From the NCBI GenBank assembly GCA_013822885.1, contig PNLC01000002.1:1-62245 (forward strand): a stretch of 62,245 nucleotides of DNA, written 5' to 3'. The notes beneath the pieces were generated by a model. It ran no database searches. It was not told where the DNA came from and saw only the letters and a list, made by a program, of their open reading frames with translations. Positions within the stretch are counted from its first letter, which is position 1. Each line of letters begins with the position of its first letter. Positions 1 to 62,245 of the stretch are shown piece after piece. The translations under genes and the position numbers were made by a program. The DNA is from Bradyrhizobium sp. GTDB taxonomy: Bacteria > Pseudomonadota > Alphaproteobacteria > Rhizobiales > Xanthobacteraceae.

Positions 1-519
1 TGCCTCCGGTTCTATGAGCAGAACCGCCAGCGCTTCCGTTCGGGCGACCTGTACGAGGCGGCGCATATCCTGATCGCCTCGCGTCCGGATGACGTCGCCG
101 CCCGCACCGAGGCCCGCCTCACGGCCGAGAACATCCTGGCGGCCGTCCGGTCCGATCCGGCGCTGTTTGCCGAATTCGCCCGTAGCCATTCGGCCTGCAA
201 GACCTCCGCGCCGGAGGGCGGCCGGCTCGGTCAATTGACGCGCGGCCAGACGGTCGCCGAGTTCGAGGCGGCCCTGGAGCGGATGCGGCCCGGCGATTTC
301 GCCATCGCGGAGACGCGCTACGGCTTCCACATTATCCGTCTCGATCAGCATGCGCCCGGGCAGGTGCTGCCGTTCGAACTCGCGCGCGACCGTATCGCGG
401 ACTATCTCACGACCAGCGTCCAGCACCGCGCCCTGGCGCAGTACGTCTCGGTGCTGGCGGGCCGGGCAGAGATATCGGGTGTCACGCTCGCCGCGGCGGC
501 GTCGCCGCTGTTGCAGTAG
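1..519 (+). CDS. Parvulin-type peptidylprolyl isomerase (PpiC/NifM-like), 5'-truncated by window edge
   Basis: Frame +1 is open from base 1 (CLRFYEQNRQRF...AAHILIA...GGRLGQLTRGQTVAEFEAAL...ETRYGFHIIRLD); rotamase motifs. Confidence 0.85.
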   Translation, partial: CLRFYEQNRQRFRSGDLYEAAHILIASRPDDVAARTEARLTAENILAAVRSDPALFAEFARSHSACKTSAPEGGRLGQLTRGQTVAEFEAALERMRPGDFAIAETRYGFHIIRLDQHAPGQVLPFELARDRIADYLTTSVQHRALAQYVSVLAGRAEISGVTLAAAASPLLQ

Positions 520-528
520 GACCCGAAA

Positions 529-867
529 ATGCAACTCGGCGACATCATCCGCAGTTTCAGCGAGGACGCAGCCGCCAGCGAGGCGCTGCTCGCCTGCAAC
601 GATATCGTGCTGTTCGCTCGCGTCGACGAATCCGCCACGCGATTTGAGGAGACCGTCGGCGAATATGCTTCCGGCGCCGTCAGGCGGTTTGCCAATCTTG
701 CCGGCAGCGAGGACTGGCTCGGGCTGATGAACGTGGTCGAACGCACCGACGATCCCGGCACCCGTTGCCTCGTCTACATGGTCAACTGGTCGCTGAAGAA
801 GGACGAAGCGCCGGAGCCGCCCGCCCGTGCCGGCTGTACCTGCGGCGGCGGAGGGGGCTGCTCGTGA
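529..867 (+). CDS. Hypothetical protein with Cys/Gly-rich C-terminus (CTCGGGGGCS)
   Basis: 112-aa ORF 9 bp after the parvulin gene, same strand. Confidence 0.6.
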   Translation: MQLGDIIRSFSEDAAASEALLACNDIVLFARVDESATRFEETVGEYASGAVRRFANLAGSEDWLGLMNVVERTDDPGTRCLVYMVNWSLKKDEAPEPPARAGCTCGGGGGCS

Positions 868-917
868 GTCCGTACACCATGATCTTTGGCGTCGCCGGCT
901 CGGGATCGTGACATCAG

Positions 918-1646
918 ATGATCGACGAGCTATTCGACCGCAATGTGGCCTGGGCGACGGGCAAGACCCGCAGCGATCCCGATTACTTTCGTCGTCTCGC
1001 CGAGCAGCAGGCGCCGCGCTATCTCTGGCTCGGCTGTTCGGACAGCCGCGTTCCCGCCAATGACATCGTCGGGCTCGATCCCGGCGAAGTGTTCGTGCAC
1101 CGCAATGTCGGCAACGTCGTTCATACCGGCGACATGAATCTGCTGTCGGTGCTCGAATTCGCGATCGACACGCTGCAGGTGAAGCACGTCATCGTGTGCG
1201 GCCATTATGGCTGCGGCGGCATCCGCAGGGCGTTCGAGCCGCCGGGTGGCGGCGGCCTGGTCGATCACTGGTTGGCGCCGGTGCGGGAAATGTGCCGGCG
1301 CTGCGCGCCCGATCTGGACCGCCTCCCAAATGACGCCGCCAGAATGGACCGCGCCTGCGAGTTGAACGTCGAGCTTCAGTTACGGCGGATCGCCGCCACG
1401 CCGATCTTGCGCGGCGCCTGGCAGCGTCAACAGTCCATCACGGTCCACGGCTGGATCTATGGCTTGGGCGACGGGTTGTTGCGCGATCTCGGGTTGAAAC
1501 TGTCGTCGCTTGACGACGCCGAGAGCCTCGACCGTGAGAACGACTATGCGGGACTTCCCGAGCCGATCACCATGGTCCGCCGCCATGCGGAGGAGGCATT
1601 CGCGGGGCTGTTGATGCTGGAACCGCAGCTTCTGGAGGAGGGCTGA
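918..1646 (+). CDS. Beta-carbonic anhydrase
   Basis: CSDSRVP, HRNVGNVV, and CGHYGCGGI zinc-site motifs. Confidence 0.93.
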   Translation: MIDELFDRNVAWATGKTRSDPDYFRRLAEQQAPRYLWLGCSDSRVPANDIVGLDPGEVFVHRNVGNVVHTGDMNLLSVLEFAIDTLQVKHVIVCGHYGCGGIRRAFEPPGGGGLVDHWLAPVREMCRRCAPDLDRLPNDAARMDRACELNVELQLRRIAATPILRGAWQRQQSITVHGWIYGLGDGLLRDLGLKLSSLDDAESLDRENDYAGLPEPITMVRRHAEEAFAGLLMLEPQLLEEG

Positions 1647-1670
1647 CATGCCGGACAATTTGCTGGCACG

Positions 1671-1819
1671 TGCCGACCGCCATTCTCTCCCGGCTGACTG
1701 CCGGAACCCGCGGCAAGTGCCTCATCGTCAACGTGCCGGGACGTCCCTCGGCGATCGATGTCTGCCTGAACGCGGTCTTTCCCGCGATTCCCTTTGCCTC
1801 GATCTGATCGGGGCTTGAC
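1671..1819 (+). pseudogene. C-terminal remnant of MogA/MoaB-like molybdopterin adenylyltransferase
   Basis: Frame from 1671 reads VPTAILSRLTAGTRGKCLIVNVPGRPSAIDVCLNAVFPAIPF, then shifts frame; adding one T in the TTT at 1794-1796 restores CLDLIGA*. N-terminal part missing. Confidence 0.65.
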
Positions 1820-1837
1820 GAATAGAGGTGAATACAG

Positions 1838-2428
1838 ATGCATGCGCTGCATTCCGTCCCGCCGCATAGCGCAAGCGTGCGGCCTTGGCAGTCCCTGGTG
1901 GCGATCGTGTACGCCAACGAGGCCTATCCGCAATCAACCTTCGAAGCCATCGTGGAGTATTGCCGCAGGCGCGAGCTTCGAGCGGCCGGCGTGCTGCAGC
2001 ATCCGGTTTGCCCGGATACGGCAGGTCCTTGCGAGGTGGCGCTGGAAGAACTCACGACGGGCCGTCGGACCGATTTGTATGAAGACCGTGGCCCGGGCGC
2101 AAGAGGGTGCCGGCTGGACTTGGCGGCGCTCGCCGAGGTGAACGCGCAGGTGGCGCGTTCACTGGATACGGGCCCGGAACTGCTGATCCTGAACAAGTTC
2201 GGCAAGGTGGAAGCCGAAGGCCGGGGACTGCTCGATCTGATCGCCATCGCGATCGATCGCGGCATTCCCGTCGTGATCGGGGTCCCGATCCGCAACCTGG
2301 AGGCATGGCGCACTTTTACCGGTGGTCTATCGGCGGAGTTCTCCAGCGATCCGTCCGAGACCATGGATTGGCTCAACAGAAAGTTTCCTGTTGCGGTAGC
2401 GCAAAGTGCGGAGCCAGCGTCCTGTTAG
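1838..2428 (+). CDS. DUF2478 domain protein
   Basis: LVAIVYANEAYPQSTFEAIVEYC...LLILNKFGKVEAEGRGLLDLIAIAIDRGIPVVIGVP; lies next to Mo-cofactor genes. Confidence 0.75.
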   Translation: MHALHSVPPHSASVRPWQSLVAIVYANEAYPQSTFEAIVEYCRRRELRAAGVLQHPVCPDTAGPCEVALEELTTGRRTDLYEDRGPGARGCRLDLAALAEVNAQVARSLDTGPELLILNKFGKVEAEGRGLLDLIAIAIDRGIPVVIGVPIRNLEAWRTFTGGLSAEFSSDPSETMDWLNRKFPVAVAQSAEPASC

Positions 2429-2466
2429 ACAATAGCCGAGAGCCTGCAAGACAAGGTGGAGGCAAA

Positions 2467-3738
2467 ATGCCGGCGCAGCTACGAGCACCACGGATCGACG
2501 ATTGCGTCGCCCCTTCAATAGAAGACCTCGTCTCAGTCGAGCGAGCGCTCGCCATCGGCTTGGCCGAGGTGCGGCCCATCGTGGAAACGGAACGTTTAGA
2601 CCTGAACGATGTCACTGGCCGGATTCTCGCCCAGACCATAAGAGCGGATGCCCCCCTGCCGCGTTTCGATTATAGCGCGATGGACGGATATGCGGTCGAC
2701 ACGACCAGTCTGTCTGCCGACATTCCAAATTTGTTGAAGGTGACCGGCAGCATCCCGGCCCGACGCACGATCGGAAATCCGGCGCTGCAGCGCGGGTGCG
2801 CCGTTCGCATCCTGACGGGCGCGCCGATTCCCGCAGGCGCCGATGCCGTCGTCGCGCAGGAAGACGTACGCCGCGAAGGCGACAGCGTCATTCTCTCTCG
2901 CCCACCGCGGCCGTCCGACAACATCCGGCGGCGGGGTGAGGACGTCAGCGAAGGCGACAGCCTGATCGAAGCCGGCACGGCGATGGGGCCGCTGCAGGCG
3001 GGCCTTGCCGCAGCCTGCGGCTATCCCGGGGTTCGCGTCTTCCGCAAACTTCGCGTGACGATGTTCACGACCGGCTCCGAACTCCGGCAGCCCGGTGAAA
3101 GCATCCAGCCCGGCGAGATCTATGACGCGAACCGCTTCATTCTGCGCAGCCTGCTCGGCAGGCCGTGGATCGAAATGGTCGATCTCGGAAGTTGCGTGGA
3201 CCAGCCGTCCAAATTGCGGGCGATCTTCCAGTCGGCAGCCGCGCGCGCCGACCTCATCGTCAGCGCCGGCGGCATATCCGTAGGCGACGAGGACCACGTG
3301 GTGGAAGCGTTCCAGCGCTGCGGCGGGAAGCTTTGGGTTCGCAAGGTCGCCATCAAGCCGGGCAAACCGCTTGTTCTCGGCAAATTGGCCGATGCGACCT
3401 ATGTCGGTCTTCCCGGCAATCCCGGCGCGCTGTTCACGACCTTCAAGGTCATCGTCGATCAGATCCTGGCGGTTCGCGCCGGTATCAGGCCCGAGGGCGA
3501 TCATGAGTGCGCGGCAATCGCCAATTTCGACTGGAAAGGTCGGCCCGGCCGCAGGACCTATCTGCCCGCGCTTCTCTCGGGCGTCGAGAACGGTTTTCCG
3601 CTGATCGAACTGTTGCCGGATGCCAATTCCGGAAAGCTGCATCAGCTCAGCCGCGCCGGCGGATTCGTCGTTGTCTCGCCGGAAACGACATGCATCGAAC
3701 GTGGCGCCAAGATACGCTGGCGGCCGTTTGCAAGATAG
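2467..3738 (+). CDS. moeA: Molybdopterin molybdotransferase MoeA
   Basis: DYSAMDGYAV, GAPIPAGADAVV, FTTGSEL, SAGGISVGDEDHV, KPGKPLVLG, GLPGNPGAL. Start placed at ATG 2467; the longer ORF overlaps DUF2478. Confidence 0.93.
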   Translation: MPAQLRAPRIDDCVAPSIEDLVSVERALAIGLAEVRPIVETERLDLNDVTGRILAQTIRADAPLPRFDYSAMDGYAVDTTSLSADIPNLLKVTGSIPARRTIGNPALQRGCAVRILTGAPIPAGADAVVAQEDVRREGDSVILSRPPRPSDNIRRRGEDVSEGDSLIEAGTAMGPLQAGLAAACGYPGVRVFRKLRVTMFTTGSELRQPGESIQPGEIYDANRFILRSLLGRPWIEMVDLGSCVDQPSKLRAIFQSAAARADLIVSAGGISVGDEDHVVEAFQRCGGKLWVRKVAIKPGKPLVLGKLADATYVGLPGNPGALFTTFKVIVDQILAVRAGIRPEGDHECAAIANFDWKGRPGRRTYLPALLSGVENGFPLIELLPDANSGKLHQLSRAGGFVVVSPETTCIERGAKIRWRPFAR

Positions 3739-3881
3739 CAGTCGTGGCGATCCCCCAGGCCACTGTGGTCCGGCCGCCAAGCTCAGGTGATCCTGTTGGC
3801 GGGCGATAAGGGTAAAACCCGATGGCGACGGGGGGGTATTTCGCTAGGTTGTTAGCACCCGCAGCAATTGATGAGAGAATG

Positions 3882-4925
3882 ATGGACACCGCTCCTCCGG
3901 CGAAATCTGGCCGCGAAACCGTTCTGGTCGATCTTGCCTTGCAGGGTGGCGGCTCTCATGGCGCCTTTACGTGGGGCGTGCTCGATCGCCTCCTTGAGGA
4001 GCCTTGGCTTCGGCTCGACGGCATTTCGGGCACCTCCGCGGGGGCAATGAATGCCGTTGTCCTGGTCGACGGATATGAAAAAGGCGGGCCCGAGGGTGCA
4101 CGGGCGGCGCTTGAAGAGTTTTGGCGGCGCGTCTCGCATTCCGCCCGGTTCAGCCCGATCCGGCGGAGCCCGATGGATGTTCTCCTGGGCCGGTGGAGCT
4201 TGGACAACTCGCCATTCTTCCTTGCATTCGACATGGCCGCACGTGTGTTTTCGCCTTACGACCTGAACCCGCGAGGCGCCAACCCGTTACGCGATATATT
4301 GGCCGAATGCGTTGATTTCGAGCGGGCGGCGAAATCCAAAATCCGCTTGTTCGTGACCGCCACCAACGTCCGCACCGGTCGCGGCCGCGTGTTCCGAAAC
4401 AAGGAGCTCACGCCGGATGTGCTGCTGGCATCCGCGTGCCTGCCGACGCTGTTTCAGGCCATCGAGATCGACGGGGAGGCGTATTGGGACGGCGGCTACT
4501 CGGGCAATCCGACCATCACGCCGTTGGTGCGCGAGTGTGCATCGCACGATACGCTGCTTGTCGCCGTCAACCCGGTTGAACGCCAGGGTACGCCGCGTTC
4601 GGCGCGCGATATCCTCGATCGCTTAAACGAGGTTTCCTTCAACGCCACGCTGCTGAAGGAATTGCGCATGATTGCGCTGTTGCGTCAGGTTGCTGACGTC
4701 GGCAGCGGTGAGGGAGCTCTATGGGCTGCGATGCGGATTCATCTCATCTCCAGTGCAACCCTGGACAAGCTAGGCGCATCCTCCAAGTTCAATGCGGAAT
4801 GGGACTTTCTAACCATGCTGAAGGTCGAGGGCCGCCGCTGCGCGGAAGACTTCCTGACCAAGCATGGCGCGAATGTCGGCAAACAGTCCACCATCAATCT
4901 GGACGTCCTCCTGGAACAGGTTTGA
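3882..4925 (+). CDS. Patatin-like phospholipase
   Basis: LALQGGGSHGAFTWGVLDRLLE and GISGTSAGAMNA; DGGYSGNP catalytic Asp motif. Confidence 0.9.
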   Translation: MDTAPPAKSGRETVLVDLALQGGGSHGAFTWGVLDRLLEEPWLRLDGISGTSAGAMNAVVLVDGYEKGGPEGARAALEEFWRRVSHSARFSPIRRSPMDVLLGRWSLDNSPFFLAFDMAARVFSPYDLNPRGANPLRDILAECVDFERAAKSKIRLFVTATNVRTGRGRVFRNKELTPDVLLASACLPTLFQAIEIDGEAYWDGGYSGNPTITPLVRECASHDTLLVAVNPVERQGTPRSARDILDRLNEVSFNATLLKELRMIALLRQVADVGSGEGALWAAMRIHLISSATLDKLGASSKFNAEWDFLTMLKVEGRRCAEDFLTKHGANVGKQSTINLDVLLEQV

Positions 4926-4929
4926 TGCC

Positions 4930-6384
4930 ATGGGACTTCTGGGCATTCTCCTTGGGCTGGGGCTGCTTGTCTGGCTGGCTTTTCGCGGATGGAGCGTGCT
5001 GCTGTTGGCGCCCGCAGCGGCACTGATCGCAGCTGCTGTTTCTCGGGAGCCGCTGCTTGCTCATTGGACGCAGACCTTCATGGGCAGCGCGGCGCAGTTC
5101 CTCGCGCAGTTCTTCCCGCTGTTCCTGCTTGGCGCGCTGTTCGGCAAGCTGATGGATGACAGCGGCTCGGTCACCGCCATCGCGCGCTTCATGACCGAGC
5201 GGCTGGGTCCGCGCCGCGCCATCTTGGCGGTGGTGCTCGCAGGTGCATTGGTGACGTATGGCGGCGTCAGCCTGTTCGTTGCCTTTTTTGTACTGGCGCC
5301 GATGGCCCAGGCGTTGTTTCAGGCCGCCGACATTCCGCGGCGGCTGATGCCGGCAGCGATCGCGCTTGGCACCTCGACATTCACGATGACGGCGTTCCCC
5401 GGCACGCCTGCCATTCAGAACGCGATTCCGATGCCGTTCTTCGGCACCACGCCGTTCGCCGCGCCCGGCCTCGGCGTCATCGCCTCCGCGATCATGCTGG
5501 GATTTGGATTGTGGTGGCTCGCCCGCTGCGAAGCCGCCGCCCGGCGGGCGGGCGAGGGCTATGGCGGTGGTGCCGATGTCTCCCCGCGCGCGGCCGCCGA
5601 TGATCAGATCATCCGGGAGCGGGCGACGACCGCCCGCGAGTTCGATCCCGCGGAGATCGGCCACGGACGTCACGGCGAAACCCCGGTGCCCATTGCCATC
5701 GCGGTGCTGCCGCTGGTCGTCGTCGTGAGCGTCAATCTCCTGATGTCGCTCGTCATTCTGCCGCGCCTGGATTTTTCGTTCCTGGCGGAGCCGCATTGGG
5801 GTTCCACTTCGCTGTCCGCCGTTGCCGGCGTCTGGTCGGTGGCGGTGGCACTCGCGGCCGCGATCCTTGCGCTGGTGCTCTTCAATCGCCAGCGGCTGCC
5901 GGCCTTGCGCGAGAGCATGGACGCCGGCGCTAACGCCTCCGTCCTGCCGGCGTTCAGTGTCGCCAGCCTCGTGGGCTTTGGCGCCGTCGTCGCAATGCTG
6001 CCCGCCTTTGCGGCGGTGCGCGACTGGGTGCTTTCGATCGGAGGCGGGCCGCTGGTCTCGCTTGCGGTGGCGACCAACGTGCTCGCCGCCCTAACCGGAT
6101 CCGCCTCGGGGGGCATGACGATCGCGCTCGATGCCCTTGGCGACACCTATATGCGCATCGCGGCAGAGCAGGGCATCAATCCCGCGTTGATGCACCGGGT
6201 GGCCGCCATCGGCTCCGGCACGCTCGACAGCCTGCCGCACAATGGTGCGGTCGTGACGCTGCTCGCGGTTTGCGGCTCGACCCACCGCGAAAGCTATCTC
6301 GATATCGTCATGGTCGGGATTGTCAGCGCACTCATCGCCCTGGTGGCAGTTATTGTCCTGGGCTCGATGTTTGGCTCCTTCTAG
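4930..6384 (+). CDS. GntP-family permease
   Basis: Highly hydrophobic; FFPLFLLGALFGKLMDDSGS, TAFPGTPAIQNAIPMPFFGTTPFAAPGLG, GSGTLDSLPHNGAVVTLL. Confidence 0.85.
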   Translation: MGLLGILLGLGLLVWLAFRGWSVLLLAPAAALIAAAVSREPLLAHWTQTFMGSAAQFLAQFFPLFLLGALFGKLMDDSGSVTAIARFMTERLGPRRAILAVVLAGALVTYGGVSLFVAFFVLAPMAQALFQAADIPRRLMPAAIALGTSTFTMTAFPGTPAIQNAIPMPFFGTTPFAAPGLGVIASAIMLGFGLWWLARCEAAARRAGEGYGGGADVSPRAAADDQIIRERATTAREFDPAEIGHGRHGETPVPIAIAVLPLVVVVSVNLLMSLVILPRLDFSFLAEPHWGSTSLSAVAGVWSVAVALAAAILALVLFNRQRLPALRESMDAGANASVLPAFSVASLVGFGAVVAMLPAFAAVRDWVLSIGGGPLVSLAVATNVLAALTGSASGGMTIALDALGDTYMRIAAEQGINPALMHRVAAIGSGTLDSLPHNGAVVTLLAVCGSTHRESYLDIVMVGIVSALIALVAVIVLGSMFGSF

Positions 6385-6413
6385 AATGATGCCTGCGCAG
6401 GTATGCTTCGATC

Positions 6414-7892
6414 ATGCGAGCGAGAGTATTCAAATATCTGAGGATTACCGGGGCGCTGCTCGGCGTGTCCTTTCTGACGTTCCTTGCCGTCCGGATCTAC
6501 GATTCGCAGCGGGGATTGCCGCTCGAGCCATGGCATACCTACATTCCGCATGAACTGCCGACGGAAAAACTCGAGGCGGCGAACTGGGCGGAATACCTGA
6601 CAGCCGAGGCCAGGATCTTCGACGACGTCCGGCGCGAGGTTTCGCAGAAACTCGACGCGGCCGAGCGCGTGCCGGCCAATCGTTACTTTGAGGGGAGTCC
6701 GGTCTATCCAGGCCACTTCGTGCAGGATTTCAATCGTTCCTTTGTGCTCGAGCCAAACGGAAAGCCGGTCGGGGCGGTCGTTCTACTGCATGGCCTGACG
6801 GATTCCCCTTACAGTCAGCGCCATATCGCGCGCTTCTACCGTGACCAGGGGTTCGTGGCGATTGTGCCGAGGATGCCGGCACATGGCACTGTCCCTGCCG
6901 CGCTGACCGACGTGGAGTGGGAAGACTGGATGGCGGCGACGCGGCTCGCAGTGCGCGAAGCACGCGCGCGCACTGGGCCGTCCGCGCCGTTGCATCTGGT
7001 CGGTTTCTCCAACGGTGGCGCGCTGGCCTTGATGTATGCGCTTGATTCCATCAGCGACGAAAAGCTGGCCCGGCCAGATCGCCTGGTGTTGATTTCGCCG
7101 ATGGTCGGCATCACGCGCGTCGCACGCCTGGCACGTCTGGCGGGCTTGCCTTCGATATTGCCTGCGTTCGCCAAGGCGGCATGGCTCGGCATCGTGCCCG
7201 AGTTCAATCCGTTCAAATACAACTCGTTTCCTGTCAACGGCGCGCGCCAATCCTATCGCCTCACGCAAACGCTGCAGGAACGGATTGCCCGCTACGCCCG
7301 TGAAGGCAAGCTAAGTCAGTTGCCGCCGACCCTGACCTTTCAGTCGCTGATTGATTTTACCGTCAGTACGCGGGCGATCGTATCGGCGCTTTATGCACAC
7401 CTTCCAGAGAACGGCCACGAATTGGTGCTGTTTGACGTCAACCGCACGGCCAAGTTTGGTCCATTGCTCCGCTCCAGTGCCGATACAGCGCTCGCGCGTA
7501 TCGTTCCGAGCGGCCCGCGGCGCTATCGCCTCGCCATCATCACCAATTCCGATGACAATAGTGACGATGTAATCGAACGCGTGACCGAAGCCGGCGGCGA
7601 CGTCGAGAACTCGCGGCCGCTCGGGCTATCGTATCCGCGGGGATTCTATTCGCTGTCGCACGTCGCGCTGCCGTTTCCGGTCAGCGACAGTCTGTATGGG
7701 GCCGAACCCGACCCGTCGGAGAACTTCGGAGAAAATCTCGGCACCCTGGCACCGCGGGGCGAGCGCAATGTCCTGATCGCCAGCCTCGACTCGCTGATGC
7801 GGGCATCTTCGAACCCGTTCTTCACGTACATGACCGAACGGATCGGCGAGGGAATCCCCGCCGCTGCCGCCACCGCCCGGCCTATTCAATAG
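6414..7892 (+). CDS. Alpha/beta hydrolase with N-terminal membrane anchor
   Basis: GAVVLLHGLTDSPYSQ and LVGFSNGGALAL (nucleophile elbow GFSNG). Confidence 0.75.
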   Translation: MRARVFKYLRITGALLGVSFLTFLAVRIYDSQRGLPLEPWHTYIPHELPTEKLEAANWAEYLTAEARIFDDVRREVSQKLDAAERVPANRYFEGSPVYPGHFVQDFNRSFVLEPNGKPVGAVVLLHGLTDSPYSQRHIARFYRDQGFVAIVPRMPAHGTVPAALTDVEWEDWMAATRLAVREARARTGPSAPLHLVGFSNGGALALMYALDSISDEKLARPDRLVLISPMVGITRVARLARLAGLPSILPAFAKAAWLGIVPEFNPFKYNSFPVNGARQSYRLTQTLQERIARYAREGKLSQLPPTLTFQSLIDFTVSTRAIVSALYAHLPENGHELVLFDVNRTAKFGPLLRSSADTALARIVPSGPRRYRLAIITNSDDNSDDVIERVTEAGGDVENSRPLGLSYPRGFYSLSHVALPFPVSDSLYGAEPDPSENFGENLGTLAPRGERNVLIASLDSLMRASSNPFFTYMTERIGEGIPAAAATARPIQ

Positions 7893-7901
7893 ATAGCACG
7901 C

Positions 7902-7997
7902 CTATCCGGCGACACGCGAAAGCGCGAACAGGATCGACATCAGGACCACGGTCACTCCCGTGGCGAGGACCAGCCGGTCGGCAAACAGACGGCGCAT
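7902..7997 (-). CDS. 31-aa single-TM microprotein (MRRLFADRLVLATGVTVVLMSILFALSRVAG*)
   Basis: Not in ORF track (<60 aa). ATG preceded by GGGAGG at good spacing; 11 bp after the stop of the ferric-reductase-like gene, same strand. Confidence 0.55.
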   Translation of the reverse strand: MRRLFADRLVLATGVTVVLMSILFALSRVAG

Positions 7998-8008
7998 CGG
8001 CGGCCTCC

Positions 8009-9391
8009 CTAGACGAAGCTGTAGCGTTCGGAATGGTACTTCGACATCGGCACGTTCATCTCGCCGAGCGCCTTCTCTATCGCGTCCATCATCACGTTCG
8101 GCCCGCAGATGAAATACTCATGCTCGGCATAGGGCAGCGGCAAATGACGTTTGAACATCGCCGCGTCGATGAAGCCTTTCTCGCCCCTCCAGCCGGTTGG
8201 CGGTCTTGAGATCACGTAGACGATCTTCAGGTCGAGCCGCGCTTTCAGGGCTTCGAGTTCTTCACGGAAGGTGATCGATTCCCAGTCCTGGACACCGTAA
8301 AGCAGCACGACGGGTCGCTTGTCGCCTTGGTCGGCGAGCGTGCGGATCATGCTCATCATGGGTGTCACGCCGATTCCGCCGGCGATCAACACATGCATGT
8401 CCGCCGGATTGCCTGTCGTGAATGCGCCGTAGGGTCCGTCAAGATAGATGCGCTGGCCGACCGGCACCTTCGGAATCCCGCGGGTAAAATCGCCGAGGTT
8501 CCTGATCGTCATCTCGACGCGTCCGTCTGTGGCGGCGGCGCTGGACGAGAATGAAAACGGGTGCCCGGTAATTTTGAACGGACTCCCCCACACCGTCAGC
8601 CAGCCGAACTGGCCGGGGCTGAAGCGGAACCCGGGGTGGCCATCGGGCTGCATCACCAGCGTCGTGGTGTCGCCGCGTTCCTTGCGCACTTCCAAGACGC
8701 GGTATGGCCGGCGAAGCATGAACAGCGGCTTGACGATCCGCACGTAGAGCAGCAGCGCGACCCAGAACATTGTCAGGCCGATCCACAATGCCCGTTTCCA
8801 GGGATCGACAAGGTAGAAGCTCGATCCCACCATGTGCACGACGCCTGCGATGACGGCTGTGAGGGCCAGCGCGATGTGGCTGAGGTGCCAGGTCTCGTAC
8901 CTGATCTTCAGCGCCGTGCGCCACAGTGCCGCCACCACGAGCGCGATCAACGAGAAAATGGACAGGAAGGCGAAGTAGGCACTGAGCGGCGCATCAAGCA
9001 TATTGGACGGGGCGAGCAGTTCCGGTTTGACCGCGATCAGAATGAGCGGATGCGCCACGACCAGGCCGACCGCCACAAGCGAGATCTGGCGGTGAAAATG
9101 GTAGATGACGTCCTCACCCCATGGCTCGGTGACGTAGCGAAAGCGTGCGGTCAGCCCGAACTGCAGGCCCATCATCGCCAGGCCGGAATAGCCGAGCGCG
9201 ACTGAAAACTCCGTCCAGACGTTGCGCGCCGGCGGATGCGAGCCTGCCAGGAGCGCGAACAAGGGCGCGAAAATGAACAGCAAATAGACGAGGATCCAGA
9301 CGGCCCCGCGCAAACTGTAAAGAAGGTGCACGAACCAACCCCTTCCGCAACGACCAAGAGACGGCAGCAATCGCACTGCGGAATCTATCAT
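8009..9391 (-). CDS. Ferric-reductase-like transmembrane flavoprotein (FAD/NAD-binding oxidoreductase)
   Basis: Multi-TM N-terminus with His residues, then GHPFSFSSSA, GPYGAFT, LIAGGIGVTPMMSMIR, YFICGPNVMMDAIEKAL. Confidence 0.85.
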   Translation of the reverse strand: MIDSAVRLLPSLGRCGRGWFVHLLYSLRGAVWILVYLLFIFAPLFALLAGSHPPARNVWTEFSVALGYSGLAMMGLQFGLTARFRYVTEPWGEDVIYHFHRQISLVAVGLVVAHPLILIAVKPELLAPSNMLDAPLSAYFAFLSIFSLIALVVAALWRTALKIRYETWHLSHIALALTAVIAGVVHMVGSSFYLVDPWKRALWIGLTMFWVALLLYVRIVKPLFMLRRPYRVLEVRKERGDTTTLVMQPDGHPGFRFSPGQFGWLTVWGSPFKITGHPFSFSSSAAATDGRVEMTIRNLGDFTRGIPKVPVGQRIYLDGPYGAFTTGNPADMHVLIAGGIGVTPMMSMIRTLADQGDKRPVVLLYGVQDWESITFREELEALKARLDLKIVYVISRPPTGWRGEKGFIDAAMFKRHLPLPYAEHEYFICGPNVMMDAIEKALGEMNVPMSKYHSERYSFV

Positions 9392-9417
9392 TGCCGCAAA
9401 CCGGTTCCGCCTAGGGA

Positions 9418-9450
9418 CAATTACTGATTCTTTGCGGGCAACTACCGATT
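9418..9450. promoter_or_regulatory. Direct repeat CAAYTACYGATT x2 with 21-bp period in a divergent intergenic region
   Basis: CAATTACTGATT (9418-9429) and CAACTACCGATT (9439-9450) between the flavoprotein (-) and ctaG (+). Confidence 0.35.
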
Positions 9451-9549
9451 TCTCGGTTCATTGGATCATGCTGAGTTTATATATCGTGGAGGATTCGGCC
9501 GGCCTCTCGCGTTGCGGCGCACTGGCAGGGCCTCACTGCATGAGGTGCC

Positions 9550-10272
9550 ATGCCGGCTTCGATCATCGCCTATTGCGGTCCCGCCGCTCTTCCGGATGAT
9601 CTCTGGACGCGCTGGAATCTGGACCCGCTACTGATTGGAATTTTCGCCGTGCTTGCGATCGCTGTCGGCCGTGGACGCTCCTCCGACGCCCGGGCGGGGT
9701 GGGCGGCGATGGCGTTGATGCTGATCATCTTCGTGTCGCCGCTTTGCGCGATGTCCTCGGCGCTGTTTTCCGTGCGGGTGCTGCACCATGTCCTGTTGAT
9801 CGCGGCCGTCGCGCCGCTTCTCGCACTCGCGTTTCCGCAGCGGAAAAGTGGCCCGCTGCCGATCGCGGTGCTGGTCGCGGTAAATGCGGCCGTCCTCTGG
9901 ATCTGGCACGCACCCGGGCTCTACACATGGGGCCTTGCAAGCGTGCCGGCCTATTGGCTGATGCAGGTGTCACTGCTTGGAAGCGCCTGGCTGCTGTGGC
10001 GCGCGATCCTGGCACCGACGCAGCCCGGCACGGCGCTGATGGCGTTGGCGGCCACGATTGGCCAGATGGGCCTTCTCGGTGCCCTGATCGTCTTCGCGCC
10101 GAGGCCGCTTTACCTCGTTCATCTGGCAGGCGCGGCGAGTTGGGGAATGGCACCGCTCACTGACCAGCAACTCGCCGGCTTGCTGATGTGGGTGCCGGCG
10201 ATGCTGCCTTACCTGGGTGTGGGGCTCTGGATCGCATGGTCGAGCCTCAGATCGAGCGAACCAGCGCTGTGA
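9550..10272 (+). CDS. ctaG: CtaG-type (caa3 family) cytochrome c oxidase assembly protein
   Basis: MSSALFSVRVLHHVLLIAAVAPLLAL, polytopic; upstream of coxB/coxA. Confidence 0.8.
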   Translation: MPASIIAYCGPAALPDDLWTRWNLDPLLIGIFAVLAIAVGRGRSSDARAGWAAMALMLIIFVSPLCAMSSALFSVRVLHHVLLIAAVAPLLALAFPQRKSGPLPIAVLVAVNAAVLWIWHAPGLYTWGLASVPAYWLMQVSLLGSAWLLWRAILAPTQPGTALMALAATIGQMGLLGALIVFAPRPLYLVHLAGAASWGMAPLTDQQLAGLLMWVPAMLPYLGVGLWIAWSSLRSSEPAL

Positions 10273-10781
10273 CGACCTTCCTCAAATTCGTGCACCTCGG
10301 TGCGATCGCGCTCTGGTCAGGCGGCCTGATCGCATTGCCGTTTCTGTTCTGGCAACGTCGGGCCCTCGAGTCAGATCTGGATCTCGAACGGCTGCACCGC
10401 GTTACGCGGCTTGTTTATGTCGAGCTGACTTCGCCTGCCGCATTCGTCGCGATCGGCAGCGGAACGGCTTTGATTTTTCTGCAGGCTACCTTCGCCGAAT
10501 GGTTCTCGCTGAAGATGGTGCTGGTGGGGATCATGTCGATGCTGCACGTGGTCGCGGGCCTCGTTCTGATGCAGTTGTTCCTGCCCAAAGGGAAGTTCAG
10601 CTGGCGTTCCTACGTGGCGCTTATGAGCGCTTACGTGGTGGTGATTGCCGCAATTCTCTGGATCGTGCTCGCCAAGCCGCAGATCGATTCCAACCAGATC
10701 GCCGCAAATCTGTTCGAGCCGGGCGGACTCGGGCGCTGGGTCCGTCACTTCTTCGGCGAAATCAGAATGCCTACGCCATGA
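10269..10781 (+). CDS. CopD-like/DUF membrane protein
   Basis: GTG start overlapping ctaG stop (GTGA); FLKFVHLGAIALWSGGLIALPFLF, LTSPAAFVAIGSGTALI, FSLKMVLV. Confidence 0.7.
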   Translation: MTTFLKFVHLGAIALWSGGLIALPFLFWQRRALESDLDLERLHRVTRLVYVELTSPAAFVAIGSGTALIFLQATFAEWFSLKMVLVGIMSMLHVVAGLVLMQLFLPKGKFSWRSYVALMSAYVVVIAAILWIVLAKPQIDSNQIAANLFEPGGLGRWVRHFFGEIRMPTP

Positions 10782-11257
10782 TCGAACACGAGCTTGCCCC
10801 CGTGCCAGCCGGCGAAGCCCACCATGACAGATGCAAGGGCCGAAAGCGCGAGGCCGTGCGGCAGGATAGAGGCGGGATCGACCAGGCGCAGACCCCAGTT
10901 GGCCCCCGCAACTGCCACCAGCGTCATCGCCGCCACGGCGTGAGACCAACTGGCTTCCAGAAGCCGGATGCCGCGCACCAGCAACAACTCGCCGGTGCCG
11001 ACGATGCTTGCCGCCACGCCGCTCCAGAACGCCATGCCGGTCGACCAGAGTCCAACCCGCGCCCAGAACGCGTCTCCCGACCACCAGTAGAATACGTCGA
11101 CGCCGAGCGTCGCGATCACGAATGCGATCGGGAAATGCACCATCATGACGTGAATCGGGTGTCCCACCAGGGCAACCGCCGAACCGAAATCGAGCCGATG
11201 CAATTCCAGCATCACCGCACTTTGGGGCTGGGTCGCGCGATCGTCCCGTTCTGCCAT
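10745..11257 (-). CDS. DUF2231-type membrane protein
   Basis: GHPIHVMMVHFPIAFVIATLGVDVFYW motif; start at ATG 11257 preceded by GGAGG. Confidence 0.75.
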   Translation of the reverse strand: MAERDDRATQPQSAVMLELHRLDFGSAVALVGHPIHVMMVHFPIAFVIATLGVDVFYWWSGDAFWARVGLWSTGMAFWSGVAASIVGTGELLLVRGIRLLEASWSHAVAAMTLVAVAGANWGLRLVDPASILPHGLALSALASVMVGFAGWHGGKLVFDHGVGILISPKK

Positions 11258-11311
11258 CGCCTGCCTCCATCGCGTCCGATACAACGTCGTTCGTGCCGTC
11301 ATCGTAATCCG

Positions 11312-12001
11312 TTGCGCCTGGCTTTCCAACTCGGAATCGCCGCAACGCTTCCCGCCTGCACGGGACCGCTATCGACGCTGGATCCCTCTGGGCCGGCGGG
11401 CGCCTCGATCGCAACGCTCTGGTGGGTGATGCTGGCCGGCTCGGCCATTCTCTTCCTGCTGGTCATGACGCTGTTCGTGCTGGTGATCCGGCGCCCCGGC
11501 TGGGGCTCCAGTGTATCGCCGGAACGCTGGCTGGTGCTCGGCGGCCTGGTGCTGCCGGCTGTCGTGCTGCTGCCGCTGATCGCCTATGCAATGATCGCCG
11601 GCGAAAGACTTCTGCCGCTGCCGGGGCAGGCGCCGGCACGAATCGAAGCCATCGGGCGGCAGTGGGCCTGGACGTTCCGATATCCCGATCATGGTGCAAC
11701 AGAGACGAAAGGTGTCCTGCATATGCCGGCAGGCGCACCGGTCGACATCCTGGTGTCCAGCCAGGACGTCATCCACGCCTTCTGGATACCGCGCCTCGCC
11801 GGCAAGATCGATGCGGTGCCCGGGCATGTGAACCGCCTGCGCATTCAGGCCGATCAGCCCGGCCGCTACGCCGGCCAATGCAGCGAATTTTGCGGTCTCG
11901 ATCATGCGAGCATGCGGTTCGATGTCGTCGTTCATCGTCCGGAGGAGTTCTCCGCAGCGCTTGCGCGCGCAGCAGCATCGGAAGGGTCGCAGAAAAAATG
12001 A
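11312..12001 (+). CDS. coxB: Cytochrome c oxidase subunit II (CuA-containing, probable lipoprotein)
   Basis: IGRQWAWTFRYPD, SQDVIHAFWIPRLAGKIDAVPG, GQCSEFCGLDHASMRF (CuA). Start (TTG 11312) uncertain; gives lipobox-like TLPAC. Confidence 0.85.
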   Translation: MRLAFQLGIAATLPACTGPLSTLDPSGPAGASIATLWWVMLAGSAILFLLVMTLFVLVIRRPGWGSSVSPERWLVLGGLVLPAVVLLPLIAYAMIAGERLLPLPGQAPARIEAIGRQWAWTFRYPDHGATETKGVLHMPAGAPVDILVSSQDVIHAFWIPRLAGKIDAVPGHVNRLRIQADQPGRYAGQCSEFCGLDHASMRFDVVVHRPEEFSAALARAAASEGSQKK

Positions 12002-14538
12002 GTGAATCCGCAGATCAGCTGTCGCAGGGCGCAACGGCATTGCGGCTGCACCGCCAGCTTTCCGCGATCTGGGCCACCGGGCCTGGAATCCAACGCCTCG
12101 CCGCCGTCAACCATTCGGTCATCGGCATCCGCATGATGGTGACGTCGTTCGTGTTCTTCGCCATCGCCGGCGTGCTCGGCATGCTGACCCGCGTGCAACT
12201 GGCGACGCCCAATTCCGGATTCATGGTTCCGGAGACCTACAATCAGGTCTTCACCATGCACGGGTCGATGATGCTGTTCCTGTTCGCCATCCCGATGGTG
12301 GAGAGTTTTGCCGTTTATCTGACGCCGAAGATACTCGGCACGAGGGACTTCGCATTCCCGCGCCTGACCGCCTATGGCTACTGGTGCTATTTGTTCGGGG
12401 GAACGATCCTGACGGTCTCGCTGATCGTGGGCGTCGCGCCTAACAGCGGCTGGTTCATGTACACGCCGCTGAGCTCGAGTGCATTTACGCCGGGCATCAA
12501 TTCGGATGTATGGCTGCTCGGCGTGACCTTCGTCGAAATCTCCGCCCTGTCGCTCGCGGTGGAGATCGTGGTCTCGATCCTGAAGATGCGCGCGCCGGGC
12601 ATGTCGCTCGACCGGATGCCGATCTTCGCCTGGTACATCCTGGTCACTGCGATGATGATGATCGTGGCCTTTCCGCCGCTGATCCTCGGATCGATCCTGC
12701 TCGAGGTGGAACGTGCCTTCGGGCTGCCGTTCTTCGACCCGACGCGGGGCGGCGATGCGCTGCTCTGGCAGCATCTATTCTGGCTGTTCGGCCACCCCGA
12801 CGTTTACATCATCTTTCTGCCGATGGCCGGCGTGCTGTCGACGATCATTCCCGTCTTCGCCAACAGGGAACTGGTCGGCTATCGGGCGATCGTCGTTGCG
12901 ATCATCGCGCTTGCGTTTCTCAGCTTCGGCATCTGGGTGCACCACATGTTTACCGTGGGCATTCCGCACCTCGCGCTCGCGTTTTTCTCGCTGGGTTCGG
13001 CGATTGTCGCGGTGCCGACCGCCGTGCAGATATTCGCCTGGCTCGCCACGCTGGCCCACGGCAGGCCGCGCTGGGACGTGCCGATGCTCTACGTCTTCGG
13101 CTTCTTCTTCATCTTCGTGATGGGTGGCCTGACCGGCGTCATGCTGGCCATGGTGCCGTTCGACTGGCAGGCCCATGACACCTATTTCGTCGTCGCCCAT
13201 ATGCACTATGTGGTGGCCGGCGCACTGGCTTTCCCGATGCTCGCGGCGCTCTACTACTGGCTGCCCTTGCTGACGGGACGCACCGCCGTGCACCGGCTGT
13301 CGGTACCCGCGTTCTGGCTGGTCTTCATCGGATTCAACATGACCTTCTTCATGATGCATCTGACCGGCCTGCGCGGCATGCCCCGCCGGATTCATACATA
13401 TTCCGGCGATGAAGGTTGGAACTGGCTCAATCTGCTGTCTTCGGTCGGCGGGTTCGTCATGACAATCGGCTTCGCGCTTGTTGTCATCGACCTCGTGGTC
13501 CAGCTTCGCTACGGGCGCCGCGTGCGACGCAATCCCTGGGGCTCGACGACCCTGGAATGGGCGATGCCGATTCCGCCGGCACCCTATGCCTTTGCCTCAA
13601 TCCCCGATGTCGGAACGTCCGGCGGCAAATCGACCGCCTCGGGAGATCTCGCAACCTCGCTGGCAAGCGGCGAGGGCTATCTCGGTTCTACGCGCAACGG
13701 CTGGCAGGAGGCGCTGGGCGTACACAAGACATCGGGCGTACCGGATCAACTGATCGTGTTGCCGCGCCCAACTTACCTGCCGCTTTACACCGCGCTCGCC
13801 ACCGCGGCGGCGGTGCTGGCCATGCTGTTCAAATTCTATCTGCTGTCGCTCGGCTTTGCGCTGCTCACCGCCGGCCTGTTCGTGTTGGCCGGGCAGAGCG
13901 CCGGCCTTTCGCGCGACTACGGTCCCTTGCCGGTCGGTCGCGGCGTCAGCGTGCCGCCGCATACCGAGGCGGCGGACGCGCCGGCGTGGCTGGCGTTGAT
14001 CTGCGCGCTGGTTGCCGACGGCACGCTGTTCACGTCGCTGCTGTTCGGAACCTTCTATCTTTGGATCGCGGCGCCGAATTGGAGCGCCGCAATCAAACCA
14101 GAGCCGGACCTGATGCTCGCCGTCGGCACGTGCGTGACGCTGCTGGTGGCCGCCTTGGCGGCGCGCGGATCGCTGCGCGCGGTCAGCGCTGGCGGCAGGG
14201 CAGGCGGCTGGATCGGCCTTGCCGGTCTGGCGCTTCTTGCGGCCATCGCCACAGCCGTCTGGCAAATCGCCGGCATCGTGCCGCACCCACGCGAGCACGC
14301 GCTTGGGGCGACGGCGGCGGCGCTGACTTTCTACGTCGCGCTGCACGCCGGTATCGGCGTTCTCTTTCTCATCAGCAACACGCTGCGTCTCGGTGCCGGC
14401 TTCATTTCACCCCGCCGGGTGCTGGATATGCGGCTCACGCGGCTATGGCTGGACTACACGCTGGTCACGGGGATCATTGCAATGGGCCTCGTTCTCGCGC
14501 TGCCTGCGCTGGTGGCGATGCTGGGAGGACGACCGTGA
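11998..14538 (+). CDS. Cytochrome c oxidase subunit I fused to subunit III
   Basis: ATGA overlap with coxB; heme/CuB motifs TMHGSMMLFLF, GHPDVYIIFLP, VHHMFTVG, HDTYFVVAHMHYVV; C-terminal part is subunit III-like. Confidence 0.92.
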   Translation: MSESADQLSQGATALRLHRQLSAIWATGPGIQRLAAVNHSVIGIRMMVTSFVFFAIAGVLGMLTRVQLATPNSGFMVPETYNQVFTMHGSMMLFLFAIPMVESFAVYLTPKILGTRDFAFPRLTAYGYWCYLFGGTILTVSLIVGVAPNSGWFMYTPLSSSAFTPGINSDVWLLGVTFVEISALSLAVEIVVSILKMRAPGMSLDRMPIFAWYILVTAMMMIVAFPPLILGSILLEVERAFGLPFFDPTRGGDALLWQHLFWLFGHPDVYIIFLPMAGVLSTIIPVFANRELVGYRAIVVAIIALAFLSFGIWVHHMFTVGIPHLALAFFSLGSAIVAVPTAVQIFAWLATLAHGRPRWDVPMLYVFGFFFIFVMGGLTGVMLAMVPFDWQAHDTYFVVAHMHYVVAGALAFPMLAALYYWLPLLTGRTAVHRLSVPAFWLVFIGFNMTFFMMHLTGLRGMPRRIHTYSGDEGWNWLNLLSSVGGFVMTIGFALVVIDLVVQLRYGRRVRRNPWGSTTLEWAMPIPPAPYAFASIPDVGTSGGKSTASGDLATSLASGEGYLGSTRNGWQEALGVHKTSGVPDQLIVLPRPTYLPLYTALATAAAVLAMLFKFYLLSLGFALLTAGLFVLAGQSAGLSRDYGPLPVGRGVSVPPHTEAADAPAWLALICALVADGTLFTSLLFGTFYLWIAAPNWSAAIKPEPDLMLAVGTCVTLLVAALAARGSLRAVSAGGRAGGWIGLAGLALLAAIATAVWQIAGIVPHPREHALGATAAALTFYVALHAGIGVLFLISNTLRLGAGFISPRRVLDMRLTRLWLDYTLVTGIIAMGLVLALPALVAMLGGRP

Positions 14539-14873
14539 GGGAGCGTCCGGTACCATCAAGGCAGCTATGGTGGCTCGCCGCGGGCTTCACCGTCTGGTGC
14601 AGCGCGCTGGTCGTTCTCTACGCGATCCAAGGCATCGGCTGCGCGTTTGCATGGCCGACGGGCACGCTACGGCTTTGGCTTGCCGTGGCTCTCCTCGTGC
14701 ATCTGATCGTGCTGGGCTGGATGTGGCGTGATATCGCCCGTGCCAGCCCGGATTTCGGCTCCGGTCCGACCGGCGCGCTACTGCATTGGGCCGTTGTCGC
14801 GACGCTCATAACGGCGCTTGTCGCCACCGTCATCACCCTCGGCCCGCCGCTGTTGCTCACGGCATGCATATGA
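14535..14873 (+). CDS. Small multi-TM hypothetical protein of the oxidase operon
   Basis: GTG start overlaps coxA-III stop (GTGA); VRERPVPSRQLWWLAAGFTVWCSALVVLYAIQ...LLLTACI. Confidence 0.65.
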   Translation: MRERPVPSRQLWWLAAGFTVWCSALVVLYAIQGIGCAFAWPTGTLRLWLAVALLVHLIVLGWMWRDIARASPDFGSGPTGALLHWAVVATLITALVATVITLGPPLLLTACI

Positions 14874-15205
14874 TGGGACCGGCCGGCACGCCGTAGAGGA
14901 AAAACGGGCGCTCTCGGCCGCTGCTGTCCGCAATAATTCTGCATCGATGTGCTCACGGGAACCGCGGAACTTCGATCACGCATATGATGCCGGTGCGTTG
15001 TATGGGGTTGATAGGAAGAAACCCTGACTTGAGCGGATGAATACCCCAATTGATCGACGGATTGATTTCAATTTAGATGTGCGCGGGTCTTGCTGCCCTC
15101 GATACGAGCCGGACATTTGAATTCGTTGTGGTGCGCCAGGCGAGTTCAACTGTACTGCGGTTCCCGCAGCGCCCCAAAAAAGCATTCGGACAAGGGAGAA
15201 AACTC

Positions 15206-15471
15206 ATGGATGCAATGAGTCGCCGTGCGATGCTCACGAATGTCCTGCCTGGTGCCATCGTTGCATTGCCGGCGTCGGAACGATCGGCTGGGCTGTCGCG
15301 CCTGATGTCGCGGATGCCATGCCGCTGGCCGTAGCCAAGGGAGCTCACGCTGAGGTCGATGACCTGGCGGTGAAGGCTCAGGTCGTCATCGTTAATCCGC
15401 GCCGTCGCCGCCGGCGGTGGGTTTGTTGGTGGCACCGGGGACGTCGCCGCTGTGGCTGGCGTTGGGTGTAA
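15206..15471 (+). pseudogene. Frameshifted small exported protein with Arg/Trp-rich C-terminus
   Basis: Frame A: MDAMSRRAMLTNVLPGAIVAL; after one missing base near 15273, frame B: GVGTIGWAVAPDVADAMPLAVAKGAHAEVDDLAVKAQVVIVNPRRRRRRWVCWWHRGRRRCGWRWV*. Confidence 0.65.
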
Positions 15472-15533
15472 CTGCCGATCTTCTCGCAATAGTTCCCATT
15501 GCTTCGAGTGGCCCCGCCGCCAGGCGCGCCGTT

Positions 15534-17165
15534 TCATCGTGCGAGCACAGCTGCACCGAGCGCGACGGTCAGTATCAGCAGCGACACGGTGGCCGCGGGC
15601 CATTGGCGAAGAACGCTGTCCGTTCGTTGCAGCGCCTTGCCCCATGTGACTGCGGCCCGCACGCCGCCGTCCAGCGCCACAATGATGTCTCCCTTGGGAA
15701 TCTGCGGCATCGAGCGCCACCAGCGCCACAGTGCCATCGCCAGGGCGCCGCCCAGCAGAACGGGCCACAGCGCCTTCCATAAAACCGCAGCTGAAAGCGG
15801 ATCGGGCAGCGTTCCGCGCGGTACCGTCAAGTACAGCGTCCACGGCACGACCAGCGAAACGGCTGCGGTGGCCAGCCAGGGCCAGACGAGTCCCGCATTG
15901 GCTGTCGCCTGCGGGTCCTGCGATGCCGTGCTCGCAAGGTGGCGCAGGAACTGCAGCATCAGCAGCGTCGTGCCGATCGCAGACAGCGTTGCGATCGTGC
16001 TCGCGGTGCTGTCTCCAAGCAGCTCGTCGGCAACGAATTTCGCCAATGCGCCGCCGGTGAGGGGGAGGCCGCCGAGGCCGACGGCAATGATTGCCGCGGG
16101 CAGCAGCATCGGCCACAGCCGCCGGCTGCCGGTCGCGGCGATGACGCCCACGGACAGGAACAACGCGCCTTTCACCAAAACGTGGTGGGCGGCATAGAAA
16201 GCCGCCGCCAGCGCCGCGCGGCCATCGCCTGTGAGCATCCCCATGCCGATGATCGCGATGATGAACCCCATCTGACTGACGCTGGAATACGCCAGCACGA
16301 GCCGGGGACTGCGCTGCGTGATCCCGATCACGACGCCATAGAGCGCGGCGAATAGTCCGGCGGCTGCGATTGCCGTGCCCCAATCGGGCAGCGCGGTTCC
16401 GAGCGGCAAGAACCGGATCATTCCAAGGATGCTCGCCTTGACGACCGCGCCGCTCAACACCGCAGCAGCCGGCGTCGGCGCCGCCGAGTATGCCAGCGGC
16501 ATCCAGAAGTGAAATGGAACGAGGCCCGCCTTCATGCCGAAGCCGGCAATCAACAGGGCGAGTATCAGATCGCGTTGAGGCGACGTCGGAAGCGCTGCGG
16601 CGGCGTCGCGGATCAAAAGGCTGTTGCCCGGGATCTCTGAGGCCAGCAGCACGAAGGCCATCAGCAGGAAGGCCTCGGCCAGCAATGCGAGCCCGATATA
16701 GACCGCGCCGGCTCGCCATGCGCTCGGCGTTTCGTGGTAGATGACGAGACCGCAGGCGCCAAGCGTGAGCAGCGCGAGCAGAAAATAGAAGCCGACCATG
16801 TCCGCGGCCAGGAACACGCCGACGCAGCCGGTCAGGGTCATCAACCAGCACACCACAAATCGCCCGTGGTTCGGCCGGTTCTGCAGATACTGCGAAGCGT
16901 AAGCACCCGCTGCGATCCACAAAAGCGCCGAAACTCCCAGCAGCATGGCGCCAGGACGGTCCATGGCGAAGGTCAGATGGAAGCGTGCTGAACCGATTGC
17001 GAACGAGGAATCGGTAGCGACCAGCAACACCGCGGCGAGCGCCGGAATAGGTGCGAATGCCAGCAGCGAGGGCATCCGGTTCAGTATCTGTGGCCAGAGA
17101 CAAAGCAGAAGCATGCCGAACGGAACGACAAAGGCGCTGGCCAGCAATGTGGTTTGTCCAATCAT
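15534..17165 (-). CDS. Proton-conducting transporter subunit (MrpD/NuoM/N-like)
   Basis: FGMKAGLVPFHFWMPLAYSAAPTPAAAVLSGAVVKASILGMIRF antiporter signature. Confidence 0.85.
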   Translation of the reverse strand: MIGQTTLLASAFVVPFGMLLLCLWPQILNRMPSLLAFAPIPALAAVLLVATDSSFAIGSARFHLTFAMDRPGAMLLGVSALLWIAAGAYASQYLQNRPNHGRFVVCWLMTLTGCVGVFLAADMVGFYFLLALLTLGACGLVIYHETPSAWRAGAVYIGLALLAEAFLLMAFVLLASEIPGNSLLIRDAAAALPTSPQRDLILALLIAGFGMKAGLVPFHFWMPLAYSAAPTPAAAVLSGAVVKASILGMIRFLPLGTALPDWGTAIAAAGLFAALYGVVIGITQRSPRLVLAYSSVSQMGFIIAIIGMGMLTGDGRAALAAAFYAAHHVLVKGALFLSVGVIAATGSRRLWPMLLPAAIIAVGLGGLPLTGGALAKFVADELLGDSTASTIATLSAIGTTLLMLQFLRHLASTASQDPQATANAGLVWPWLATAAVSLVVPWTLYLTVPRGTLPDPLSAAVLWKALWPVLLGGALAMALWRWWRSMPQIPKGDIIVALDGGVRAAVTWGKALQRTDSVLRQWPAATVSLLILTVALGAAVLAR

Positions 17166-18694
17166 CGTGAACCGACCATGATTGAATCCGGACGTCCTAC
17201 TTCAATGATATCGATAGGGCCGAGCGCGACCAAACCCAGCAATAGCGACGTCAGCGCCAATGCAAGCGCCGCGGCTTCCTGATATTTCGGCACGGCAGTT
17301 TTGAGCTTGAGAGGCGCGCCCGACGGCGCAACGGCGCGCGACAGGACGATGAACATATAGCAGCTGGTGAAGAGGCCTCCCGCGAGTATTACAAGCGCCC
17401 ACCACCATTGTCCGGTCGCGACCGTTGCCTCGAGCAGAATCCATTTCGCCAGGAAGCCGCCGCTCGGAGGTAAACCGATCAGCGACACGCCGCCGAGTGC
17501 GAACGCGAAGATCGTCATTGGGAGTGCCCGTGCGATCCCTCCGAGCTCGGCGATGCGATCATGGCCGAGCGCGGCATAGATAAGTCCGGCCGCCATGAAC
17601 ATGGCTGCCTTCGCGGTCGCGTGCGAAATCGCCTGAATGATACCGCCGGTCAAAGCGCCGCTACCCTGCAGTTGCCCCGACGCCGCGTCGAGCGCGAGCG
17701 GAAAGATCAGGAACAGGTAGCCGATCTGCGCGACCGTCGAATAGGCGATCAGGAGCTTGAGCCGCTGCTGCTGCAAGGCGACGACGCTGCCGAAGATGAT
17801 TGCCGCGGCCCCCAGCGCACCGAACAGCTGCGCGCCGGCTCCACCGAGCATCCCCGGCATGACGTCGAACCAGAGCCGCACGACGAGGAAGAACGAACCC
17901 TTGACCACCACCGCTGACAGCACGGCACTGGCGGCCGCCGGCGCGCCGGCATGGGCGGGCGGAAGCCATAGATGCAGTGGAAAGAGGGCCGTCTTGGCGA
18001 AGAGCCCGATGGTCATCAGCGCAGCCGCGACAAGTGTTGCTGGCTCCGCACGAATTTGGCGTGAGAGCAGGACGATGTCGAGCGTTGCGTAGCTGCCATA
18101 AAGCAGGGCGGTTCCGACCAGGTAGAGAATCGAGCCGAGCAGGGCGAAGATCAGGTATCGCAGCGCGGCCTGCAGTGTCTCCGCCCGGCCGTCGAGACAG
18201 ACCAGCGGTACTGCGGCGAAGGTGAGGAGCTCGAGCGCGACGTACAGCGTGAACAGATCTCCGCCGAGGAAGATCAGATTCATCGCGCCCCAGATCGCCA
18301 TCAGCAGGATCCAGAACGCGAACGGTGCGCGGGCTTCGGCAGACCCCGCACGCGTGCCGAAATCCGCATACGCAAAGATCGCGACCGCGCAGAACACAAT
18401 TGCCATTACGACCATCATCGCGGCCGAGAGCCCGTCGGCGCGCAATGCAATACCGAGCGGAGGCTTCCAGTCGCCGACGATGTAGACCAGCCGGTGGCCG
18501 CTTTGCCAGACGTCGACCAAAATGATGGTCGCGAGGATGAAGCCGGAGGGAAGCAGAACGAGGGCGATGCGTTCAGCGTAGCGTCCGCCGAGAACGAACG
18601 ACAGCAGAACGCCGGCGGCCGGCAGGACGATCGCCAGGACAAGGAACACGCCGTCGGTCGTCGTTGCGTCGGGCAAGAGATTGGCGTCCGGCAT
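17162..18694 (-). CDS. Na+/H+ antiporter subunit D (MnhD/MrpD-like)
   Basis: LFAKTALFPLHLWLPPAHAGAPAAASAVLSAVVVKGSFFLVVRL; ATGA coupling with the subunit C gene. Confidence 0.88.
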   Translation of the reverse strand: MPDANLLPDATTTDGVFLVLAIVLPAAGVLLSFVLGGRYAERIALVLLPSGFILATIILVDVWQSGHRLVYIVGDWKPPLGIALRADGLSAAMMVVMAIVFCAVAIFAYADFGTRAGSAEARAPFAFWILLMAIWGAMNLIFLGGDLFTLYVALELLTFAAVPLVCLDGRAETLQAALRYLIFALLGSILYLVGTALLYGSYATLDIVLLSRQIRAEPATLVAAALMTIGLFAKTALFPLHLWLPPAHAGAPAAASAVLSAVVVKGSFFLVVRLWFDVMPGMLGGAGAQLFGALGAAAIIFGSVVALQQQRLKLLIAYSTVAQIGYLFLIFPLALDAASGQLQGSGALTGGIIQAISHATAKAAMFMAAGLIYAALGHDRIAELGGIARALPMTIFAFALGGVSLIGLPPSGGFLAKWILLEATVATGQWWWALVILAGGLFTSCYMFIVLSRAVAPSGAPLKLKTAVPKYQEAAALALALTSLLLGLVALGPIDIIEVGRPDSIMVGSR

Positions 18695-19035
18695 CAAGAG
18701 TCTGCTCCGGCCGTATCCGTGGCTGCTGAAGTATCGGAGCTTAGTGTGGACCGGCCGGTTTCCTGCAAAAGTCGTAGCACCAGCGCGATCGCCATGGCGG
18801 TGGCCGCGAAGGCAACGACGATCGCGGTGATGACCATCGCCTGGGGGACCGGATCGCCTCCGAGACCGGAAGCTGCCGCGCGTTTGGCGACTACGCCGAA
18901 TACCAGAAACACGCCGCTTCCCAGCAGGTTGAATGCAAGGATCTTGCGCAGCGGCTCGGGGTTTGTGACGAGCCCGTACAATCCGAGACCGACCAGCGCT
19001 GCGCCACACAGCCCAAACAATGTTGCAGCGTTCAT
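18694..19035 (-). CDS. Na+/H+ antiporter subunit C (MnhC/MrpC, NuoK-like)
   Basis: GLYGLVTNPEPLRKILAFNLLGSGVFLVFG...DPVPQAMVITAIVVAFAATAMAIALVLRL. Confidence 0.88.
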   Translation of the reverse strand: MNAATLFGLCGAALVGLGLYGLVTNPEPLRKILAFNLLGSGVFLVFGVVAKRAAASGLGGDPVPQAMVITAIVVAFAATAMAIALVLRLLQETGRSTLSSDTSAATDTAGADS

Positions 19036-19973
19036 GGCCGTTGCACCCGTTCCGGCGGGCCTGCGGCGAGCAGACCCAGCGCCACACCGATCGAAAGAGT
19101 CAGGGCGACCTCTACCGCGACGATCAGCGGTTTTGCGTAGCCCGCAGGATAGGCAAGGAAGGCATTTGCCAGCACCATGCCGGCGATGCCGATGGCAAGG
19201 AAGATCATGGGTCCGGCGACGAGCAGGAGGCGCAGCCATCGCTGGCTGATCGAAGGTACGCTGGTCAGGCCCGCGATCATGACAAGGAGCCACATCGCCG
19301 CGAGCACCGTGCCGCCTTGAAAGGCGCCGCCCGGCTCCTTTGCTCCGACCCAGCACATATAGACGGCCACTACGATTCCGACCGGCGGCAGAAGCTGGGC
19401 AAGAAACGTCAGCTTGCTGTTCGGCTGGGCATAGACGCGCAGTCCCGGTATTCCGCCCCACATGCGATCCGGCGCCAGCGACCAGACGCCGAGCAGAGCG
19501 AGTATCAGAACCACTTTCTCAAGCAGCGTGTCGAGCGCGCGGTAGACGAACAGGACGCCGGCAACGGGATTTCCGAGGCCACTTTGCGGCAGGTTCTCCA
19601 TTGCCATCGGTGCTAGCGTGGGAATGACTTCGGGTGGGGACAGGACAGCGATTGCAAGGCCCGCCGCGACAAGCGCGCATAATATGCCCGCAGCAAGACG
19701 CACCGGCAGACTGGTCCTGCTGTCGTTACCTTTGGCGAACCGCAGGCGCGCGACCGCACCGAGCATCAGCATGCCGGTCATTCCGCCGCCGATCGCGGCC
19801 TCCGTCAGAGCGACATCAACCGCGGAGAGCCTGACCCAGGCGATGGACAACAGCAACCCGTAGACGACGAAGCCGATAACGGCCGAGAACGCTTCGCGCA
19901 TGCCAATTGACGCAGCCCCGACCGCCAGGATCAGGACGACAAGACCGATATCGAAGATAGACAGGATGGTCAT
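19032..19973 (-). CDS. MbhD(DUF4040)-MbhE-MrpB fusion subunit of Mrp-type antiporter
   Basis: GFVVYGLLLSIAWVRLSAVDVALTEAAIGGG (DUF4040) followed by ALDTLLEKVVLILALLGVWSL and AKEPGGAFQGGTVLAAMWLL (MnhB). Confidence 0.8.
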   Translation of the reverse strand: MTILSIFDIGLVVLILAVGAASIGMREAFSAVIGFVVYGLLLSIAWVRLSAVDVALTEAAIGGGMTGMLMLGAVARLRFAKGNDSRTSLPVRLAAGILCALVAAGLAIAVLSPPEVIPTLAPMAMENLPQSGLGNPVAGVLFVYRALDTLLEKVVLILALLGVWSLAPDRMWGGIPGLRVYAQPNSKLTFLAQLLPPVGIVVAVYMCWVGAKEPGGAFQGGTVLAAMWLLVMIAGLTSVPSISQRWLRLLLVAGPMIFLAIGIAGMVLANAFLAYPAGYAKPLIVAVEVALTLSIGVALGLLAAGPPERVQRP

Positions 19974-20263
19974 TCACGTGGTCCGTGTTGTCGAACCGTG
20001 CCTGCAATGAGCTGGGTAACGATCGCGCCGGACAATTGGACCAAAAGCCAGATGGTCACGAGCTTCAATGCGCCGAACAGTCCGTTCGCCTGTGGCAGCA
20101 AGCCCAGAACGACGAGGCCAAGGCCAAGGTTATCCACCTTTGTCAGCGCATGCAGGCGCGTCAGCGCATCTGGAAAGCGGATCAAGCCGACTGTCCCCGC
20201 CAGGAAGAAGAACGCCCCGGCCGAGACGGCGAGAACGGTGAAGATGTCGAGGACAAGTCTCAT
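19970..20263 (-). CDS. Na+/H+ antiporter subunit G (MnhG/MrpG)
   Basis: AGAFFFLAGTVGLIRFPDALTRLHALTKVDNLGLGLVVLG. Confidence 0.9.
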   Translation of the reverse strand: MRLVLDIFTVLAVSAGAFFFLAGTVGLIRFPDALTRLHALTKVDNLGLGLVVLGLLPQANGLFGALKLVTIWLLVQLSGAIVTQLIAGTVRQHGPRE

Positions 20264-20547
20264 CGGCCGCTCGCTGTATCCTGGACCTCGTGCTCCGAAC
20301 CGGACGCGCTTCTGACGAATGCCACGGCTGCGAACGCCGCGAACAGCGCCAGCAGCAATGCGACGTCCACGATCGGCGGAGCCTCGGTAGCGGCGGCCAG
20401 CAGGAGAAGAATGGCGACGCCGCCGGTGCCCAGCAGTTGCGCCGCCATCATGTGGTCAACCTCGGCCCGGCGCCGAAGAATGACCAACAATCCGAGCGCG
20501 ATCGTCGTCAACACGAAACCCGCGGCTGCGAACAGGAAGCTAGCCAT
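20260..20547 (-). CDS. Na+/H+ antiporter subunit F (MnhF/MrpF)
   Basis: MASFLFAAAGFVLTTIALGLLVILRRRAEVDHMMAAQLLGTGGVAILLL. Confidence 0.8.
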   Translation of the reverse strand: MASFLFAAAGFVLTTIALGLLVILRRRAEVDHMMAAQLLGTGGVAILLLLAAATEAPPIVDVALLLALFAAFAAVAFVRSASGSEHEVQDTASGR

Positions 20548-21079
20548 TGCGCGGCACTCCGCGGAGAGCCTGCACGCACAGGGCCTCCTCAACAGCCAGT
20601 TGCTCGGCCACCGGCTGCGTCACATCGAGACAATGAATCGTTAGCCCATTGCCTTCCGCTTGACCGCAGGGAAGCGTGCCCGGCATCAGGCTCATGATTG
20701 CGCAGAATGCCTCTCGCGTCGTGCCTGGTGGAAGCTGCGCCTGATAGACCACGAAGCCCGGCCGCAGCCTCAGCCGAGGATCAAGCGCGAGCCATGCGAC
20801 GTCTATCCCGGCGGTGATCGATTGACGCAGAAAATGCGACACGTATCCAGCGAGCTTGATGGGGCGCAGATCCCAGGGCTGTGTCGGCATCAGGCGCAGA
20901 CTTGCCCAGGTCGCGGCAAATGCAGCAACCAACCCCGCCGCAAGATCGCTGGGGTCGGCGCCGGTGAGCACCAGCCAGAAACCAAAGAAACCGATAGAGC
21001 GGAAAATCGCGCTCCCAAGGGCGACTGGACGGTCCGGGGACAGTTCCTCCGGTCCGTCCCGCTCATCAGGTGAGTTCAT
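20540..21079 (-). CDS. Na+/H+ antiporter subunit E (MnhE/MrpE)
   Basis: FFGFWLVLTGADPSDLAAGLVAAFAATWASLRL...MSLMPGTLPCG...IHCLDVT. Confidence 0.82.
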   Translation of the reverse strand: MNSPDERDGPEELSPDRPVALGSAIFRSIGFFGFWLVLTGADPSDLAAGLVAAFAATWASLRLMPTQPWDLRPIKLAGYVSHFLRQSITAGIDVAWLALDPRLRLRPGFVVYQAQLPPGTTREAFCAIMSLMPGTLPCGQAEGNGLTIHCLDVTQPVAEQLAVEEALCVQALRGVPRNG

Positions 21080-21147
21080 GGTTCGATCTCCGTATTGCTC
21101 GAGCCGGTAGTGTTCTCGCACCGACCGATGTTTCAATCGCCATGGCG

Positions 21148-21411
21148 CTATTGACTACTTCCTCCGCTTTGCTTGGACTTGGCTTTCTTCGGCTTGGCTT
21201 TTGCTCCTGGATCAGGGGAAAGTTGCAGAGGCTGCTCGACCACCAGGGGATGCCGTGGCACCTGAAGGCGATTGGTGCGGACATCGTCCCGTAGCGCATC
21301 GGTGTCCATCCGCGTACCGCGCTCGACTGAATCGCGTCCCTGTGCCGAGGCTTCGGATGCTGCGTACGATAGCAGGAATGCGGCACCAGCCACCGCAGTG
21401 AAGTGCTTCAT
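21148..21411 (-). CDS. Small exported basic hypothetical protein (KPKKAKSKQSGGSSQ tail)
   Basis: MKHFTAVAGAAFLLSYAASEASAQGRDS signal peptide. Confidence 0.5.
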   Translation of the reverse strand: MKHFTAVAGAAFLLSYAASEASAQGRDSVERGTRMDTDALRDDVRTNRLQVPRHPLVVEQPLQLSPDPGAKAKPKKAKSKQSGGSSQ

Positions 21412-21434
21412 GACCATTTCCTGCAGCCTATCCT

Positions 21435-21764
21435 TCAAAATGCGAAGTCGAGTCTCGGGCCGATCTGCACGTCCGTGTAATGACGCAGGGGAACGTTCGA
21501 TGTTCGTGCTTCGTAGATCACGGTGGTGGTGAGCGATATACTGCTGGCGATATTGTACTTCAATCCAAGCGAAACGGAATAGATCTGATCCTGCCGCCCG
21601 GCGTTGAGTCCGTCGGTGAACCAGAATGCCTCGATGAAGGGTATGCTGACAATCGACCATCTCTGATCGAGCTTGGCTTCGATTCCGAGTATCGCGTCGA
21701 AGCGCCAGCGGCGGGCTTCCGGCAGATCGGAGAACCGGTACGTGAGCAGCGAGCGGTTCGCATT
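21435..21764 (-). pseudogene. C-terminal remnant of outer-membrane beta-barrel protein
   Basis: In frame directly after the RND gene stop, no start codon: NANRSLLTYRFSDLPEARRWRFDAILGIEAKLDQRWSIVSIPFIEAFWFTDGLNAGRQDQIYSVSLGLKYNIASSISLTTTVIYEARTSNVPLRHYTDVQIGPRLDFAF*. Confidence 0.65.
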
Positions 21765-24700
21765 TCAAACGGCCATGCTGGATTTCGACGAAGGAGCGGA
21801 GGATCCCTCGACTCCCCTGAACCAGGCAACATACAACGTGGGCAGAAATATCAGCGTCAGGATCGTTGCGACCAACAATCCTCCCATGATTGCAAAGGCC
21901 ATTGGCCCCCAGAACACGGTTGGAGCGATTGGTATCATGCCGAGAACAGTGGATACGGCGGTCAGCATGATCGGGCGGAAGCGAGCGCTGCTGGCATCGA
22001 CGGCGGCATCCCAGACAGTTTTTCCCTGAGAGCGCTCTGCCTCGATCTGGCCGATCAAGATCACCGCATTCTTGGTGATCATGCCCAGCAGCGCCAGGAT
22101 GCCGAGAATGGCCACGAAGCCCAACGGCCTGCCGGAGAGCAGCAGCGCCGCGACGACGCCGATCAGGCCGAGAGGCGCTACGCTGAGAACCAGGAATAAC
22201 CTTTGGAAGCTTTGCAGCTGCACCATTAGCACGGTCAGCATGATGAGCAGCATGACCGGTACAACGGCGATCACCGAGGCCTGCGATTTCGCGCTTTCCT
22301 CGACGGTCCCGCCCACAACGATGCGATAGCCTGCAGGGAGGGTTTTCGTCAGGGCTTCCACGTCAGGCGAAAGCGCGGTCACAACGGTCTCCGGCAAAGA
22401 GCCCGCGACGATATCGGCTTGCACCGTCAGGGTCGGAACGCGGTCGCGGCGCCAGATCAAGGGATATTCCTGACCGTATTCGAAGGTCGCAAACTGACTG
22501 AGCGGAACCGTTCGCCCGCCCGGCAACGGCACTTGCACTGTGCGCAGGGTATCAAGCGAGACACGCTGCTCATCCGTCGCCCGTGCGATGACATCGACAA
22601 GGTAGATATCGTCGCGCACCTGGGTAACGGAGGTGCCGGATACAACGGTATTGAGAACGCTTGCAATTGCCTGCGAACTGAGACCGAGCAGGCGCGCCTC
22701 ATCCTGGTCGACACGAATGCGCACCTGACGGGCAGGTTCTATCCAGTCAAAATTGATCTTTTCGGCTTTGGGATTGGTCGCGACAATCTGCGCGAGCTTG
22801 AGGGCGATCTCGCGTACCTTGCCGACGTCGGGTCCGCTGACGCGATATTGCACTGGCCATCCGACCGGTGGCCCAAGTTCGAGCGGGGAGACACGCGAAA
22901 TTGCGCTTGGAAATTCCTCAGACAGGATTTTTTCCAGCTTCAGGCGCAGGCGTTCGCGCGCCGCAACGTCCTTTGCAACGATGACCGCCTGGCTGAAGAA
23001 ACTGTTCGGCAGCTGGACATTGAGGGGCAGGTAGAAGCGAATGGCGCCGCGACCCACATAAGTGCTCCAGCGCGCGACATCCGGGTCGCCCTTCAAGGCA
23101 GCATCGAGGCGTTGCGCCGCGGTTTCGCTGGCATAGATCGACGCATTTTGTGGGAGGCTGAGGTCAACCAGCAACTCCGGGCGGTCCGACGAAGGAAAGA
23201 ACTGTCGAGGGATGAGTGGAAGCGCGAGGAAGGATGCAACGAAGAGCGCCAACGAAACGAGGATCGTCAGCCATTTCGCGCGCATGGCGAAGGTGAGGAA
23301 GCCTCGATACCATCGAAATACCCGGCCAGGCTCGGCGTTTGCCGCTGCTCTTGGCGGCTTGAGAATGACGACGCCCAGCAGCGGCGCAAAGATCACCGCA
23401 ACGAACCAGGACACGATCAGCGCGATGCTGACCACCGCGAAGAGGGAGAATGTGTATTCTCCGGCCGAACTGGCTGCAAAGCCGACGGGGACGAAGCCCG
23501 CGATCGTCACCAGCGTTCCCGCAAGCATGGCAAATGCGTAGGTTCGGAACGCGTATGTCGCGGCCGCGACCTTGTCGTCGCCTTCCGCCAGGCGAGTGAG
23601 CGTGGCGTCGGTGGTCGTCATCGCGTCGTCGACGAGCAGGGCGAGGGCGATGATCAGCGCGCCCAGCGATATGCGCTGCATATCGATGTTCGCCATTTGC
23701 ATGATCGGAAAGACGATGGCCAGGGTCAACGGAATGGAAAGCGCGATGATCAGGCCGGGCCGGACGCCGAGGCTGATGAAGCTGACGACGAGGATAATGG
23801 CGATCGCCTGCAGCAGCGACGTCATGAATTCCGAGATGGCGCCATCGACGGTGACCGCCTGGTCGGCAATGAGAAACGGCTCGATCCCGATTGGCAAGTC
23901 CGCGGTGACCCGCGCCATCAGATTCTTGATATTTGCGCCGAGGGCAAGAATGTCACCGCCGTCCCGCATCGCGATCGCGAGCCCGATGGCAGGTTCGCCA
24001 TTTACGCGAAACTGCGGCTGCGGTGGATCCGAGTAATCGCGCCGAACTTGCGCGATATCACTCAGGCGAAGGACGCGTCCACCGGCGACGAAATTGGTGT
24101 TCGCGACATCCTGTTCGGAGGTAAATGCGCCGGAAACCCGCAGCGAAAGACTCTCATTGCCGGTTTGAATCGTACCGGCCGGCCGCACGATGTTTTGCGC
24201 CTGCAATGCCGCGATCAGTGCGGACCGGTCGATCCCCAGGGCGGCGAGCTCCTTGATCGAGAATTCGACGAAGATTCTCTCGTCTTGTGCCCCCAACACT
24301 TCTATTTTCGATACGTCTGGCACCAGCAGGAGCTTCGAGCGGATATCCTCGACGTGATCGCGCAGCTCGCGATGGGTGAAGCCGTCGCTCGTAAAGCCGT
24401 AGATAATCCCGAACGTATCGCCAAAATCGTCGTTGAAGCCGGGGCCAACGATTCCAGCCGGAAGCGTGTGGCGAATATCTCCGATATTCTTGCGAACCTG
24501 ATACCAGGTATCGGCGACCTCCTTTGCGTTCGCGCTGCCCTTCAGGTTGACAAAGATCGTCGTCACGCCAGCACGCGTGAAGCTGCGGAGAAAGTCCAGG
24601 TGAGGCGTTTCCTGCAGCTTGCGTTCGAGCCGCTCGGTTACCTGCTTTAGCGTCTCTTCGATGGTTGCTCCCGGCCAGGCAGCCTGTACGACCATGGTCT

Positions 24701-24830
24701 TGATGATGAAGGAAGGATCCTCGCTGCGGCCCAGCCGGTAATAGGACGCGACGCCGGCAATGACGGCAACGATCATGATGTAGGCGACGAGCGAACGGTG
24801 TTTGAGCGCCCATTCGGAGAGATTGATCAT
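21765..24830 (-). CDS. RND-family efflux transporter permease (AcrB/MdtB-like)
   Basis: 1021 aa; N-terminal TM, GATIEETLKQVTERLERKL, two large periplasmic loops, MGPMAFAIMGGLLVATILTLIFLPTLYVAWFR-like C-terminus. Confidence 0.92.
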   Translation of the reverse strand: MINLSEWALKHRSLVAYIMIVAVIAGVASYYRLGRSEDPSFIIKTMVVQAAWPGATIEETLKQVTERLERKLQETPHLDFLRSFTRAGVTTIFVNLKGSANAKEVADTWYQVRKNIGDIRHTLPAGIVGPGFNDDFGDTFGIIYGFTSDGFTHRELRDHVEDIRSKLLLVPDVSKIEVLGAQDERIFVEFSIKELAALGIDRSALIAALQAQNIVRPAGTIQTGNESLSLRVSGAFTSEQDVANTNFVAGGRVLRLSDIAQVRRDYSDPPQPQFRVNGEPAIGLAIAMRDGGDILALGANIKNLMARVTADLPIGIEPFLIADQAVTVDGAISEFMTSLLQAIAIILVVSFISLGVRPGLIIALSIPLTLAIVFPIMQMANIDMQRISLGALIIALALLVDDAMTTTDATLTRLAEGDDKVAAATYAFRTYAFAMLAGTLVTIAGFVPVGFAASSAGEYTFSLFAVVSIALIVSWFVAVIFAPLLGVVILKPPRAAANAEPGRVFRWYRGFLTFAMRAKWLTILVSLALFVASFLALPLIPRQFFPSSDRPELLVDLSLPQNASIYASETAAQRLDAALKGDPDVARWSTYVGRGAIRFYLPLNVQLPNSFFSQAVIVAKDVAARERLRLKLEKILSEEFPSAISRVSPLELGPPVGWPVQYRVSGPDVGKVREIALKLAQIVATNPKAEKINFDWIEPARQVRIRVDQDEARLLGLSSQAIASVLNTVVSGTSVTQVRDDIYLVDVIARATDEQRVSLDTLRTVQVPLPGGRTVPLSQFATFEYGQEYPLIWRRDRVPTLTVQADIVAGSLPETVVTALSPDVEALTKTLPAGYRIVVGGTVEESAKSQASVIAVVPVMLLIMLTVLMVQLQSFQRLFLVLSVAPLGLIGVVAALLLSGRPLGFVAILGILALLGMITKNAVILIGQIEAERSQGKTVWDAAVDASSARFRPIMLTAVSTVLGMIPIAPTVFWGPMAFAIMGGLLVATILTLIFLPTLYVAWFRGVEGSSAPSSKSSMAV

Positions 24831-25936
24831 GGCTCTGACCCGAGCAGGCGAATCTTCTGGCCCGGGTGAAGTGCCTGAACGCCGGCTGTGACGACGATTT
24901 CGCCGGTGTCCAGTCCTTGCGAAATGACCACCCGCGCCTGGTCAAAGCGCAAGACATCGACATTTCGGATTGAAACCGCTTTGGTCGATGGGTCGACAAT
25001 CCAGACCGCAGGTCGCTGATTGATCTTCGTCAAGGCCGTTGATGGAATGTCGATGATCGGCCCGGCATCAGTCTGCAGGCGGCCGACGACGGTTGCCCCA
25101 AGTCGCATGGCTGCCGGCGGATCGGTCAAGCCGACCTTGACCTCGAAGGTTCGGGTTACAGGATTGGCCTGAGCGGCAACCTCGCGGATTCGGCCCTGTG
25201 CGGTGACCGACGGATCGTCCGTCAGGCTGACGGTGATCTGGGGATCGCTCGATGTCGATCGAAGCAACTGGGCGGGAATGTCAAAAACCGCATCGCGCCC
25301 GTCCTTCCGTGCCAGCCTGGCGATCATTTGCCCTGCCTGAACGACTTCGCCGGCGCTAGGGCCGGTTGCGGTTATTGTCCCTGGCGCATCGGCCTTGAGC
25401 TCGGTGAAGCTGACCAGATCATGTGCGGTACGGAGCTGGGCTTCCGCAGCATCCACCTGCGACTGAGCGGTCTGCTGTGCCTGCGTTGCGACATCGAAAT
25501 TGGCTCGCGTCGTCCATCCCTGCGCGAGAAGTGTTTCCTGACGATCAAAGTGATTGCGCGCCTGCGTCAATTGCCCCTGGGCGGCGGCGAGACCTGCCTG
25601 CGCCTGCCGCAGCGTGTTCAGCTCGTTTTGGGGTTCAAGGCGTGCCATGACTTGGCCGGCCTGCACGCGGTCCCCGAGTTTGCCGTTGTTTTCCAACAGC
25701 CGACCGGAAATTCGAAACGCCACGTTCACCTCATCCTCAGCCTCGATACGGCCGGTGAATGTCAGCGCCTGGCCGGCCTCCCGCTTCTCGACGGTTGTGG
25801 TCCGAACCGGGCGGGCGGCTGGCGCTGCGGCGTCTGTCTGTGGCTGACACGCCGCGAGCGACAATGCCGGCACCGTCGCAACAAGCGCCGTCGTCAGCAG
25901 TCGATACAATTTCGCTTTGCCGCAGCGTGTAGGCAT
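24827..25936 (-). CDS. RND efflux periplasmic adaptor (HlyD/AcrA family), lipoprotein-like
   Basis: ATVPALSLAACQ lipobox; TTTVEKREAGQALTFTGRIEAEDEVNVAFRISGRL...; start at ATG 25936; ATGA coupling to the permease. Confidence 0.9.
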   Translation of the reverse strand: MPTRCGKAKLYRLLTTALVATVPALSLAACQPQTDAAAPAARPVRTTTVEKREAGQALTFTGRIEAEDEVNVAFRISGRLLENNGKLGDRVQAGQVMARLEPQNELNTLRQAQAGLAAAQGQLTQARNHFDRQETLLAQGWTTRANFDVATQAQQTAQSQVDAAEAQLRTAHDLVSFTELKADAPGTITATGPSAGEVVQAGQMIARLARKDGRDAVFDIPAQLLRSTSSDPQITVSLTDDPSVTAQGRIREVAAQANPVTRTFEVKVGLTDPPAAMRLGATVVGRLQTDAGPIIDIPSTALTKINQRPAVWIVDPSTKAVSIRNVDVLRFDQARVVISQGLDTGEIVVTAGVQALHPGQKIRLLGSEP

Positions 25937-26069
25937 GGCTGAACCTCGGATGGCAGCTGCAGATCTATATCTCTCAGTAATTTCAGTCGGGCGAAGCCCC
26001 TTAGCTATCAGCAAATGTACTGAGCGTTCCGGCTGATTGCCCCGGCCACTGGATTAGGGGTTGTCGCGC

Positions 26070-26084
26070 GCGTAACGATTACGC
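26070..26084. promoter_or_regulatory. Inverted repeat GCGTAA-CGA-TTACGC upstream of the RND operon
   Basis: 6-bp perfect arms in the divergent intergenic region between the adaptor gene (-) and the histidine kinase (+). Confidence 0.3.
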
Positions 26085-26555
26085 CAGCACCGGCTGGTAT
26101 ACTGCCTTCCACAAACGTCTTGAGTCTCGTCCGTTTGCGATTGGCTGGAGATAAAGGCTCCCGTCGCTTACTGAACATTTGCTGAAGAAAGTGGGGTAGC
26201 AGCCGTTCGTCGAGCGCCCCTTTGCTCAACGGATCGCAGCCATCGTTGGACGTTTTTGCCGAATTTCGATTGATCGGAATTTTCGATCTGTCCTTCATTT
26301 TCTTCGTTAAGTCTCTGAAATCGCGCTCAATCCTTAATCGTGACAGCCAGAATGAAAACTCAAACAACAATGGAATGTGCAGAATGTGCCAAGTAGACTC
26401 CCGCTTTTTCGGTATCAAAACAGATACTTGACGCGTGTTTTGCGGAGGGTATTTACTTAGGCAAATCCGGAGCGCGACGTAGAGTAACGTTGCCCAGGGA
26501 GGTGGAGCAGTATGCTGGACCGCGCGATCGGGGAAATATCAGGCGCGAGCGTACG

Positions 26556-27690
26556 ATGAGTCCCCGGCCAGCGTACCATGAACTCCACTGGATGCATGCT
26601 CCGGAATACCTTTTCGGGCTGCAGATATCGGATGCCGGACAATTTTTCTACGAGAGCATGAATCCTGCGTTCGAGCGCTCGCTCGGAATCTCGATTGAAG
26701 CCGACCGGAAAAAAGCGGTTCATGACTGCATGAGTGCGGAAGACGCGAAGTCGATTTGCGCTTCGTGCGATGCATGCATAGTCGAAGGAGGGTCGGTTCG
26801 CCATCGGCAGCACCTCACTCTCGGTGGACAGCGACGCGAGTTTGATACAACGATTCATCCCGTCCGAGATCCGGATACCGGAAGTATCGTCAGTCTGGTC
26901 GGTAGCCATCGGGCGGTCGATAGCGTCGATGCGGTCGGCAGGCTGGCCAGGAGGCGGGCTGCTGCAGAATTGGACCTTCGGCTGTTGTCGCTTCAGGAAG
27001 AGGTGCAACAGCGGATTGCGTCGGATCTGCACGATTCGACCTGCCAGCACTTGATTGCCGCCAGCCTGAACGTGATGCGGTTGCGGCGCGTGCTCAAGGA
27101 TAGCGACGGCGGAGAGAAGATCTTCGACGATATCGATGCGTCGATCGATCAGGCGCAAAGGGAAATCCGTGCCTTTACCTACTTGCTGCATCCCCAATAT
27201 CTGCTGAGCGATGGGCTGAAGACTACGATCGAAAAATTCGTGCACGGATTCGCGGTGCGCACTTCGCTCAAGACCAGTCTCCATATCGCGCCCGAGGTTG
27301 ATCAATTATCCTACGAGCGGCAGCGCGCCATGTTGAGGATCGTTCAGGAAGCCCTTGCGAATTGTCTTTCGTCATGCCCAGGCGACACAGGTGAAGGTCG
27401 CAATGGTCGCTACGGATGCGCACGTCAGGCTCCAGGTCACCGACAATGGCCGCGGCATGCCAAGTAAGCGGGCGAGATCGGGCCCGAAGGCGATTTCATA
27501 CGGCGTCGGAATTCCGGGCATGAGGGCCAGGTTGCGACAATTCAGCGGCACGCTGGAAATTCACGCAGCAGCAGGTGGCCGAGGCACCGCGCTTTGTGCA
27601 GTACTTCCGCACTTTGTTCCACTCAAGAGCACGCGACAGGCAGTGCGGCGTCATCCGGGACATCAGAGGTCTGTTGCGCAGCCGCTTTGA
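26556..27690 (+). pseudogene. PAS-containing histidine kinase (HisKA_3 type), disrupted by a 1-nt frameshift
   Basis: IASDLHDSTCQHLIAASLNVMRLRR (H-box) in frame 3; from about 27363 the N/G boxes continue in frame 1 (VFRHAQATQVKV...VTDNGRGMP...YGVGIPGMRARL). Confidence 0.75.
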
Positions 27691-27815
27691 AGAACGCGAC
27701 TGGTCGAAATGAGGGTGTAAAGAAGCAAGGAAAGGCTTGAGCCGAACGCCAGGACTATGTCGATGATGCCCGGCACGCAGCGGCATTGGAAGTCGGTTTG
27801 GAGTCTTGATCGATC

Positions 27816-28457
27816 ATGAAGCGAATTCTTGTAGCTGACGATCACGAAACGGTGCGATCGGGACTGCGTGCCGTGTTGGAAGGGCGTGCCGGTTGGGAAG
27901 TCGTCGCCGAGGCGCGCGATGGCAAAGAGGCTGTCGCTGTTGCTGTCGACAAGAGGCCTGACGTTGCCATCATTGACCACGAGATGCCCTTTATGACGGG
28001 GATAGAAGTTGCGCGGCGCATCAGAGAGCATCAACAAACAACGGAAATACTTATCTTCACGATGCACGACTCTGAGGTGCTTGCGCTGCAGGCATTTCGG
28101 GCGGGAGCTCGAGCATTCCTTCTCAAGTCTGACGCGAACAAGATGTTGATGGCTGCCGTGGAGTCGTTGATCGTCCACAAGCCGTTTTACGCAGGCCCAT
28201 TCTCGCACGAATTGAGGGGCATATTCTCCAACGAGTTGAATGGCATGTCGACCGGTAACCAGTTGCTTTCGCCGCGAGAGATGACGATCGTCAAATTGGT
28301 TGCGGAAGGACACAGCAACAAGGGCGTAAGCGCTATCCTGAACCTTAGCATCAAGACGACCGAGACCCATCGGGCGGCCGCCATGCGCAAGCTCAACATC
28401 AATTCGACCGCGGGATTGGTACGATATGCCGTTCGCAGCAAACTCGTGGAGGCCTGA
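27816..28457 (+). CDS. NarL/FixJ-type response regulator with LuxR HTH
   Basis: ILVADDHETVRSGLRAVLE, AIIDHEMPFMTG, FLLKSDA; LSPREMTIVKLVAEGHSNKGVSAILNLSIKTTETHRAAAMRKL. Confidence 0.93.
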   Translation: MKRILVADDHETVRSGLRAVLEGRAGWEVVAEARDGKEAVAVAVDKRPDVAIIDHEMPFMTGIEVARRIREHQQTTEILIFTMHDSEVLALQAFRAGARAFLLKSDANKMLMAAVESLIVHKPFYAGPFSHELRGIFSNELNGMSTGNQLLSPREMTIVKLVAEGHSNKGVSAILNLSIKTTETHRAAAMRKLNINSTAGLVRYAVRSKLVEA

Positions 28458-28718
28458 CGACGCAGCTGATCCATGGAAGAGGATGCCATCGCGCCGTCCC
28501 GCTGGTTGGGGTTTCGGGAGACTAAGCCACTTGCCGAGCGGCTCTCGGGCATGTCGAGGAGTGTTGGAACGGGAAAGTCCCAATACTCATCCACGAATTT
28601 CAGGGTTTTGTCGTATTAACGCCGGGCAAACTACCCGGTACGGCTGAGTCATTCTTGCTGTCGCATTGCGGTCGCCGATGGTCCCCGGCCAGTGGTTCCA
28701 ACCGACAGGAACGTCACT

Positions 28719-29354
28719 GTGAAGCAGATCCTGATTGCGGACGACCATGAAGTCGTGCGGTCCGGTCTCCGCGCGATCATCGAAACTCGCGCCGACTGGG
28801 TCGTGTGCGGGGAAGCGGTCGATGGCAGGGACGCCGTTGCGTTGGCCTTGAAGCTGAAGCCGGATGTGGCGATCGTCGATTATTCGATGCCGGTGATGAA
28901 CGGGCTGGAGGTCAGCCGTCGAATTAAATCGCATCATCTGCACACGGAAGTGCTCATCCTCACGATGCATGAAAGCGAGGAGATTTTGACAGAGGTCCTC
29001 CTTGCAGGCGTGCGGGGGTTCCTGCTGAAATCAGATGCGAGGAGCCACCTCATTGCGGCTATCGAAGCGCTGCTAGACCACAGACCTTACTTCACCAGTG
29101 TTCTCCTGGAGAAGCTGCTTCATGACTATCTGTCTAACAAGAAGGACAAGTCGGAGGTTTTGCTTTCTTCGCGGGAACAGAGCGTCGTTCAGCTGATTGC
29201 GGAGGGGCACACCAACAAGTCCGTTGGCGCGGTTTTGAATCTCAGCGTTAAGACGGTCGAGACTCACCGCGCGTCGGCAATGCGCAAGCTCAATATTTCA
29301 TCGACGGCCGAACTCGTCCGCTATGCAATCCGCACAAAACTGATCGGACTTTGA
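28719..29354 (+). CDS. NarL/FixJ-type response regulator with LuxR HTH (paralog of the preceding gene)
   Basis: GTG start; ILIADDHEVVRSGLRAII, AIVDYSMPVMNG, SSREQSVVQLIAEGHTNKSVGAVLNLSVKTVETHRASAMRKL. Confidence 0.93.
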   Translation: MKQILIADDHEVVRSGLRAIIETRADWVVCGEAVDGRDAVALALKLKPDVAIVDYSMPVMNGLEVSRRIKSHHLHTEVLILTMHESEEILTEVLLAGVRGFLLKSDARSHLIAAIEALLDHRPYFTSVLLEKLLHDYLSNKKDKSEVLLSSREQSVVQLIAEGHTNKSVGAVLNLSVKTVETHRASAMRKLNISSTAELVRYAIRTKLIGL

Positions 29355-29473
29355 AGGATTTGGCCCGTCGAATGTGCTCTTCCGGTTGAGGCGGCACCCG
29401 CGAACATGCGATCATGCCAGTCGCGCGCAGCCAAACGAAGCCGTTATCATCCGGAAAGAGTTTTGAGGGCTCA

Positions 29474-30571
29474 ATGGGAAGATCGAAGACCGATCCCGAT
29501 CGAACCGCTGGAAACATCGAGCGGTCCGAGTTCGCGTCGGCCGCGGAGGGCGCCGGGCGCCGGTTCACCCTCGCAGGGGCTCTTGTTGTATTGAGCGTCA
29601 CCCTCGGCCTTCTCCTGGTATGGCGGACGTCGTCCAGTCTTCTCATCATCTTCGCGGGCATCCTGTTTGCATCGTTTCTCGATGCTTGTGCCCGGGCACT
29701 GGGTCCAGTCATCCCTGTCGGCCGCGCGTGGCGGTTGACCCTGGTGATTCTCGTCCTGACGGGCATGATCGTGCTGGGCGCCATCTGGGGAATAGGGAAG
29801 GTCCCCGAACAAGCGCGCCTCCTGATACGCGTCATGGATGCCCAGGTTGATGTCCTGCAGCAGCGCCTTCAGTCCGTCGGGGTCGAACTGTTTGGTCCGG
29901 ACGGCGGTCGCGATTTTTCCCGCTGGTTTCCCGATCATGACAAACTATTCGGGCATGCGCAGACGGCCGTCGGCACCGCGTCCAGCATTCTGGCCAACAT
30001 TCTCGTCATCGTGTTTCTCGGCCTGCTTTTCGCGCTCGACCCGCAAGCCTACCGCGATGGCGTGGTGTTGCTGGTCAAGCCTTCGTCGCGCGAGCGTGTG
30101 CGGGACGTTCTGGACGAGATGGGAGTTGTCCTCCGCTCATGGCTCGTCGGACAGTTCATCAGGATCGTGCTGATGACCGCGTGCGTCTGGCTTGCTCTTT
30201 ATCTATTGGGACTGCCGGGTGCCTTTCTGCTCGGTTTGCAGGCCGGCGTGTCGAATTTCGTGCCTTATCTCGGTCCAATACTGGCGGCCATCCCGGTCGG
30301 CCTGGTAGCCATGCCTCTGGGTACCTCGATGCTGATCTGGGCCGTCGGGATCTATACCGTCATACAGTCCATTGAGGGCTACGTCGTCGGCCCTCTCATT
30401 CAGCGTCAGGCAGTCGAACTGCCGCCCGCCTGGACCTTGGTGGCGATCGTCCTGTTCGGCTCCCTGTTCGGCGTATGGGGCATTGCACTTGCGATGCCGT
30501 TGTTTGCGGTCGGCCGTGTCGCCGTTCTCCGGCTCTATGTCGAAGACTGGCTGGAAGGTAACCTCAAGTAG
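29474..30571 (+). CDS. AI-2E family transporter (PerM-like permease)
   Basis: VSNFVPYLGPILAAIPVGLVAM, IQSIEGYVVGPLIQRQAVELPPAWTLVAIVLFGSLFGVWGIALAMPL. Confidence 0.88.
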   Translation: MGRSKTDPDRTAGNIERSEFASAAEGAGRRFTLAGALVVLSVTLGLLLVWRTSSSLLIIFAGILFASFLDACARALGPVIPVGRAWRLTLVILVLTGMIVLGAIWGIGKVPEQARLLIRVMDAQVDVLQQRLQSVGVELFGPDGGRDFSRWFPDHDKLFGHAQTAVGTASSILANILVIVFLGLLFALDPQAYRDGVVLLVKPSSRERVRDVLDEMGVVLRSWLVGQFIRIVLMTACVWLALYLLGLPGAFLLGLQAGVSNFVPYLGPILAAIPVGLVAMPLGTSMLIWAVGIYTVIQSIEGYVVGPLIQRQAVELPPAWTLVAIVLFGSLFGVWGIALAMPLFAVGRVAVLRLYVEDWLEGNLK

Positions 30572-30616
30572 CGATGGAATAACGCTGGCGGGGTACACAG
30601 TGGTCGGAAGGCCGTC

Positions 30617-32365
30617 ATGAGTCCATTGATCGATCCCCGCGGCGGAGACGTCGAGGATGACGCGTCGAGCACCAAGCGTCACTCGCTGTTATCGCTTGCC
30701 GGCAGCATGCTGGCCGAGATCAGCTTCCCCAAGCTGATCCTGTCCTGGATCATGCTGTTCGTTGTTCCCGCCTTGTTGCTCGGAATAGCACCGCTCGTTG
30801 CCTCTGCCTGGGTGAGCCTGGTTTCGCACAAGATTACATCGCCGCTCCTTGGCGTGTGGCCCGCGTTGCTTCTTGTGGCTGTGCTCGCACTTGGGTTTTT
30901 CGGAGTCCGATCGTTGCTTCGCATGGCCGAGAGCAGCTTCTGGTCTCTGAATTCGCTCGCCGTCGAACCGATCTACATCGCTTGCCGGGAGGGTTTGCGG
31001 CAGCTGGTCGAAAAGCTCGTGCAATCGCGGCTCAATGAACAGCAACTCGCAGCGGTGCGCGCCGGCACCGCCGGAGCGGCGGGCGTCGTCATCTCTGCTG
31101 CTGCGCTGGCGGTGTTGATGGTTAGCTGGCCAGCCTCGCGCTGGCTGGGACAGGTCGGCGATCTTGCTTCGCCTCGCGATCTGGTTTCAGTCGCCCTGGC
31201 AAACAGTATCGTGCTGGTCGCCGCTTACCTCGCCGTCGCCTCGCTGGTCTGGGCCTTCGCCGACGCGACCATGCCCCGGCTTCGGGATATTGGTCAGTTT
31301 CCTGCAAATTCGCGCGACGACCGGACGTGGCGCATCGCTCACTTGTCAGACATTCATATCGTAGGCGAGCGTTACGGCTTTCGGATCGAGAGCGGCCGGG
31401 CGGGTCCGCGCGGAAATGGGCGCTTCAATCGGTTGCTCGCGTTGCTTGATTTAGTCCATGCGAAAAATCCCGTCGACGCCATTGTCATCACCGGCGACAT
31501 GACGGATGCGGGCCGTTCTGCGGAATGGTCGGAATTTTTCGACGCGATGATGGCCTATCCCCGGCTTGCCGAGCGGGTACTCATATTGCCGGGAAACCAT
31601 GACCTCAACATCGTCGATCGCGCCAATCCGGCCCGCCTCGATCTCCCGACAAGCCCGAACAGAACCCTGCGGCGGCTCCGGTTCCTGTCGGCGGCCGATG
31701 CCCTTCACGGCGAGCGCGCTCGTTTGATCAACCAAGCCGGCCGCTGTCTGGCGGGCAGCCTCTCCGAAGCGCTCAAGCCGCATCGGGCGGAAATCGCCAG
31801 ATTTGCCGACGTCGGAAGGCCGCGGCTATCGAGGGCTCTGAATGAGCTATGGGCGGCAGCCTTCCCGATGGTGTTGCCGCCCGACCGCGTCAACGGTCTC
31901 GGCATCATCCTGCTGGACTCGAACGCGGATACGCACTTCTCCTTTACCAACGCTCTGGGGATGATTTCGATGGAGCAGGTAAAGGGGATTGAGATCGCCG
32001 CCGCGCAGTATCCCCAGGCCTTTTGGGTCATCGCGCTTCACCACCATGTCATCGAATATCCGAAAGTGACAAAGGTACTGTCTGAAAGAATCGGAACAGC
32101 ATTGGTGAATGGAAACTGGTTTGTTCGACGGTTGCAGCGATTGGGTGACAGGATCGTGCTAATGCATGGTCACCGGCATACTGACTGGATAGGAAAATGT
32201 GCGGCGTTGTCGATCGTGTCGGCGCCGTCTCCGGTCATGGAAGCGACCGACGACGAGAATACCTACTTCTACATTCATACATTGGCAGCGCAGAGCGGCG
32301 GATCGTTCGGTTTGCGCACACCCGAGCGCATCGTTGTAGACGGCCAGCCTGAGAGTGGCGGCTAG
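30617..32365 (+). CDS. Metallophosphoesterase with N-terminal transmembrane region
   Basis: IAHLSDIHI, VITGDMTD, ILPGNHDLN, ALHHHVIEYP, HGHRHTD metal-binding motifs. Confidence 0.88.
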   Translation: MSPLIDPRGGDVEDDASSTKRHSLLSLAGSMLAEISFPKLILSWIMLFVVPALLLGIAPLVASAWVSLVSHKITSPLLGVWPALLLVAVLALGFFGVRSLLRMAESSFWSLNSLAVEPIYIACREGLRQLVEKLVQSRLNEQQLAAVRAGTAGAAGVVISAAALAVLMVSWPASRWLGQVGDLASPRDLVSVALANSIVLVAAYLAVASLVWAFADATMPRLRDIGQFPANSRDDRTWRIAHLSDIHIVGERYGFRIESGRAGPRGNGRFNRLLALLDLVHAKNPVDAIVITGDMTDAGRSAEWSEFFDAMMAYPRLAERVLILPGNHDLNIVDRANPARLDLPTSPNRTLRRLRFLSAADALHGERARLINQAGRCLAGSLSEALKPHRAEIARFADVGRPRLSRALNELWAAAFPMVLPPDRVNGLGIILLDSNADTHFSFTNALGMISMEQVKGIEIAAAQYPQAFWVIALHHHVIEYPKVTKVLSERIGTALVNGNWFVRRLQRLGDRIVLMHGHRHTDWIGKCAALSIVSAPSPVMEATDDENTYFYIHTLAAQSGGSFGLRTPERIVVDGQPESGG

Positions 32366-32434
32366 ACCCGCCACCCACGGCGTTGACTTCAAAGCGGTCG
32401 CGCATTCCGGAAGCCGGTCGCGATCGGCCTGGAC

Positions 32435-32959
32435 TTACGCCGACGGTGCCGGTTGCGGTGGCGCCTCAGTTGGCGCTGCCTTGGCGAGAGCGTCGCGCAA
32501 GACCTGTTCCTTGGTCTCGTCGAGGGAAGTTTTCAGCACGGTACCTCCGGCATCCTTGATTTCATTGAGCACCTTGTCCGCCGTCATGTTCTTGATGAGA
32601 ACAAACAGCGCGGCATTGCCCGGCTGGATACTCGCTGCGAGCTCCTTCATGAAATTGTCATTGATACCAAAATCGGATAGCGCGCCACCAAGCGCCCCCG
32701 ATGCAGCGCCCAGCGCAACGCCTATGATAGGATTGAGGAAAAGAACACCGATCAGAAGGCCCCAAAAACTACCTGAGGCCGCTCCCACCGCCGTCGTGTT
32801 GACTAGCTGGTTCAGTTTGACCGCGCCTGCTTCAGTCTTGACCGCAATAACGGCGTCGTTGATTGTTATCAGGTATTCTTTCTGCAGCTTGAACAGACGT
32901 TGACGGACCTCTTCGGCTTTCTCCTCGGACGGATACACGATCACGACCAGATCAGACAT
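32435..32959 (-). CDS. DUF1269-type membrane protein
   Basis: VVIVYPSEEKAEEVRQRLFKLQKEYLI...GAASGSFWGLLIGVLFLNPIIGVALGAASGALGGALSDFGINDNFMKEL. Confidence 0.8.
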   Translation of the reverse strand: MSDLVVIVYPSEEKAEEVRQRLFKLQKEYLITINDAVIAVKTEAGAVKLNQLVNTTAVGAASGSFWGLLIGVLFLNPIIGVALGAASGALGGALSDFGINDNFMKELAASIQPGNAALFVLIKNMTADKVLNEIKDAGGTVLKTSLDETKEQVLRDALAKAAPTEAPPQPAPSA

Positions 32960-33197
32960 AACAACCTCCGTTGAATTTGAAATCTCACCAGGCCCGAACC
33001 TGAATGGCGATAGTAGCTCACAACCGGCTGGATCGAAACAGTGACTGTCGCGAGATTGTCGTGCCGGCGGCTGTCACGGCGGAGTCAGGTCTTCTCCCGA
33101 ATAGCTGCCGGGGCTCAGTGTCAGGGCGGCCAGGAAATTGCGGCGGGGCATGAGTTGACTTGACTGCGGATGTCTGGAGCTATTTGGGGAGTACGAA

Positions 33198-33890
33198 TTG
33201 AGGTCCGGTGCGTCATTCCTCGCTCAAAATCGCAGGTGGCGCCGGTCGTGCGCGCTCTCCCTTTGCGTGGCGCTCGCGATCTTGTCACCAATCGCGTTCG
33301 CAGACGATCGGAACGTGGACTTTGACATCCCGGCGCAGGCGCTGGACCCGGCGCTGAACGCCTTCCGCACCGCCGCCGGCGTTCAGATCTTCTACGAAAC
33401 CGCGCTTACGGTTGGCCGGAAATCGCAGGAGGTCAAGGGCAGTTTGGCGCCGGGGCGTGCCTTGCAGACGTTGCTCGGCGGGACGGGGCTCCAGGTTCGC
33501 CGAACCGACGTGGATGCCTTCGCCATCCTTCCCGGGCAGGCAGAGACGGATCGCGCGCCGGCGCCGGCAAGCCAGCCTGATGGACGTTTTGTAGGGGCGC
33601 TGCAGAACGGCGTCCTGGATCTGCTGTGCCGAAACAGTCAGACGCGGCCAGGCAGGTACAAGGTAGCGCTAGAACTCTGGATAGCACCGACCGGCGTCAT
33701 TCAACGTAGCGCACTCATGGCCTCCACTGGCGATGTGGCTCTCGATGCAGCCCTGCTCGGCGCGCTTCGGGGCGGCAGCATCGATGCAGTGCCGCCGGCC
33801 AATGTCGCCCAACCGTTCATTCTCAGCATTGTGCCGCGCGCCCCATCTGAAACCGGGGATTGTGGCGGCTCGTCGCAGACCATCAGGTAG
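33198..33890 (+). CDS. Exported STN-domain protein with C-terminal TonB_C-like domain (cassette 1)
   Basis: Signal peptide; FDIPAQALDPALNAFRTAAGVQIFYETALTVGRKSQEVKGSLAPGRALQTLLGGTGLQVRRTDVDAFAI (STN); ELWIAPTGVIQRSALMASTGDVALDAALLGALRG (TonB_C-like). TTG start. Confidence 0.75.
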   Translation: MRSGASFLAQNRRWRRSCALSLCVALAILSPIAFADDRNVDFDIPAQALDPALNAFRTAAGVQIFYETALTVGRKSQEVKGSLAPGRALQTLLGGTGLQVRRTDVDAFAILPGQAETDRAPAPASQPDGRFVGALQNGVLDLLCRNSQTRPGRYKVALELWIAPTGVIQRSALMASTGDVALDAALLGALRGGSIDAVPPANVAQPFILSIVPRAPSETGDCGGSSQTIR

Positions 33891-34069
33891 GCAGCCCGCC
33901 GGGCCGTAGCCAATTTGTCATGCAGCCTTGATAGTCAGAATGGCTGCAACCTGGCGTTTGTCGCGCCGGGATGGCTTGCACCGGTGCCTGATCTCCAAGG
34001 GGTTTGGACGTTCAATAGTCCTCGGGCGGCTAATTCGAGCTCTGATTTGTCAGACGGGGACCACCGATT

Positions 34070-34636
34070 ATGGCGGAAACGACGTGGGCATTGTTGCGTG
34101 ATCTGCTCACCGACCGATACACGGAGTTCAAGGTCAGGCTGACGCGGCGGCTGGGCTCGGAGGAACTTGCCAGCGAGAGTCTGCACGAGACGTGGCTGCG
34201 GCTGAATAGGTCAGGGCATGTAGGCTCGATCGAACATCCGTCAGCGTACCTCCTGCGTATTGCCGTCAACATTGCAACGGACCGCTTGCGCGCCGAGAGC
34301 AGCCGCGCGCGCCGGTCCGAGATCGATGCGCTGCTCGGAGCGGGCCGGGAGCCGCTCGACCCGGCATTTGAGTTGCAGGCACGTCTGGACCTTCAGGTCG
34401 TCGAACGGGCGATCCGGCAGTTGCCGGATCGGCCGCGGGTGATACTCATCGCCTCCCGGCTTGAGGGGCTGACCCATCAGGCCATTGCCAAGCGGCTCGG
34501 CATCTCCAGGCGCACCGTCCTGTACGAGTTGAAGCGCGCCGTGGAATATCTGGATGCACAGCTTGATGGGAAATCCGCCGACAGCGCTCTCAATCCTTGC
34601 GCTCCGAATGCCCCTGATCCGTCTCAGGAAGCGTAG
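34070..34636 (+). CDS. ECF (FecI-like) RNA polymerase sigma factor (cassette 1)
   Basis: LASESLHETWLRLNRS...HPSAYLLRIAVNIATDRLR; region 4: LPDRPRVILIASRLEGLTHQAIAKRLGISRRTVLYELKRAVEYL. Confidence 0.9.
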   Translation: MAETTWALLRDLLTDRYTEFKVRLTRRLGSEELASESLHETWLRLNRSGHVGSIEHPSAYLLRIAVNIATDRLRAESSRARRSEIDALLGAGREPLDPAFELQARLDLQVVERAIRQLPDRPRVILIASRLEGLTHQAIAKRLGISRRTVLYELKRAVEYLDAQLDGKSADSALNPCAPNAPDPSQEA

Positions 34637-34650
34637 AGGAGGCAAGCGCG

Positions 34651-35664
34651 ATGGCATCCGCCGATGAGAAAACTGCAGCAATGACGGGCGCGGTCCGCTC
34701 GAAGGACGAGCTTGAGTCACTCAGACGCGAGGCCTGGACCAGGCTTCTGCACATCACATCCGGCCACGCCAGCAAGGCAGACGTCGCTGCGCTGAAGGTC
34801 TGGTGCGCGCAAAGCGCCTGTCATGCCGAGGTCTTTGCTGAGGTGAGCGGACGATGGCGCGCGTTCGGGCCGGCCATAGAGAACGTCACGCAATCCGCGC
34901 GGGCTTTGCGCGCGGGTGAGGCGGCACGAACAGGCATGCCGCTCGGACGTCGTGCATTCCTGGTCGGTGCCCTGGGTGCATCGGCGGCCGGGGCTGCCGT
35001 TATGATAGCGCAGCCGCCGATGCGGTTGTGGCCGTCACTCGGCGAGTTCGCTGCCGACTACCGGACCGCGACCGGCGAGCGCCGCCATATCGTGCTTGCC
35101 GCGCGCGCATCGGTAGATTTGAACACCGCCACCAGCATCAACGTCCGGGCTGCGGGCGACGGAGGCGATCAGATCGAGTTGATTGGGGGCGAGGCCGCAT
35201 TCGCGACACGATCCAGGCCGGTCGAGGTGATTGCCGGAAATGGCCGGGCCTGGGCCGACGACGCCCAGTTTAGTATCCGTCACAATAAATCCGACATCTG
35301 TGTGACATGTCTTGAAGGTTTGGTTCACGTCCAGCAGGAGGGGCGTTCCGCGACACTGCAGAAGAAGCAACAGGTCGTCTATGACGGTCGCAATCTGGGC
35401 CGCGTGCAGAGTGTCGACCCCGTCATCTTGACCGCGTGGCGCGAGGGCGAATTATTGTTTCACAACGAGCCGTTGGCGCGGGTTCTGGAAGAAGTCAATC
35501 GCTACCGGCCGGGCCGGATCATTCTCGTGAATGAGGCCCTCGGGCAAAGGCGGTTCACCGCGCAGTTCAAGCTCGATCGGCTCGAAGTGGTGATCACCCA
35601 GTTGAAAGCCGCATTCGGCGCGCGGGTGGTGTCGCTTCCGGGCGGCGTGGTGCTCGTGAGCTGA
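34651..35664 (+). CDS. FecR-like anti-sigma/sensor protein (cassette 1)
   Basis: N-terminal DUF4880-like W-containing domain, RRAFLVGALGASAAGAA TM, YRTATGERRHIVLAARASVDLNTATSINV FecR domain, C-terminal STN-like tail. Confidence 0.88.
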   Translation: MASADEKTAAMTGAVRSKDELESLRREAWTRLLHITSGHASKADVAALKVWCAQSACHAEVFAEVSGRWRAFGPAIENVTQSARALRAGEAARTGMPLGRRAFLVGALGASAAGAAVMIAQPPMRLWPSLGEFAADYRTATGERRHIVLAARASVDLNTATSINVRAAGDGGDQIELIGGEAAFATRSRPVEVIAGNGRAWADDAQFSIRHNKSDICVTCLEGLVHVQQEGRSATLQKKQQVVYDGRNLGRVQSVDPVILTAWREGELLFHNEPLARVLEEVNRYRPGRIILVNEALGQRRFTAQFKLDRLEVVITQLKAAFGARVVSLPGGVVLVS

Positions 35665-35685
35665 CGGCCCGGATGGATCGGGCCG
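35665..35685 (+). other. GC-rich hairpin CGGCCCG-gatggat-CGGGCCG after fecR1
   Basis: 7-bp perfect stem starting one base after the FecR1 stop; no T-tract. Confidence 0.35.
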
Positions 35686-35887
35686 ATCGCACGATTTCGC
35701 GCGATGGGGTGAGATTCAGTCGGATCGTTGAAGGGGGAAGGTCACACCCTAAACTCGTTTGAAAAAATTCGGCGCAGCACGTTGCGCACTTGCCGTTGCT
35801 CACTCGTCTAGGGACGTCGGGAAAATCCGACGCTTGGCTGAAGCCGTGGGGGCGAAGGCCGATAATTTGACGAGAGAGTGCCAATTC

Positions 35888-38800
35888 ATGCTTCTGCCAG
35901 TTGTTGCCGCCGCACCGCGCTCTTTTTCCGCTCGTCGTCTCTCGAAACGCGCCTTGCTGTTCGCGGGTGTAAGCGCGACCGCGCTTTTCGCCGCTGGTCA
36001 TTGCGCGCTCGCCCGCCCCTTGGGCGGGCAGGCGCCGTCTCCGTCCACGGCGGCTATGGCAGCCGCGCAGGGAGCCTCGCAGGCCGCGCAGCAGGCGAGT
36101 AATGCGCTGAGGCGGGCCACGCAGTCGCTTCAGGCCATGCAGTCGGCGCAGCAGGCCGCCCGTGATCTCGCGCGGACCACGCCGACCACGGTGCAAAACG
36201 GCCTGCAGGCCGGTGGTCTGGTGGTGATGCCGGGCGCGACACCGGGGGCGACCGACGGCGGTGCGGGATTGTGGCAGGGCGCCAATCTGCCGACCGAGTC
36301 CTCGAGCGGCGGCCGCACCCAGGTCACGGTCAGGCAGAACCAGCAGAAGGCGATCCTGACCTGGAAGGAATTCAACGTCGGCCGCGAGACCGATCTCTAT
36401 TTCGACCAGCGCGCCGGCGGCGCCGACGTCCAGAACTGGATCGCGCTGAACCGTGTGGGCCCGGGCGCGGCGCCGAGCCAGATCCTCGGCTCCGTCAAGG
36501 CCGAGGGGCAGGTCTATGTCATCAACCAGAGCGGCATCATCTTCGGCGGCGCGAGCCAGGTGAATGTCCATACGCTGGTTGCTTCGAGCCTGAGTCTGTC
36601 CAATGCGCAACTCATGGCGGGCATCAACAATCCTCTTGTGAGCGGCGGCGGCGGCGACACCTATTCCGTGCCGCAATTCGGGTATCTTGGACAGCCGCGC
36701 CCAGAGGGGAGCTTTGAGATCGACGATCCCAGACAAGTCCCACGCACCGCGATCGGCGCGCCTGCCGGAGATGTGATGGTCGAGGCCGGTGCGCAGATCG
36801 CAACGGTCAGCGGCGGCAAGGCGATGCTGTTTGCGCCGCATGTGGTCAATTCCGGATCGATTTCGGCGCCGGATGGCCAGGTCATCATGGCGGCCGGTGA
36901 GCAGGTCTATCTCAGGACCAGCCTGATCGTGGAGCGTGACCTCACAAAGCCGTTTCATCTGAACGTGCGCGGTCTGGATGTGGCGGTTTCGGCACCGATG
37001 CCCTGGCTGTTCACTCGCAATCAGAAAAATTTTGACAATCAGAATTTCACCGTAGGCGTGCAAACCATCGTTCTTCCGGAAATGGAGGCGCGAGCGGCCG
37101 CGGTCGACTACCGCGTGGTGAATAATGGTGTCGTGCAGGCCGACCGCGGAAATATCACTGTAACCGCGCGCAACGTCGTTCAGAATGGCGCATTGCTCGC
37201 GGCAACCGCCCTGAACAACCGCGATGGCTCGATCCGGCTGCAAGCCTGGGGTCAGGGCATCCCGTGCGAGGGGGACTGTGGGACCAACAACTTTCTGTAC
37301 TGGTCGCCCGGCAGGGTAACGTTGGCGACAGGAAGCGTGACGGCGGCCATGCCAGATCTTTCCGACACCAGCGAGATGGAACTGTCGTCGCTGCTGACAC
37401 GCTACACGCCGGGGCGCGTCGAACTGCGCGGCGACCTGATCGACATCGAACAGCAGGCGAACGTCATTGTCCCCGCCGGCACCATCAGCGTGGTGGCGAG
37501 CAAAAATCCTTGGGCCGACGAGCAGCCGGTAGGCGAGACGCCGCGCGACGGCAGCCGGGTCTATATCGGCGAAGATGCCTATCTCAGCGTCGCCGGGCTG
37601 CAGGATGTGCTGTTGGCGATGGAAAGCAACGTCATCGAGGCGGAGCTGCGGATCAACGAGCTGCGCGACTCGCCGCTCTATCGGGATTCATGGCTACGCG
37701 GACAGACGGTCTATGTTGACCGGCGCAAGAGCGGAACGTTTACCGATGGTTTGATGTCCGGTGTGCGGTGGGTGACAAAGGACGGTAATTACATCCCCGG
37801 AGCCTGGGTCGGCACACCGCTTGCCGACGTATCGGCCTGGGTTGGCGTCGGCAAGACCAATCTCGCCGAACTGTCGACGCAGGGCGGTTCGATCATTCTG
37901 AAGTCGGCTGGATCGGTAGTCACGCGGTCAGGCTCGATCCTCGACGTCTCGGGGGGCTCGGTTCGCTATTCGGATGGCTGGATCAAAACGACCAGGCTGC
38001 TGGGCGCCGACGGGCGCATCTACGACATCGGAGATGCCAGACCGGATCAGGCATATGTGGCTCTCGCCGGAGGCTTCACCAGGTCGCACGCCCGCTGGGA
38101 CGTTACGGAGACCTGGACCAACCTGCTCGGCAAGTCGGGCGCTCGCTACGAGCGCGGTTACACCGAGGGCCGCAAGGCCGGCTCCATCCAGTTCTATGCG
38201 GGCGAAGGCGTCGTGCTTGAGGGCGGCTATTGGGGCGGCACGGTCGTTGGCGAGCGACAGGCTGGCACGGGCGAACTCGCGCAGGCGGGTACAATGACGT
38301 TCGGCGGCACGGGCGACGACAAGAAGCTGTGGTTGCTGGGCAATCTGATCATAACCAACGATCCGGTTCTGCTGCCGGCAGATTTCAGCGCGACGACGCC
38401 GCTGGCGTCATCCTGGTATTCCGGCAGCCCGGGCGTTACGGATTCATTCCTGTTCCGCACGACCTATCTCGATTCCGATGTGCTGGGCGCTGCCGGCTTC
38501 GGCGCGATTGAACTCTATGTCACGAAGAGCTTCTCGCTGGAGAAGGGCACGGCTCTCGAGTTGGCGCCAGGCAGTTCGTTTACGGTCGAAGCCAACACCG
38601 TCGACGCCTACACCCAGGATTTCAGGATCGACGGCGTGATCCGAGCGGCCGGCGGCAGCGTGAAGCTCAATCAGGCGGAGAACGTGTATTTTGGTTCTGG
38701 CGCTGCCATTGACGCCAGCGGTCAATGGGTCAACCAACGGACGGGTGCCGCAACGATAGCAGCCCCGGTCATCGGCGGTGGTAGCATCGAGGTCATGAAT

Positions 38801-41800
38801 GCACGGTTCGAGTCGGGCGCCGTTCTCGATGTCTCCGGCGGCGGCTGGTACCGACTGCAAAAAAGCAAGTATGAGCTGCGGGCAGGGGACGCAGGCGCGA
38901 TCACTCTTTCCGACGTCGACGCTGCGCAACTCCTGAAGGCCGATCTGCGCGGCTATGCGGCCGGGTCGGGCGGCAGCCTCACCTTCGACACGAGTTCGTC
39001 CCTCCGGATCGGCGGCACTGCTTCGGCGCCCGCGGGTACCGTCCGTCTGGCGGAGACGCTGTACTCCGACCTTGGTTTCCGTTCGGTCCAGATCACTTCT
39101 GGCGGTGACATTACCGTTGCGGACGGGGCCACCATCAGGCAACTGCCGCACAGCATCGACATGACGGACGCCGCCCGCGTCGACTCGGGCGCATCGATTA
39201 CAGAGTTGGGCTCGCTGGTCGTGCTGCCGTTGTCGCAGCGTGCGGACCTCGCGCCGACGTCGCTCTCGCTCACGGGCCGCAATGTGACGATCGGAACCGG
39301 GGCCACGGTTGCGACCGATGTCGGCGGCAGCATCACCGTGGCGGTTCAGAGCACTACGGCCGGCGGCACGATCAGGATCGACGGCCGGCTGGAGGCGCTG
39401 GCTGGAAAGATCAATGTTCTGGCTGGATCGGGGACGGTCACCGTCGCCAGCACGGCGGCGCTCGTGGCGAACGGCCTGGCACTCATCGAAACGGATGGCC
39501 GGGGACAGCGGGATGGCGTCGTGCTCGGCGGCGGCTCGGTGACCTTGGATGCCGGTTCTATCGTTATGGAATCCGGTTCGCTGATCGACGTCTCGGGCAC
39601 CAGCGGGGAGATCGACGTGCCAGCGGGCGGGACGCTGGGATCGCGCGGGCGCGTACCGGTCACGCTCGCCAGCGACGCGGGCTCCATTTCGGTCAAGGGC
39701 CAGGGACTGATCGAGGGAACATGGCGCGGCAAGGCCGGCGGCAGCGGCGCGCGCGGCGGTGCTGTAACGTTGGCCACCACGACGACGCCTGTGATCCTGT
39801 CCGACAGCGCGGTCGCGCAGGCGGGGTTGGTCTTCCGTCCGTCAGTGCTTCAATCGTCCGGTTTCGCCGATCTCACTCTCAATGCAATCAGCAGTTTCGT
39901 CCGGCTTGAGGGGGTCGACCTCACGCTTGCGGGCTCGATCTCGATCAGCGGTGCCCTGGTCAATGGCAACGGCGCGGATTCGCGCCTGTCGGCATCCTAC
40001 CTTTCGCTGTATGGAACATCTGCCGCCGCCTCCGCGTCGAACGGCACGCTGACGCTCGCGGCCACCCTGATCGACGTCAAGCAGGTGGCCATCCGCGGCT
40101 TCGCGGAGGCAGTGCTGGACGCGTCCGATATTCGGCTTGTCCCGTACAGTGCCGCCCAGCCGGCGTCGCTCGACATGGCCGGCGTTCTGGTCTTGAGGGC
40201 CGCGCAAATCTATCCGGCCTCGCAAACCAGCGCGACGATCAAGGCGAGCGAAAAGATTATCGTGCAGCAGAACGGCGTCGCGGGTGTGGCGCTGTCCGCA
40301 GGCGGCTCCCTGACGCTGGAGGCGCCGGTGATCGAGCAGGGCGGCACGCTGCGCGCGCCATTCGGCCAGATCGTTCTGAAGGCGTCCGGCAAGTTGACCC
40401 TTGGCGCGGGAAGCGTCACCTCCGTAACGGGCGACGGCCAGATTCTGCCTTACGGCAATCTCAGCGACAACGAGAACTGGACCCTGCCCACCGGCACCGG
40501 CCTGCTGCCCATCATCACGAGCCCACCGGAGAAGCGCATCACGCTGGAAGCCCCGAGCGTCGACCTTGCGTCGGGATCGGTTGTCGACATCCGCGGCGGC
40601 GGCGATCTTCACGCCTGGGAACACGTGGCGGGACCCGGCGGGTCGCATGACGTGCTGACGCGCCCGGGAATGTACGCGATCATGCCGTCGCTGGGCGCGG
40701 TAACCGCGATAGGCGAGCGGATCTGGCTCGACGGCGGCAACGGGATCGCCGCGGGGTGGTACACGCTGCTGCCGGCGCGCTATGCATTGTTGCCGGGCGC
40801 CTACGCCATCCAGATGATGAGCGGCGCGCAAGGCGCGTCGATTCGAGGATCCGTAGGCCTCGCCGACGGTTCCGCGATGATGAGCGGCTATCGCGGCAAT
40901 GCACTCGACGGCAGTCGTGATCAGTTGCGGTCGTCCTGGCGCGTGATGTCGGGCGACGTCGTCCGCAACTACAGCGAATACAACGAGGCCTTCGCCAATA
41001 CGTTCTTTGCCTCCGATGCCTTCAAGCTGACGCAGTATCGCTTGACCGGCAAGGAAATCGTCACGCCGCGGCTGCCCATGGATGGCGGCGCTGTCGTGTT
41101 CAAGGCGACGCAGGACCTGATCTTGAACGGGCAATTGCGCTCGCAGGCGGCGGACGGCGGCCGCGGCGGACTGGTGGATATCGCAGCGGCGAAGATCGCC
41201 GTCGTCGGCGCGGAGCAGGATGCGGGTAATTTGCGCACCAGCGGCTATCTGGTGCTCGACGCCACCAGCCTGTCGAACGTCGGCGCCGGCAGTCTGCTGC
41301 TTGGCGGCATACGCAGTGGCGATACGCGCGGCCTGCGCGTGGATGTGACCGCCGATGACATCATCGTGCGCAACAGCAGCGGTTCGGCGTTGACGGGGTC
41401 GGAGATCATCCTGGCCGCCAGCGAGACCATCGACATCGGCGCCGGCAGCGTCATCGCCGCGCGCGGCGAAGCGCCGAGAGGGTCAGGCGATCTGGTGGTG
41501 GCGCCGCAAGTGGCGCAACTTCCGCAAAACAATGGCACGCCCACAGATCCGAGCGACGATTTCGTGATACCGTCGCGGGACTGGGGCGCGCTGATCCGGC
41601 TGTCGAACGGCGACGCGGTGCGGGTGATCCGCGAGAACGTGGACCTTGCGGCCGGCGGCGTGGTGACGATCGGCGCGGGCGCGACGCTTGCGGGCGGCAA
41701 GGCGCTGCTGATCGACGCCACCCGCAACACCCATATGCAGACCGGCGCGCAGCTTTCGGGCGCGACCCTGTCGGTCGCGTCCGGCCGCATCGGCTTTGGT

Positions 41801-44800
41801 GGCGGCAGCGGCCTGGTGCTCGATCAGGCGGCGCTGGCCATGCTGCGCAATACGCAGAATCTGATCCTGCGCAGCTATACCAGCATCGATTTCCACAAGG
41901 CGGTGGACCTGTCCGGCCTGCGTGCGGTGAACCTGGATGCAGCGGTTCTCACAGGCTACGGCTCGAACAATATCGATGTCGTCGCCAGCCGGCTGGTGCT
42001 GGAGAATTCGACCAGCACCTTCAGCGAGCCGGCCGGCGTCGGCCATGGCCGGCTGAATCTCGTCGCGGACGAACTGGCTTTCGGGCAGGGCGCCAAGGCG
42101 CTGCGCGGGTTCGATACGGTGGTCCTGACTGGCACGACGCGCATCGTCGGCGAAGGCAATGGCTCGCTCGATGCCGGCAACGCCGCCGTGACATTGTTCA
42201 CGCCGGTTCTGACCAGCCGCGGCGGCGCTGCGCAGTCGCTGACCACGACCGGCGAGCTCAGCGTTGCGGCGTATGGCACGACCGCACCGGCGCGTGACCT
42301 CGACAGCCTCGGCGCACGCTGGAGCTTGACGGGCAACTCAATCGCGTTTGGCGGACGGGTCAACGCCCTGGGCGGCACGGTGGAGCTGACCGCCACGCAT
42401 GGCGACGTAGTCCTCGCTGAGGGCGCGTCGATCGACGTCGGCGGCTTCGGCAAGCAGTTCTTCGACATCACCGAATATACCGATGCCGGCCGCATCGCGC
42501 TGACCGCCTTGAACGGCGGCTCGGTGCTGCTGGGCGCCGGCGCCGTGCTCGATCTGGCGGCACTCCCCGGCGGGGGAAGCGGGGGCTCGCTCGGCGTGAT
42601 GTCGGACGGTGGCAACGTGGTGCTCGACGGCACGATCAGGGCGCAGGTGGGCGCTGGTCAACGCGGCGGCTCGTTTTCGCTCGATATCACAGCACTGCCC
42701 AACTTCGCCGCGCTCAACCAGCGCCTGAACGAGGGCGGCTTCTCCAGGTCGCGCGCATTCCGCATTTTTACCGGCGACGTGACGCTGGACGGCACGACGG
42801 TGGCCGAGTCGTTCACACTGGCTGCAGACCACGGCCGCGTGACGATTGCCGGCACGGTCGACGCGCGCGCACGCTACGGCGGCGAGATCGCCATCTATGG
42901 CGGCAATGGCCTGACCATGATTAGTACCGCGGTGCTGCGGGCGGGCGCGACCGATACGGTCGACCATATCGGCTCCGGACGGATCACGCTCGGCATCTCG
43001 GCCGGCACGCTCGTCGTTCAGGGCGGCCTGATCGACGTGGCGGGCGGCGAGGGCGGCAAGGTCACCTTGCGCGCGCCGGTGATCGTGCAGCCTGGCGCCG
43101 ACACCGTCAACGTCGCCTTTGCCGGCACCATTGCCGGCGCGCGCGAGATCGTGCTCGAAGGCTTCAAGCAGTTCGACCTCGCGGCGCTGGCGAACAATTC
43201 CAATTATGTCGGCGTCACCATCAACGGCAGCGGCCAGGCCGAGCTCGATCTTGCCGCCACGGCCGCGGGCAAATTTAACGTGCTCGCCGATTACGGCGCC
43301 GGCACGCTGGTGGAGTTCGTGCGCGACTTCGATATTTCGGCGGCTTACGGCGCGCTCGGTGGCCTCGCCGGCCAGGCGAATTTCCACGCCCGTCCCGGGA
43401 TGGAGCTCAACTACGCCGGCGACATCGTGCTGAAGTCGAACTGGAACCTGGGTGCCGGCATCGTCAATCAGGCTTCCGCGATCGCTGCCGGCGCGATGAC
43501 TCCCATTCCGGCACTGAGCGGCGCGGCCTATGTGGTCGCCGGCAAGGAAAGCGAGCTGCTGCGCGACCATACCATGATGGTCTACCGCACCGGCGGCAGC
43601 ATCCTCGGCGAGCCGGGCTCGCTGACGCTGCGGGCCGAAGGCGACATCGAGCTCAAGGGTAGCGTCACCGACGGCTTCTTCCAGTATGCGGATCCGCTGG
43701 ATCCGACCTATCTCGCAGTCAAAGGCACCAGGTCGGGTAGCGTGAACGTGATGTTCAACGGCGGCCGTAACAACGTCGGCCAGACCCTCACGGCGTTCAA
43801 CGGCTTAGCGACAACCCTTCCGACGTATTACGCTGGGCTTTCCTTTCTCACGCGGGGCTCGTTGGTCACACCGAATCTTTCGACACCGCCGCAGATTGCC
43901 CAGGCTCCCTACAGCGCGGCCTCCAACTCGCCAGCGGCGAATACGGGCAATGCACTGGCCTACACCGTGCAATTCCCGTCGATCACCAAGACGGATGGCT
44001 CGACGGTTCCGGTATCATCCTGGAGCCAAACCTTCGTGGCCGGCGCTGCGACGCAGGGGGAAAGCGCCGATCCGGCACGCCTCGCCGCGGGTTCGGCTGG
44101 CAAGATCGTTCTAAGCCACCAGCCGGCCTACAGCTACATCGACAGCAACGCCACTTTCGTTGTGAATGCGTTCATCGACGGCGGTACATCCTTCGGTCCA
44201 GCAAACGCGCCCTCGGGGGCGTCCGTGGACCCGCTTAATTGGCTCACCACGCTGCGAAACGATGCGGGCACGCGACTCACCGATAGCTCCAGCTTTAACC
44301 TCGCGCTCGGCCAAAGCTCGGATCCGGCCTACAATTATGTGCTCAACCTATGGAACGACTATGCACGTAACTATAGCAAGGTCGAAAAAACCGACTACAG
44401 GTGGTATCAGCCTAGCACCGCTGACAGGCTCCAGATCCTGATGAGATACGACACTTTCGCGCAATTCTATACAACCACGCTCGCTCCCAACCTGTCGACT
44501 ATCGCAGCGCTCTATTCATCGATTAAGCCCGGTACGACAGGCGGCACCGTCAATCCCTCCACGGTCGTACGGACCGGCACTGGCGACATCAAGATCGCGG
44601 CGGGTGGCGACCTGCAACTGAACGGCGGCGCATCGATCTATACAGCAGGCCGGCGCGACCTCGCGGCTTTCAACGATTTCACGACCGCCGCGCCCAACGC
44701 CGTCTACGGCGTGGACGGGGGCCATCTCCATATTGCGGCCGGCGGCAACATCAATGTCGCCCTGCCGACGGATCGCTCGGAGATGAAGCACTACACCGAT

Positions 44801-47428
44801 TGGCTGAAGCGACAGGGGAAAATGAACTCATCGGAGTCAATGCTGATCGAGCAAAGCTCCTGGTGGGTGGATTACACCAATTTCCAGCGCGGCATCGGCG
44901 CCCTCGGCGGGGGCAATGTGGCGGTCAGCGCGGGGGGCGATCTGGACAATCTGACGGTCGCGCTGCCGACCAATGGCCGCGTGCGCGGCGGGCGCACCGC
45001 TGACGAACGCAGGCTGCTCGAGCAGCGCAACGGCGGTGCCATGACGGTCGAAGCCGGCGGCGCCGTTCGCGCCGGCTACTACTATATCGGGCGCGGCGCC
45101 GGTTCGATGGAGGCTGGTGAATTCGCGGTCGGCCGGCAGGTCAACGTCACCAATTGGCAGGGGAGAACGACGACGTATCCGATCGCTCCGATTCTGTCGC
45201 TGGGCGATGCAACGCTCAGGGTGAGCGCCGCCGGTGACCTGGTGCTGCAGACGGTGCTCGATCCCCTGCTCGTCCGCAGGGATGTGGCCTATGAGCGCGG
45301 TTACATGAGCAGCCAGACGGAGCGCACGGCGCTCAGCCTGACGTCGACGGGAGGCGACGTGGTCCTGGTCGGTCAGGCGGAATTCCTGTCGAGGGATCTC
45401 ACTCAACTAAGCAACAATGACGGTAGTTATTCGGGATTCAGAGACGTCAATACTTTCGCTGGAAACGTCTATCCCTCGAAGGTCCGCATCGCGGCGCTCA
45501 ATGGCTCCGTGACTAACCAGGGTAACATCTATACCCTGCCCGCGAAGAGCCAGGAGTTGCGGATACTCGCAGGGAACAACGTGTTCCCTGGCTCGATCTT
45601 TATGTCTCGCGCGACGCCGGAGATGATGCCTTCGCCGTTGCAGCCGTCGATTGTTTTCCTGTCTGGCGGCTCACTTCAACGACTTCTCACTAACGAGATC
45701 GGTGTGTTCGACCTCACCGTGGGAGGCTACGCGCGCCGGTTTGGGAATCCGCAACAATTGCCGAATGCCGACGACTATGAACCGAGCCGCATCTACGCGC
45801 AGGAAGGCTCGATCAATGCCGGCATCATCACGGCCAATGAGCAGACGTGGTTCCGCGCGGGCACCGACATTCGCGAAATCAACTATAATCTGCGCAACAT
45901 TCACCCGACCGATGTGTCCCTGCTCGAAGCCGGCAATGACGTCATCGGAGGCACGATTGTGCCATTCCGCCAAGAGGATGCCAGCTACCGATACGGTGGA
46001 CGAATCGAGATCCAAGGACCCGGGGCGCTGGTGCTCACCGCGGGTCGCGATGTCTATGGTAAAGATTTGCGGCTCTACAGCGCGGGTAACCGGCGGTACG
46101 ACGACGTGACCAACCGCCCGCTGGACAATACGAAAATCCTGGGCCTGCCTGACCAGAGCGCAGCGATCACCGTGATGGCGGGGCTCAAGGGCAAGCAGCC
46201 CTCCTACGAGGCCTTCCTCGCGGCCTATCTCGATCCGGCCAATGTCGCGGCCATGCCGGACTATCTCAAGACCACGCTGTCCGATGGCAAGCTGGTGCCG
46301 CTCTATCTCACCGACGCCTTCGAGACCCGCAAGAGCGGTAGCGTGAAAACGACGCGCAACGGCCTCGTCTCCTTTGTGGAGGAGATGACCGGCGAAAAGC
46401 TGTCGCCGCTCGACGCCTGGACGCGGTTCAGGACGCTGCCGCAATTCACGCAGGAGCGTTTCCTGCGTCAGGTCTATATGCAGGAGCTCCGCGAGGCGGG
46501 ATCGGACCAGAACGAGCCCGGCGCGGGCGGCCTGCCGCGCAACGGCGGCTATAACCGCGGCTATGCGGCGATCGACACACTGTTCCCCGGCCACGACTGG
46601 AAGGGCGATGTGACAATCGGCAATGCGCTGTTCCGCACCATGGCCGGTGGCGACATCGAGGTGCTGACGCCGGGCGGCGGCCTGCAAGTGGCTGCGTTGA
46701 GCACCGACCCTGGTCCAGGCTACGGCCTGGTTACGCTGGGCTATGGAAATATCAACATCTTCGCCCGCAACAACGTCGTCGTGAACCGCTCGCGCATCCT
46801 GACGTTTGCCGGCGGCGACGAGACGATCTGGTCGACGCTGGGCGACATCGATGCCGGGCGCGGCGCCAAGACGACCCGCGTGGCGTCGGCGCCGGAGGTC
46901 CAGACCGACGTCAATACGGTGACGAAAGTGCTGGAGAAGGCCGACATCTCCGGCAGCGGCATCGGCACGATCGTGGGCTTCACCGGCGTCGAGGAGGGCG
47001 ACGTCAACCTGATCGCGCCGCAGGGCACGGTCAATGCCGGCGACGCCGGCGTGCGGGTCAGCGGCAACCTCAACATTGCGGCACTGTTTGTGCTAAACGC
47101 CAACAACTTCCAGGTCTCCGGCGAGGTCAAGGGCTTGCCGCAAAAGGAGACTCCGTTGACGGTGCTGAAACTCGACACCGGCGACTCGAGCCAGAAGGCG
47201 GTCGCGGACGCGGCAAAGGACGCAACGCAATCCGGCAAGAGCCAGCAGGCTTCCATCATCATCGTCGAGGTGCTCGGCTATGGCGGCGGCGACGGCAGTT
47301 CAAATCGTCCCGAAGAGGACGAAGGCCGCGTGCAGCGTGACCGACGAAGCTACAATCCAAACAGCGCAGTCCAGTACGTGGGTGCCGGTCCGCTGAGCGA
47401 CGAACAGCGGCGAAAACTGATCGAGTAG
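35888..47428 (+). CDS. Giant filamentous-hemagglutinin-family exoprotein 1 (about 3846 aa)
   Basis: Signal peptide ending ALARPLG; FHA/TPS-type N-terminal domain (ILTWKEFNVGRETDLYFDQ...WIALNRV...GQVYVINQSGIIFGGASQVNV); long repeats of G-A-x-(I/L)-D-(V/I)-S-G type; conserved C-terminus SIIIVEVLGYGGG. ATG at 35888 chosen over the longer ORF start at 35759. Confidence 0.88.
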   Translation: MLLPVVAAAPRSFSARRLSKRALLFAGVSATALFAAGHCALARPLGGQAPSPSTAAMAAAQGASQAAQQASNALRRATQSLQAMQSAQQAARDLARTTPTTVQNGLQAGGLVVMPGATPGATDGGAGLWQGANLPTESSSGGRTQVTVRQNQQKAILTWKEFNVGRETDLYFDQRAGGADVQNWIALNRVGPGAAPSQILGSVKAEGQVYVINQSGIIFGGASQVNVHTLVASSLSLSNAQLMAGINNPLVSGGGGDTYSVPQFGYLGQPRPEGSFEIDDPRQVPRTAIGAPAGDVMVEAGAQIATVSGGKAMLFAPHVVNSGSISAPDGQVIMAAGEQVYLRTSLIVERDLTKPFHLNVRGLDVAVSAPMPWLFTRNQKNFDNQNFTVGVQTIVLPEMEARAAAVDYRVVNNGVVQADRGNITVTARNVVQNGALLAATALNNRDGSIRLQAWGQGIPCEGDCGTNNFLYWSPGRVTLATGSVTAAMPDLSDTSEMELSSLLTRYTPGRVELRGDLIDIEQQANVIVPAGTISVVASKNPWADEQPVGETPRDGSRVYIGEDAYLSVAGLQDVLLAMESNVIEAELRINELRDSPLYRDSWLRGQTVYVDRRKSGTFTDGLMSGVRWVTKDGNYIPGAWVGTPLADVSAWVGVGKTNLAELSTQGGSIILKSAGSVVTRSGSILDVSGGSVRYSDGWIKTTRLLGADGRIYDIGDARPDQAYVALAGGFTRSHARWDVTETWTNLLGKSGARYERGYTEGRKAGSIQFYAGEGVVLEGGYWGGTVVGERQAGTGELAQAGTMTFGGTGDDKKLWLLGNLIITNDPVLLPADFSATTPLASSWYSGSPGVTDSFLFRTTYLDSDVLGAAGFGAIELYVTKSFSLEKGTALELAPGSSFTVEANTVDAYTQDFRIDGVIRAAGGSVKLNQAENVYFGSGAAIDASGQWVNQRTGAATIAAPVIGGGSIEVMNARFESGAVLDVSGGGWYRLQKSKYELRAGDAGAITLSDVDAAQLLKADLRGYAAGSGGSLTFDTSSSLRIGGTASAPAGTVRLAETLYSDLGFRSVQITSGGDITVADGATIRQLPHSIDMTDAARVDSGASITELGSLVVLPLSQRADLAPTSLSLTGRNVTIGTGATVATDVGGSITVAVQSTTAGGTIRIDGRLEALAGKINVLAGSGTVTVASTAALVANGLALIETDGRGQRDGVVLGGGSVTLDAGSIVMESGSLIDVSGTSGEIDVPAGGTLGSRGRVPVTLASDAGSISVKGQGLIEGTWRGKAGGSGARGGAVTLATTTTPVILSDSAVAQAGLVFRPSVLQSSGFADLTLNAISSFVRLEGVDLTLAGSISISGALVNGNGADSRLSASYLSLYGTSAAASASNGTLTLAATLIDVKQVAIRGFAEAVLDASDIRLVPYSAAQPASLDMAGVLVLRAAQIYPASQTSATIKASEKIIVQQNGVAGVALSAGGSLTLEAPVIEQGGTLRAPFGQIVLKASGKLTLGAGSVTSVTGDGQILPYGNLSDNENWTLPTGTGLLPIITSPPEKRITLEAPSVDLASGSVVDIRGGGDLHAWEHVAGPGGSHDVLTRPGMYAIMPSLGAVTAIGERIWLDGGNGIAAGWYTLLPARYALLPGAYAIQMMSGAQGASIRGSVGLADGSAMMSGYRGNALDGSRDQLRSSWRVMSGDVVRNYSEYNEAFANTFFASDAFKLTQYRLTGKEIVTPRLPMDGGAVVFKATQDLILNGQLRSQAADGGRGGLVDIAAAKIAVVGAEQDAGNLRTSGYLVLDATSLSNVGAGSLLLGGIRSGDTRGLRVDVTADDIIVRNSSGSALTGSEIILAASETIDIGAGSVIAARGEAPRGSGDLVVAPQVAQLPQNNGTPTDPSDDFVIPSRDWGALIRLSNGDAVRVIRENVDLAAGGVVTIGAGATLAGGKALLIDATRNTHMQTGAQLSGATLSVASGRIGFGGGSGLVLDQAALAMLRNTQNLILRSYTSIDFHKAVDLSGLRAVNLDAAVLTGYGSNNIDVVASRLVLENSTSTFSEPAGVGHGRLNLVADELAFGQGAKALRGFDTVVLTGTTRIVGEGNGSLDAGNAAVTLFTPVLTSRGGAAQSLTTTGELSVAAYGTTAPARDLDSLGARWSLTGNSIAFGGRVNALGGTVELTATHGDVVLAEGASIDVGGFGKQFFDITEYTDAGRIALTALNGGSVLLGAGAVLDLAALPGGGSGGSLGVMSDGGNVVLDGTIRAQVGAGQRGGSFSLDITALPNFAALNQRLNEGGFSRSRAFRIFTGDVTLDGTTVAESFTLAADHGRVTIAGTVDARARYGGEIAIYGGNGLTMISTAVLRAGATDTVDHIGSGRITLGISAGTLVVQGGLIDVAGGEGGKVTLRAPVIVQPGADTVNVAFAGTIAGAREIVLEGFKQFDLAALANNSNYVGVTINGSGQAELDLAATAAGKFNVLADYGAGTLVEFVRDFDISAAYGALGGLAGQANFHARPGMELNYAGDIVLKSNWNLGAGIVNQASAIAAGAMTPIPALSGAAYVVAGKESELLRDHTMMVYRTGGSILGEPGSLTLRAEGDIELKGSVTDGFFQYADPLDPTYLAVKGTRSGSVNVMFNGGRNNVGQTLTAFNGLATTLPTYYAGLSFLTRGSLVTPNLSTPPQIAQAPYSAASNSPAANTGNALAYTVQFPSITKTDGSTVPVSSWSQTFVAGAATQGESADPARLAAGSAGKIVLSHQPAYSYIDSNATFVVNAFIDGGTSFGPANAPSGASVDPLNWLTTLRNDAGTRLTDSSSFNLALGQSSDPAYNYVLNLWNDYARNYSKVEKTDYRWYQPSTADRLQILMRYDTFAQFYTTTLAPNLSTIAALYSSIKPGTTGGTVNPSTVVRTGTGDIKIAAGGDLQLNGGASIYTAGRRDLAAFNDFTTAAPNAVYGVDGGHLHIAAGGNINVALPTDRSEMKHYTDWLKRQGKMNSSESMLIEQSSWWVDYTNFQRGIGALGGGNVAVSAGGDLDNLTVALPTNGRVRGGRTADERRLLEQRNGGAMTVEAGGAVRAGYYYIGRGAGSMEAGEFAVGRQVNVTNWQGRTTTYPIAPILSLGDATLRVSAAGDLVLQTVLDPLLVRRDVAYERGYMSSQTERTALSLTSTGGDVVLVGQAEFLSRDLTQLSNNDGSYSGFRDVNTFAGNVYPSKVRIAALNGSVTNQGNIYTLPAKSQELRILAGNNVFPGSIFMSRATPEMMPSPLQPSIVFLSGGSLQRLLTNEIGVFDLTVGGYARRFGNPQQLPNADDYEPSRIYAQEGSINAGIITANEQTWFRAGTDIREINYNLRNIHPTDVSLLEAGNDVIGGTIVPFRQEDASYRYGGRIEIQGPGALVLTAGRDVYGKDLRLYSAGNRRYDDVTNRPLDNTKILGLPDQSAAITVMAGLKGKQPSYEAFLAAYLDPANVAAMPDYLKTTLSDGKLVPLYLTDAFETRKSGSVKTTRNGLVSFVEEMTGEKLSPLDAWTRFRTLPQFTQERFLRQVYMQELREAGSDQNEPGAGGLPRNGGYNRGYAAIDTLFPGHDWKGDVTIGNALFRTMAGGDIEVLTPGGGLQVAALSTDPGPGYGLVTLGYGNINIFARNNVVVNRSRILTFAGGDETIWSTLGDIDAGRGAKTTRVASAPEVQTDVNTVTKVLEKADISGSGIGTIVGFTGVEEGDVNLIAPQGTVNAGDAGVRVSGNLNIAALFVLNANNFQVSGEVKGLPQKETPLTVLKLDTGDSSQKAVADAAKDATQSGKSQQASIIIVEVLGYGGGDGSSNRPEEDEGRVQRDRRSYNPNSAVQYVGAGPLSDEQRRKLIE

Positions 47429-47705
47429 GTCCGCGCCCCTTTTTGCAAACGGCTTGATGTATAAGTGGTCGAGCCAATCGGCGACGAGACCGGCTGCCTC
47501 GTTTGAATTCGACTGTGCGGTTGAGACGAGGGCCCGGTCAGCAATGCAGCCGTCGCAAATCAACCCTGGCGTGCAAATGCTGTATTCAGCATGTCATATT
47601 TGCTTTGCTATTTCCGTGCTTGAATGACCGTTAGCACGGCAAGAGCGGTTACGATGCGCAAGGCTGGACTGCCCGGATGCCGCCTGCGCGTCCTATTCGG
47701 GTTTC

Positions 47706-48482
47706 ATGACCAGTTTTGTCGTTCAACCGCTCCGAGCTGCCAAGGTCGAACGTGCTGGATCACGGCCGACGATCAGGTCGTGTCTCGGTGTCTTGGCCAT
47801 CTTGCTGAGCAGCTGCGTGGATCCCGTCTCGGGTGCGATAGGGCCGGCCATCGCCGAGAGCTCCATTTCCGAAACCGGCTCGGCGCGGCGTATGGCTTAT
47901 GATCTCCCCGCTCAGCCGCTGGACACTGCACTTGATGCGTTCGGGGCTGCCGGCACCATTCAGATTTTCTACGAGGCTTCCCTGACAAAGGGGCGCAATT
48001 CTGCCGAGGTCAAGGGTGCTTTTTCCCCCGAAGAGGCGCTGCGGCTTCTGCTGCGCGGTTCGGGCCTCGCGGCGCGGGTCATTGCACCCAATACCATATC
48101 GATTGCGCGCGAGCCCGTTGACGGTGCAAGTCCGGACAATGCCGCTTCGCGACATTTGAAACGCGAGTCGGTACGGCATTTTGGCGCCATGCAGGCCGAC
48201 CTGCTCCAGGTCCTGTGCGAGAACGCGACAACACGACCTGGAAACTACCGAATCGCCATTCAGTACTGGCTGGATGCTTCCGGAAAAATTGCGCGCTTGA
48301 GGTTGATTGGTTCCTCGGGAAATCCGGACCGCGATGCGGCAGTCGTTGCCACGCTCCGGAACGTGGTGCTGCGAGCGCCCGGCAACATGCCGCAACCCGT
48401 CACCATGACGATCGAGCCGAGCGCGCCGGACCAGCTGGCCGGCTGCATGCCTCGGCATGCCGGGGCACGGCGGACCGAATAG
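47706..48482 (+). CDS. Exported STN-domain protein with C-terminal TonB_C-like domain (cassette 2)
   Basis: YDLPAQPLDTALDAFGAAGTIQIFYEASLTKGRNSAEVKGAFSPEEALRLLLRGSGLAARVIAPNTISI; QYWLDASGKIARLRLIGSSGNPDRDAAVVATLRNV. Confidence 0.78.
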   Translation: MTSFVVQPLRAAKVERAGSRPTIRSCLGVLAILLSSCVDPVSGAIGPAIAESSISETGSARRMAYDLPAQPLDTALDAFGAAGTIQIFYEASLTKGRNSAEVKGAFSPEEALRLLLRGSGLAARVIAPNTISIAREPVDGASPDNAASRHLKRESVRHFGAMQADLLQVLCENATTRPGNYRIAIQYWLDASGKIARLRLIGSSGNPDRDAAVVATLRNVVLRAPGNMPQPVTMTIEPSAPDQLAGCMPRHAGARRTE

Positions 48483-48485
48483 CCA

Positions 48486-49007
48486 ATGTCCGAGACAGGC
48501 TGGACCTTGCTGCGGCACGTCATCATCGGCCGTTACGAGCAGATCAGGTCGCGGCTGACGCGATCTCTGGGCTCGCGGGAACTCGCCGCTGAGGTCCTGC
48601 ACGAGACCTATCTGCGGCTTCATCGCAGCGACGCCATCGGTGTCATCAATCATCCCGAGTCCTACATCTTCCAGATCGCCCGCAATATTGCGGCAGACAT
48701 GCGGCGCAACGAGCGACGTCGCGCGGCACAGGCGGGGAGCCTGGCAACCATTCTGCAGCCTGACGACGCGCCCGATTTGGCGAAGGAAATGGAGGCGCGG
48801 TCGCAGGTGAACGTCCTCAAGCAGGCGCTTTCCGATCTTTCGCCCCGGCGGCGCGCAATCCTGATCGCGGCCCGAATCGACGGACTGAGCCACGATACGA
48901 TCGCGCAACGCTTTGGTATCTCACGGACGATGGTGCAAAAGGAGTTGCGCCGGGCGCTTGAGCACTGCGTCGAACGGCTAGGAAAAAACAGTGACAATGA
49001 CCGGTGA
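48486..49007 (+). CDS. ECF (FecI-like) RNA polymerase sigma factor (cassette 2)
   Basis: LAAEVLHETYLRLHRS...HPESYIFQIARNIAADMRR; LSPRRRAILIAARIDGLSHDTIAQRFGISRTMVQKELRRALEHC. Confidence 0.9.
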   Translation: MSETGWTLLRHVIIGRYEQIRSRLTRSLGSRELAAEVLHETYLRLHRSDAIGVINHPESYIFQIARNIAADMRRNERRRAAQAGSLATILQPDDAPDLAKEMEARSQVNVLKQALSDLSPRRRAILIAARIDGLSHDTIAQRFGISRTMVQKELRRALEHCVERLGKNSDNDR

Positions 49008-49070
49008 GCTTCGCGACGGCCTCGGACGTCTAATGAATGAAGCGAAAATCTGCCGAGGATCGGCCGTGCC

Positions 49071-50054
49071 ATGAGCGGGTTGGATCGACAGTCGTTGTCG
49101 CTGCAACGCGATGCGCTGGAACTGATCATGAATGCAAAGTCCGGCGCTGCGACCGCAGGCGATTTGCAATGCCTGGAGGAGTGGCGCGTGCGGAGCAGCG
49201 CTCATACCGAGGCGTATCGCAAGGCCGTCATCATCTGGGACGCGCTTGGGACGGCCGCCCGCGAAACCGCGAGCGCGGAGGACCGGGATTTCATCGCCGG
49301 CCGGCGGACCGCGCGGACGCCTGCCGTCGGACGCCGGGCTTTCCTTGTGGGAGGGTTTGCCGCGTCCAGCGCTGCTGCCGGCTTGCTGATGGTGCAGCCG
49401 TCGCTCGGGGTCCGGCCGTTCGTCGCCGACCTGCTCGCCGACTATCGGACCGAAACGGGAGAGCAGCGCTTGATCGCGCTGGGCGAGGGGGTGTCAGTCG
49501 AGATGAATACTCGTACCAGTATCGACCGCCGCTTGGCCTCGCGCGGAACCTCGATCGAGTTGATCTCCGGCGAGGCTGCCATTTCGGCCGAATGCAGCGA
49601 GGAACGGCCGGTATCCGTCCTTGCGGCAGGCGGCAGGAGCCGTTCGGCGAAGGCCAAATTCGCCGTTCGTCATGGCGGGGGGCCGGTGCGTGTTGCCTGT
49701 CTTGAAGGGCTTGTCGTGGTCGAGCTTGACGGAAACTCCGCCATCTTGAGGGCCGATCAGCAACTATCCTATTCGGCTCGCGGAATTGGTCCGGTCGCGA
49801 CTTTCGATCCGACAGTGGTCGCGGCGTGGCAGCGAGGGTTGCTGATTTTTCGCGAGGAACCGCTGGTCGACGTCCTCGCTGAGGTCAATCGCTACTGGCA
49901 GGGCCGGATCATTCTCCTCAACGCCGACCTTGGCCAGCGCCGCGTGACGGCGCGGATCGAACTGGCACGCGTGGGCGAAGTGATCTCGTATGTCCAAAGC
50001 GTTCTGGGAGCGCAGGTGCGGACGTTGCTCGGCGGCGTCGTGTTGTTGAGCTGA
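49071..50054 (+). CDS. FecR-like anti-sigma/sensor protein (cassette 2)
   Basis: GRRAFLVGGFAASSAAAGLLM; DYRTETGEQRLIALGEGVSVEMNTRTSID; VACLEGLVVVELDGNSAILRADQQLSYS; WQRGLLIFREEPLVDVLAEVNRY. Confidence 0.88.
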   Translation: MSGLDRQSLSLQRDALELIMNAKSGAATAGDLQCLEEWRVRSSAHTEAYRKAVIIWDALGTAARETASAEDRDFIAGRRTARTPAVGRRAFLVGGFAASSAAAGLLMVQPSLGVRPFVADLLADYRTETGEQRLIALGEGVSVEMNTRTSIDRRLASRGTSIELISGEAAISAECSEERPVSVLAAGGRSRSAKAKFAVRHGGGPVRVACLEGLVVVELDGNSAILRADQQLSYSARGIGPVATFDPTVVAAWQRGLLIFREEPLVDVLAEVNRYWQGRIILLNADLGQRRVTARIELARVGEVISYVQSVLGAQVRTLLGGVVLLS

Positions 50055-50135
50055 GAGGAAAAACATTCCAGAAGGTGGTTAGCTGGAGGTGTCCGCCTTT
50101 CGTCTCTACAGCAGGGAAGCGACAGGCGCGGATCG

Positions 50136-50157
50136 GGTCGAACCATCAGGTTCGGCC
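50136..50157 (+). other. Hairpin in the leader of exoprotein gene 2 (9-bp stem, ATCA tetraloop)
   Basis: GGTCGAACC-ATCA-GGTTCGGCC, one G.U wobble; 52 bp upstream of ATG 50209. Confidence 0.4.
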
Positions 50158-50208
50158 AGCGGAGCGTCGTTGGCTTCCCGTCGAATTCACGGGGCGGGAG
50201 TCAAGACA

Positions 50209-53200
50209 ATGTCGAAGCCGAAACAGCCGGGAACGTCAGTCGCTGGCGTTGGGGGCACGCAATTGCGGCGGGTCGCCTTGCTCGGCAGCGTCAGCATGTT
50301 GTCGCTGTTCGCGATGACGGCTGTGGCGGATGCGCGGCCCCTTGGCGCAAGATCGGGGACCAATCCCGCGGCGGCCGCTTTGCCGAGTGCGGAGCAGGCA
50401 GCAATGGCGTTGCAGCGGACCAGCGCTTCGCTCGCGCGCACCAGCCAGGCGCTTCAGGCCATGCGCGCTGCGCAGAATGCCGCCCGGATTGCGGCTACGG
50501 CCGGCGCGACGACCGTGCCGAACGGGCAGGTCGCGGGCGGGCTGGTGGTCGACCCCGCCGTGGCGAACGATCCAGCGCTATGGAGCAATGCCCAACTGCC
50601 GAAGCCCGATACGCTGTCGAATGGCCGTACCCGGGTGGAGGTCGTACAGACCGCGCCGAAGGCGATCCTGACCTGGCAGAGCTTCAATGTCGGGCGCGAG
50701 ACCGATCTTTATTTCAACCAAACCGCCGGTGGCGCCGATGCCGCAAACTGGATCGCGCTCAACCGCGTGACCGATCCGGGTATTGCCCCCAGCCGTATCC
50801 TGGGCACCATCAAGGCCGATGGGCAGGTCTATGTCATCAACAAGAACGGCATCATTTTCGGCGGCGCGAGCCAGGTCAACGTTGCGTCATTGGTGGCGTC
50901 GTCGCTGAGCCTGTCGAACACGCAGTTCCTGGCCGGAATCAACATTCAGCGAAGTGCCGGCGGTGCGAGCTACTTACTTCCGCAATTCGGCGAGTTTCCC
51001 ACGAACGAGACCGGGAATGTTCCGGCTCCGTACATTCCCGGCAACGTCCTCGTGGAGGCCGGCGCCCGGATCGTCAGCGGTAAACAGGGGCTGGTGGCGC
51101 TGTTCGGATCGAACGTCGCCAATCGCGGCACGATCGAAACGCCGAGCGGCCAGACGCTGCTGGCGGCAGGCGAGAACGTTTATCTAGGGTCGAACGACGC
51201 GAAGATCATCGGTTTGCGGGCCTATGTCAGCACGCGACCGGAAAGCATACAGGCGTCTTTTGGCGATGCTCCGGCTCTCTATGCCCGCACCGCGCTGGTC
51301 GGGATGAACGCGGTCAACGACGGCATGATCGTTGCGCCTGAAGGCAACATCAGCATCGTCGGCTACAAGGTCGTCCAGAACGGCCTGCTGCAGGCGGTGA
51401 CGACGCTGAATGCGGCGGGCAACATTTCGCTGATCGCCCACGATGGGTACCGTTTCAGCCCATTTGGCGGCAATTCGGACGCACGCGCCGGCGAACTGAT
51501 CCTGGGGCGGGACAGCGTCACGACGGTGCAGATCGATCGCGACCCGCGCACCGGCGGGACCGCCGGCGATTCCTCGTTCGTCCGGCTGTGGGGCAATACG
51601 GTTCTGCTCGAGAAGAATGCCCTTGTCCAATCGGAAGCCGGGCAGATTTCCGTCGGCGCCTTCAGCAAGTTTGAATCGGGTTCGTCGAGCCTCGAATTGC
51701 CTACTGTGCCGCCCGGTGCTGGTTCGCGCTTCATGATGGAGGCGGGCTCGGTCCTCGACGTGGCAGGCGTGCTCGGCGCCGAGGTGGCGATGGAGAGCAA
51801 CTCCGTCCAGGTGGAGGCGCGAGCGAACGAACTACGGGACGCGCCATTGCAGCGCAACGGCATCCTGGCAGGCAAGAAGATCTGGGTCGACCGGCGCGTG
51901 ACCGGCAAGCGGGAAGACGGCACCGCCTGGATCGGTACGGAATTGGTCGATGCGAACGAGTACGACGCCAACGTGCCCAAGTCGATGGGCGAGCGCGCGG
52001 TCAAGGGCGGCAAGGTGACGATGTACGCCGGCGAAGTGGTGGTCATGCCCGATGCGGAGATCAAGCTCGCGGGCGGCTCGGTCCGCTATCTCGACGGCTA
52101 TATCAAGACGACGAAGCTCGTGGGAGCGGACGGCCGCCTCTACGACATCGGCCGCGCGCCGGTCGATATGCCTTATGTCAGCATCTACAGCGGCTTTGTG
52201 GTGGATCACAGTCGCTGGAAGGTCAGCGAGGTATTCACCTCGCCGTTCTCGCGCGACCGGTTCGAAAAAGGCTATGTGCAGGGCGCCGCCGCGGGGATGT
52301 TGGAAATCCATTCGCGTGTTCAGGTGCTGGATGGCCGCATCGCTGCCCACACGATCGTGGGAGATCGCCAGATCAGTTCACCGCCCGCCGGCGGCGGGTT
52401 AAAGATTGGCTCAGTGTCGCCACCGGATACCAGCTTCAACGCCAACCACCTGAGGCTACAAGCCGCCGCCGGCGGCCTGCCCAGCAATTTCACCATCAAG
52501 AGCGCGTTGCCCACGGATCGAACTTCGACGCTGGTGCTGTCGACCGAAATGCTCAGTGAGAGCGGATTGTCTTCTGTCGAACTCATCTTGAACGGGAATG
52601 TCGTCTTCGCACCCGACTCCGACATTCGCCTGCGGCCGGGCAGCATCCTTTCGGTCAACGGCGGCGCGGGCAGGTCGATGACGTTCGACGGTTCGATCCG
52701 GGTGCCCGGCGGCCTCGTCGGCCTTTCGGTTGCAGGCGGACCCATTGTGTTCAAGGCGGGCGCCAAGATCGATGTGAGCGGCCAGTGGACCAACTATCTC
52801 GTTTCGCCCGCTACTGGTCCACGAACTCCGAATGGCGGCAGCATCGGTCTGACCGGCAACATCACCTTTGATTCCGATGTCGTGCTGGCCGCGGATGCGG
52901 GGGCAACGGTCAGCAGCAAGGGCAAGTTCGAGGCCGGCACGGCCGGCTCTATCTCGCTCGGAAGCTCGAATGTCATCGACCTGAACTCCGTAACCATGAG
53001 CGCTTACGGTTTGGCAACTTCCGGCCAGGTGGCCGTGGGCCCGCTCGGGGGACATCTCAGCCTCGCCGTTCCCGCGATCCTGATCGCAACAAATGGCGCG
53101 GCACCTGGCGGTAGCGTCACCCGACTGGATCCATCCTTCTTCGACCGCGGCGGCTTCAGCAAGTTCACGTTCACACTCGCAGGAATCGAGGATGGGCTGA

Positions 53201-56200
53201 CATTTGCGCCCAAGGTCCAGACCAAAATCCTGGCTGCCGATGATTTATCGAAGGCGTCCAACGACGCTGTCGGGTCGATGGGTGCGGCGACCACGCTCTC
53301 GGCGGCCCAACGGCCGGGCACCAGCCTCGCACTGACAACCGCCGGTGATTTCGTATTGGGAGCCAACACCGTGATCACACCTGGAACCGGCGGCAGCGTC
53401 AGCCTCGCCAGCGGCGCCAGCAACAAACTCACTATCGCTGGCACGATCAGCGCGCCAGCCGGCTCGATCACTCTTACCGGCAACAACATCTCGCTCGCCT
53501 CGACGGCGCAATTGCTCGCGCGCGGCGTCGCCCGCATCGTTGCAGACGGGCGCGGCCTGCGCAGCGGCGACGTGCTGGACGGCGGTAGCGTCATCATCAA
53601 TCCCACGCGCGAAGGCAACCTCGCCGCCGGGGCGCTGATCGACGTATCGGGGACAAGCGGAACGATCGATGTCGCCGACAATACGCGTGGAATCGGAATG
53701 CAGACCCGGCCGCTGACGCTCGCCAGCGACGGAGGCAGGATATCCATCAGCGGCAGTGGCGGCCTTGTCGCAAGCACCCTGGTCGGCAATGCAGGCGGCG
53801 CCGGGGCCGCGGGTGGCAGCCTTTTGCTCAGCGCGGCGTCTCCTACTGTGAGCGTCAGCAGTGTGCCAACTACAGTTTACTTCCAGGACGCCAACGGCCT
53901 GTGGCAAAGCCGCACCGCCACGCAGGATATCGACATATTCAACGAATATTCCGGCGCGGCCATCACGTTGAATTCGGTGGTGTCAGCCGAGAGGACCAAA
54001 TTGATCAACGCCACGCGGAATGGCAGTGGTGGCCTGCTGACTATCATCAACGACGACACGCTGATTCCAGGCGCGGCGGGCTGGGAAAACGTCAGCACCT
54101 CCCTGCAGGAAGTCGATCCGACAATACTTCAAAACTCGCTCAATGCTGCTGCGCTGTACACGAAATACTTCTACAGCCGCAGCGGCACCAGTCCGAATTT
54201 CGTCTATACGAAGCTGAACTACACTCCCGTCATTTCAGAATTCACCGTCCGGCAATCCGCCTTCCAGCAGGGCGGATTCGCCGACATCAGTCTGAGCGGT
54301 TCGAAAATAGGCGTCCGCTTTGGAGATGGCGTGGATATCTCGGCCGACCGGCGAATCTCCGTGACAGCGGCCATGGTGACAAATTGGAGCGGCGCCAGCG
54401 CAACGCTCCGCGCTCCACTGGTGAATTTCGACGCAGGCAAGGCGACGGTGACCGCAGCCAGCCGCGCCGGCACATTCTCGGTCATCGCTCAACAGATCGA
54501 CGTGTCGAAAGCGGCGTTCAAGGGCTTTGCCGAAGTAAGACTGAACAGCGCCGGAGATCTGCTGCTTTCCGGAAGCGCTTCAAACCCGGCGAGTCTATAC
54601 GTGGACGGTAGGTTGAACCTGATTGCCGGTCAGATCTATCCGACCACCCAGACAACGGCGAGGATCACGGCCACTCGGACGATCACGGTGGATCAGAACG
54701 GCGCGCATCCGGTGGCGCCTCTTTCCGCCGGCGGCAATCTCATCCTGGCAGCGCCCGCGATTGTCCAGAACGGAACGCTGCGGGCGCCCTTCGGGCAGAT
54801 CACGCTCGATGCGACGACGAGCCTGACGCTCAGCGCCGGCAGCCTGACATCCGTTTCCGGCGTCGGCTTGATCGTGCCCTTCGGCCGGATCGTCGACGAC
54901 GTGCTGTGGTACACGGACCAGAGTCCCAACACGCCTATTCTGGCGCCGCCGGAAAAGCGCCTGACGCTCAAGGCGCCGGCAGTGGACATGCAGACTGGCT
55001 CGATCGTCGACCTCTCGGGCGGTGGCGACCTGCTTGCCTACGGGTTCATTCCCGGCTCGGGAGGCTCATCGGATTACCTGGATCCGGCAAAATATCCCGG
55101 CGCCTCAGCGATACTGCCGATCAGCATGGTCTCAAACCATGTCGGCAAGCGGATCATCCATCTCGATGGTGGCAACGGCATCCCGGCCGGCGCCTATGTC
55201 GTGATGCCGGCGAGCTATGCATTGCTACCCGGCGCCTATCGGCTGCAGGAAATGACGGGGAGCAATGGGCAGCCGCTTTATGACTTTACCGGGTCGGCGC
55301 GGCTCACCGATGGCTCGGTGGTGCTGTCGGGCTGGGGTTATACCAGCGGAAGCAATCTTCGCGATCAACGAGCGCAGGCCTACAAGATATCGCCGATCGA
55401 AACGATCCGGCAGCGATCGGAATACAAGATCTGGACCGCGAACGAGTATTTCAGGTCGAACGAATTCGTCGAAGCCGCCCGCCGCCAACTGAGCGTCGAT
55501 GTGACCGCTATTCCACGTCTGCCGATGGACGCGGGAGCGTTGCAGATTCAAGCGACGCTCTCGGCGATACTGGGCGCAACCCTGCGTGGTTCGGCTGAAG
55601 CGGGGGGACGCGGCGCGGCAATCGACGTCGCGGCTAGCAATATTGCGGTGGTGGGAGGCGTCGACGGCGCAAGCTACAGAGCCGCCGGTTATCTCGTGCT
55701 CGACGCGGCGCAATTGTCGGCGTTCGGCGGCGAGAGCCTGCTTCTGGGCGGCACGCGGCTGCAGACGGTGAGCGGCCTCGAGGTGGACGCTACCGCAACC
55801 AACGTCGTGATCGCGACCGACGGCACGGTCGCGAACGCTCTCGCCGCGCCCGAAATCCTCATTGCCTCGGAGAATGCGATTCAGGTTGCCGACGGCAGCC
55901 TGATCGAAGCGCGTGGAACCGTAGGGGGCGCATCAAGCAACATCCTGATCAAGCCTGCGATCGCCGCCGTGACCGACGCTGGTGGAAACGTGACGACACC
56001 GGCGCGCGACTTTGGTGCTTTCGCTCGGATCTCGAACGGCGCGGTGGTGCGCGTCGTTCGTGATGGCCCGCAGCAGACCCAGGGCACGCTCACGATCGGC
56101 GCGGCAACGCTTCGCGGCAATAACATCATCCTGGACGCCACCAGGACGACAAGCGTCTCGGCTGGCGCCGCGCTGCTCGGCCGGGTGCTCGACGTGACCA

Positions 56201-59200
56201 GTTCTCGCATCAGCATCGGCACGCCGACCGGAACTCCCGGCGGGTTGATTCTCGCCGGTGGCTCGTTGGCCGCCCTGCTGAATGCGGTCGATCTGCGCTT
56301 GCGCAGCTACGGCACGATCGATTTCTATGGTGACGTCGGGCTCGGCACCCGGCATGCTGACGGGAGCTTCACCCTGGCCTCACTGCTGCTGGACGCCGCG
56401 GCGCTGAACAGCAACGCCGCCGCCAATGTCAGTGTGGCTGCAGGCGAGGTTTCGATCGTCAACACCATTGGCGGAACCGGCGCGAGCCTGGGCGGCGCCG
56501 GCGGAACGCTGGCAATCACCGCGAACACGCTTTCCCTGGGCGCAGGCACGAAGAAAATAGAGGGGTTCAGCGCCGTGCAACTCGCGGCGAGCAAGGCCAT
56601 TGTCGGCCGCAGCAAGGGATCGATCGACTTCGGATCTGCCAATCTCGCCTTCAATACTCCACGACTGACCGCGGAGAGCGGCGCCTCCCAGGATTGGACC
56701 ACGGCGGGCACATTTGGGCTGACGGGGACCCCGGCGAGCGACGCCTTCGAGACCCTGGGAGCACGGCTGGCGATCACGGCCGGCGCGATCACCCAGAGCG
56801 GGTTGATCGACGTGACTGCCGGATCGCTGACATTGCGGGCGACCGTTGGCAACGTCACGCTGGCGTCAGGCTCGATCATCCGGGCGTCGGGGTTCACACG
56901 CACGTTCTACGACCAGCGGGTCGAAATCGCCGGCGGCACGATCGAACTGATCTCCGACCACGGCGTGGTGGTGGCGCAGGCCGGATCGCTGCTCGACGTC
57001 TCTGCGGTCGGGACAGGCAGGGCCGGGACGCTGTCGATCGCGACGCCAGAGCAGACTGCGGAGTTCGACGGCGAATTGCGCGCCGGCCACAGCGGCAACT
57101 TCACGCTCGATACGGGGGGCATCGCGAGTTTCGCGGCGTTGTCGGCAAAGCTTGCGGCCGGCGGCTTCGACGGCGACTTGCGCCTGCGCCTGCGTGCCGG
57201 CGACGTGACGCTCGACGGCGCGACACGGGCATCTTCCTTCGCTCTGTCGGCCGATGCCGGCAGCATCACCGTCACCGGCACGATTGATGCCAGCGCGGCT
57301 GCCGGCGGCACGATCCGGCTGTCGGCTAGGCAGGACTTCACGCTGGCGAGCGGCGCGGTGCTCAGAGCCAATACCAGCGACCCCAGGAATAGCTCGGGTC
57401 TGATCGAGCTCGTGGCGGCGGAAGGCAGCATGGATCTGCGAGCCGGCGCGACGATCGAGACCCTCGGCGGGCGGAGCGGCGCCGGCGAGATTCGCTTGCG
57501 CTTCAAACGCGATGACGCTGCCGGTACCGTCAAGCTGGTCAGTGCGGCAGCGATGCTGTCGGCGACGACGATCATCGCCGAGGCCTATCGCGCTTATGAC
57601 ACCACGTCGGTGAACGCGACGCTGCCGGGAGCGCTCGCCGATGCGGCGAGTTTCATGGCAAGTCATGCCGCATCGATCGAGACGGTCCTCGGCCGTGACG
57701 ACGACCCGAGATTCCATCTGGTTCCGGGCATCGAATTGTACTCGACCGGCGATCTCACTTTGTCCTCGGCCGTCCACTTGGGCAATGAACGGTACAACGG
57801 CGAGGCGGGGGTACTCACCTTGCGCGCCGCAGGCAACCTGATGCTCAACGGCAGCCTCTCGGACGGGTTCTCGAGCGCTGCCGCCAACGCCGCAGTGCAG
57901 ACCACAGGCACGTCATCGTGGTCGTACCGACTGGTCGGCGGCGCTGCGCTCGATGGTGCAAGCCCGCTCGCGGTGCAGCCGATAGGCGCGTTTGCTGGCG
58001 GCACGAGCGGAAATGTGAAGCTTGCCAGCGGCACCATTGTCCGCACCGGTACCGGCTCGATCACGGTCGTGGCAGGCAACGATGTCGTGCTCGCCGACCA
58101 GAAGGCGGTCATCTACACGGCTGGCGCGCGCGTTGCCGATCCGACGCTGGGCGGCATGTACACCGGCACCCTGGACTATGGCGCCACCAATCCAACGCCC
58201 AACAATCCCAACAACCCGCCCCCCGTCATCATACCGGTGTTTACCGAGGGAGGCGGCGACGTTGTTGTCAGCGCGCAGAACGACGTCAAGTCGCTGGTGG
58301 CAAGCGACCAGATGATCATCGACTGGCTCTGGCGCGACGGGGCAACCAACGCCGACGGCTCGTTCGTCGCGAACCGGCAGACCGCCTGGTGGATCAATTT
58401 TGCGCGCTTCGAGCAGGGCATCGCCGCGCTCGGCGGCGGAAATGTCTCCGTCGGGGCGCGCCGCGATATCGTCAATGTCTCGGCCTTTACGCCGACGCAG
58501 GGCCGCGTCGGCGGCGGCCGCACCTTGTCGGAGGCCAGGACCGCGGCCATCACAGGCGGTGGCGACCTCTCGGTCTCGACCGGCCGCGACCTCATCGGCG
58601 GTATCTACTACGTCGACAAGGGCACAGGTATCATTTCAGCCGGTCGGGCCATCACCTCGAACCGCATTGTCAGTTTTGATCCGGACGGATCTGGATCGCA
58701 GCAGCCTCGCGACGTCGCGATCCGTACGTTGCTGGGACAGGGCGACGCGTCGCTCAAGGTCACGGCCGGCGGCTCGATCGACCTTGGATCCGCCAGCAAT
58801 CCGACTATGTGGGACCAGGCAGACTATCAATTCATCTGGAGACCCTCCAATCCACAGAAAGGCTACTTCTCGACCTACGGGGAGAGGACCGAACTCGAAC
58901 TGCTGTCGGTGGGTGGCGACATCAATCTATGGAATCAATCGGGCTACCTGTCCTCCGCCGCGCCGGCGTGGGCCACCTACAAGGCCGGAAATTCGAACGG
59001 CCTCTCGGGCCCAACCACGGTATTCTATCCGCCACGCATCAAGATGATTGCCGCCGCAGGCGACGTCACGATCCAGGGGGGTATGGCGATCTGGCCATCC
59101 GCCTACGGCAACGTCGATCTCTGGGCACAAGATACCGTCACCCTTCTTACGCAAACGAGATCCGGCGCGGGGCTGGAGGGCATCTTGTACAGGACGCTTG

Positions 59201-60954
59201 TGCTGTCGTCGGTCAATCCCGAAAGAATGGGAACAGTTCTGCGGCCGGTCCGCTCTTTGTTCATGGCAGGAGGAGCCCCCCTCGACGAAGTGGGTCTCGA
59301 CGGCGTCTTCACTGCGAATACCTTCAAGGACACTGGCCTGCTGCACGCGAACGATTATGAGCCGAGCCGAATCTACGCCAACACGGGCGATATCAACGGG
59401 GCGAGCGGGCAGGCGTTCTATCAGTATTTTGCCGAGCAGACCTGGTTCCGGGCGGGCCGCGATATCAACAACATCAAGGTGGCGACCCAGAACAATCATG
59501 CATCAGACCTGACCCTGTTCCAGGCGGGCCGCGACATCAACCTCGCTCTCGGCCGCATCACAATCGATGGTCCAGGTTTCGCGCTGGTTGAAGCCGGCCG
59601 CGACGTCTTCCTCGGCAAGGGCGGCGGCATCCAGACGGTGGGGAACGGCGAGAAACCGGGGACCAGCGGAATCGAGCCACCCACCTATCGCAATCCCTAT
59701 TTGCCCAGGAAAGGCGCCGATCTCGTCGTCATCGCGGGGACCGCGGACGGGCCGCGTTACGACGATTTCACGGCCGCCTATCTCGACCCCGCGAACGTCG
59801 CATTGATGCCGCCTTACATGGTCGAGAACGGGAAGTCGATGTATTTCGATCAACTCGTCGCCTTCATGCGGGTGGTGACTCGTGACGCGATGCTGTCCGA
59901 GGCCACAGCGTTCGCTGCGTTTCGGGACCCGAGCTTTGCCGACCATCGCAAGATATTTATCGACCGCGTGCTGTCACGTGAGCTGCGCGCCGCCGGTCGC
60001 GGCCAGGACGCCGGCCTGGGCGGGCAGGGGCTCGGCTACGAACGTGGCTACGCCGCGATCGCCAGGCTGTTTCCGGGCGCCGAGCAGCGCGGCAACAAGG
60101 GCTGGCAAGGCGACGTCATCATGGACGTTTCGATGATCCGCACCTACCGCGGCGGCGACGTCGACATCGTCGCGTCTGGCGGCATGCTGCAAGTCAGCGC
60201 GCTGTCATCGAGCGCGACCGGCGAGAAGAACGGCGTCCTGACCATCAATGGCGGCGAGATCCGCATCTTCACCGGCGGCAGCACCATCATCAACAAATCG
60301 CGCATTCTCACCGCGCGCGGCGGCGAGATCACCATCTGGTCGACCTTCGGCGACATCGATGCCGGCAAGGGACGCAAATCATCGCTGACTTCGCCGTTGC
60401 GGACCTATCGGCTCTCGACCGATGGCAACATCGCCTACGATCTCAATCCGAGTTTCACCGGCAGCGGCATCTCGACCCAGAAAGGCACATTGGATGCGGC
60501 GGTCGCGGACGTCGACCTGTACGCACCCAACGGCATCATCAACGCCGGCGACGCCGGCATCTCAAGCTCCGGTAACATCTATCTCGGCGCACTGGAGATC
60601 CGTGGAGCCGACAACATCCAGGCCGCGGGCGAGATCAAGGGACTGCCCAAGGCTACGACGACGGTCGCGCTGACTGTCGAGACCAAGGACAAGGCGGCAT
60701 CCGACGCGCTGAGGGATGCGACCCAGGCCGCGCCACAGGAGCGTCCTTCCGTGATTATTGTCGAGGTGCTGGGCTATGGCGGCGGCGCGGGCGTCGAGGA
60801 CGAGGACCAGAGGCGCGAACAGCGCAGCGATAACGGTGCACCAGCCTATAATCCCAACGGCCCGGTCCGTATCGTCGGTGTCGGTGCTTTAACCGAGGAG
60901 GAAAAGCAGTCGCTGCGCGAGAGCGAAAGGAAGCAGATCGGTTCTGCACCGTAG
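50209..60954 (+). CDS. Giant filamentous-hemagglutinin-family exoprotein 2 (about 3581 aa)
   Basis: Signal peptide ending ADARPLG; ILTWQSFNVGRETDLYFNQ...WIALNRV...GQVYVINKNGIIFGGASQVNV; repeat-rich body; C-terminus SVIIVEVLGYGGG. ATG at 50209 chosen over ORF start at 50089. Confidence 0.88.
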   Translation: MSKPKQPGTSVAGVGGTQLRRVALLGSVSMLSLFAMTAVADARPLGARSGTNPAAAALPSAEQAAMALQRTSASLARTSQALQAMRAAQNAARIAATAGATTVPNGQVAGGLVVDPAVANDPALWSNAQLPKPDTLSNGRTRVEVVQTAPKAILTWQSFNVGRETDLYFNQTAGGADAANWIALNRVTDPGIAPSRILGTIKADGQVYVINKNGIIFGGASQVNVASLVASSLSLSNTQFLAGINIQRSAGGASYLLPQFGEFPTNETGNVPAPYIPGNVLVEAGARIVSGKQGLVALFGSNVANRGTIETPSGQTLLAAGENVYLGSNDAKIIGLRAYVSTRPESIQASFGDAPALYARTALVGMNAVNDGMIVAPEGNISIVGYKVVQNGLLQAVTTLNAAGNISLIAHDGYRFSPFGGNSDARAGELILGRDSVTTVQIDRDPRTGGTAGDSSFVRLWGNTVLLEKNALVQSEAGQISVGAFSKFESGSSSLELPTVPPGAGSRFMMEAGSVLDVAGVLGAEVAMESNSVQVEARANELRDAPLQRNGILAGKKIWVDRRVTGKREDGTAWIGTELVDANEYDANVPKSMGERAVKGGKVTMYAGEVVVMPDAEIKLAGGSVRYLDGYIKTTKLVGADGRLYDIGRAPVDMPYVSIYSGFVVDHSRWKVSEVFTSPFSRDRFEKGYVQGAAAGMLEIHSRVQVLDGRIAAHTIVGDRQISSPPAGGGLKIGSVSPPDTSFNANHLRLQAAAGGLPSNFTIKSALPTDRTSTLVLSTEMLSESGLSSVELILNGNVVFAPDSDIRLRPGSILSVNGGAGRSMTFDGSIRVPGGLVGLSVAGGPIVFKAGAKIDVSGQWTNYLVSPATGPRTPNGGSIGLTGNITFDSDVVLAADAGATVSSKGKFEAGTAGSISLGSSNVIDLNSVTMSAYGLATSGQVAVGPLGGHLSLAVPAILIATNGAAPGGSVTRLDPSFFDRGGFSKFTFTLAGIEDGLTFAPKVQTKILAADDLSKASNDAVGSMGAATTLSAAQRPGTSLALTTAGDFVLGANTVITPGTGGSVSLASGASNKLTIAGTISAPAGSITLTGNNISLASTAQLLARGVARIVADGRGLRSGDVLDGGSVIINPTREGNLAAGALIDVSGTSGTIDVADNTRGIGMQTRPLTLASDGGRISISGSGGLVASTLVGNAGGAGAAGGSLLLSAASPTVSVSSVPTTVYFQDANGLWQSRTATQDIDIFNEYSGAAITLNSVVSAERTKLINATRNGSGGLLTIINDDTLIPGAAGWENVSTSLQEVDPTILQNSLNAAALYTKYFYSRSGTSPNFVYTKLNYTPVISEFTVRQSAFQQGGFADISLSGSKIGVRFGDGVDISADRRISVTAAMVTNWSGASATLRAPLVNFDAGKATVTAASRAGTFSVIAQQIDVSKAAFKGFAEVRLNSAGDLLLSGSASNPASLYVDGRLNLIAGQIYPTTQTTARITATRTITVDQNGAHPVAPLSAGGNLILAAPAIVQNGTLRAPFGQITLDATTSLTLSAGSLTSVSGVGLIVPFGRIVDDVLWYTDQSPNTPILAPPEKRLTLKAPAVDMQTGSIVDLSGGGDLLAYGFIPGSGGSSDYLDPAKYPGASAILPISMVSNHVGKRIIHLDGGNGIPAGAYVVMPASYALLPGAYRLQEMTGSNGQPLYDFTGSARLTDGSVVLSGWGYTSGSNLRDQRAQAYKISPIETIRQRSEYKIWTANEYFRSNEFVEAARRQLSVDVTAIPRLPMDAGALQIQATLSAILGATLRGSAEAGGRGAAIDVAASNIAVVGGVDGASYRAAGYLVLDAAQLSAFGGESLLLGGTRLQTVSGLEVDATATNVVIATDGTVANALAAPEILIASENAIQVADGSLIEARGTVGGASSNILIKPAIAAVTDAGGNVTTPARDFGAFARISNGAVVRVVRDGPQQTQGTLTIGAATLRGNNIILDATRTTSVSAGAALLGRVLDVTSSRISIGTPTGTPGGLILAGGSLAALLNAVDLRLRSYGTIDFYGDVGLGTRHADGSFTLASLLLDAAALNSNAAANVSVAAGEVSIVNTIGGTGASLGGAGGTLAITANTLSLGAGTKKIEGFSAVQLAASKAIVGRSKGSIDFGSANLAFNTPRLTAESGASQDWTTAGTFGLTGTPASDAFETLGARLAITAGAITQSGLIDVTAGSLTLRATVGNVTLASGSIIRASGFTRTFYDQRVEIAGGTIELISDHGVVVAQAGSLLDVSAVGTGRAGTLSIATPEQTAEFDGELRAGHSGNFTLDTGGIASFAALSAKLAAGGFDGDLRLRLRAGDVTLDGATRASSFALSADAGSITVTGTIDASAAAGGTIRLSARQDFTLASGAVLRANTSDPRNSSGLIELVAAEGSMDLRAGATIETLGGRSGAGEIRLRFKRDDAAGTVKLVSAAAMLSATTIIAEAYRAYDTTSVNATLPGALADAASFMASHAASIETVLGRDDDPRFHLVPGIELYSTGDLTLSSAVHLGNERYNGEAGVLTLRAAGNLMLNGSLSDGFSSAAANAAVQTTGTSSWSYRLVGGAALDGASPLAVQPIGAFAGGTSGNVKLASGTIVRTGTGSITVVAGNDVVLADQKAVIYTAGARVADPTLGGMYTGTLDYGATNPTPNNPNNPPPVIIPVFTEGGGDVVVSAQNDVKSLVASDQMIIDWLWRDGATNADGSFVANRQTAWWINFARFEQGIAALGGGNVSVGARRDIVNVSAFTPTQGRVGGGRTLSEARTAAITGGGDLSVSTGRDLIGGIYYVDKGTGIISAGRAITSNRIVSFDPDGSGSQQPRDVAIRTLLGQGDASLKVTAGGSIDLGSASNPTMWDQADYQFIWRPSNPQKGYFSTYGERTELELLSVGGDINLWNQSGYLSSAAPAWATYKAGNSNGLSGPTTVFYPPRIKMIAAAGDVTIQGGMAIWPSAYGNVDLWAQDTVTLLTQTRSGAGLEGILYRTLVLSSVNPERMGTVLRPVRSLFMAGGAPLDEVGLDGVFTANTFKDTGLLHANDYEPSRIYANTGDINGASGQAFYQYFAEQTWFRAGRDINNIKVATQNNHASDLTLFQAGRDINLALGRITIDGPGFALVEAGRDVFLGKGGGIQTVGNGEKPGTSGIEPPTYRNPYLPRKGADLVVIAGTADGPRYDDFTAAYLDPANVALMPPYMVENGKSMYFDQLVAFMRVVTRDAMLSEATAFAAFRDPSFADHRKIFIDRVLSRELRAAGRGQDAGLGGQGLGYERGYAAIARLFPGAEQRGNKGWQGDVIMDVSMIRTYRGGDVDIVASGGMLQVSALSSSATGEKNGVLTINGGEIRIFTGGSTIINKSRILTARGGEITIWSTFGDIDAGKGRKSSLTSPLRTYRLSTDGNIAYDLNPSFTGSGISTQKGTLDAAVADVDLYAPNGIINAGDAGISSSGNIYLGALEIRGADNIQAAGEIKGLPKATTTVALTVETKDKAASDALRDATQAAPQERPSVIIVEVLGYGGGAGVEDEDQRREQRSDNGAPAYNPNGPVRIVGVGALTEEEKQSLRESERKQIGSAP

Positions 60955-60990
60955 GCCGCGGCCGCGAAAGTAAGGGCTATTCCGTGGCCG

Positions 60991-61015
60991 AAGCGGACGC
61001 GCAAAGCGTCCGCTT
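60991..61015 (+). terminator. Candidate terminator hairpin downstream of exoprotein 2
   Basis: Perfect 10-bp inverted repeat AAGCGGACGC-gcaaa-GCGTCCGCTT, 36 bp after the stop codon; no strong U-tract. Confidence 0.5.
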
Positions 61016-61188
61016 GTACGAGAAATGTCAGTTTCACGAGCTGCAGCCGCCTTCGCGCAAGTGGCTGCCTTGTGTTTCAGGGTAATTCCTCGTCGCCACT
61101 AAGGTAATCATCTGATGTTGCGCGGGGCTGCAGCGGTGCAGTTTCGCTGGACCTCGTCGCTGCGACTGGCAAGTACCGCATATCGCCC

Positions 61189-61800
61189 ATGACAGAACTT
61201 GAAGCGTCTTCGGGTAGCAATGCTGTTGATCACAACGCCGGCAGGACAAGCCTGCTTCGCCGGCAGTTGCCTTTCCTTGCCATCCTTGCGCTGGCGATAG
61301 GGGGCGTGGCCTACACCAACATTTCACAGCGGCCCCTCGTCGGCTATTGGGAGTTCCTGGCCATCGTGATGGGCATCGTCTGCGTCGTCACCCAGTGGTC
61401 GGAACTTGAAGACAAGGATACGCGCTTTCGTCTGATGTGGACTCAGGCGCTGCATTGGCTGGCCGTTCTTGTGACGATGAACATCATGCTCCTTGCAGGC
61501 GTGCAGCAACTGTTGCCAACGCTGGCAACCAGTCTCATCCTTCTCGTACTGCTGGCTCTCGGAACGTTTCTCGCCGGTGTCCACCTGCGGTCACTGCAAA
61601 TCGGCTTTCTTGGACTTGCGTTGGCGCTGGCGGTTCCGGCGATCTCGTGGGTCAAGCAATCCGCGCTGTTCTTTATTCTGGCTGCGGTGTTCCTCGTCGG
61701 GCTTGCCATGGCGTTCTGGTCATATTGGGGCGATACTCATCCGGCGGCCTCAGAGCGCCGCAAGCGTACCGGCGCGGTCGCCGGCATCGGGGAGGGTTAG
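61189..61800 (+). CDS. Hypothetical multi-TM membrane protein
   Basis: 203 aa, several hydrophobic segments, 4 bp before the Bax inhibitor-1-like gene. Confidence 0.65.
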   Translation: MTELEASSGSNAVDHNAGRTSLLRRQLPFLAILALAIGGVAYTNISQRPLVGYWEFLAIVMGIVCVVTQWSELEDKDTRFRLMWTQALHWLAVLVTMNIMLLAGVQQLLPTLATSLILLVLLALGTFLAGVHLRSLQIGFLGLALALAVPAISWVKQSALFFILAAVFLVGLAMAFWSYWGDTHPAASERRKRTGAVAGIGEG

Positions 61801-61804
61801 AACC

Positions 61805-62245
61805 ATGTCGGAATATGATCGAAATACAACGGCCCCCGGAATTCCCGCTACCGGCGCCGTCGCCATAGACGCCGGCCTGCGTGAGTACATGCTGCGCGTC
61901 TACAACTACATGGCCGCGGGCGTTGGCCTGACCGGCGTCGCTGCGTTCCTGACCTATCAGTTCACCGGCCCTGAATTGCTGCAAAGCCCGCTGATGTGGG
62001 TATTGATACTGGCCCCACTGGGGCTGGTGTTCTTTATCAGCGCCCGGATCAACACGTTGTCAGTGCAAACTGCGCGAGGATTGTTCTTCCTCTATGCTGT
62101 CTTGGTCGGCATTTCATTGTCGACCATATTCCACATCTACACGGAGTCCTCGATCACGCGGGTGTTCTTCATCTCGGCAACAGCCTTCGGCGCGCTCAGC
62201 CTCTGGGGTTATACCACCCCGCGAAGCTTGTCGGGTTTCGGGACC
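61805..62245 (+). CDS. Bax inhibitor-1/YccA family membrane protein, 3'-truncated by window edge
   Basis: GLREYMLRVYNYMAAGVGLTGVAAFLTY...FFISARINTLSVQTARGLFFLYAVLVGISLSTIFHIYT; open to the window end. Confidence 0.88.
   Translation, partial: MSEYDRNTTAPGIPATGAVAIDAGLREYMLRVYNYMAAGVGLTGVAAFLTYQFTGPELLQSPLMWVLILAPLGLVFFISARINTLSVQTARGLFFLYAVLVGISLSTIFHIYTESSITRVFFISATAFGALSLWGYTTPRSLSGFGT

What the first reader, a model, noticed from the sequence alone, without database searches (positions are those of the whole stretch)
33198..60954. Tandem pair of STN / ECF sigma / FecR / giant FHA exoprotein cassettes
The same four genes in the same order and strand occur twice back to back (33.2-47.4 kb and 47.7-60.95 kb). 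All four proteins of cassette 1 have recognisable but well-diverged paralogs in cassette 2. Classical FecI/FecR cell-surface signalling controls a TonB-dependent receptor carrying its own STN domain. Here the STN is a separate small exported protein, no receptor barrel is present, and the gene at the regulated position encodes a giant FHA-like exoprotein. Hypothesis: a receptor-independent surface-signalling circuit that senses exoprotein export or surface contact, duplicated into two specificities.
Basis: partly seen in the sequence, partly recalled or inferred. Interest (0 to 1): 0.85.

Follow-up and report, generated by a model that had tools for sequence, protein, structure and literature searches.

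The report
Two PUMA3-type VreAIR exoprotein operons
Two neighbouring gene sets each pair a giant secreted surface protein with its own barrel-less signalling system; this is the Alphaproteobacterial form of the known Pseudomonas 'PUMA3' system, and comparison with relatives suggests that phosphate starvation switches on the signalling genes and their sigma factor then switches on the secreted protein.

Summary
Two cassettes, STN protein / ECF sigma / FecR / TPS-DUF3739 exoprotein, lie at 33.2-47.4 and 47.7-60.95 kb, and a third is on contig C13. The reading as a new circuit is not right. The 'STN protein' also carries a TolA/TonB C-terminal domain, which makes it VreA of the PUMA3 system (VreA/VreI/VreR controlling tpsA/tpsB), described in P. 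aeruginosa in 2009; the same paper reports fourfold-repeated PUMA3 clusters in Rhodopseudomonas palustris. In 109 of 110 non-redundant loci VreR is preceded by VreA and sigma; 77 are followed by an exoprotein and 23 by TpsB. VreA, sigma and VreR co-evolve as a unit. The two window cassettes are old paralogues, not a local duplication (AU p = 9e-6). Added here: pho boxes are strongly enriched upstream of vreA; one ECF-type promoter motif lies upstream of tpsA and tpsB but not vreA; 15 of 16 genomes hold a single close TpsB, and exoprotein TPS domains resemble each other within a genome while the regulators do not; six genomes lack both VreA and the periplasmic part of VreR. The wiring is inferred; the signal VreA senses is unknown. 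New member of a known kind, with one testable regulatory prediction.

The parts
33198..33890 (+). VreA-like protein 1 (STN + TonB/TolA-type C-terminal domain, no beta-barrel; TTG start)
   Evidence: Pfam STN 62-103 and TonB_2 150-201, both below gathering cut-offs; NCBIfam FecA signalling part 3.3e-13; aligned with VreA2 and C13
34070..34636 (+). ECF sigma factor 1 (VreI-like)
   Evidence: Pfam Sigma70_r2, r4_2
34651..35664 (+). FecR-type anti-sigma / sigma regulator 1 (VreR-like)
   Evidence: DUF4880 + FecR + weak FecR_C
35783..35816 (+). Predicted ECF-type promoter of exoprotein 1 (TGCGCACTTGCCGTTGCTCACTCGTCTAGGGACG), 19.7 bits, held out of training
   Evidence: a motif learned only from tpsB promoters also scores it at the 99.9th percentile of random windows
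35888..47428 (+). Giant TpsA/FHA-like exoprotein 1 (probable ATG start; the longest ORF begins at TTG 35759)
   Evidence: TPS and DUF3739 Pfam hits; start revised from promoter position
47580..47597 (+). Candidate pho box upstream of VreA2: CTGTATT-CAGC-ATGTCAT (11/14 matches)
   Evidence: 1.5-2.5% of random 360-bp windows reach 11/14
47706..48482 (+). VreA-like protein 2 (STN + TonB/TolA-type C-terminal domain)
   Evidence: Pfam STN 4.9e-11; TIGR01352 tonB_Cterm just over cut-off; AF2 model pLDDT 80.5 matches PupB STN and the TolA C-terminal domain
48486..49007 (+). ECF sigma factor 2 (VreI-like)
49071..50054 (+). FecR-type anti-sigma 2 (VreR-like)
   Evidence: family profile matches the PupR C-terminal signalling domain, PDB 6ovk_R, 2.9e-37; AF2 pLDDT 86.6
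50079..50112 (+). Predicted ECF-type promoter of exoprotein 2, 11.6 bits (between 1.6% and 3.1% of random 300-bp windows score as high)
50206..60954 (+). Giant TpsA/FHA-like exoprotein 2 (probable ATG start; the longest ORF begins at GTG 50089)
   Evidence: TIGR01901 FHA N-terminal domain 4.2e-20

Best explanation
Each cassette is a PUMA3-type (VreA/VreI/VreR) regulatory operon followed by its own TpsA exoprotein gene. Inferred working: phosphate starvation (PhoB) helps transcribe vreA-vreI-vreR. VreR, in the inner membrane, holds and licenses the sigma factor. The periplasmic VreA docks on VreR's periplasmic domain through its STN lobe and on an unknown envelope partner through its TonB/TolA-like lobe. 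When VreR releases the sigma factor, it transcribes the downstream exoprotein gene from an ECF promoter. In relatives, the exoproteins of one genome very probably share a single TpsB pore, encoded in a separate VreAIR-tpsB-exbB-exbD-tonB cluster. Shown here: gene content, domain architecture, fold, regulator co-evolution, motif enrichment, one-TpsB pattern in relatives. Known from P. aeruginosa only: PhoB dependence, VreI dependence and VreR inhibition. Inferred: the wiring in this organism and the VreA-VreR contact.
For: Bilobal VreA: STN in 63 of 67 members; PDB matches 6ovk_B (PupB STN, TMt 0.89) and 2x9a_B (TolA C-terminal domain, TMt 0.74), the same two folds on which VreA was modelled. 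VreR profile matches PupR's STN-binding domain, 2.9e-37. Gene order: 109 of 110 non-redundant VreR loci have VreA and sigma upstream, 77 then tpsA, 22 tpsB. VreA/sigma/VreR distance matrices correlate at 0.76-0.79 against 0.16-0.19 when partners are swapped within genomes, 0 of 2000 swaps as high. Pseudomonas-like synteny: L169 has VreA-sigma-VreR, a type II secretion set and tpsA, with 31-35% end-to-end identity to window proteins. Pho box: 30 of 93 vreA upstream regions against 16 of 636 random windows, P = 3e-18, and at most 9 of 93 for 150 permuted words. ECF motif: LLR 402 against 172-182 on shuffles; present at all three own-genome exoprotein genes held out of training (19.7, 11.6, 10.0 bits), absent upstream of vreA; a tpsB-only motif transfers to tpsA regions, P = 4e-12. 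One close TpsB in 15 of 16 relatives.
Against: The tpsB-exbBD cluster is not in this genome's assembly (81% complete, 1026 contigs); the only ShlB-type gene is a weak relative elsewhere. Cassette 1 has only a 10/14 pho-like site, which 14% of random windows reach. Cassette 2 and C13 promoter scores are modest, and the C13 promoter is not found by the tpsB-only motif. Regulator and TPS-domain distances correlate only weakly (0.17-0.22). In P. aeruginosa vreA deletion had no effect in low phosphate, so VreA's role is unproven anywhere. No expression data were available.
Confidence: 0.85

Rival explanations
1. Export-feedback variant: VreA's TonB/TolA-like lobe reads the state of the shared TpsB pore or of the exoprotein in transit, so each cassette senses export of its own TpsA.
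For: VreA is nearly always encoded with tpsA or tpsB; the tpsB cluster encodes its own TonB, ExbB and ExbD, and VreA's C-terminal lobe is recognisably like that TonB's C-terminus.
Against: No interaction data. Regulator and TPS-domain distances are only weakly correlated, although TPS domains are held similar within genomes.
Confidence: 0.2
2. VreA is largely dispensable: phosphate starvation raises sigma above VreR, and VreA only modulates the output.
For: In P. aeruginosa the regulon is induced in low phosphate without VreA (PMC4971064). Pho-box enrichment upstream of vreA here. Six relatives keep sigma plus a VreR cut to about 88 aa and lack VreA.
Against: VreA is retained in 109 of 110 loci with full VreR and co-diverges with it, which argues for selection on the contact.
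Confidence: 0.35
3. Recent tandem duplication of one cassette.
For: Same gene order, same strand, adjacent.
Against: Cassette 1 is 81-86% identical to a Bradyrhizobium sp. Ai1a-2 cassette in VreA, sigma and FecR; cassette 2 groups with Rhodoplanes (support 100); AU p = 9.3e-6 against sisterhood.
Confidence: 0.02
4. A contact-dependent inhibition (CdiA-type) locus with an unusual regulator.
For: Large TPS-domain exoproteins.
Against: C-termini end in DUF3739 and a short tail with no toxin domain; no TpsB and no small immunity gene directly downstream.
Confidence: 0.03

Closest known systems
PUMA3 / VreA-VreI-VreR cell-surface signalling of Pseudomonas aeruginosa with PdtA/PdtB (Llamas 2009 PMC2729926; PMC4971064)
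   Same: Gene order vreA-vreI-vreR; bilobal VreA (STN + TolA/TonB C-terminal domain) without barrel; link to tpsA, and in relatives to tpsB-exbBD-tonB and a PA0696-position gene; pho box at vreA; ECF promoter at tpsA and tpsB but not vreA.
   Different: Here each tpsA has its own VreAIR triad; no type II secretion genes between them; pho boxes are not enriched at tpsA or tpsB, whereas P. aeruginosa has them there too.
Fourfold-repeated PUMA3 clusters of Rhodopseudomonas palustris and Janthinobacterium (mentioned in PMC2729926)
   Same: Several VreAIR-tpsA cassettes per genome plus one VreAIR-tpsB-exbBD cluster: the same arrangement as in the relatives here.
   Different: The paper mentions the arrangement only. 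Pho boxes, shared promoter, co-evolution and old paralogy are added here. The tpsB cluster is missing from this incomplete assembly.
FecIRA / FpvA-FpvI-FpvR / PupB-PupI-PupR iron cell-surface signalling
   Same: STN signalling domain, FecR-type regulator with PupR-like signalling domain, FecI-like ECF sigma.
   Different: No TonB-dependent receptor barrel or plug; the target is an exoprotein, not an iron receptor.

Membership tests
PUMA3 (VreAIR) cell-surface signalling | Small periplasmic VreA with STN N-lobe and TolA/TonB C-lobe and no beta-barrel | tested here: met
PUMA3 (VreAIR) cell-surface signalling | vreA-vreI-vreR adjacent in this order on one strand | tested here: met
   109 of 110 related loci
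PUMA3 (VreAIR) cell-surface signalling | VreR is a FecR-type regulator with cytoplasmic anti-sigma and periplasmic STN-binding domains | tested here: met
   DUF4880 + FecR + FecR_C; 6ovk_R 2.9e-37
PUMA3 (VreAIR) cell-surface signalling | Linked tpsA exoprotein under control of the sigma factor | tested here: inconclusive
   Linkage met and promoter motif present; control itself needs experiments
PUMA3 (VreAIR) cell-surface signalling | vreA operon under PhoB (pho box) | tested here: inconclusive
   Met for the family; 11/14 box at cassette 2; not significant at cassette 1
PUMA3 (VreAIR) cell-surface signalling | tpsB-exbB-exbD-tonB genes in the same genome | tested here: inconclusive
   Found in relatives; not in this 81%-complete assembly
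PUMA3 (VreAIR) cell-surface signalling | Direct sequence homology to Pseudomonas VreA and VreR | tested here: inconclusive
Classical FecIRA cell-surface signalling | TonB-dependent receptor with plug and barrel carrying the STN domain | tested here: not met
   VreA-like ORFs are 230 and 258 aa with no barrel; no receptor gene in the cassettes
Contact-dependent inhibition (CdiBAI) | C-terminal toxin module with adjacent immunity gene and CdiB | tested here: not met
   Pfam finds only TPS and DUF3739; no TpsB adjacent

The most novel reading that the evidence does not exclude
Every exoprotein carries its own VreA 'export reporter': VreA's TonB/TolA-like lobe monitors one shared TpsB pore or the passing TpsA and tells VreR, so that several giant surface proteins of one cell are expressed under separate feedback through a single secretion pore.
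Probability: 0.15. Interest if true: 0.75.

Novelty: new member of a known kind. Interest (0 to 1): 0.4.

Why it matters
It shows that a regulatory system studied as a Pseudomonas virulence curiosity is a recurring control module for giant exoproteins in Bradyrhizobium and its relatives, mostly environmental and plant-associated bacteria. The pho-box and promoter findings predict that phosphate limitation drives surface exoprotein display there, which can be tested with simple reporters. Genomes with several triads and one TpsB, and genomes that lack both VreA and VreR's periplasmic domain, offer natural experiments on what VreA does, which is still unknown in Pseudomonas.

Tried and rejected
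Tandem duplication: rejected by relatives, tree and AU test. CDI locus: rejected, no toxin or immunity. Neighbouring ORFs 29414-32365 as TpsB: rejected, they are an AI-2E transporter and a metallophosphatase. Literature on DUF3739 or on Bradyrhizobium with FecR/FHA/PhoB: nothing relevant found.

Full report
What is there. Cassette 1 (33198-47428) and cassette 2 (47706-60954) each encode a small exported STN protein, an ECF sigma factor, a FecR-type regulator and a giant TPS/DUF3739 exoprotein. The cassettes share 42-46% identity gene by gene. A third complete cassette lies on contig C13:2640-15953. The genome is an 81%-complete assembly in 1026 contigs and belongs to the same genus code as many 6-10 Mb genomes.

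What the small protein is. It is not only STN. Its C-terminal half matches TonB C-terminal families. An AlphaFold2 model (pLDDT 80.5) matches the PupB/FpvA/FecA signalling domain (6ovk_B, TMt 0.89) and separately the TolA C-terminal domain (2x9a_B, TMt 0.74). This is the architecture published for VreA of P. aeruginosa, modelled on FpvA and TolA (PMC2729926). The same paper describes PUMA3 control of a two-partner secretion system and states that in R. [quoted passage not shown] The finding is therefore a member of a described kind.

How general it is. A profile of the FecR protein (VreR) recovered 80 named loci, from Bradyrhizobium, Rhodopseudomonas, Tardiphaga, Rhodoplanes, Rhodoblastus, Hyphomicrobium, Methylosinus, Reyranella, Telmatospirillum, Dyella and others. 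Combined with the relatives this gave 110 non-redundant VreR loci: 109 have VreA and sigma directly upstream, 77 are followed by tpsA, 22 (plus one with VreA elsewhere) by tpsB, and 10 by neither, several of them at contig ends. The tpsB type reads VreA-TonB-sigma-VreR-TpsB-ExbB-ExbD-PA0696-position gene-TonB-porin. The sampling favours the best VreR matches, so these are counts within the family and not a census. In an even sample of 399 genomes of the phylum, matches covering both lobes of VreA in a short reading frame were seen in about a dozen genomes (my count from the table). One of these, outside the class (L169), has VreA-sigma-VreR, then a type II secretion set (G, K, L, M, D, E, F), then tpsA, the Pseudomonas layout of PUMA3. 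Its VreA and VreR align end to end with the window proteins at 31% and 35%.

Evolution. Distances among VreA, sigma and VreR correlate strongly (0.76-0.79) and collapse when partners are swapped within genomes (0.16-0.19; 0 of 2000 swaps reach the observed value). The triad is inherited as a unit. Triads linked to tpsB form one group (support 100). The window cassettes are not sisters: cassette 1 is closest to one of Bradyrhizobium sp. Ai1a-2 (VreA 81%, sigma 86%, FecR 83%), cassette 2 to Rhodoplanes, and sisterhood is rejected (AU p = 9.3e-6). By contrast, TPS domains are more alike within a genome than between genomes (0 of 5000 permutations, also after correcting for FecR distance), while FecR shows no such effect (p = 0.85). 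With one close TpsB in 15 of 16 relatives examined (the sixteenth, G051, shows pieces on several contigs), this fits several exoproteins being held compatible with one shared pore. That is an inference.

Regulatory DNA. Pho boxes (CTGTCAT-N4-CTGTCAT, at least 11 of 14 matches) occur upstream of vreA in 30 of 93 non-redundant loci against 16 of 636 random windows (P = 3e-18), mostly on the sense strand and mostly at -50 to -145; no permuted word exceeds 9 of 93. They are not enriched upstream of tpsA (3 of 77) or tpsB (0 of 23). Cassette 2 has an 11/14 site at 47580-47597. Cassette 1 has only a 10/14 site, which is not significant. A bipartite motif, T(T/G)CGG-TT ... CGTCTT with a fixed spacer, is found between vreR and tpsA or tpsB (LLR 402 against 172-182 for shuffles). 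With all own-genome sequences held out it is found at 35783 (19.7 bits), at 50079 (11.6 bits) and upstream of the C13 exoprotein (10.0 bits), and not upstream of vreA. A motif learned from tpsB regions alone transfers to tpsA regions (P = 4e-12), though it does not find the C13 site. In P. aeruginosa vreA is PhoB-dependent and the pdtA and phdA-pdtB promoters need VreI and PhoB (PMC4971064). The wiring here is predicted to be similar, except that no pho box is seen at tpsA.

Exceptions worth having. Nine of 30 long DUF3739 exoprotein genes with enough flank lack the triad; they are longer (median 4392 aa against 3970 aa), and two of them (in genomes that have a VreAIR-tpsB cluster) carry the promoter motif. 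Six genomes carry a sigma gene with a VreR reduced to about 88 aa, the cytoplasmic anti-sigma part only, and these genomes have no full-length VreA (the sigma neighbour was read in three of them). Joint absence of VreA and of VreR's periplasmic domain supports the idea that VreA works through that domain.

What is not known. The signal, VreA's envelope partner, and whether sigmas of different cassettes cross-talk. VreA deletion had no effect in low phosphate in P. aeruginosa. No expression data were available here, and this assembly lacks the tpsB cluster.

Noticed in passing
L061:9916-10804, L063:5379-6384, L064:9078-9951; L179-L184: Sigma gene next to a VreR cut down to about 88 aa (cytoplasmic anti-sigma part, no periplasmic domain), near a VreA-less tpsB-exbBD cluster; the six genomes concerned have no full-length VreA.
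   Followed up: partly
L011:1939-2499, L012:728-1285, L016:829-1572, L141:7917-8477: An extra ECF sigma gene resembling the tpsB-cluster type lies at or just past the 3' end of some exoprotein genes, apparently without its own anti-sigma.
   Followed up: no
L022, L026-L029, L031, L038, L040, L042: A longer class of DUF3739 exoproteins (median 4392 aa) without an adjacent VreAIR triad; two of nine carry the same ECF-type promoter motif.
   Followed up: partly
L010:4317-6107: The only ShlB-type TpsB in this genome's assembly, beside a CHASE2-like/GGDEF-type protein and a FecR-domain protein (read from sequence, not profiled); only distantly related to the PUMA3 TpsB.
   Followed up: no
window 34948-34953 (VreR1) and 49332-49337 (VreR2): An invariant twin arginine followed by a hydrophobic stretch (RRAFLVGG) in VreR proteins looks like a Tat-type signal anchor.
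   Followed up: no
window 2107-26014: The rest of the window looks like ordinary chromosome: MoeA, COX1 oxidase, antiporter-like subunits (Proton_antipo_M, MnhB), an AcrB-type efflux pump with HlyD partner.
   Followed up: partly
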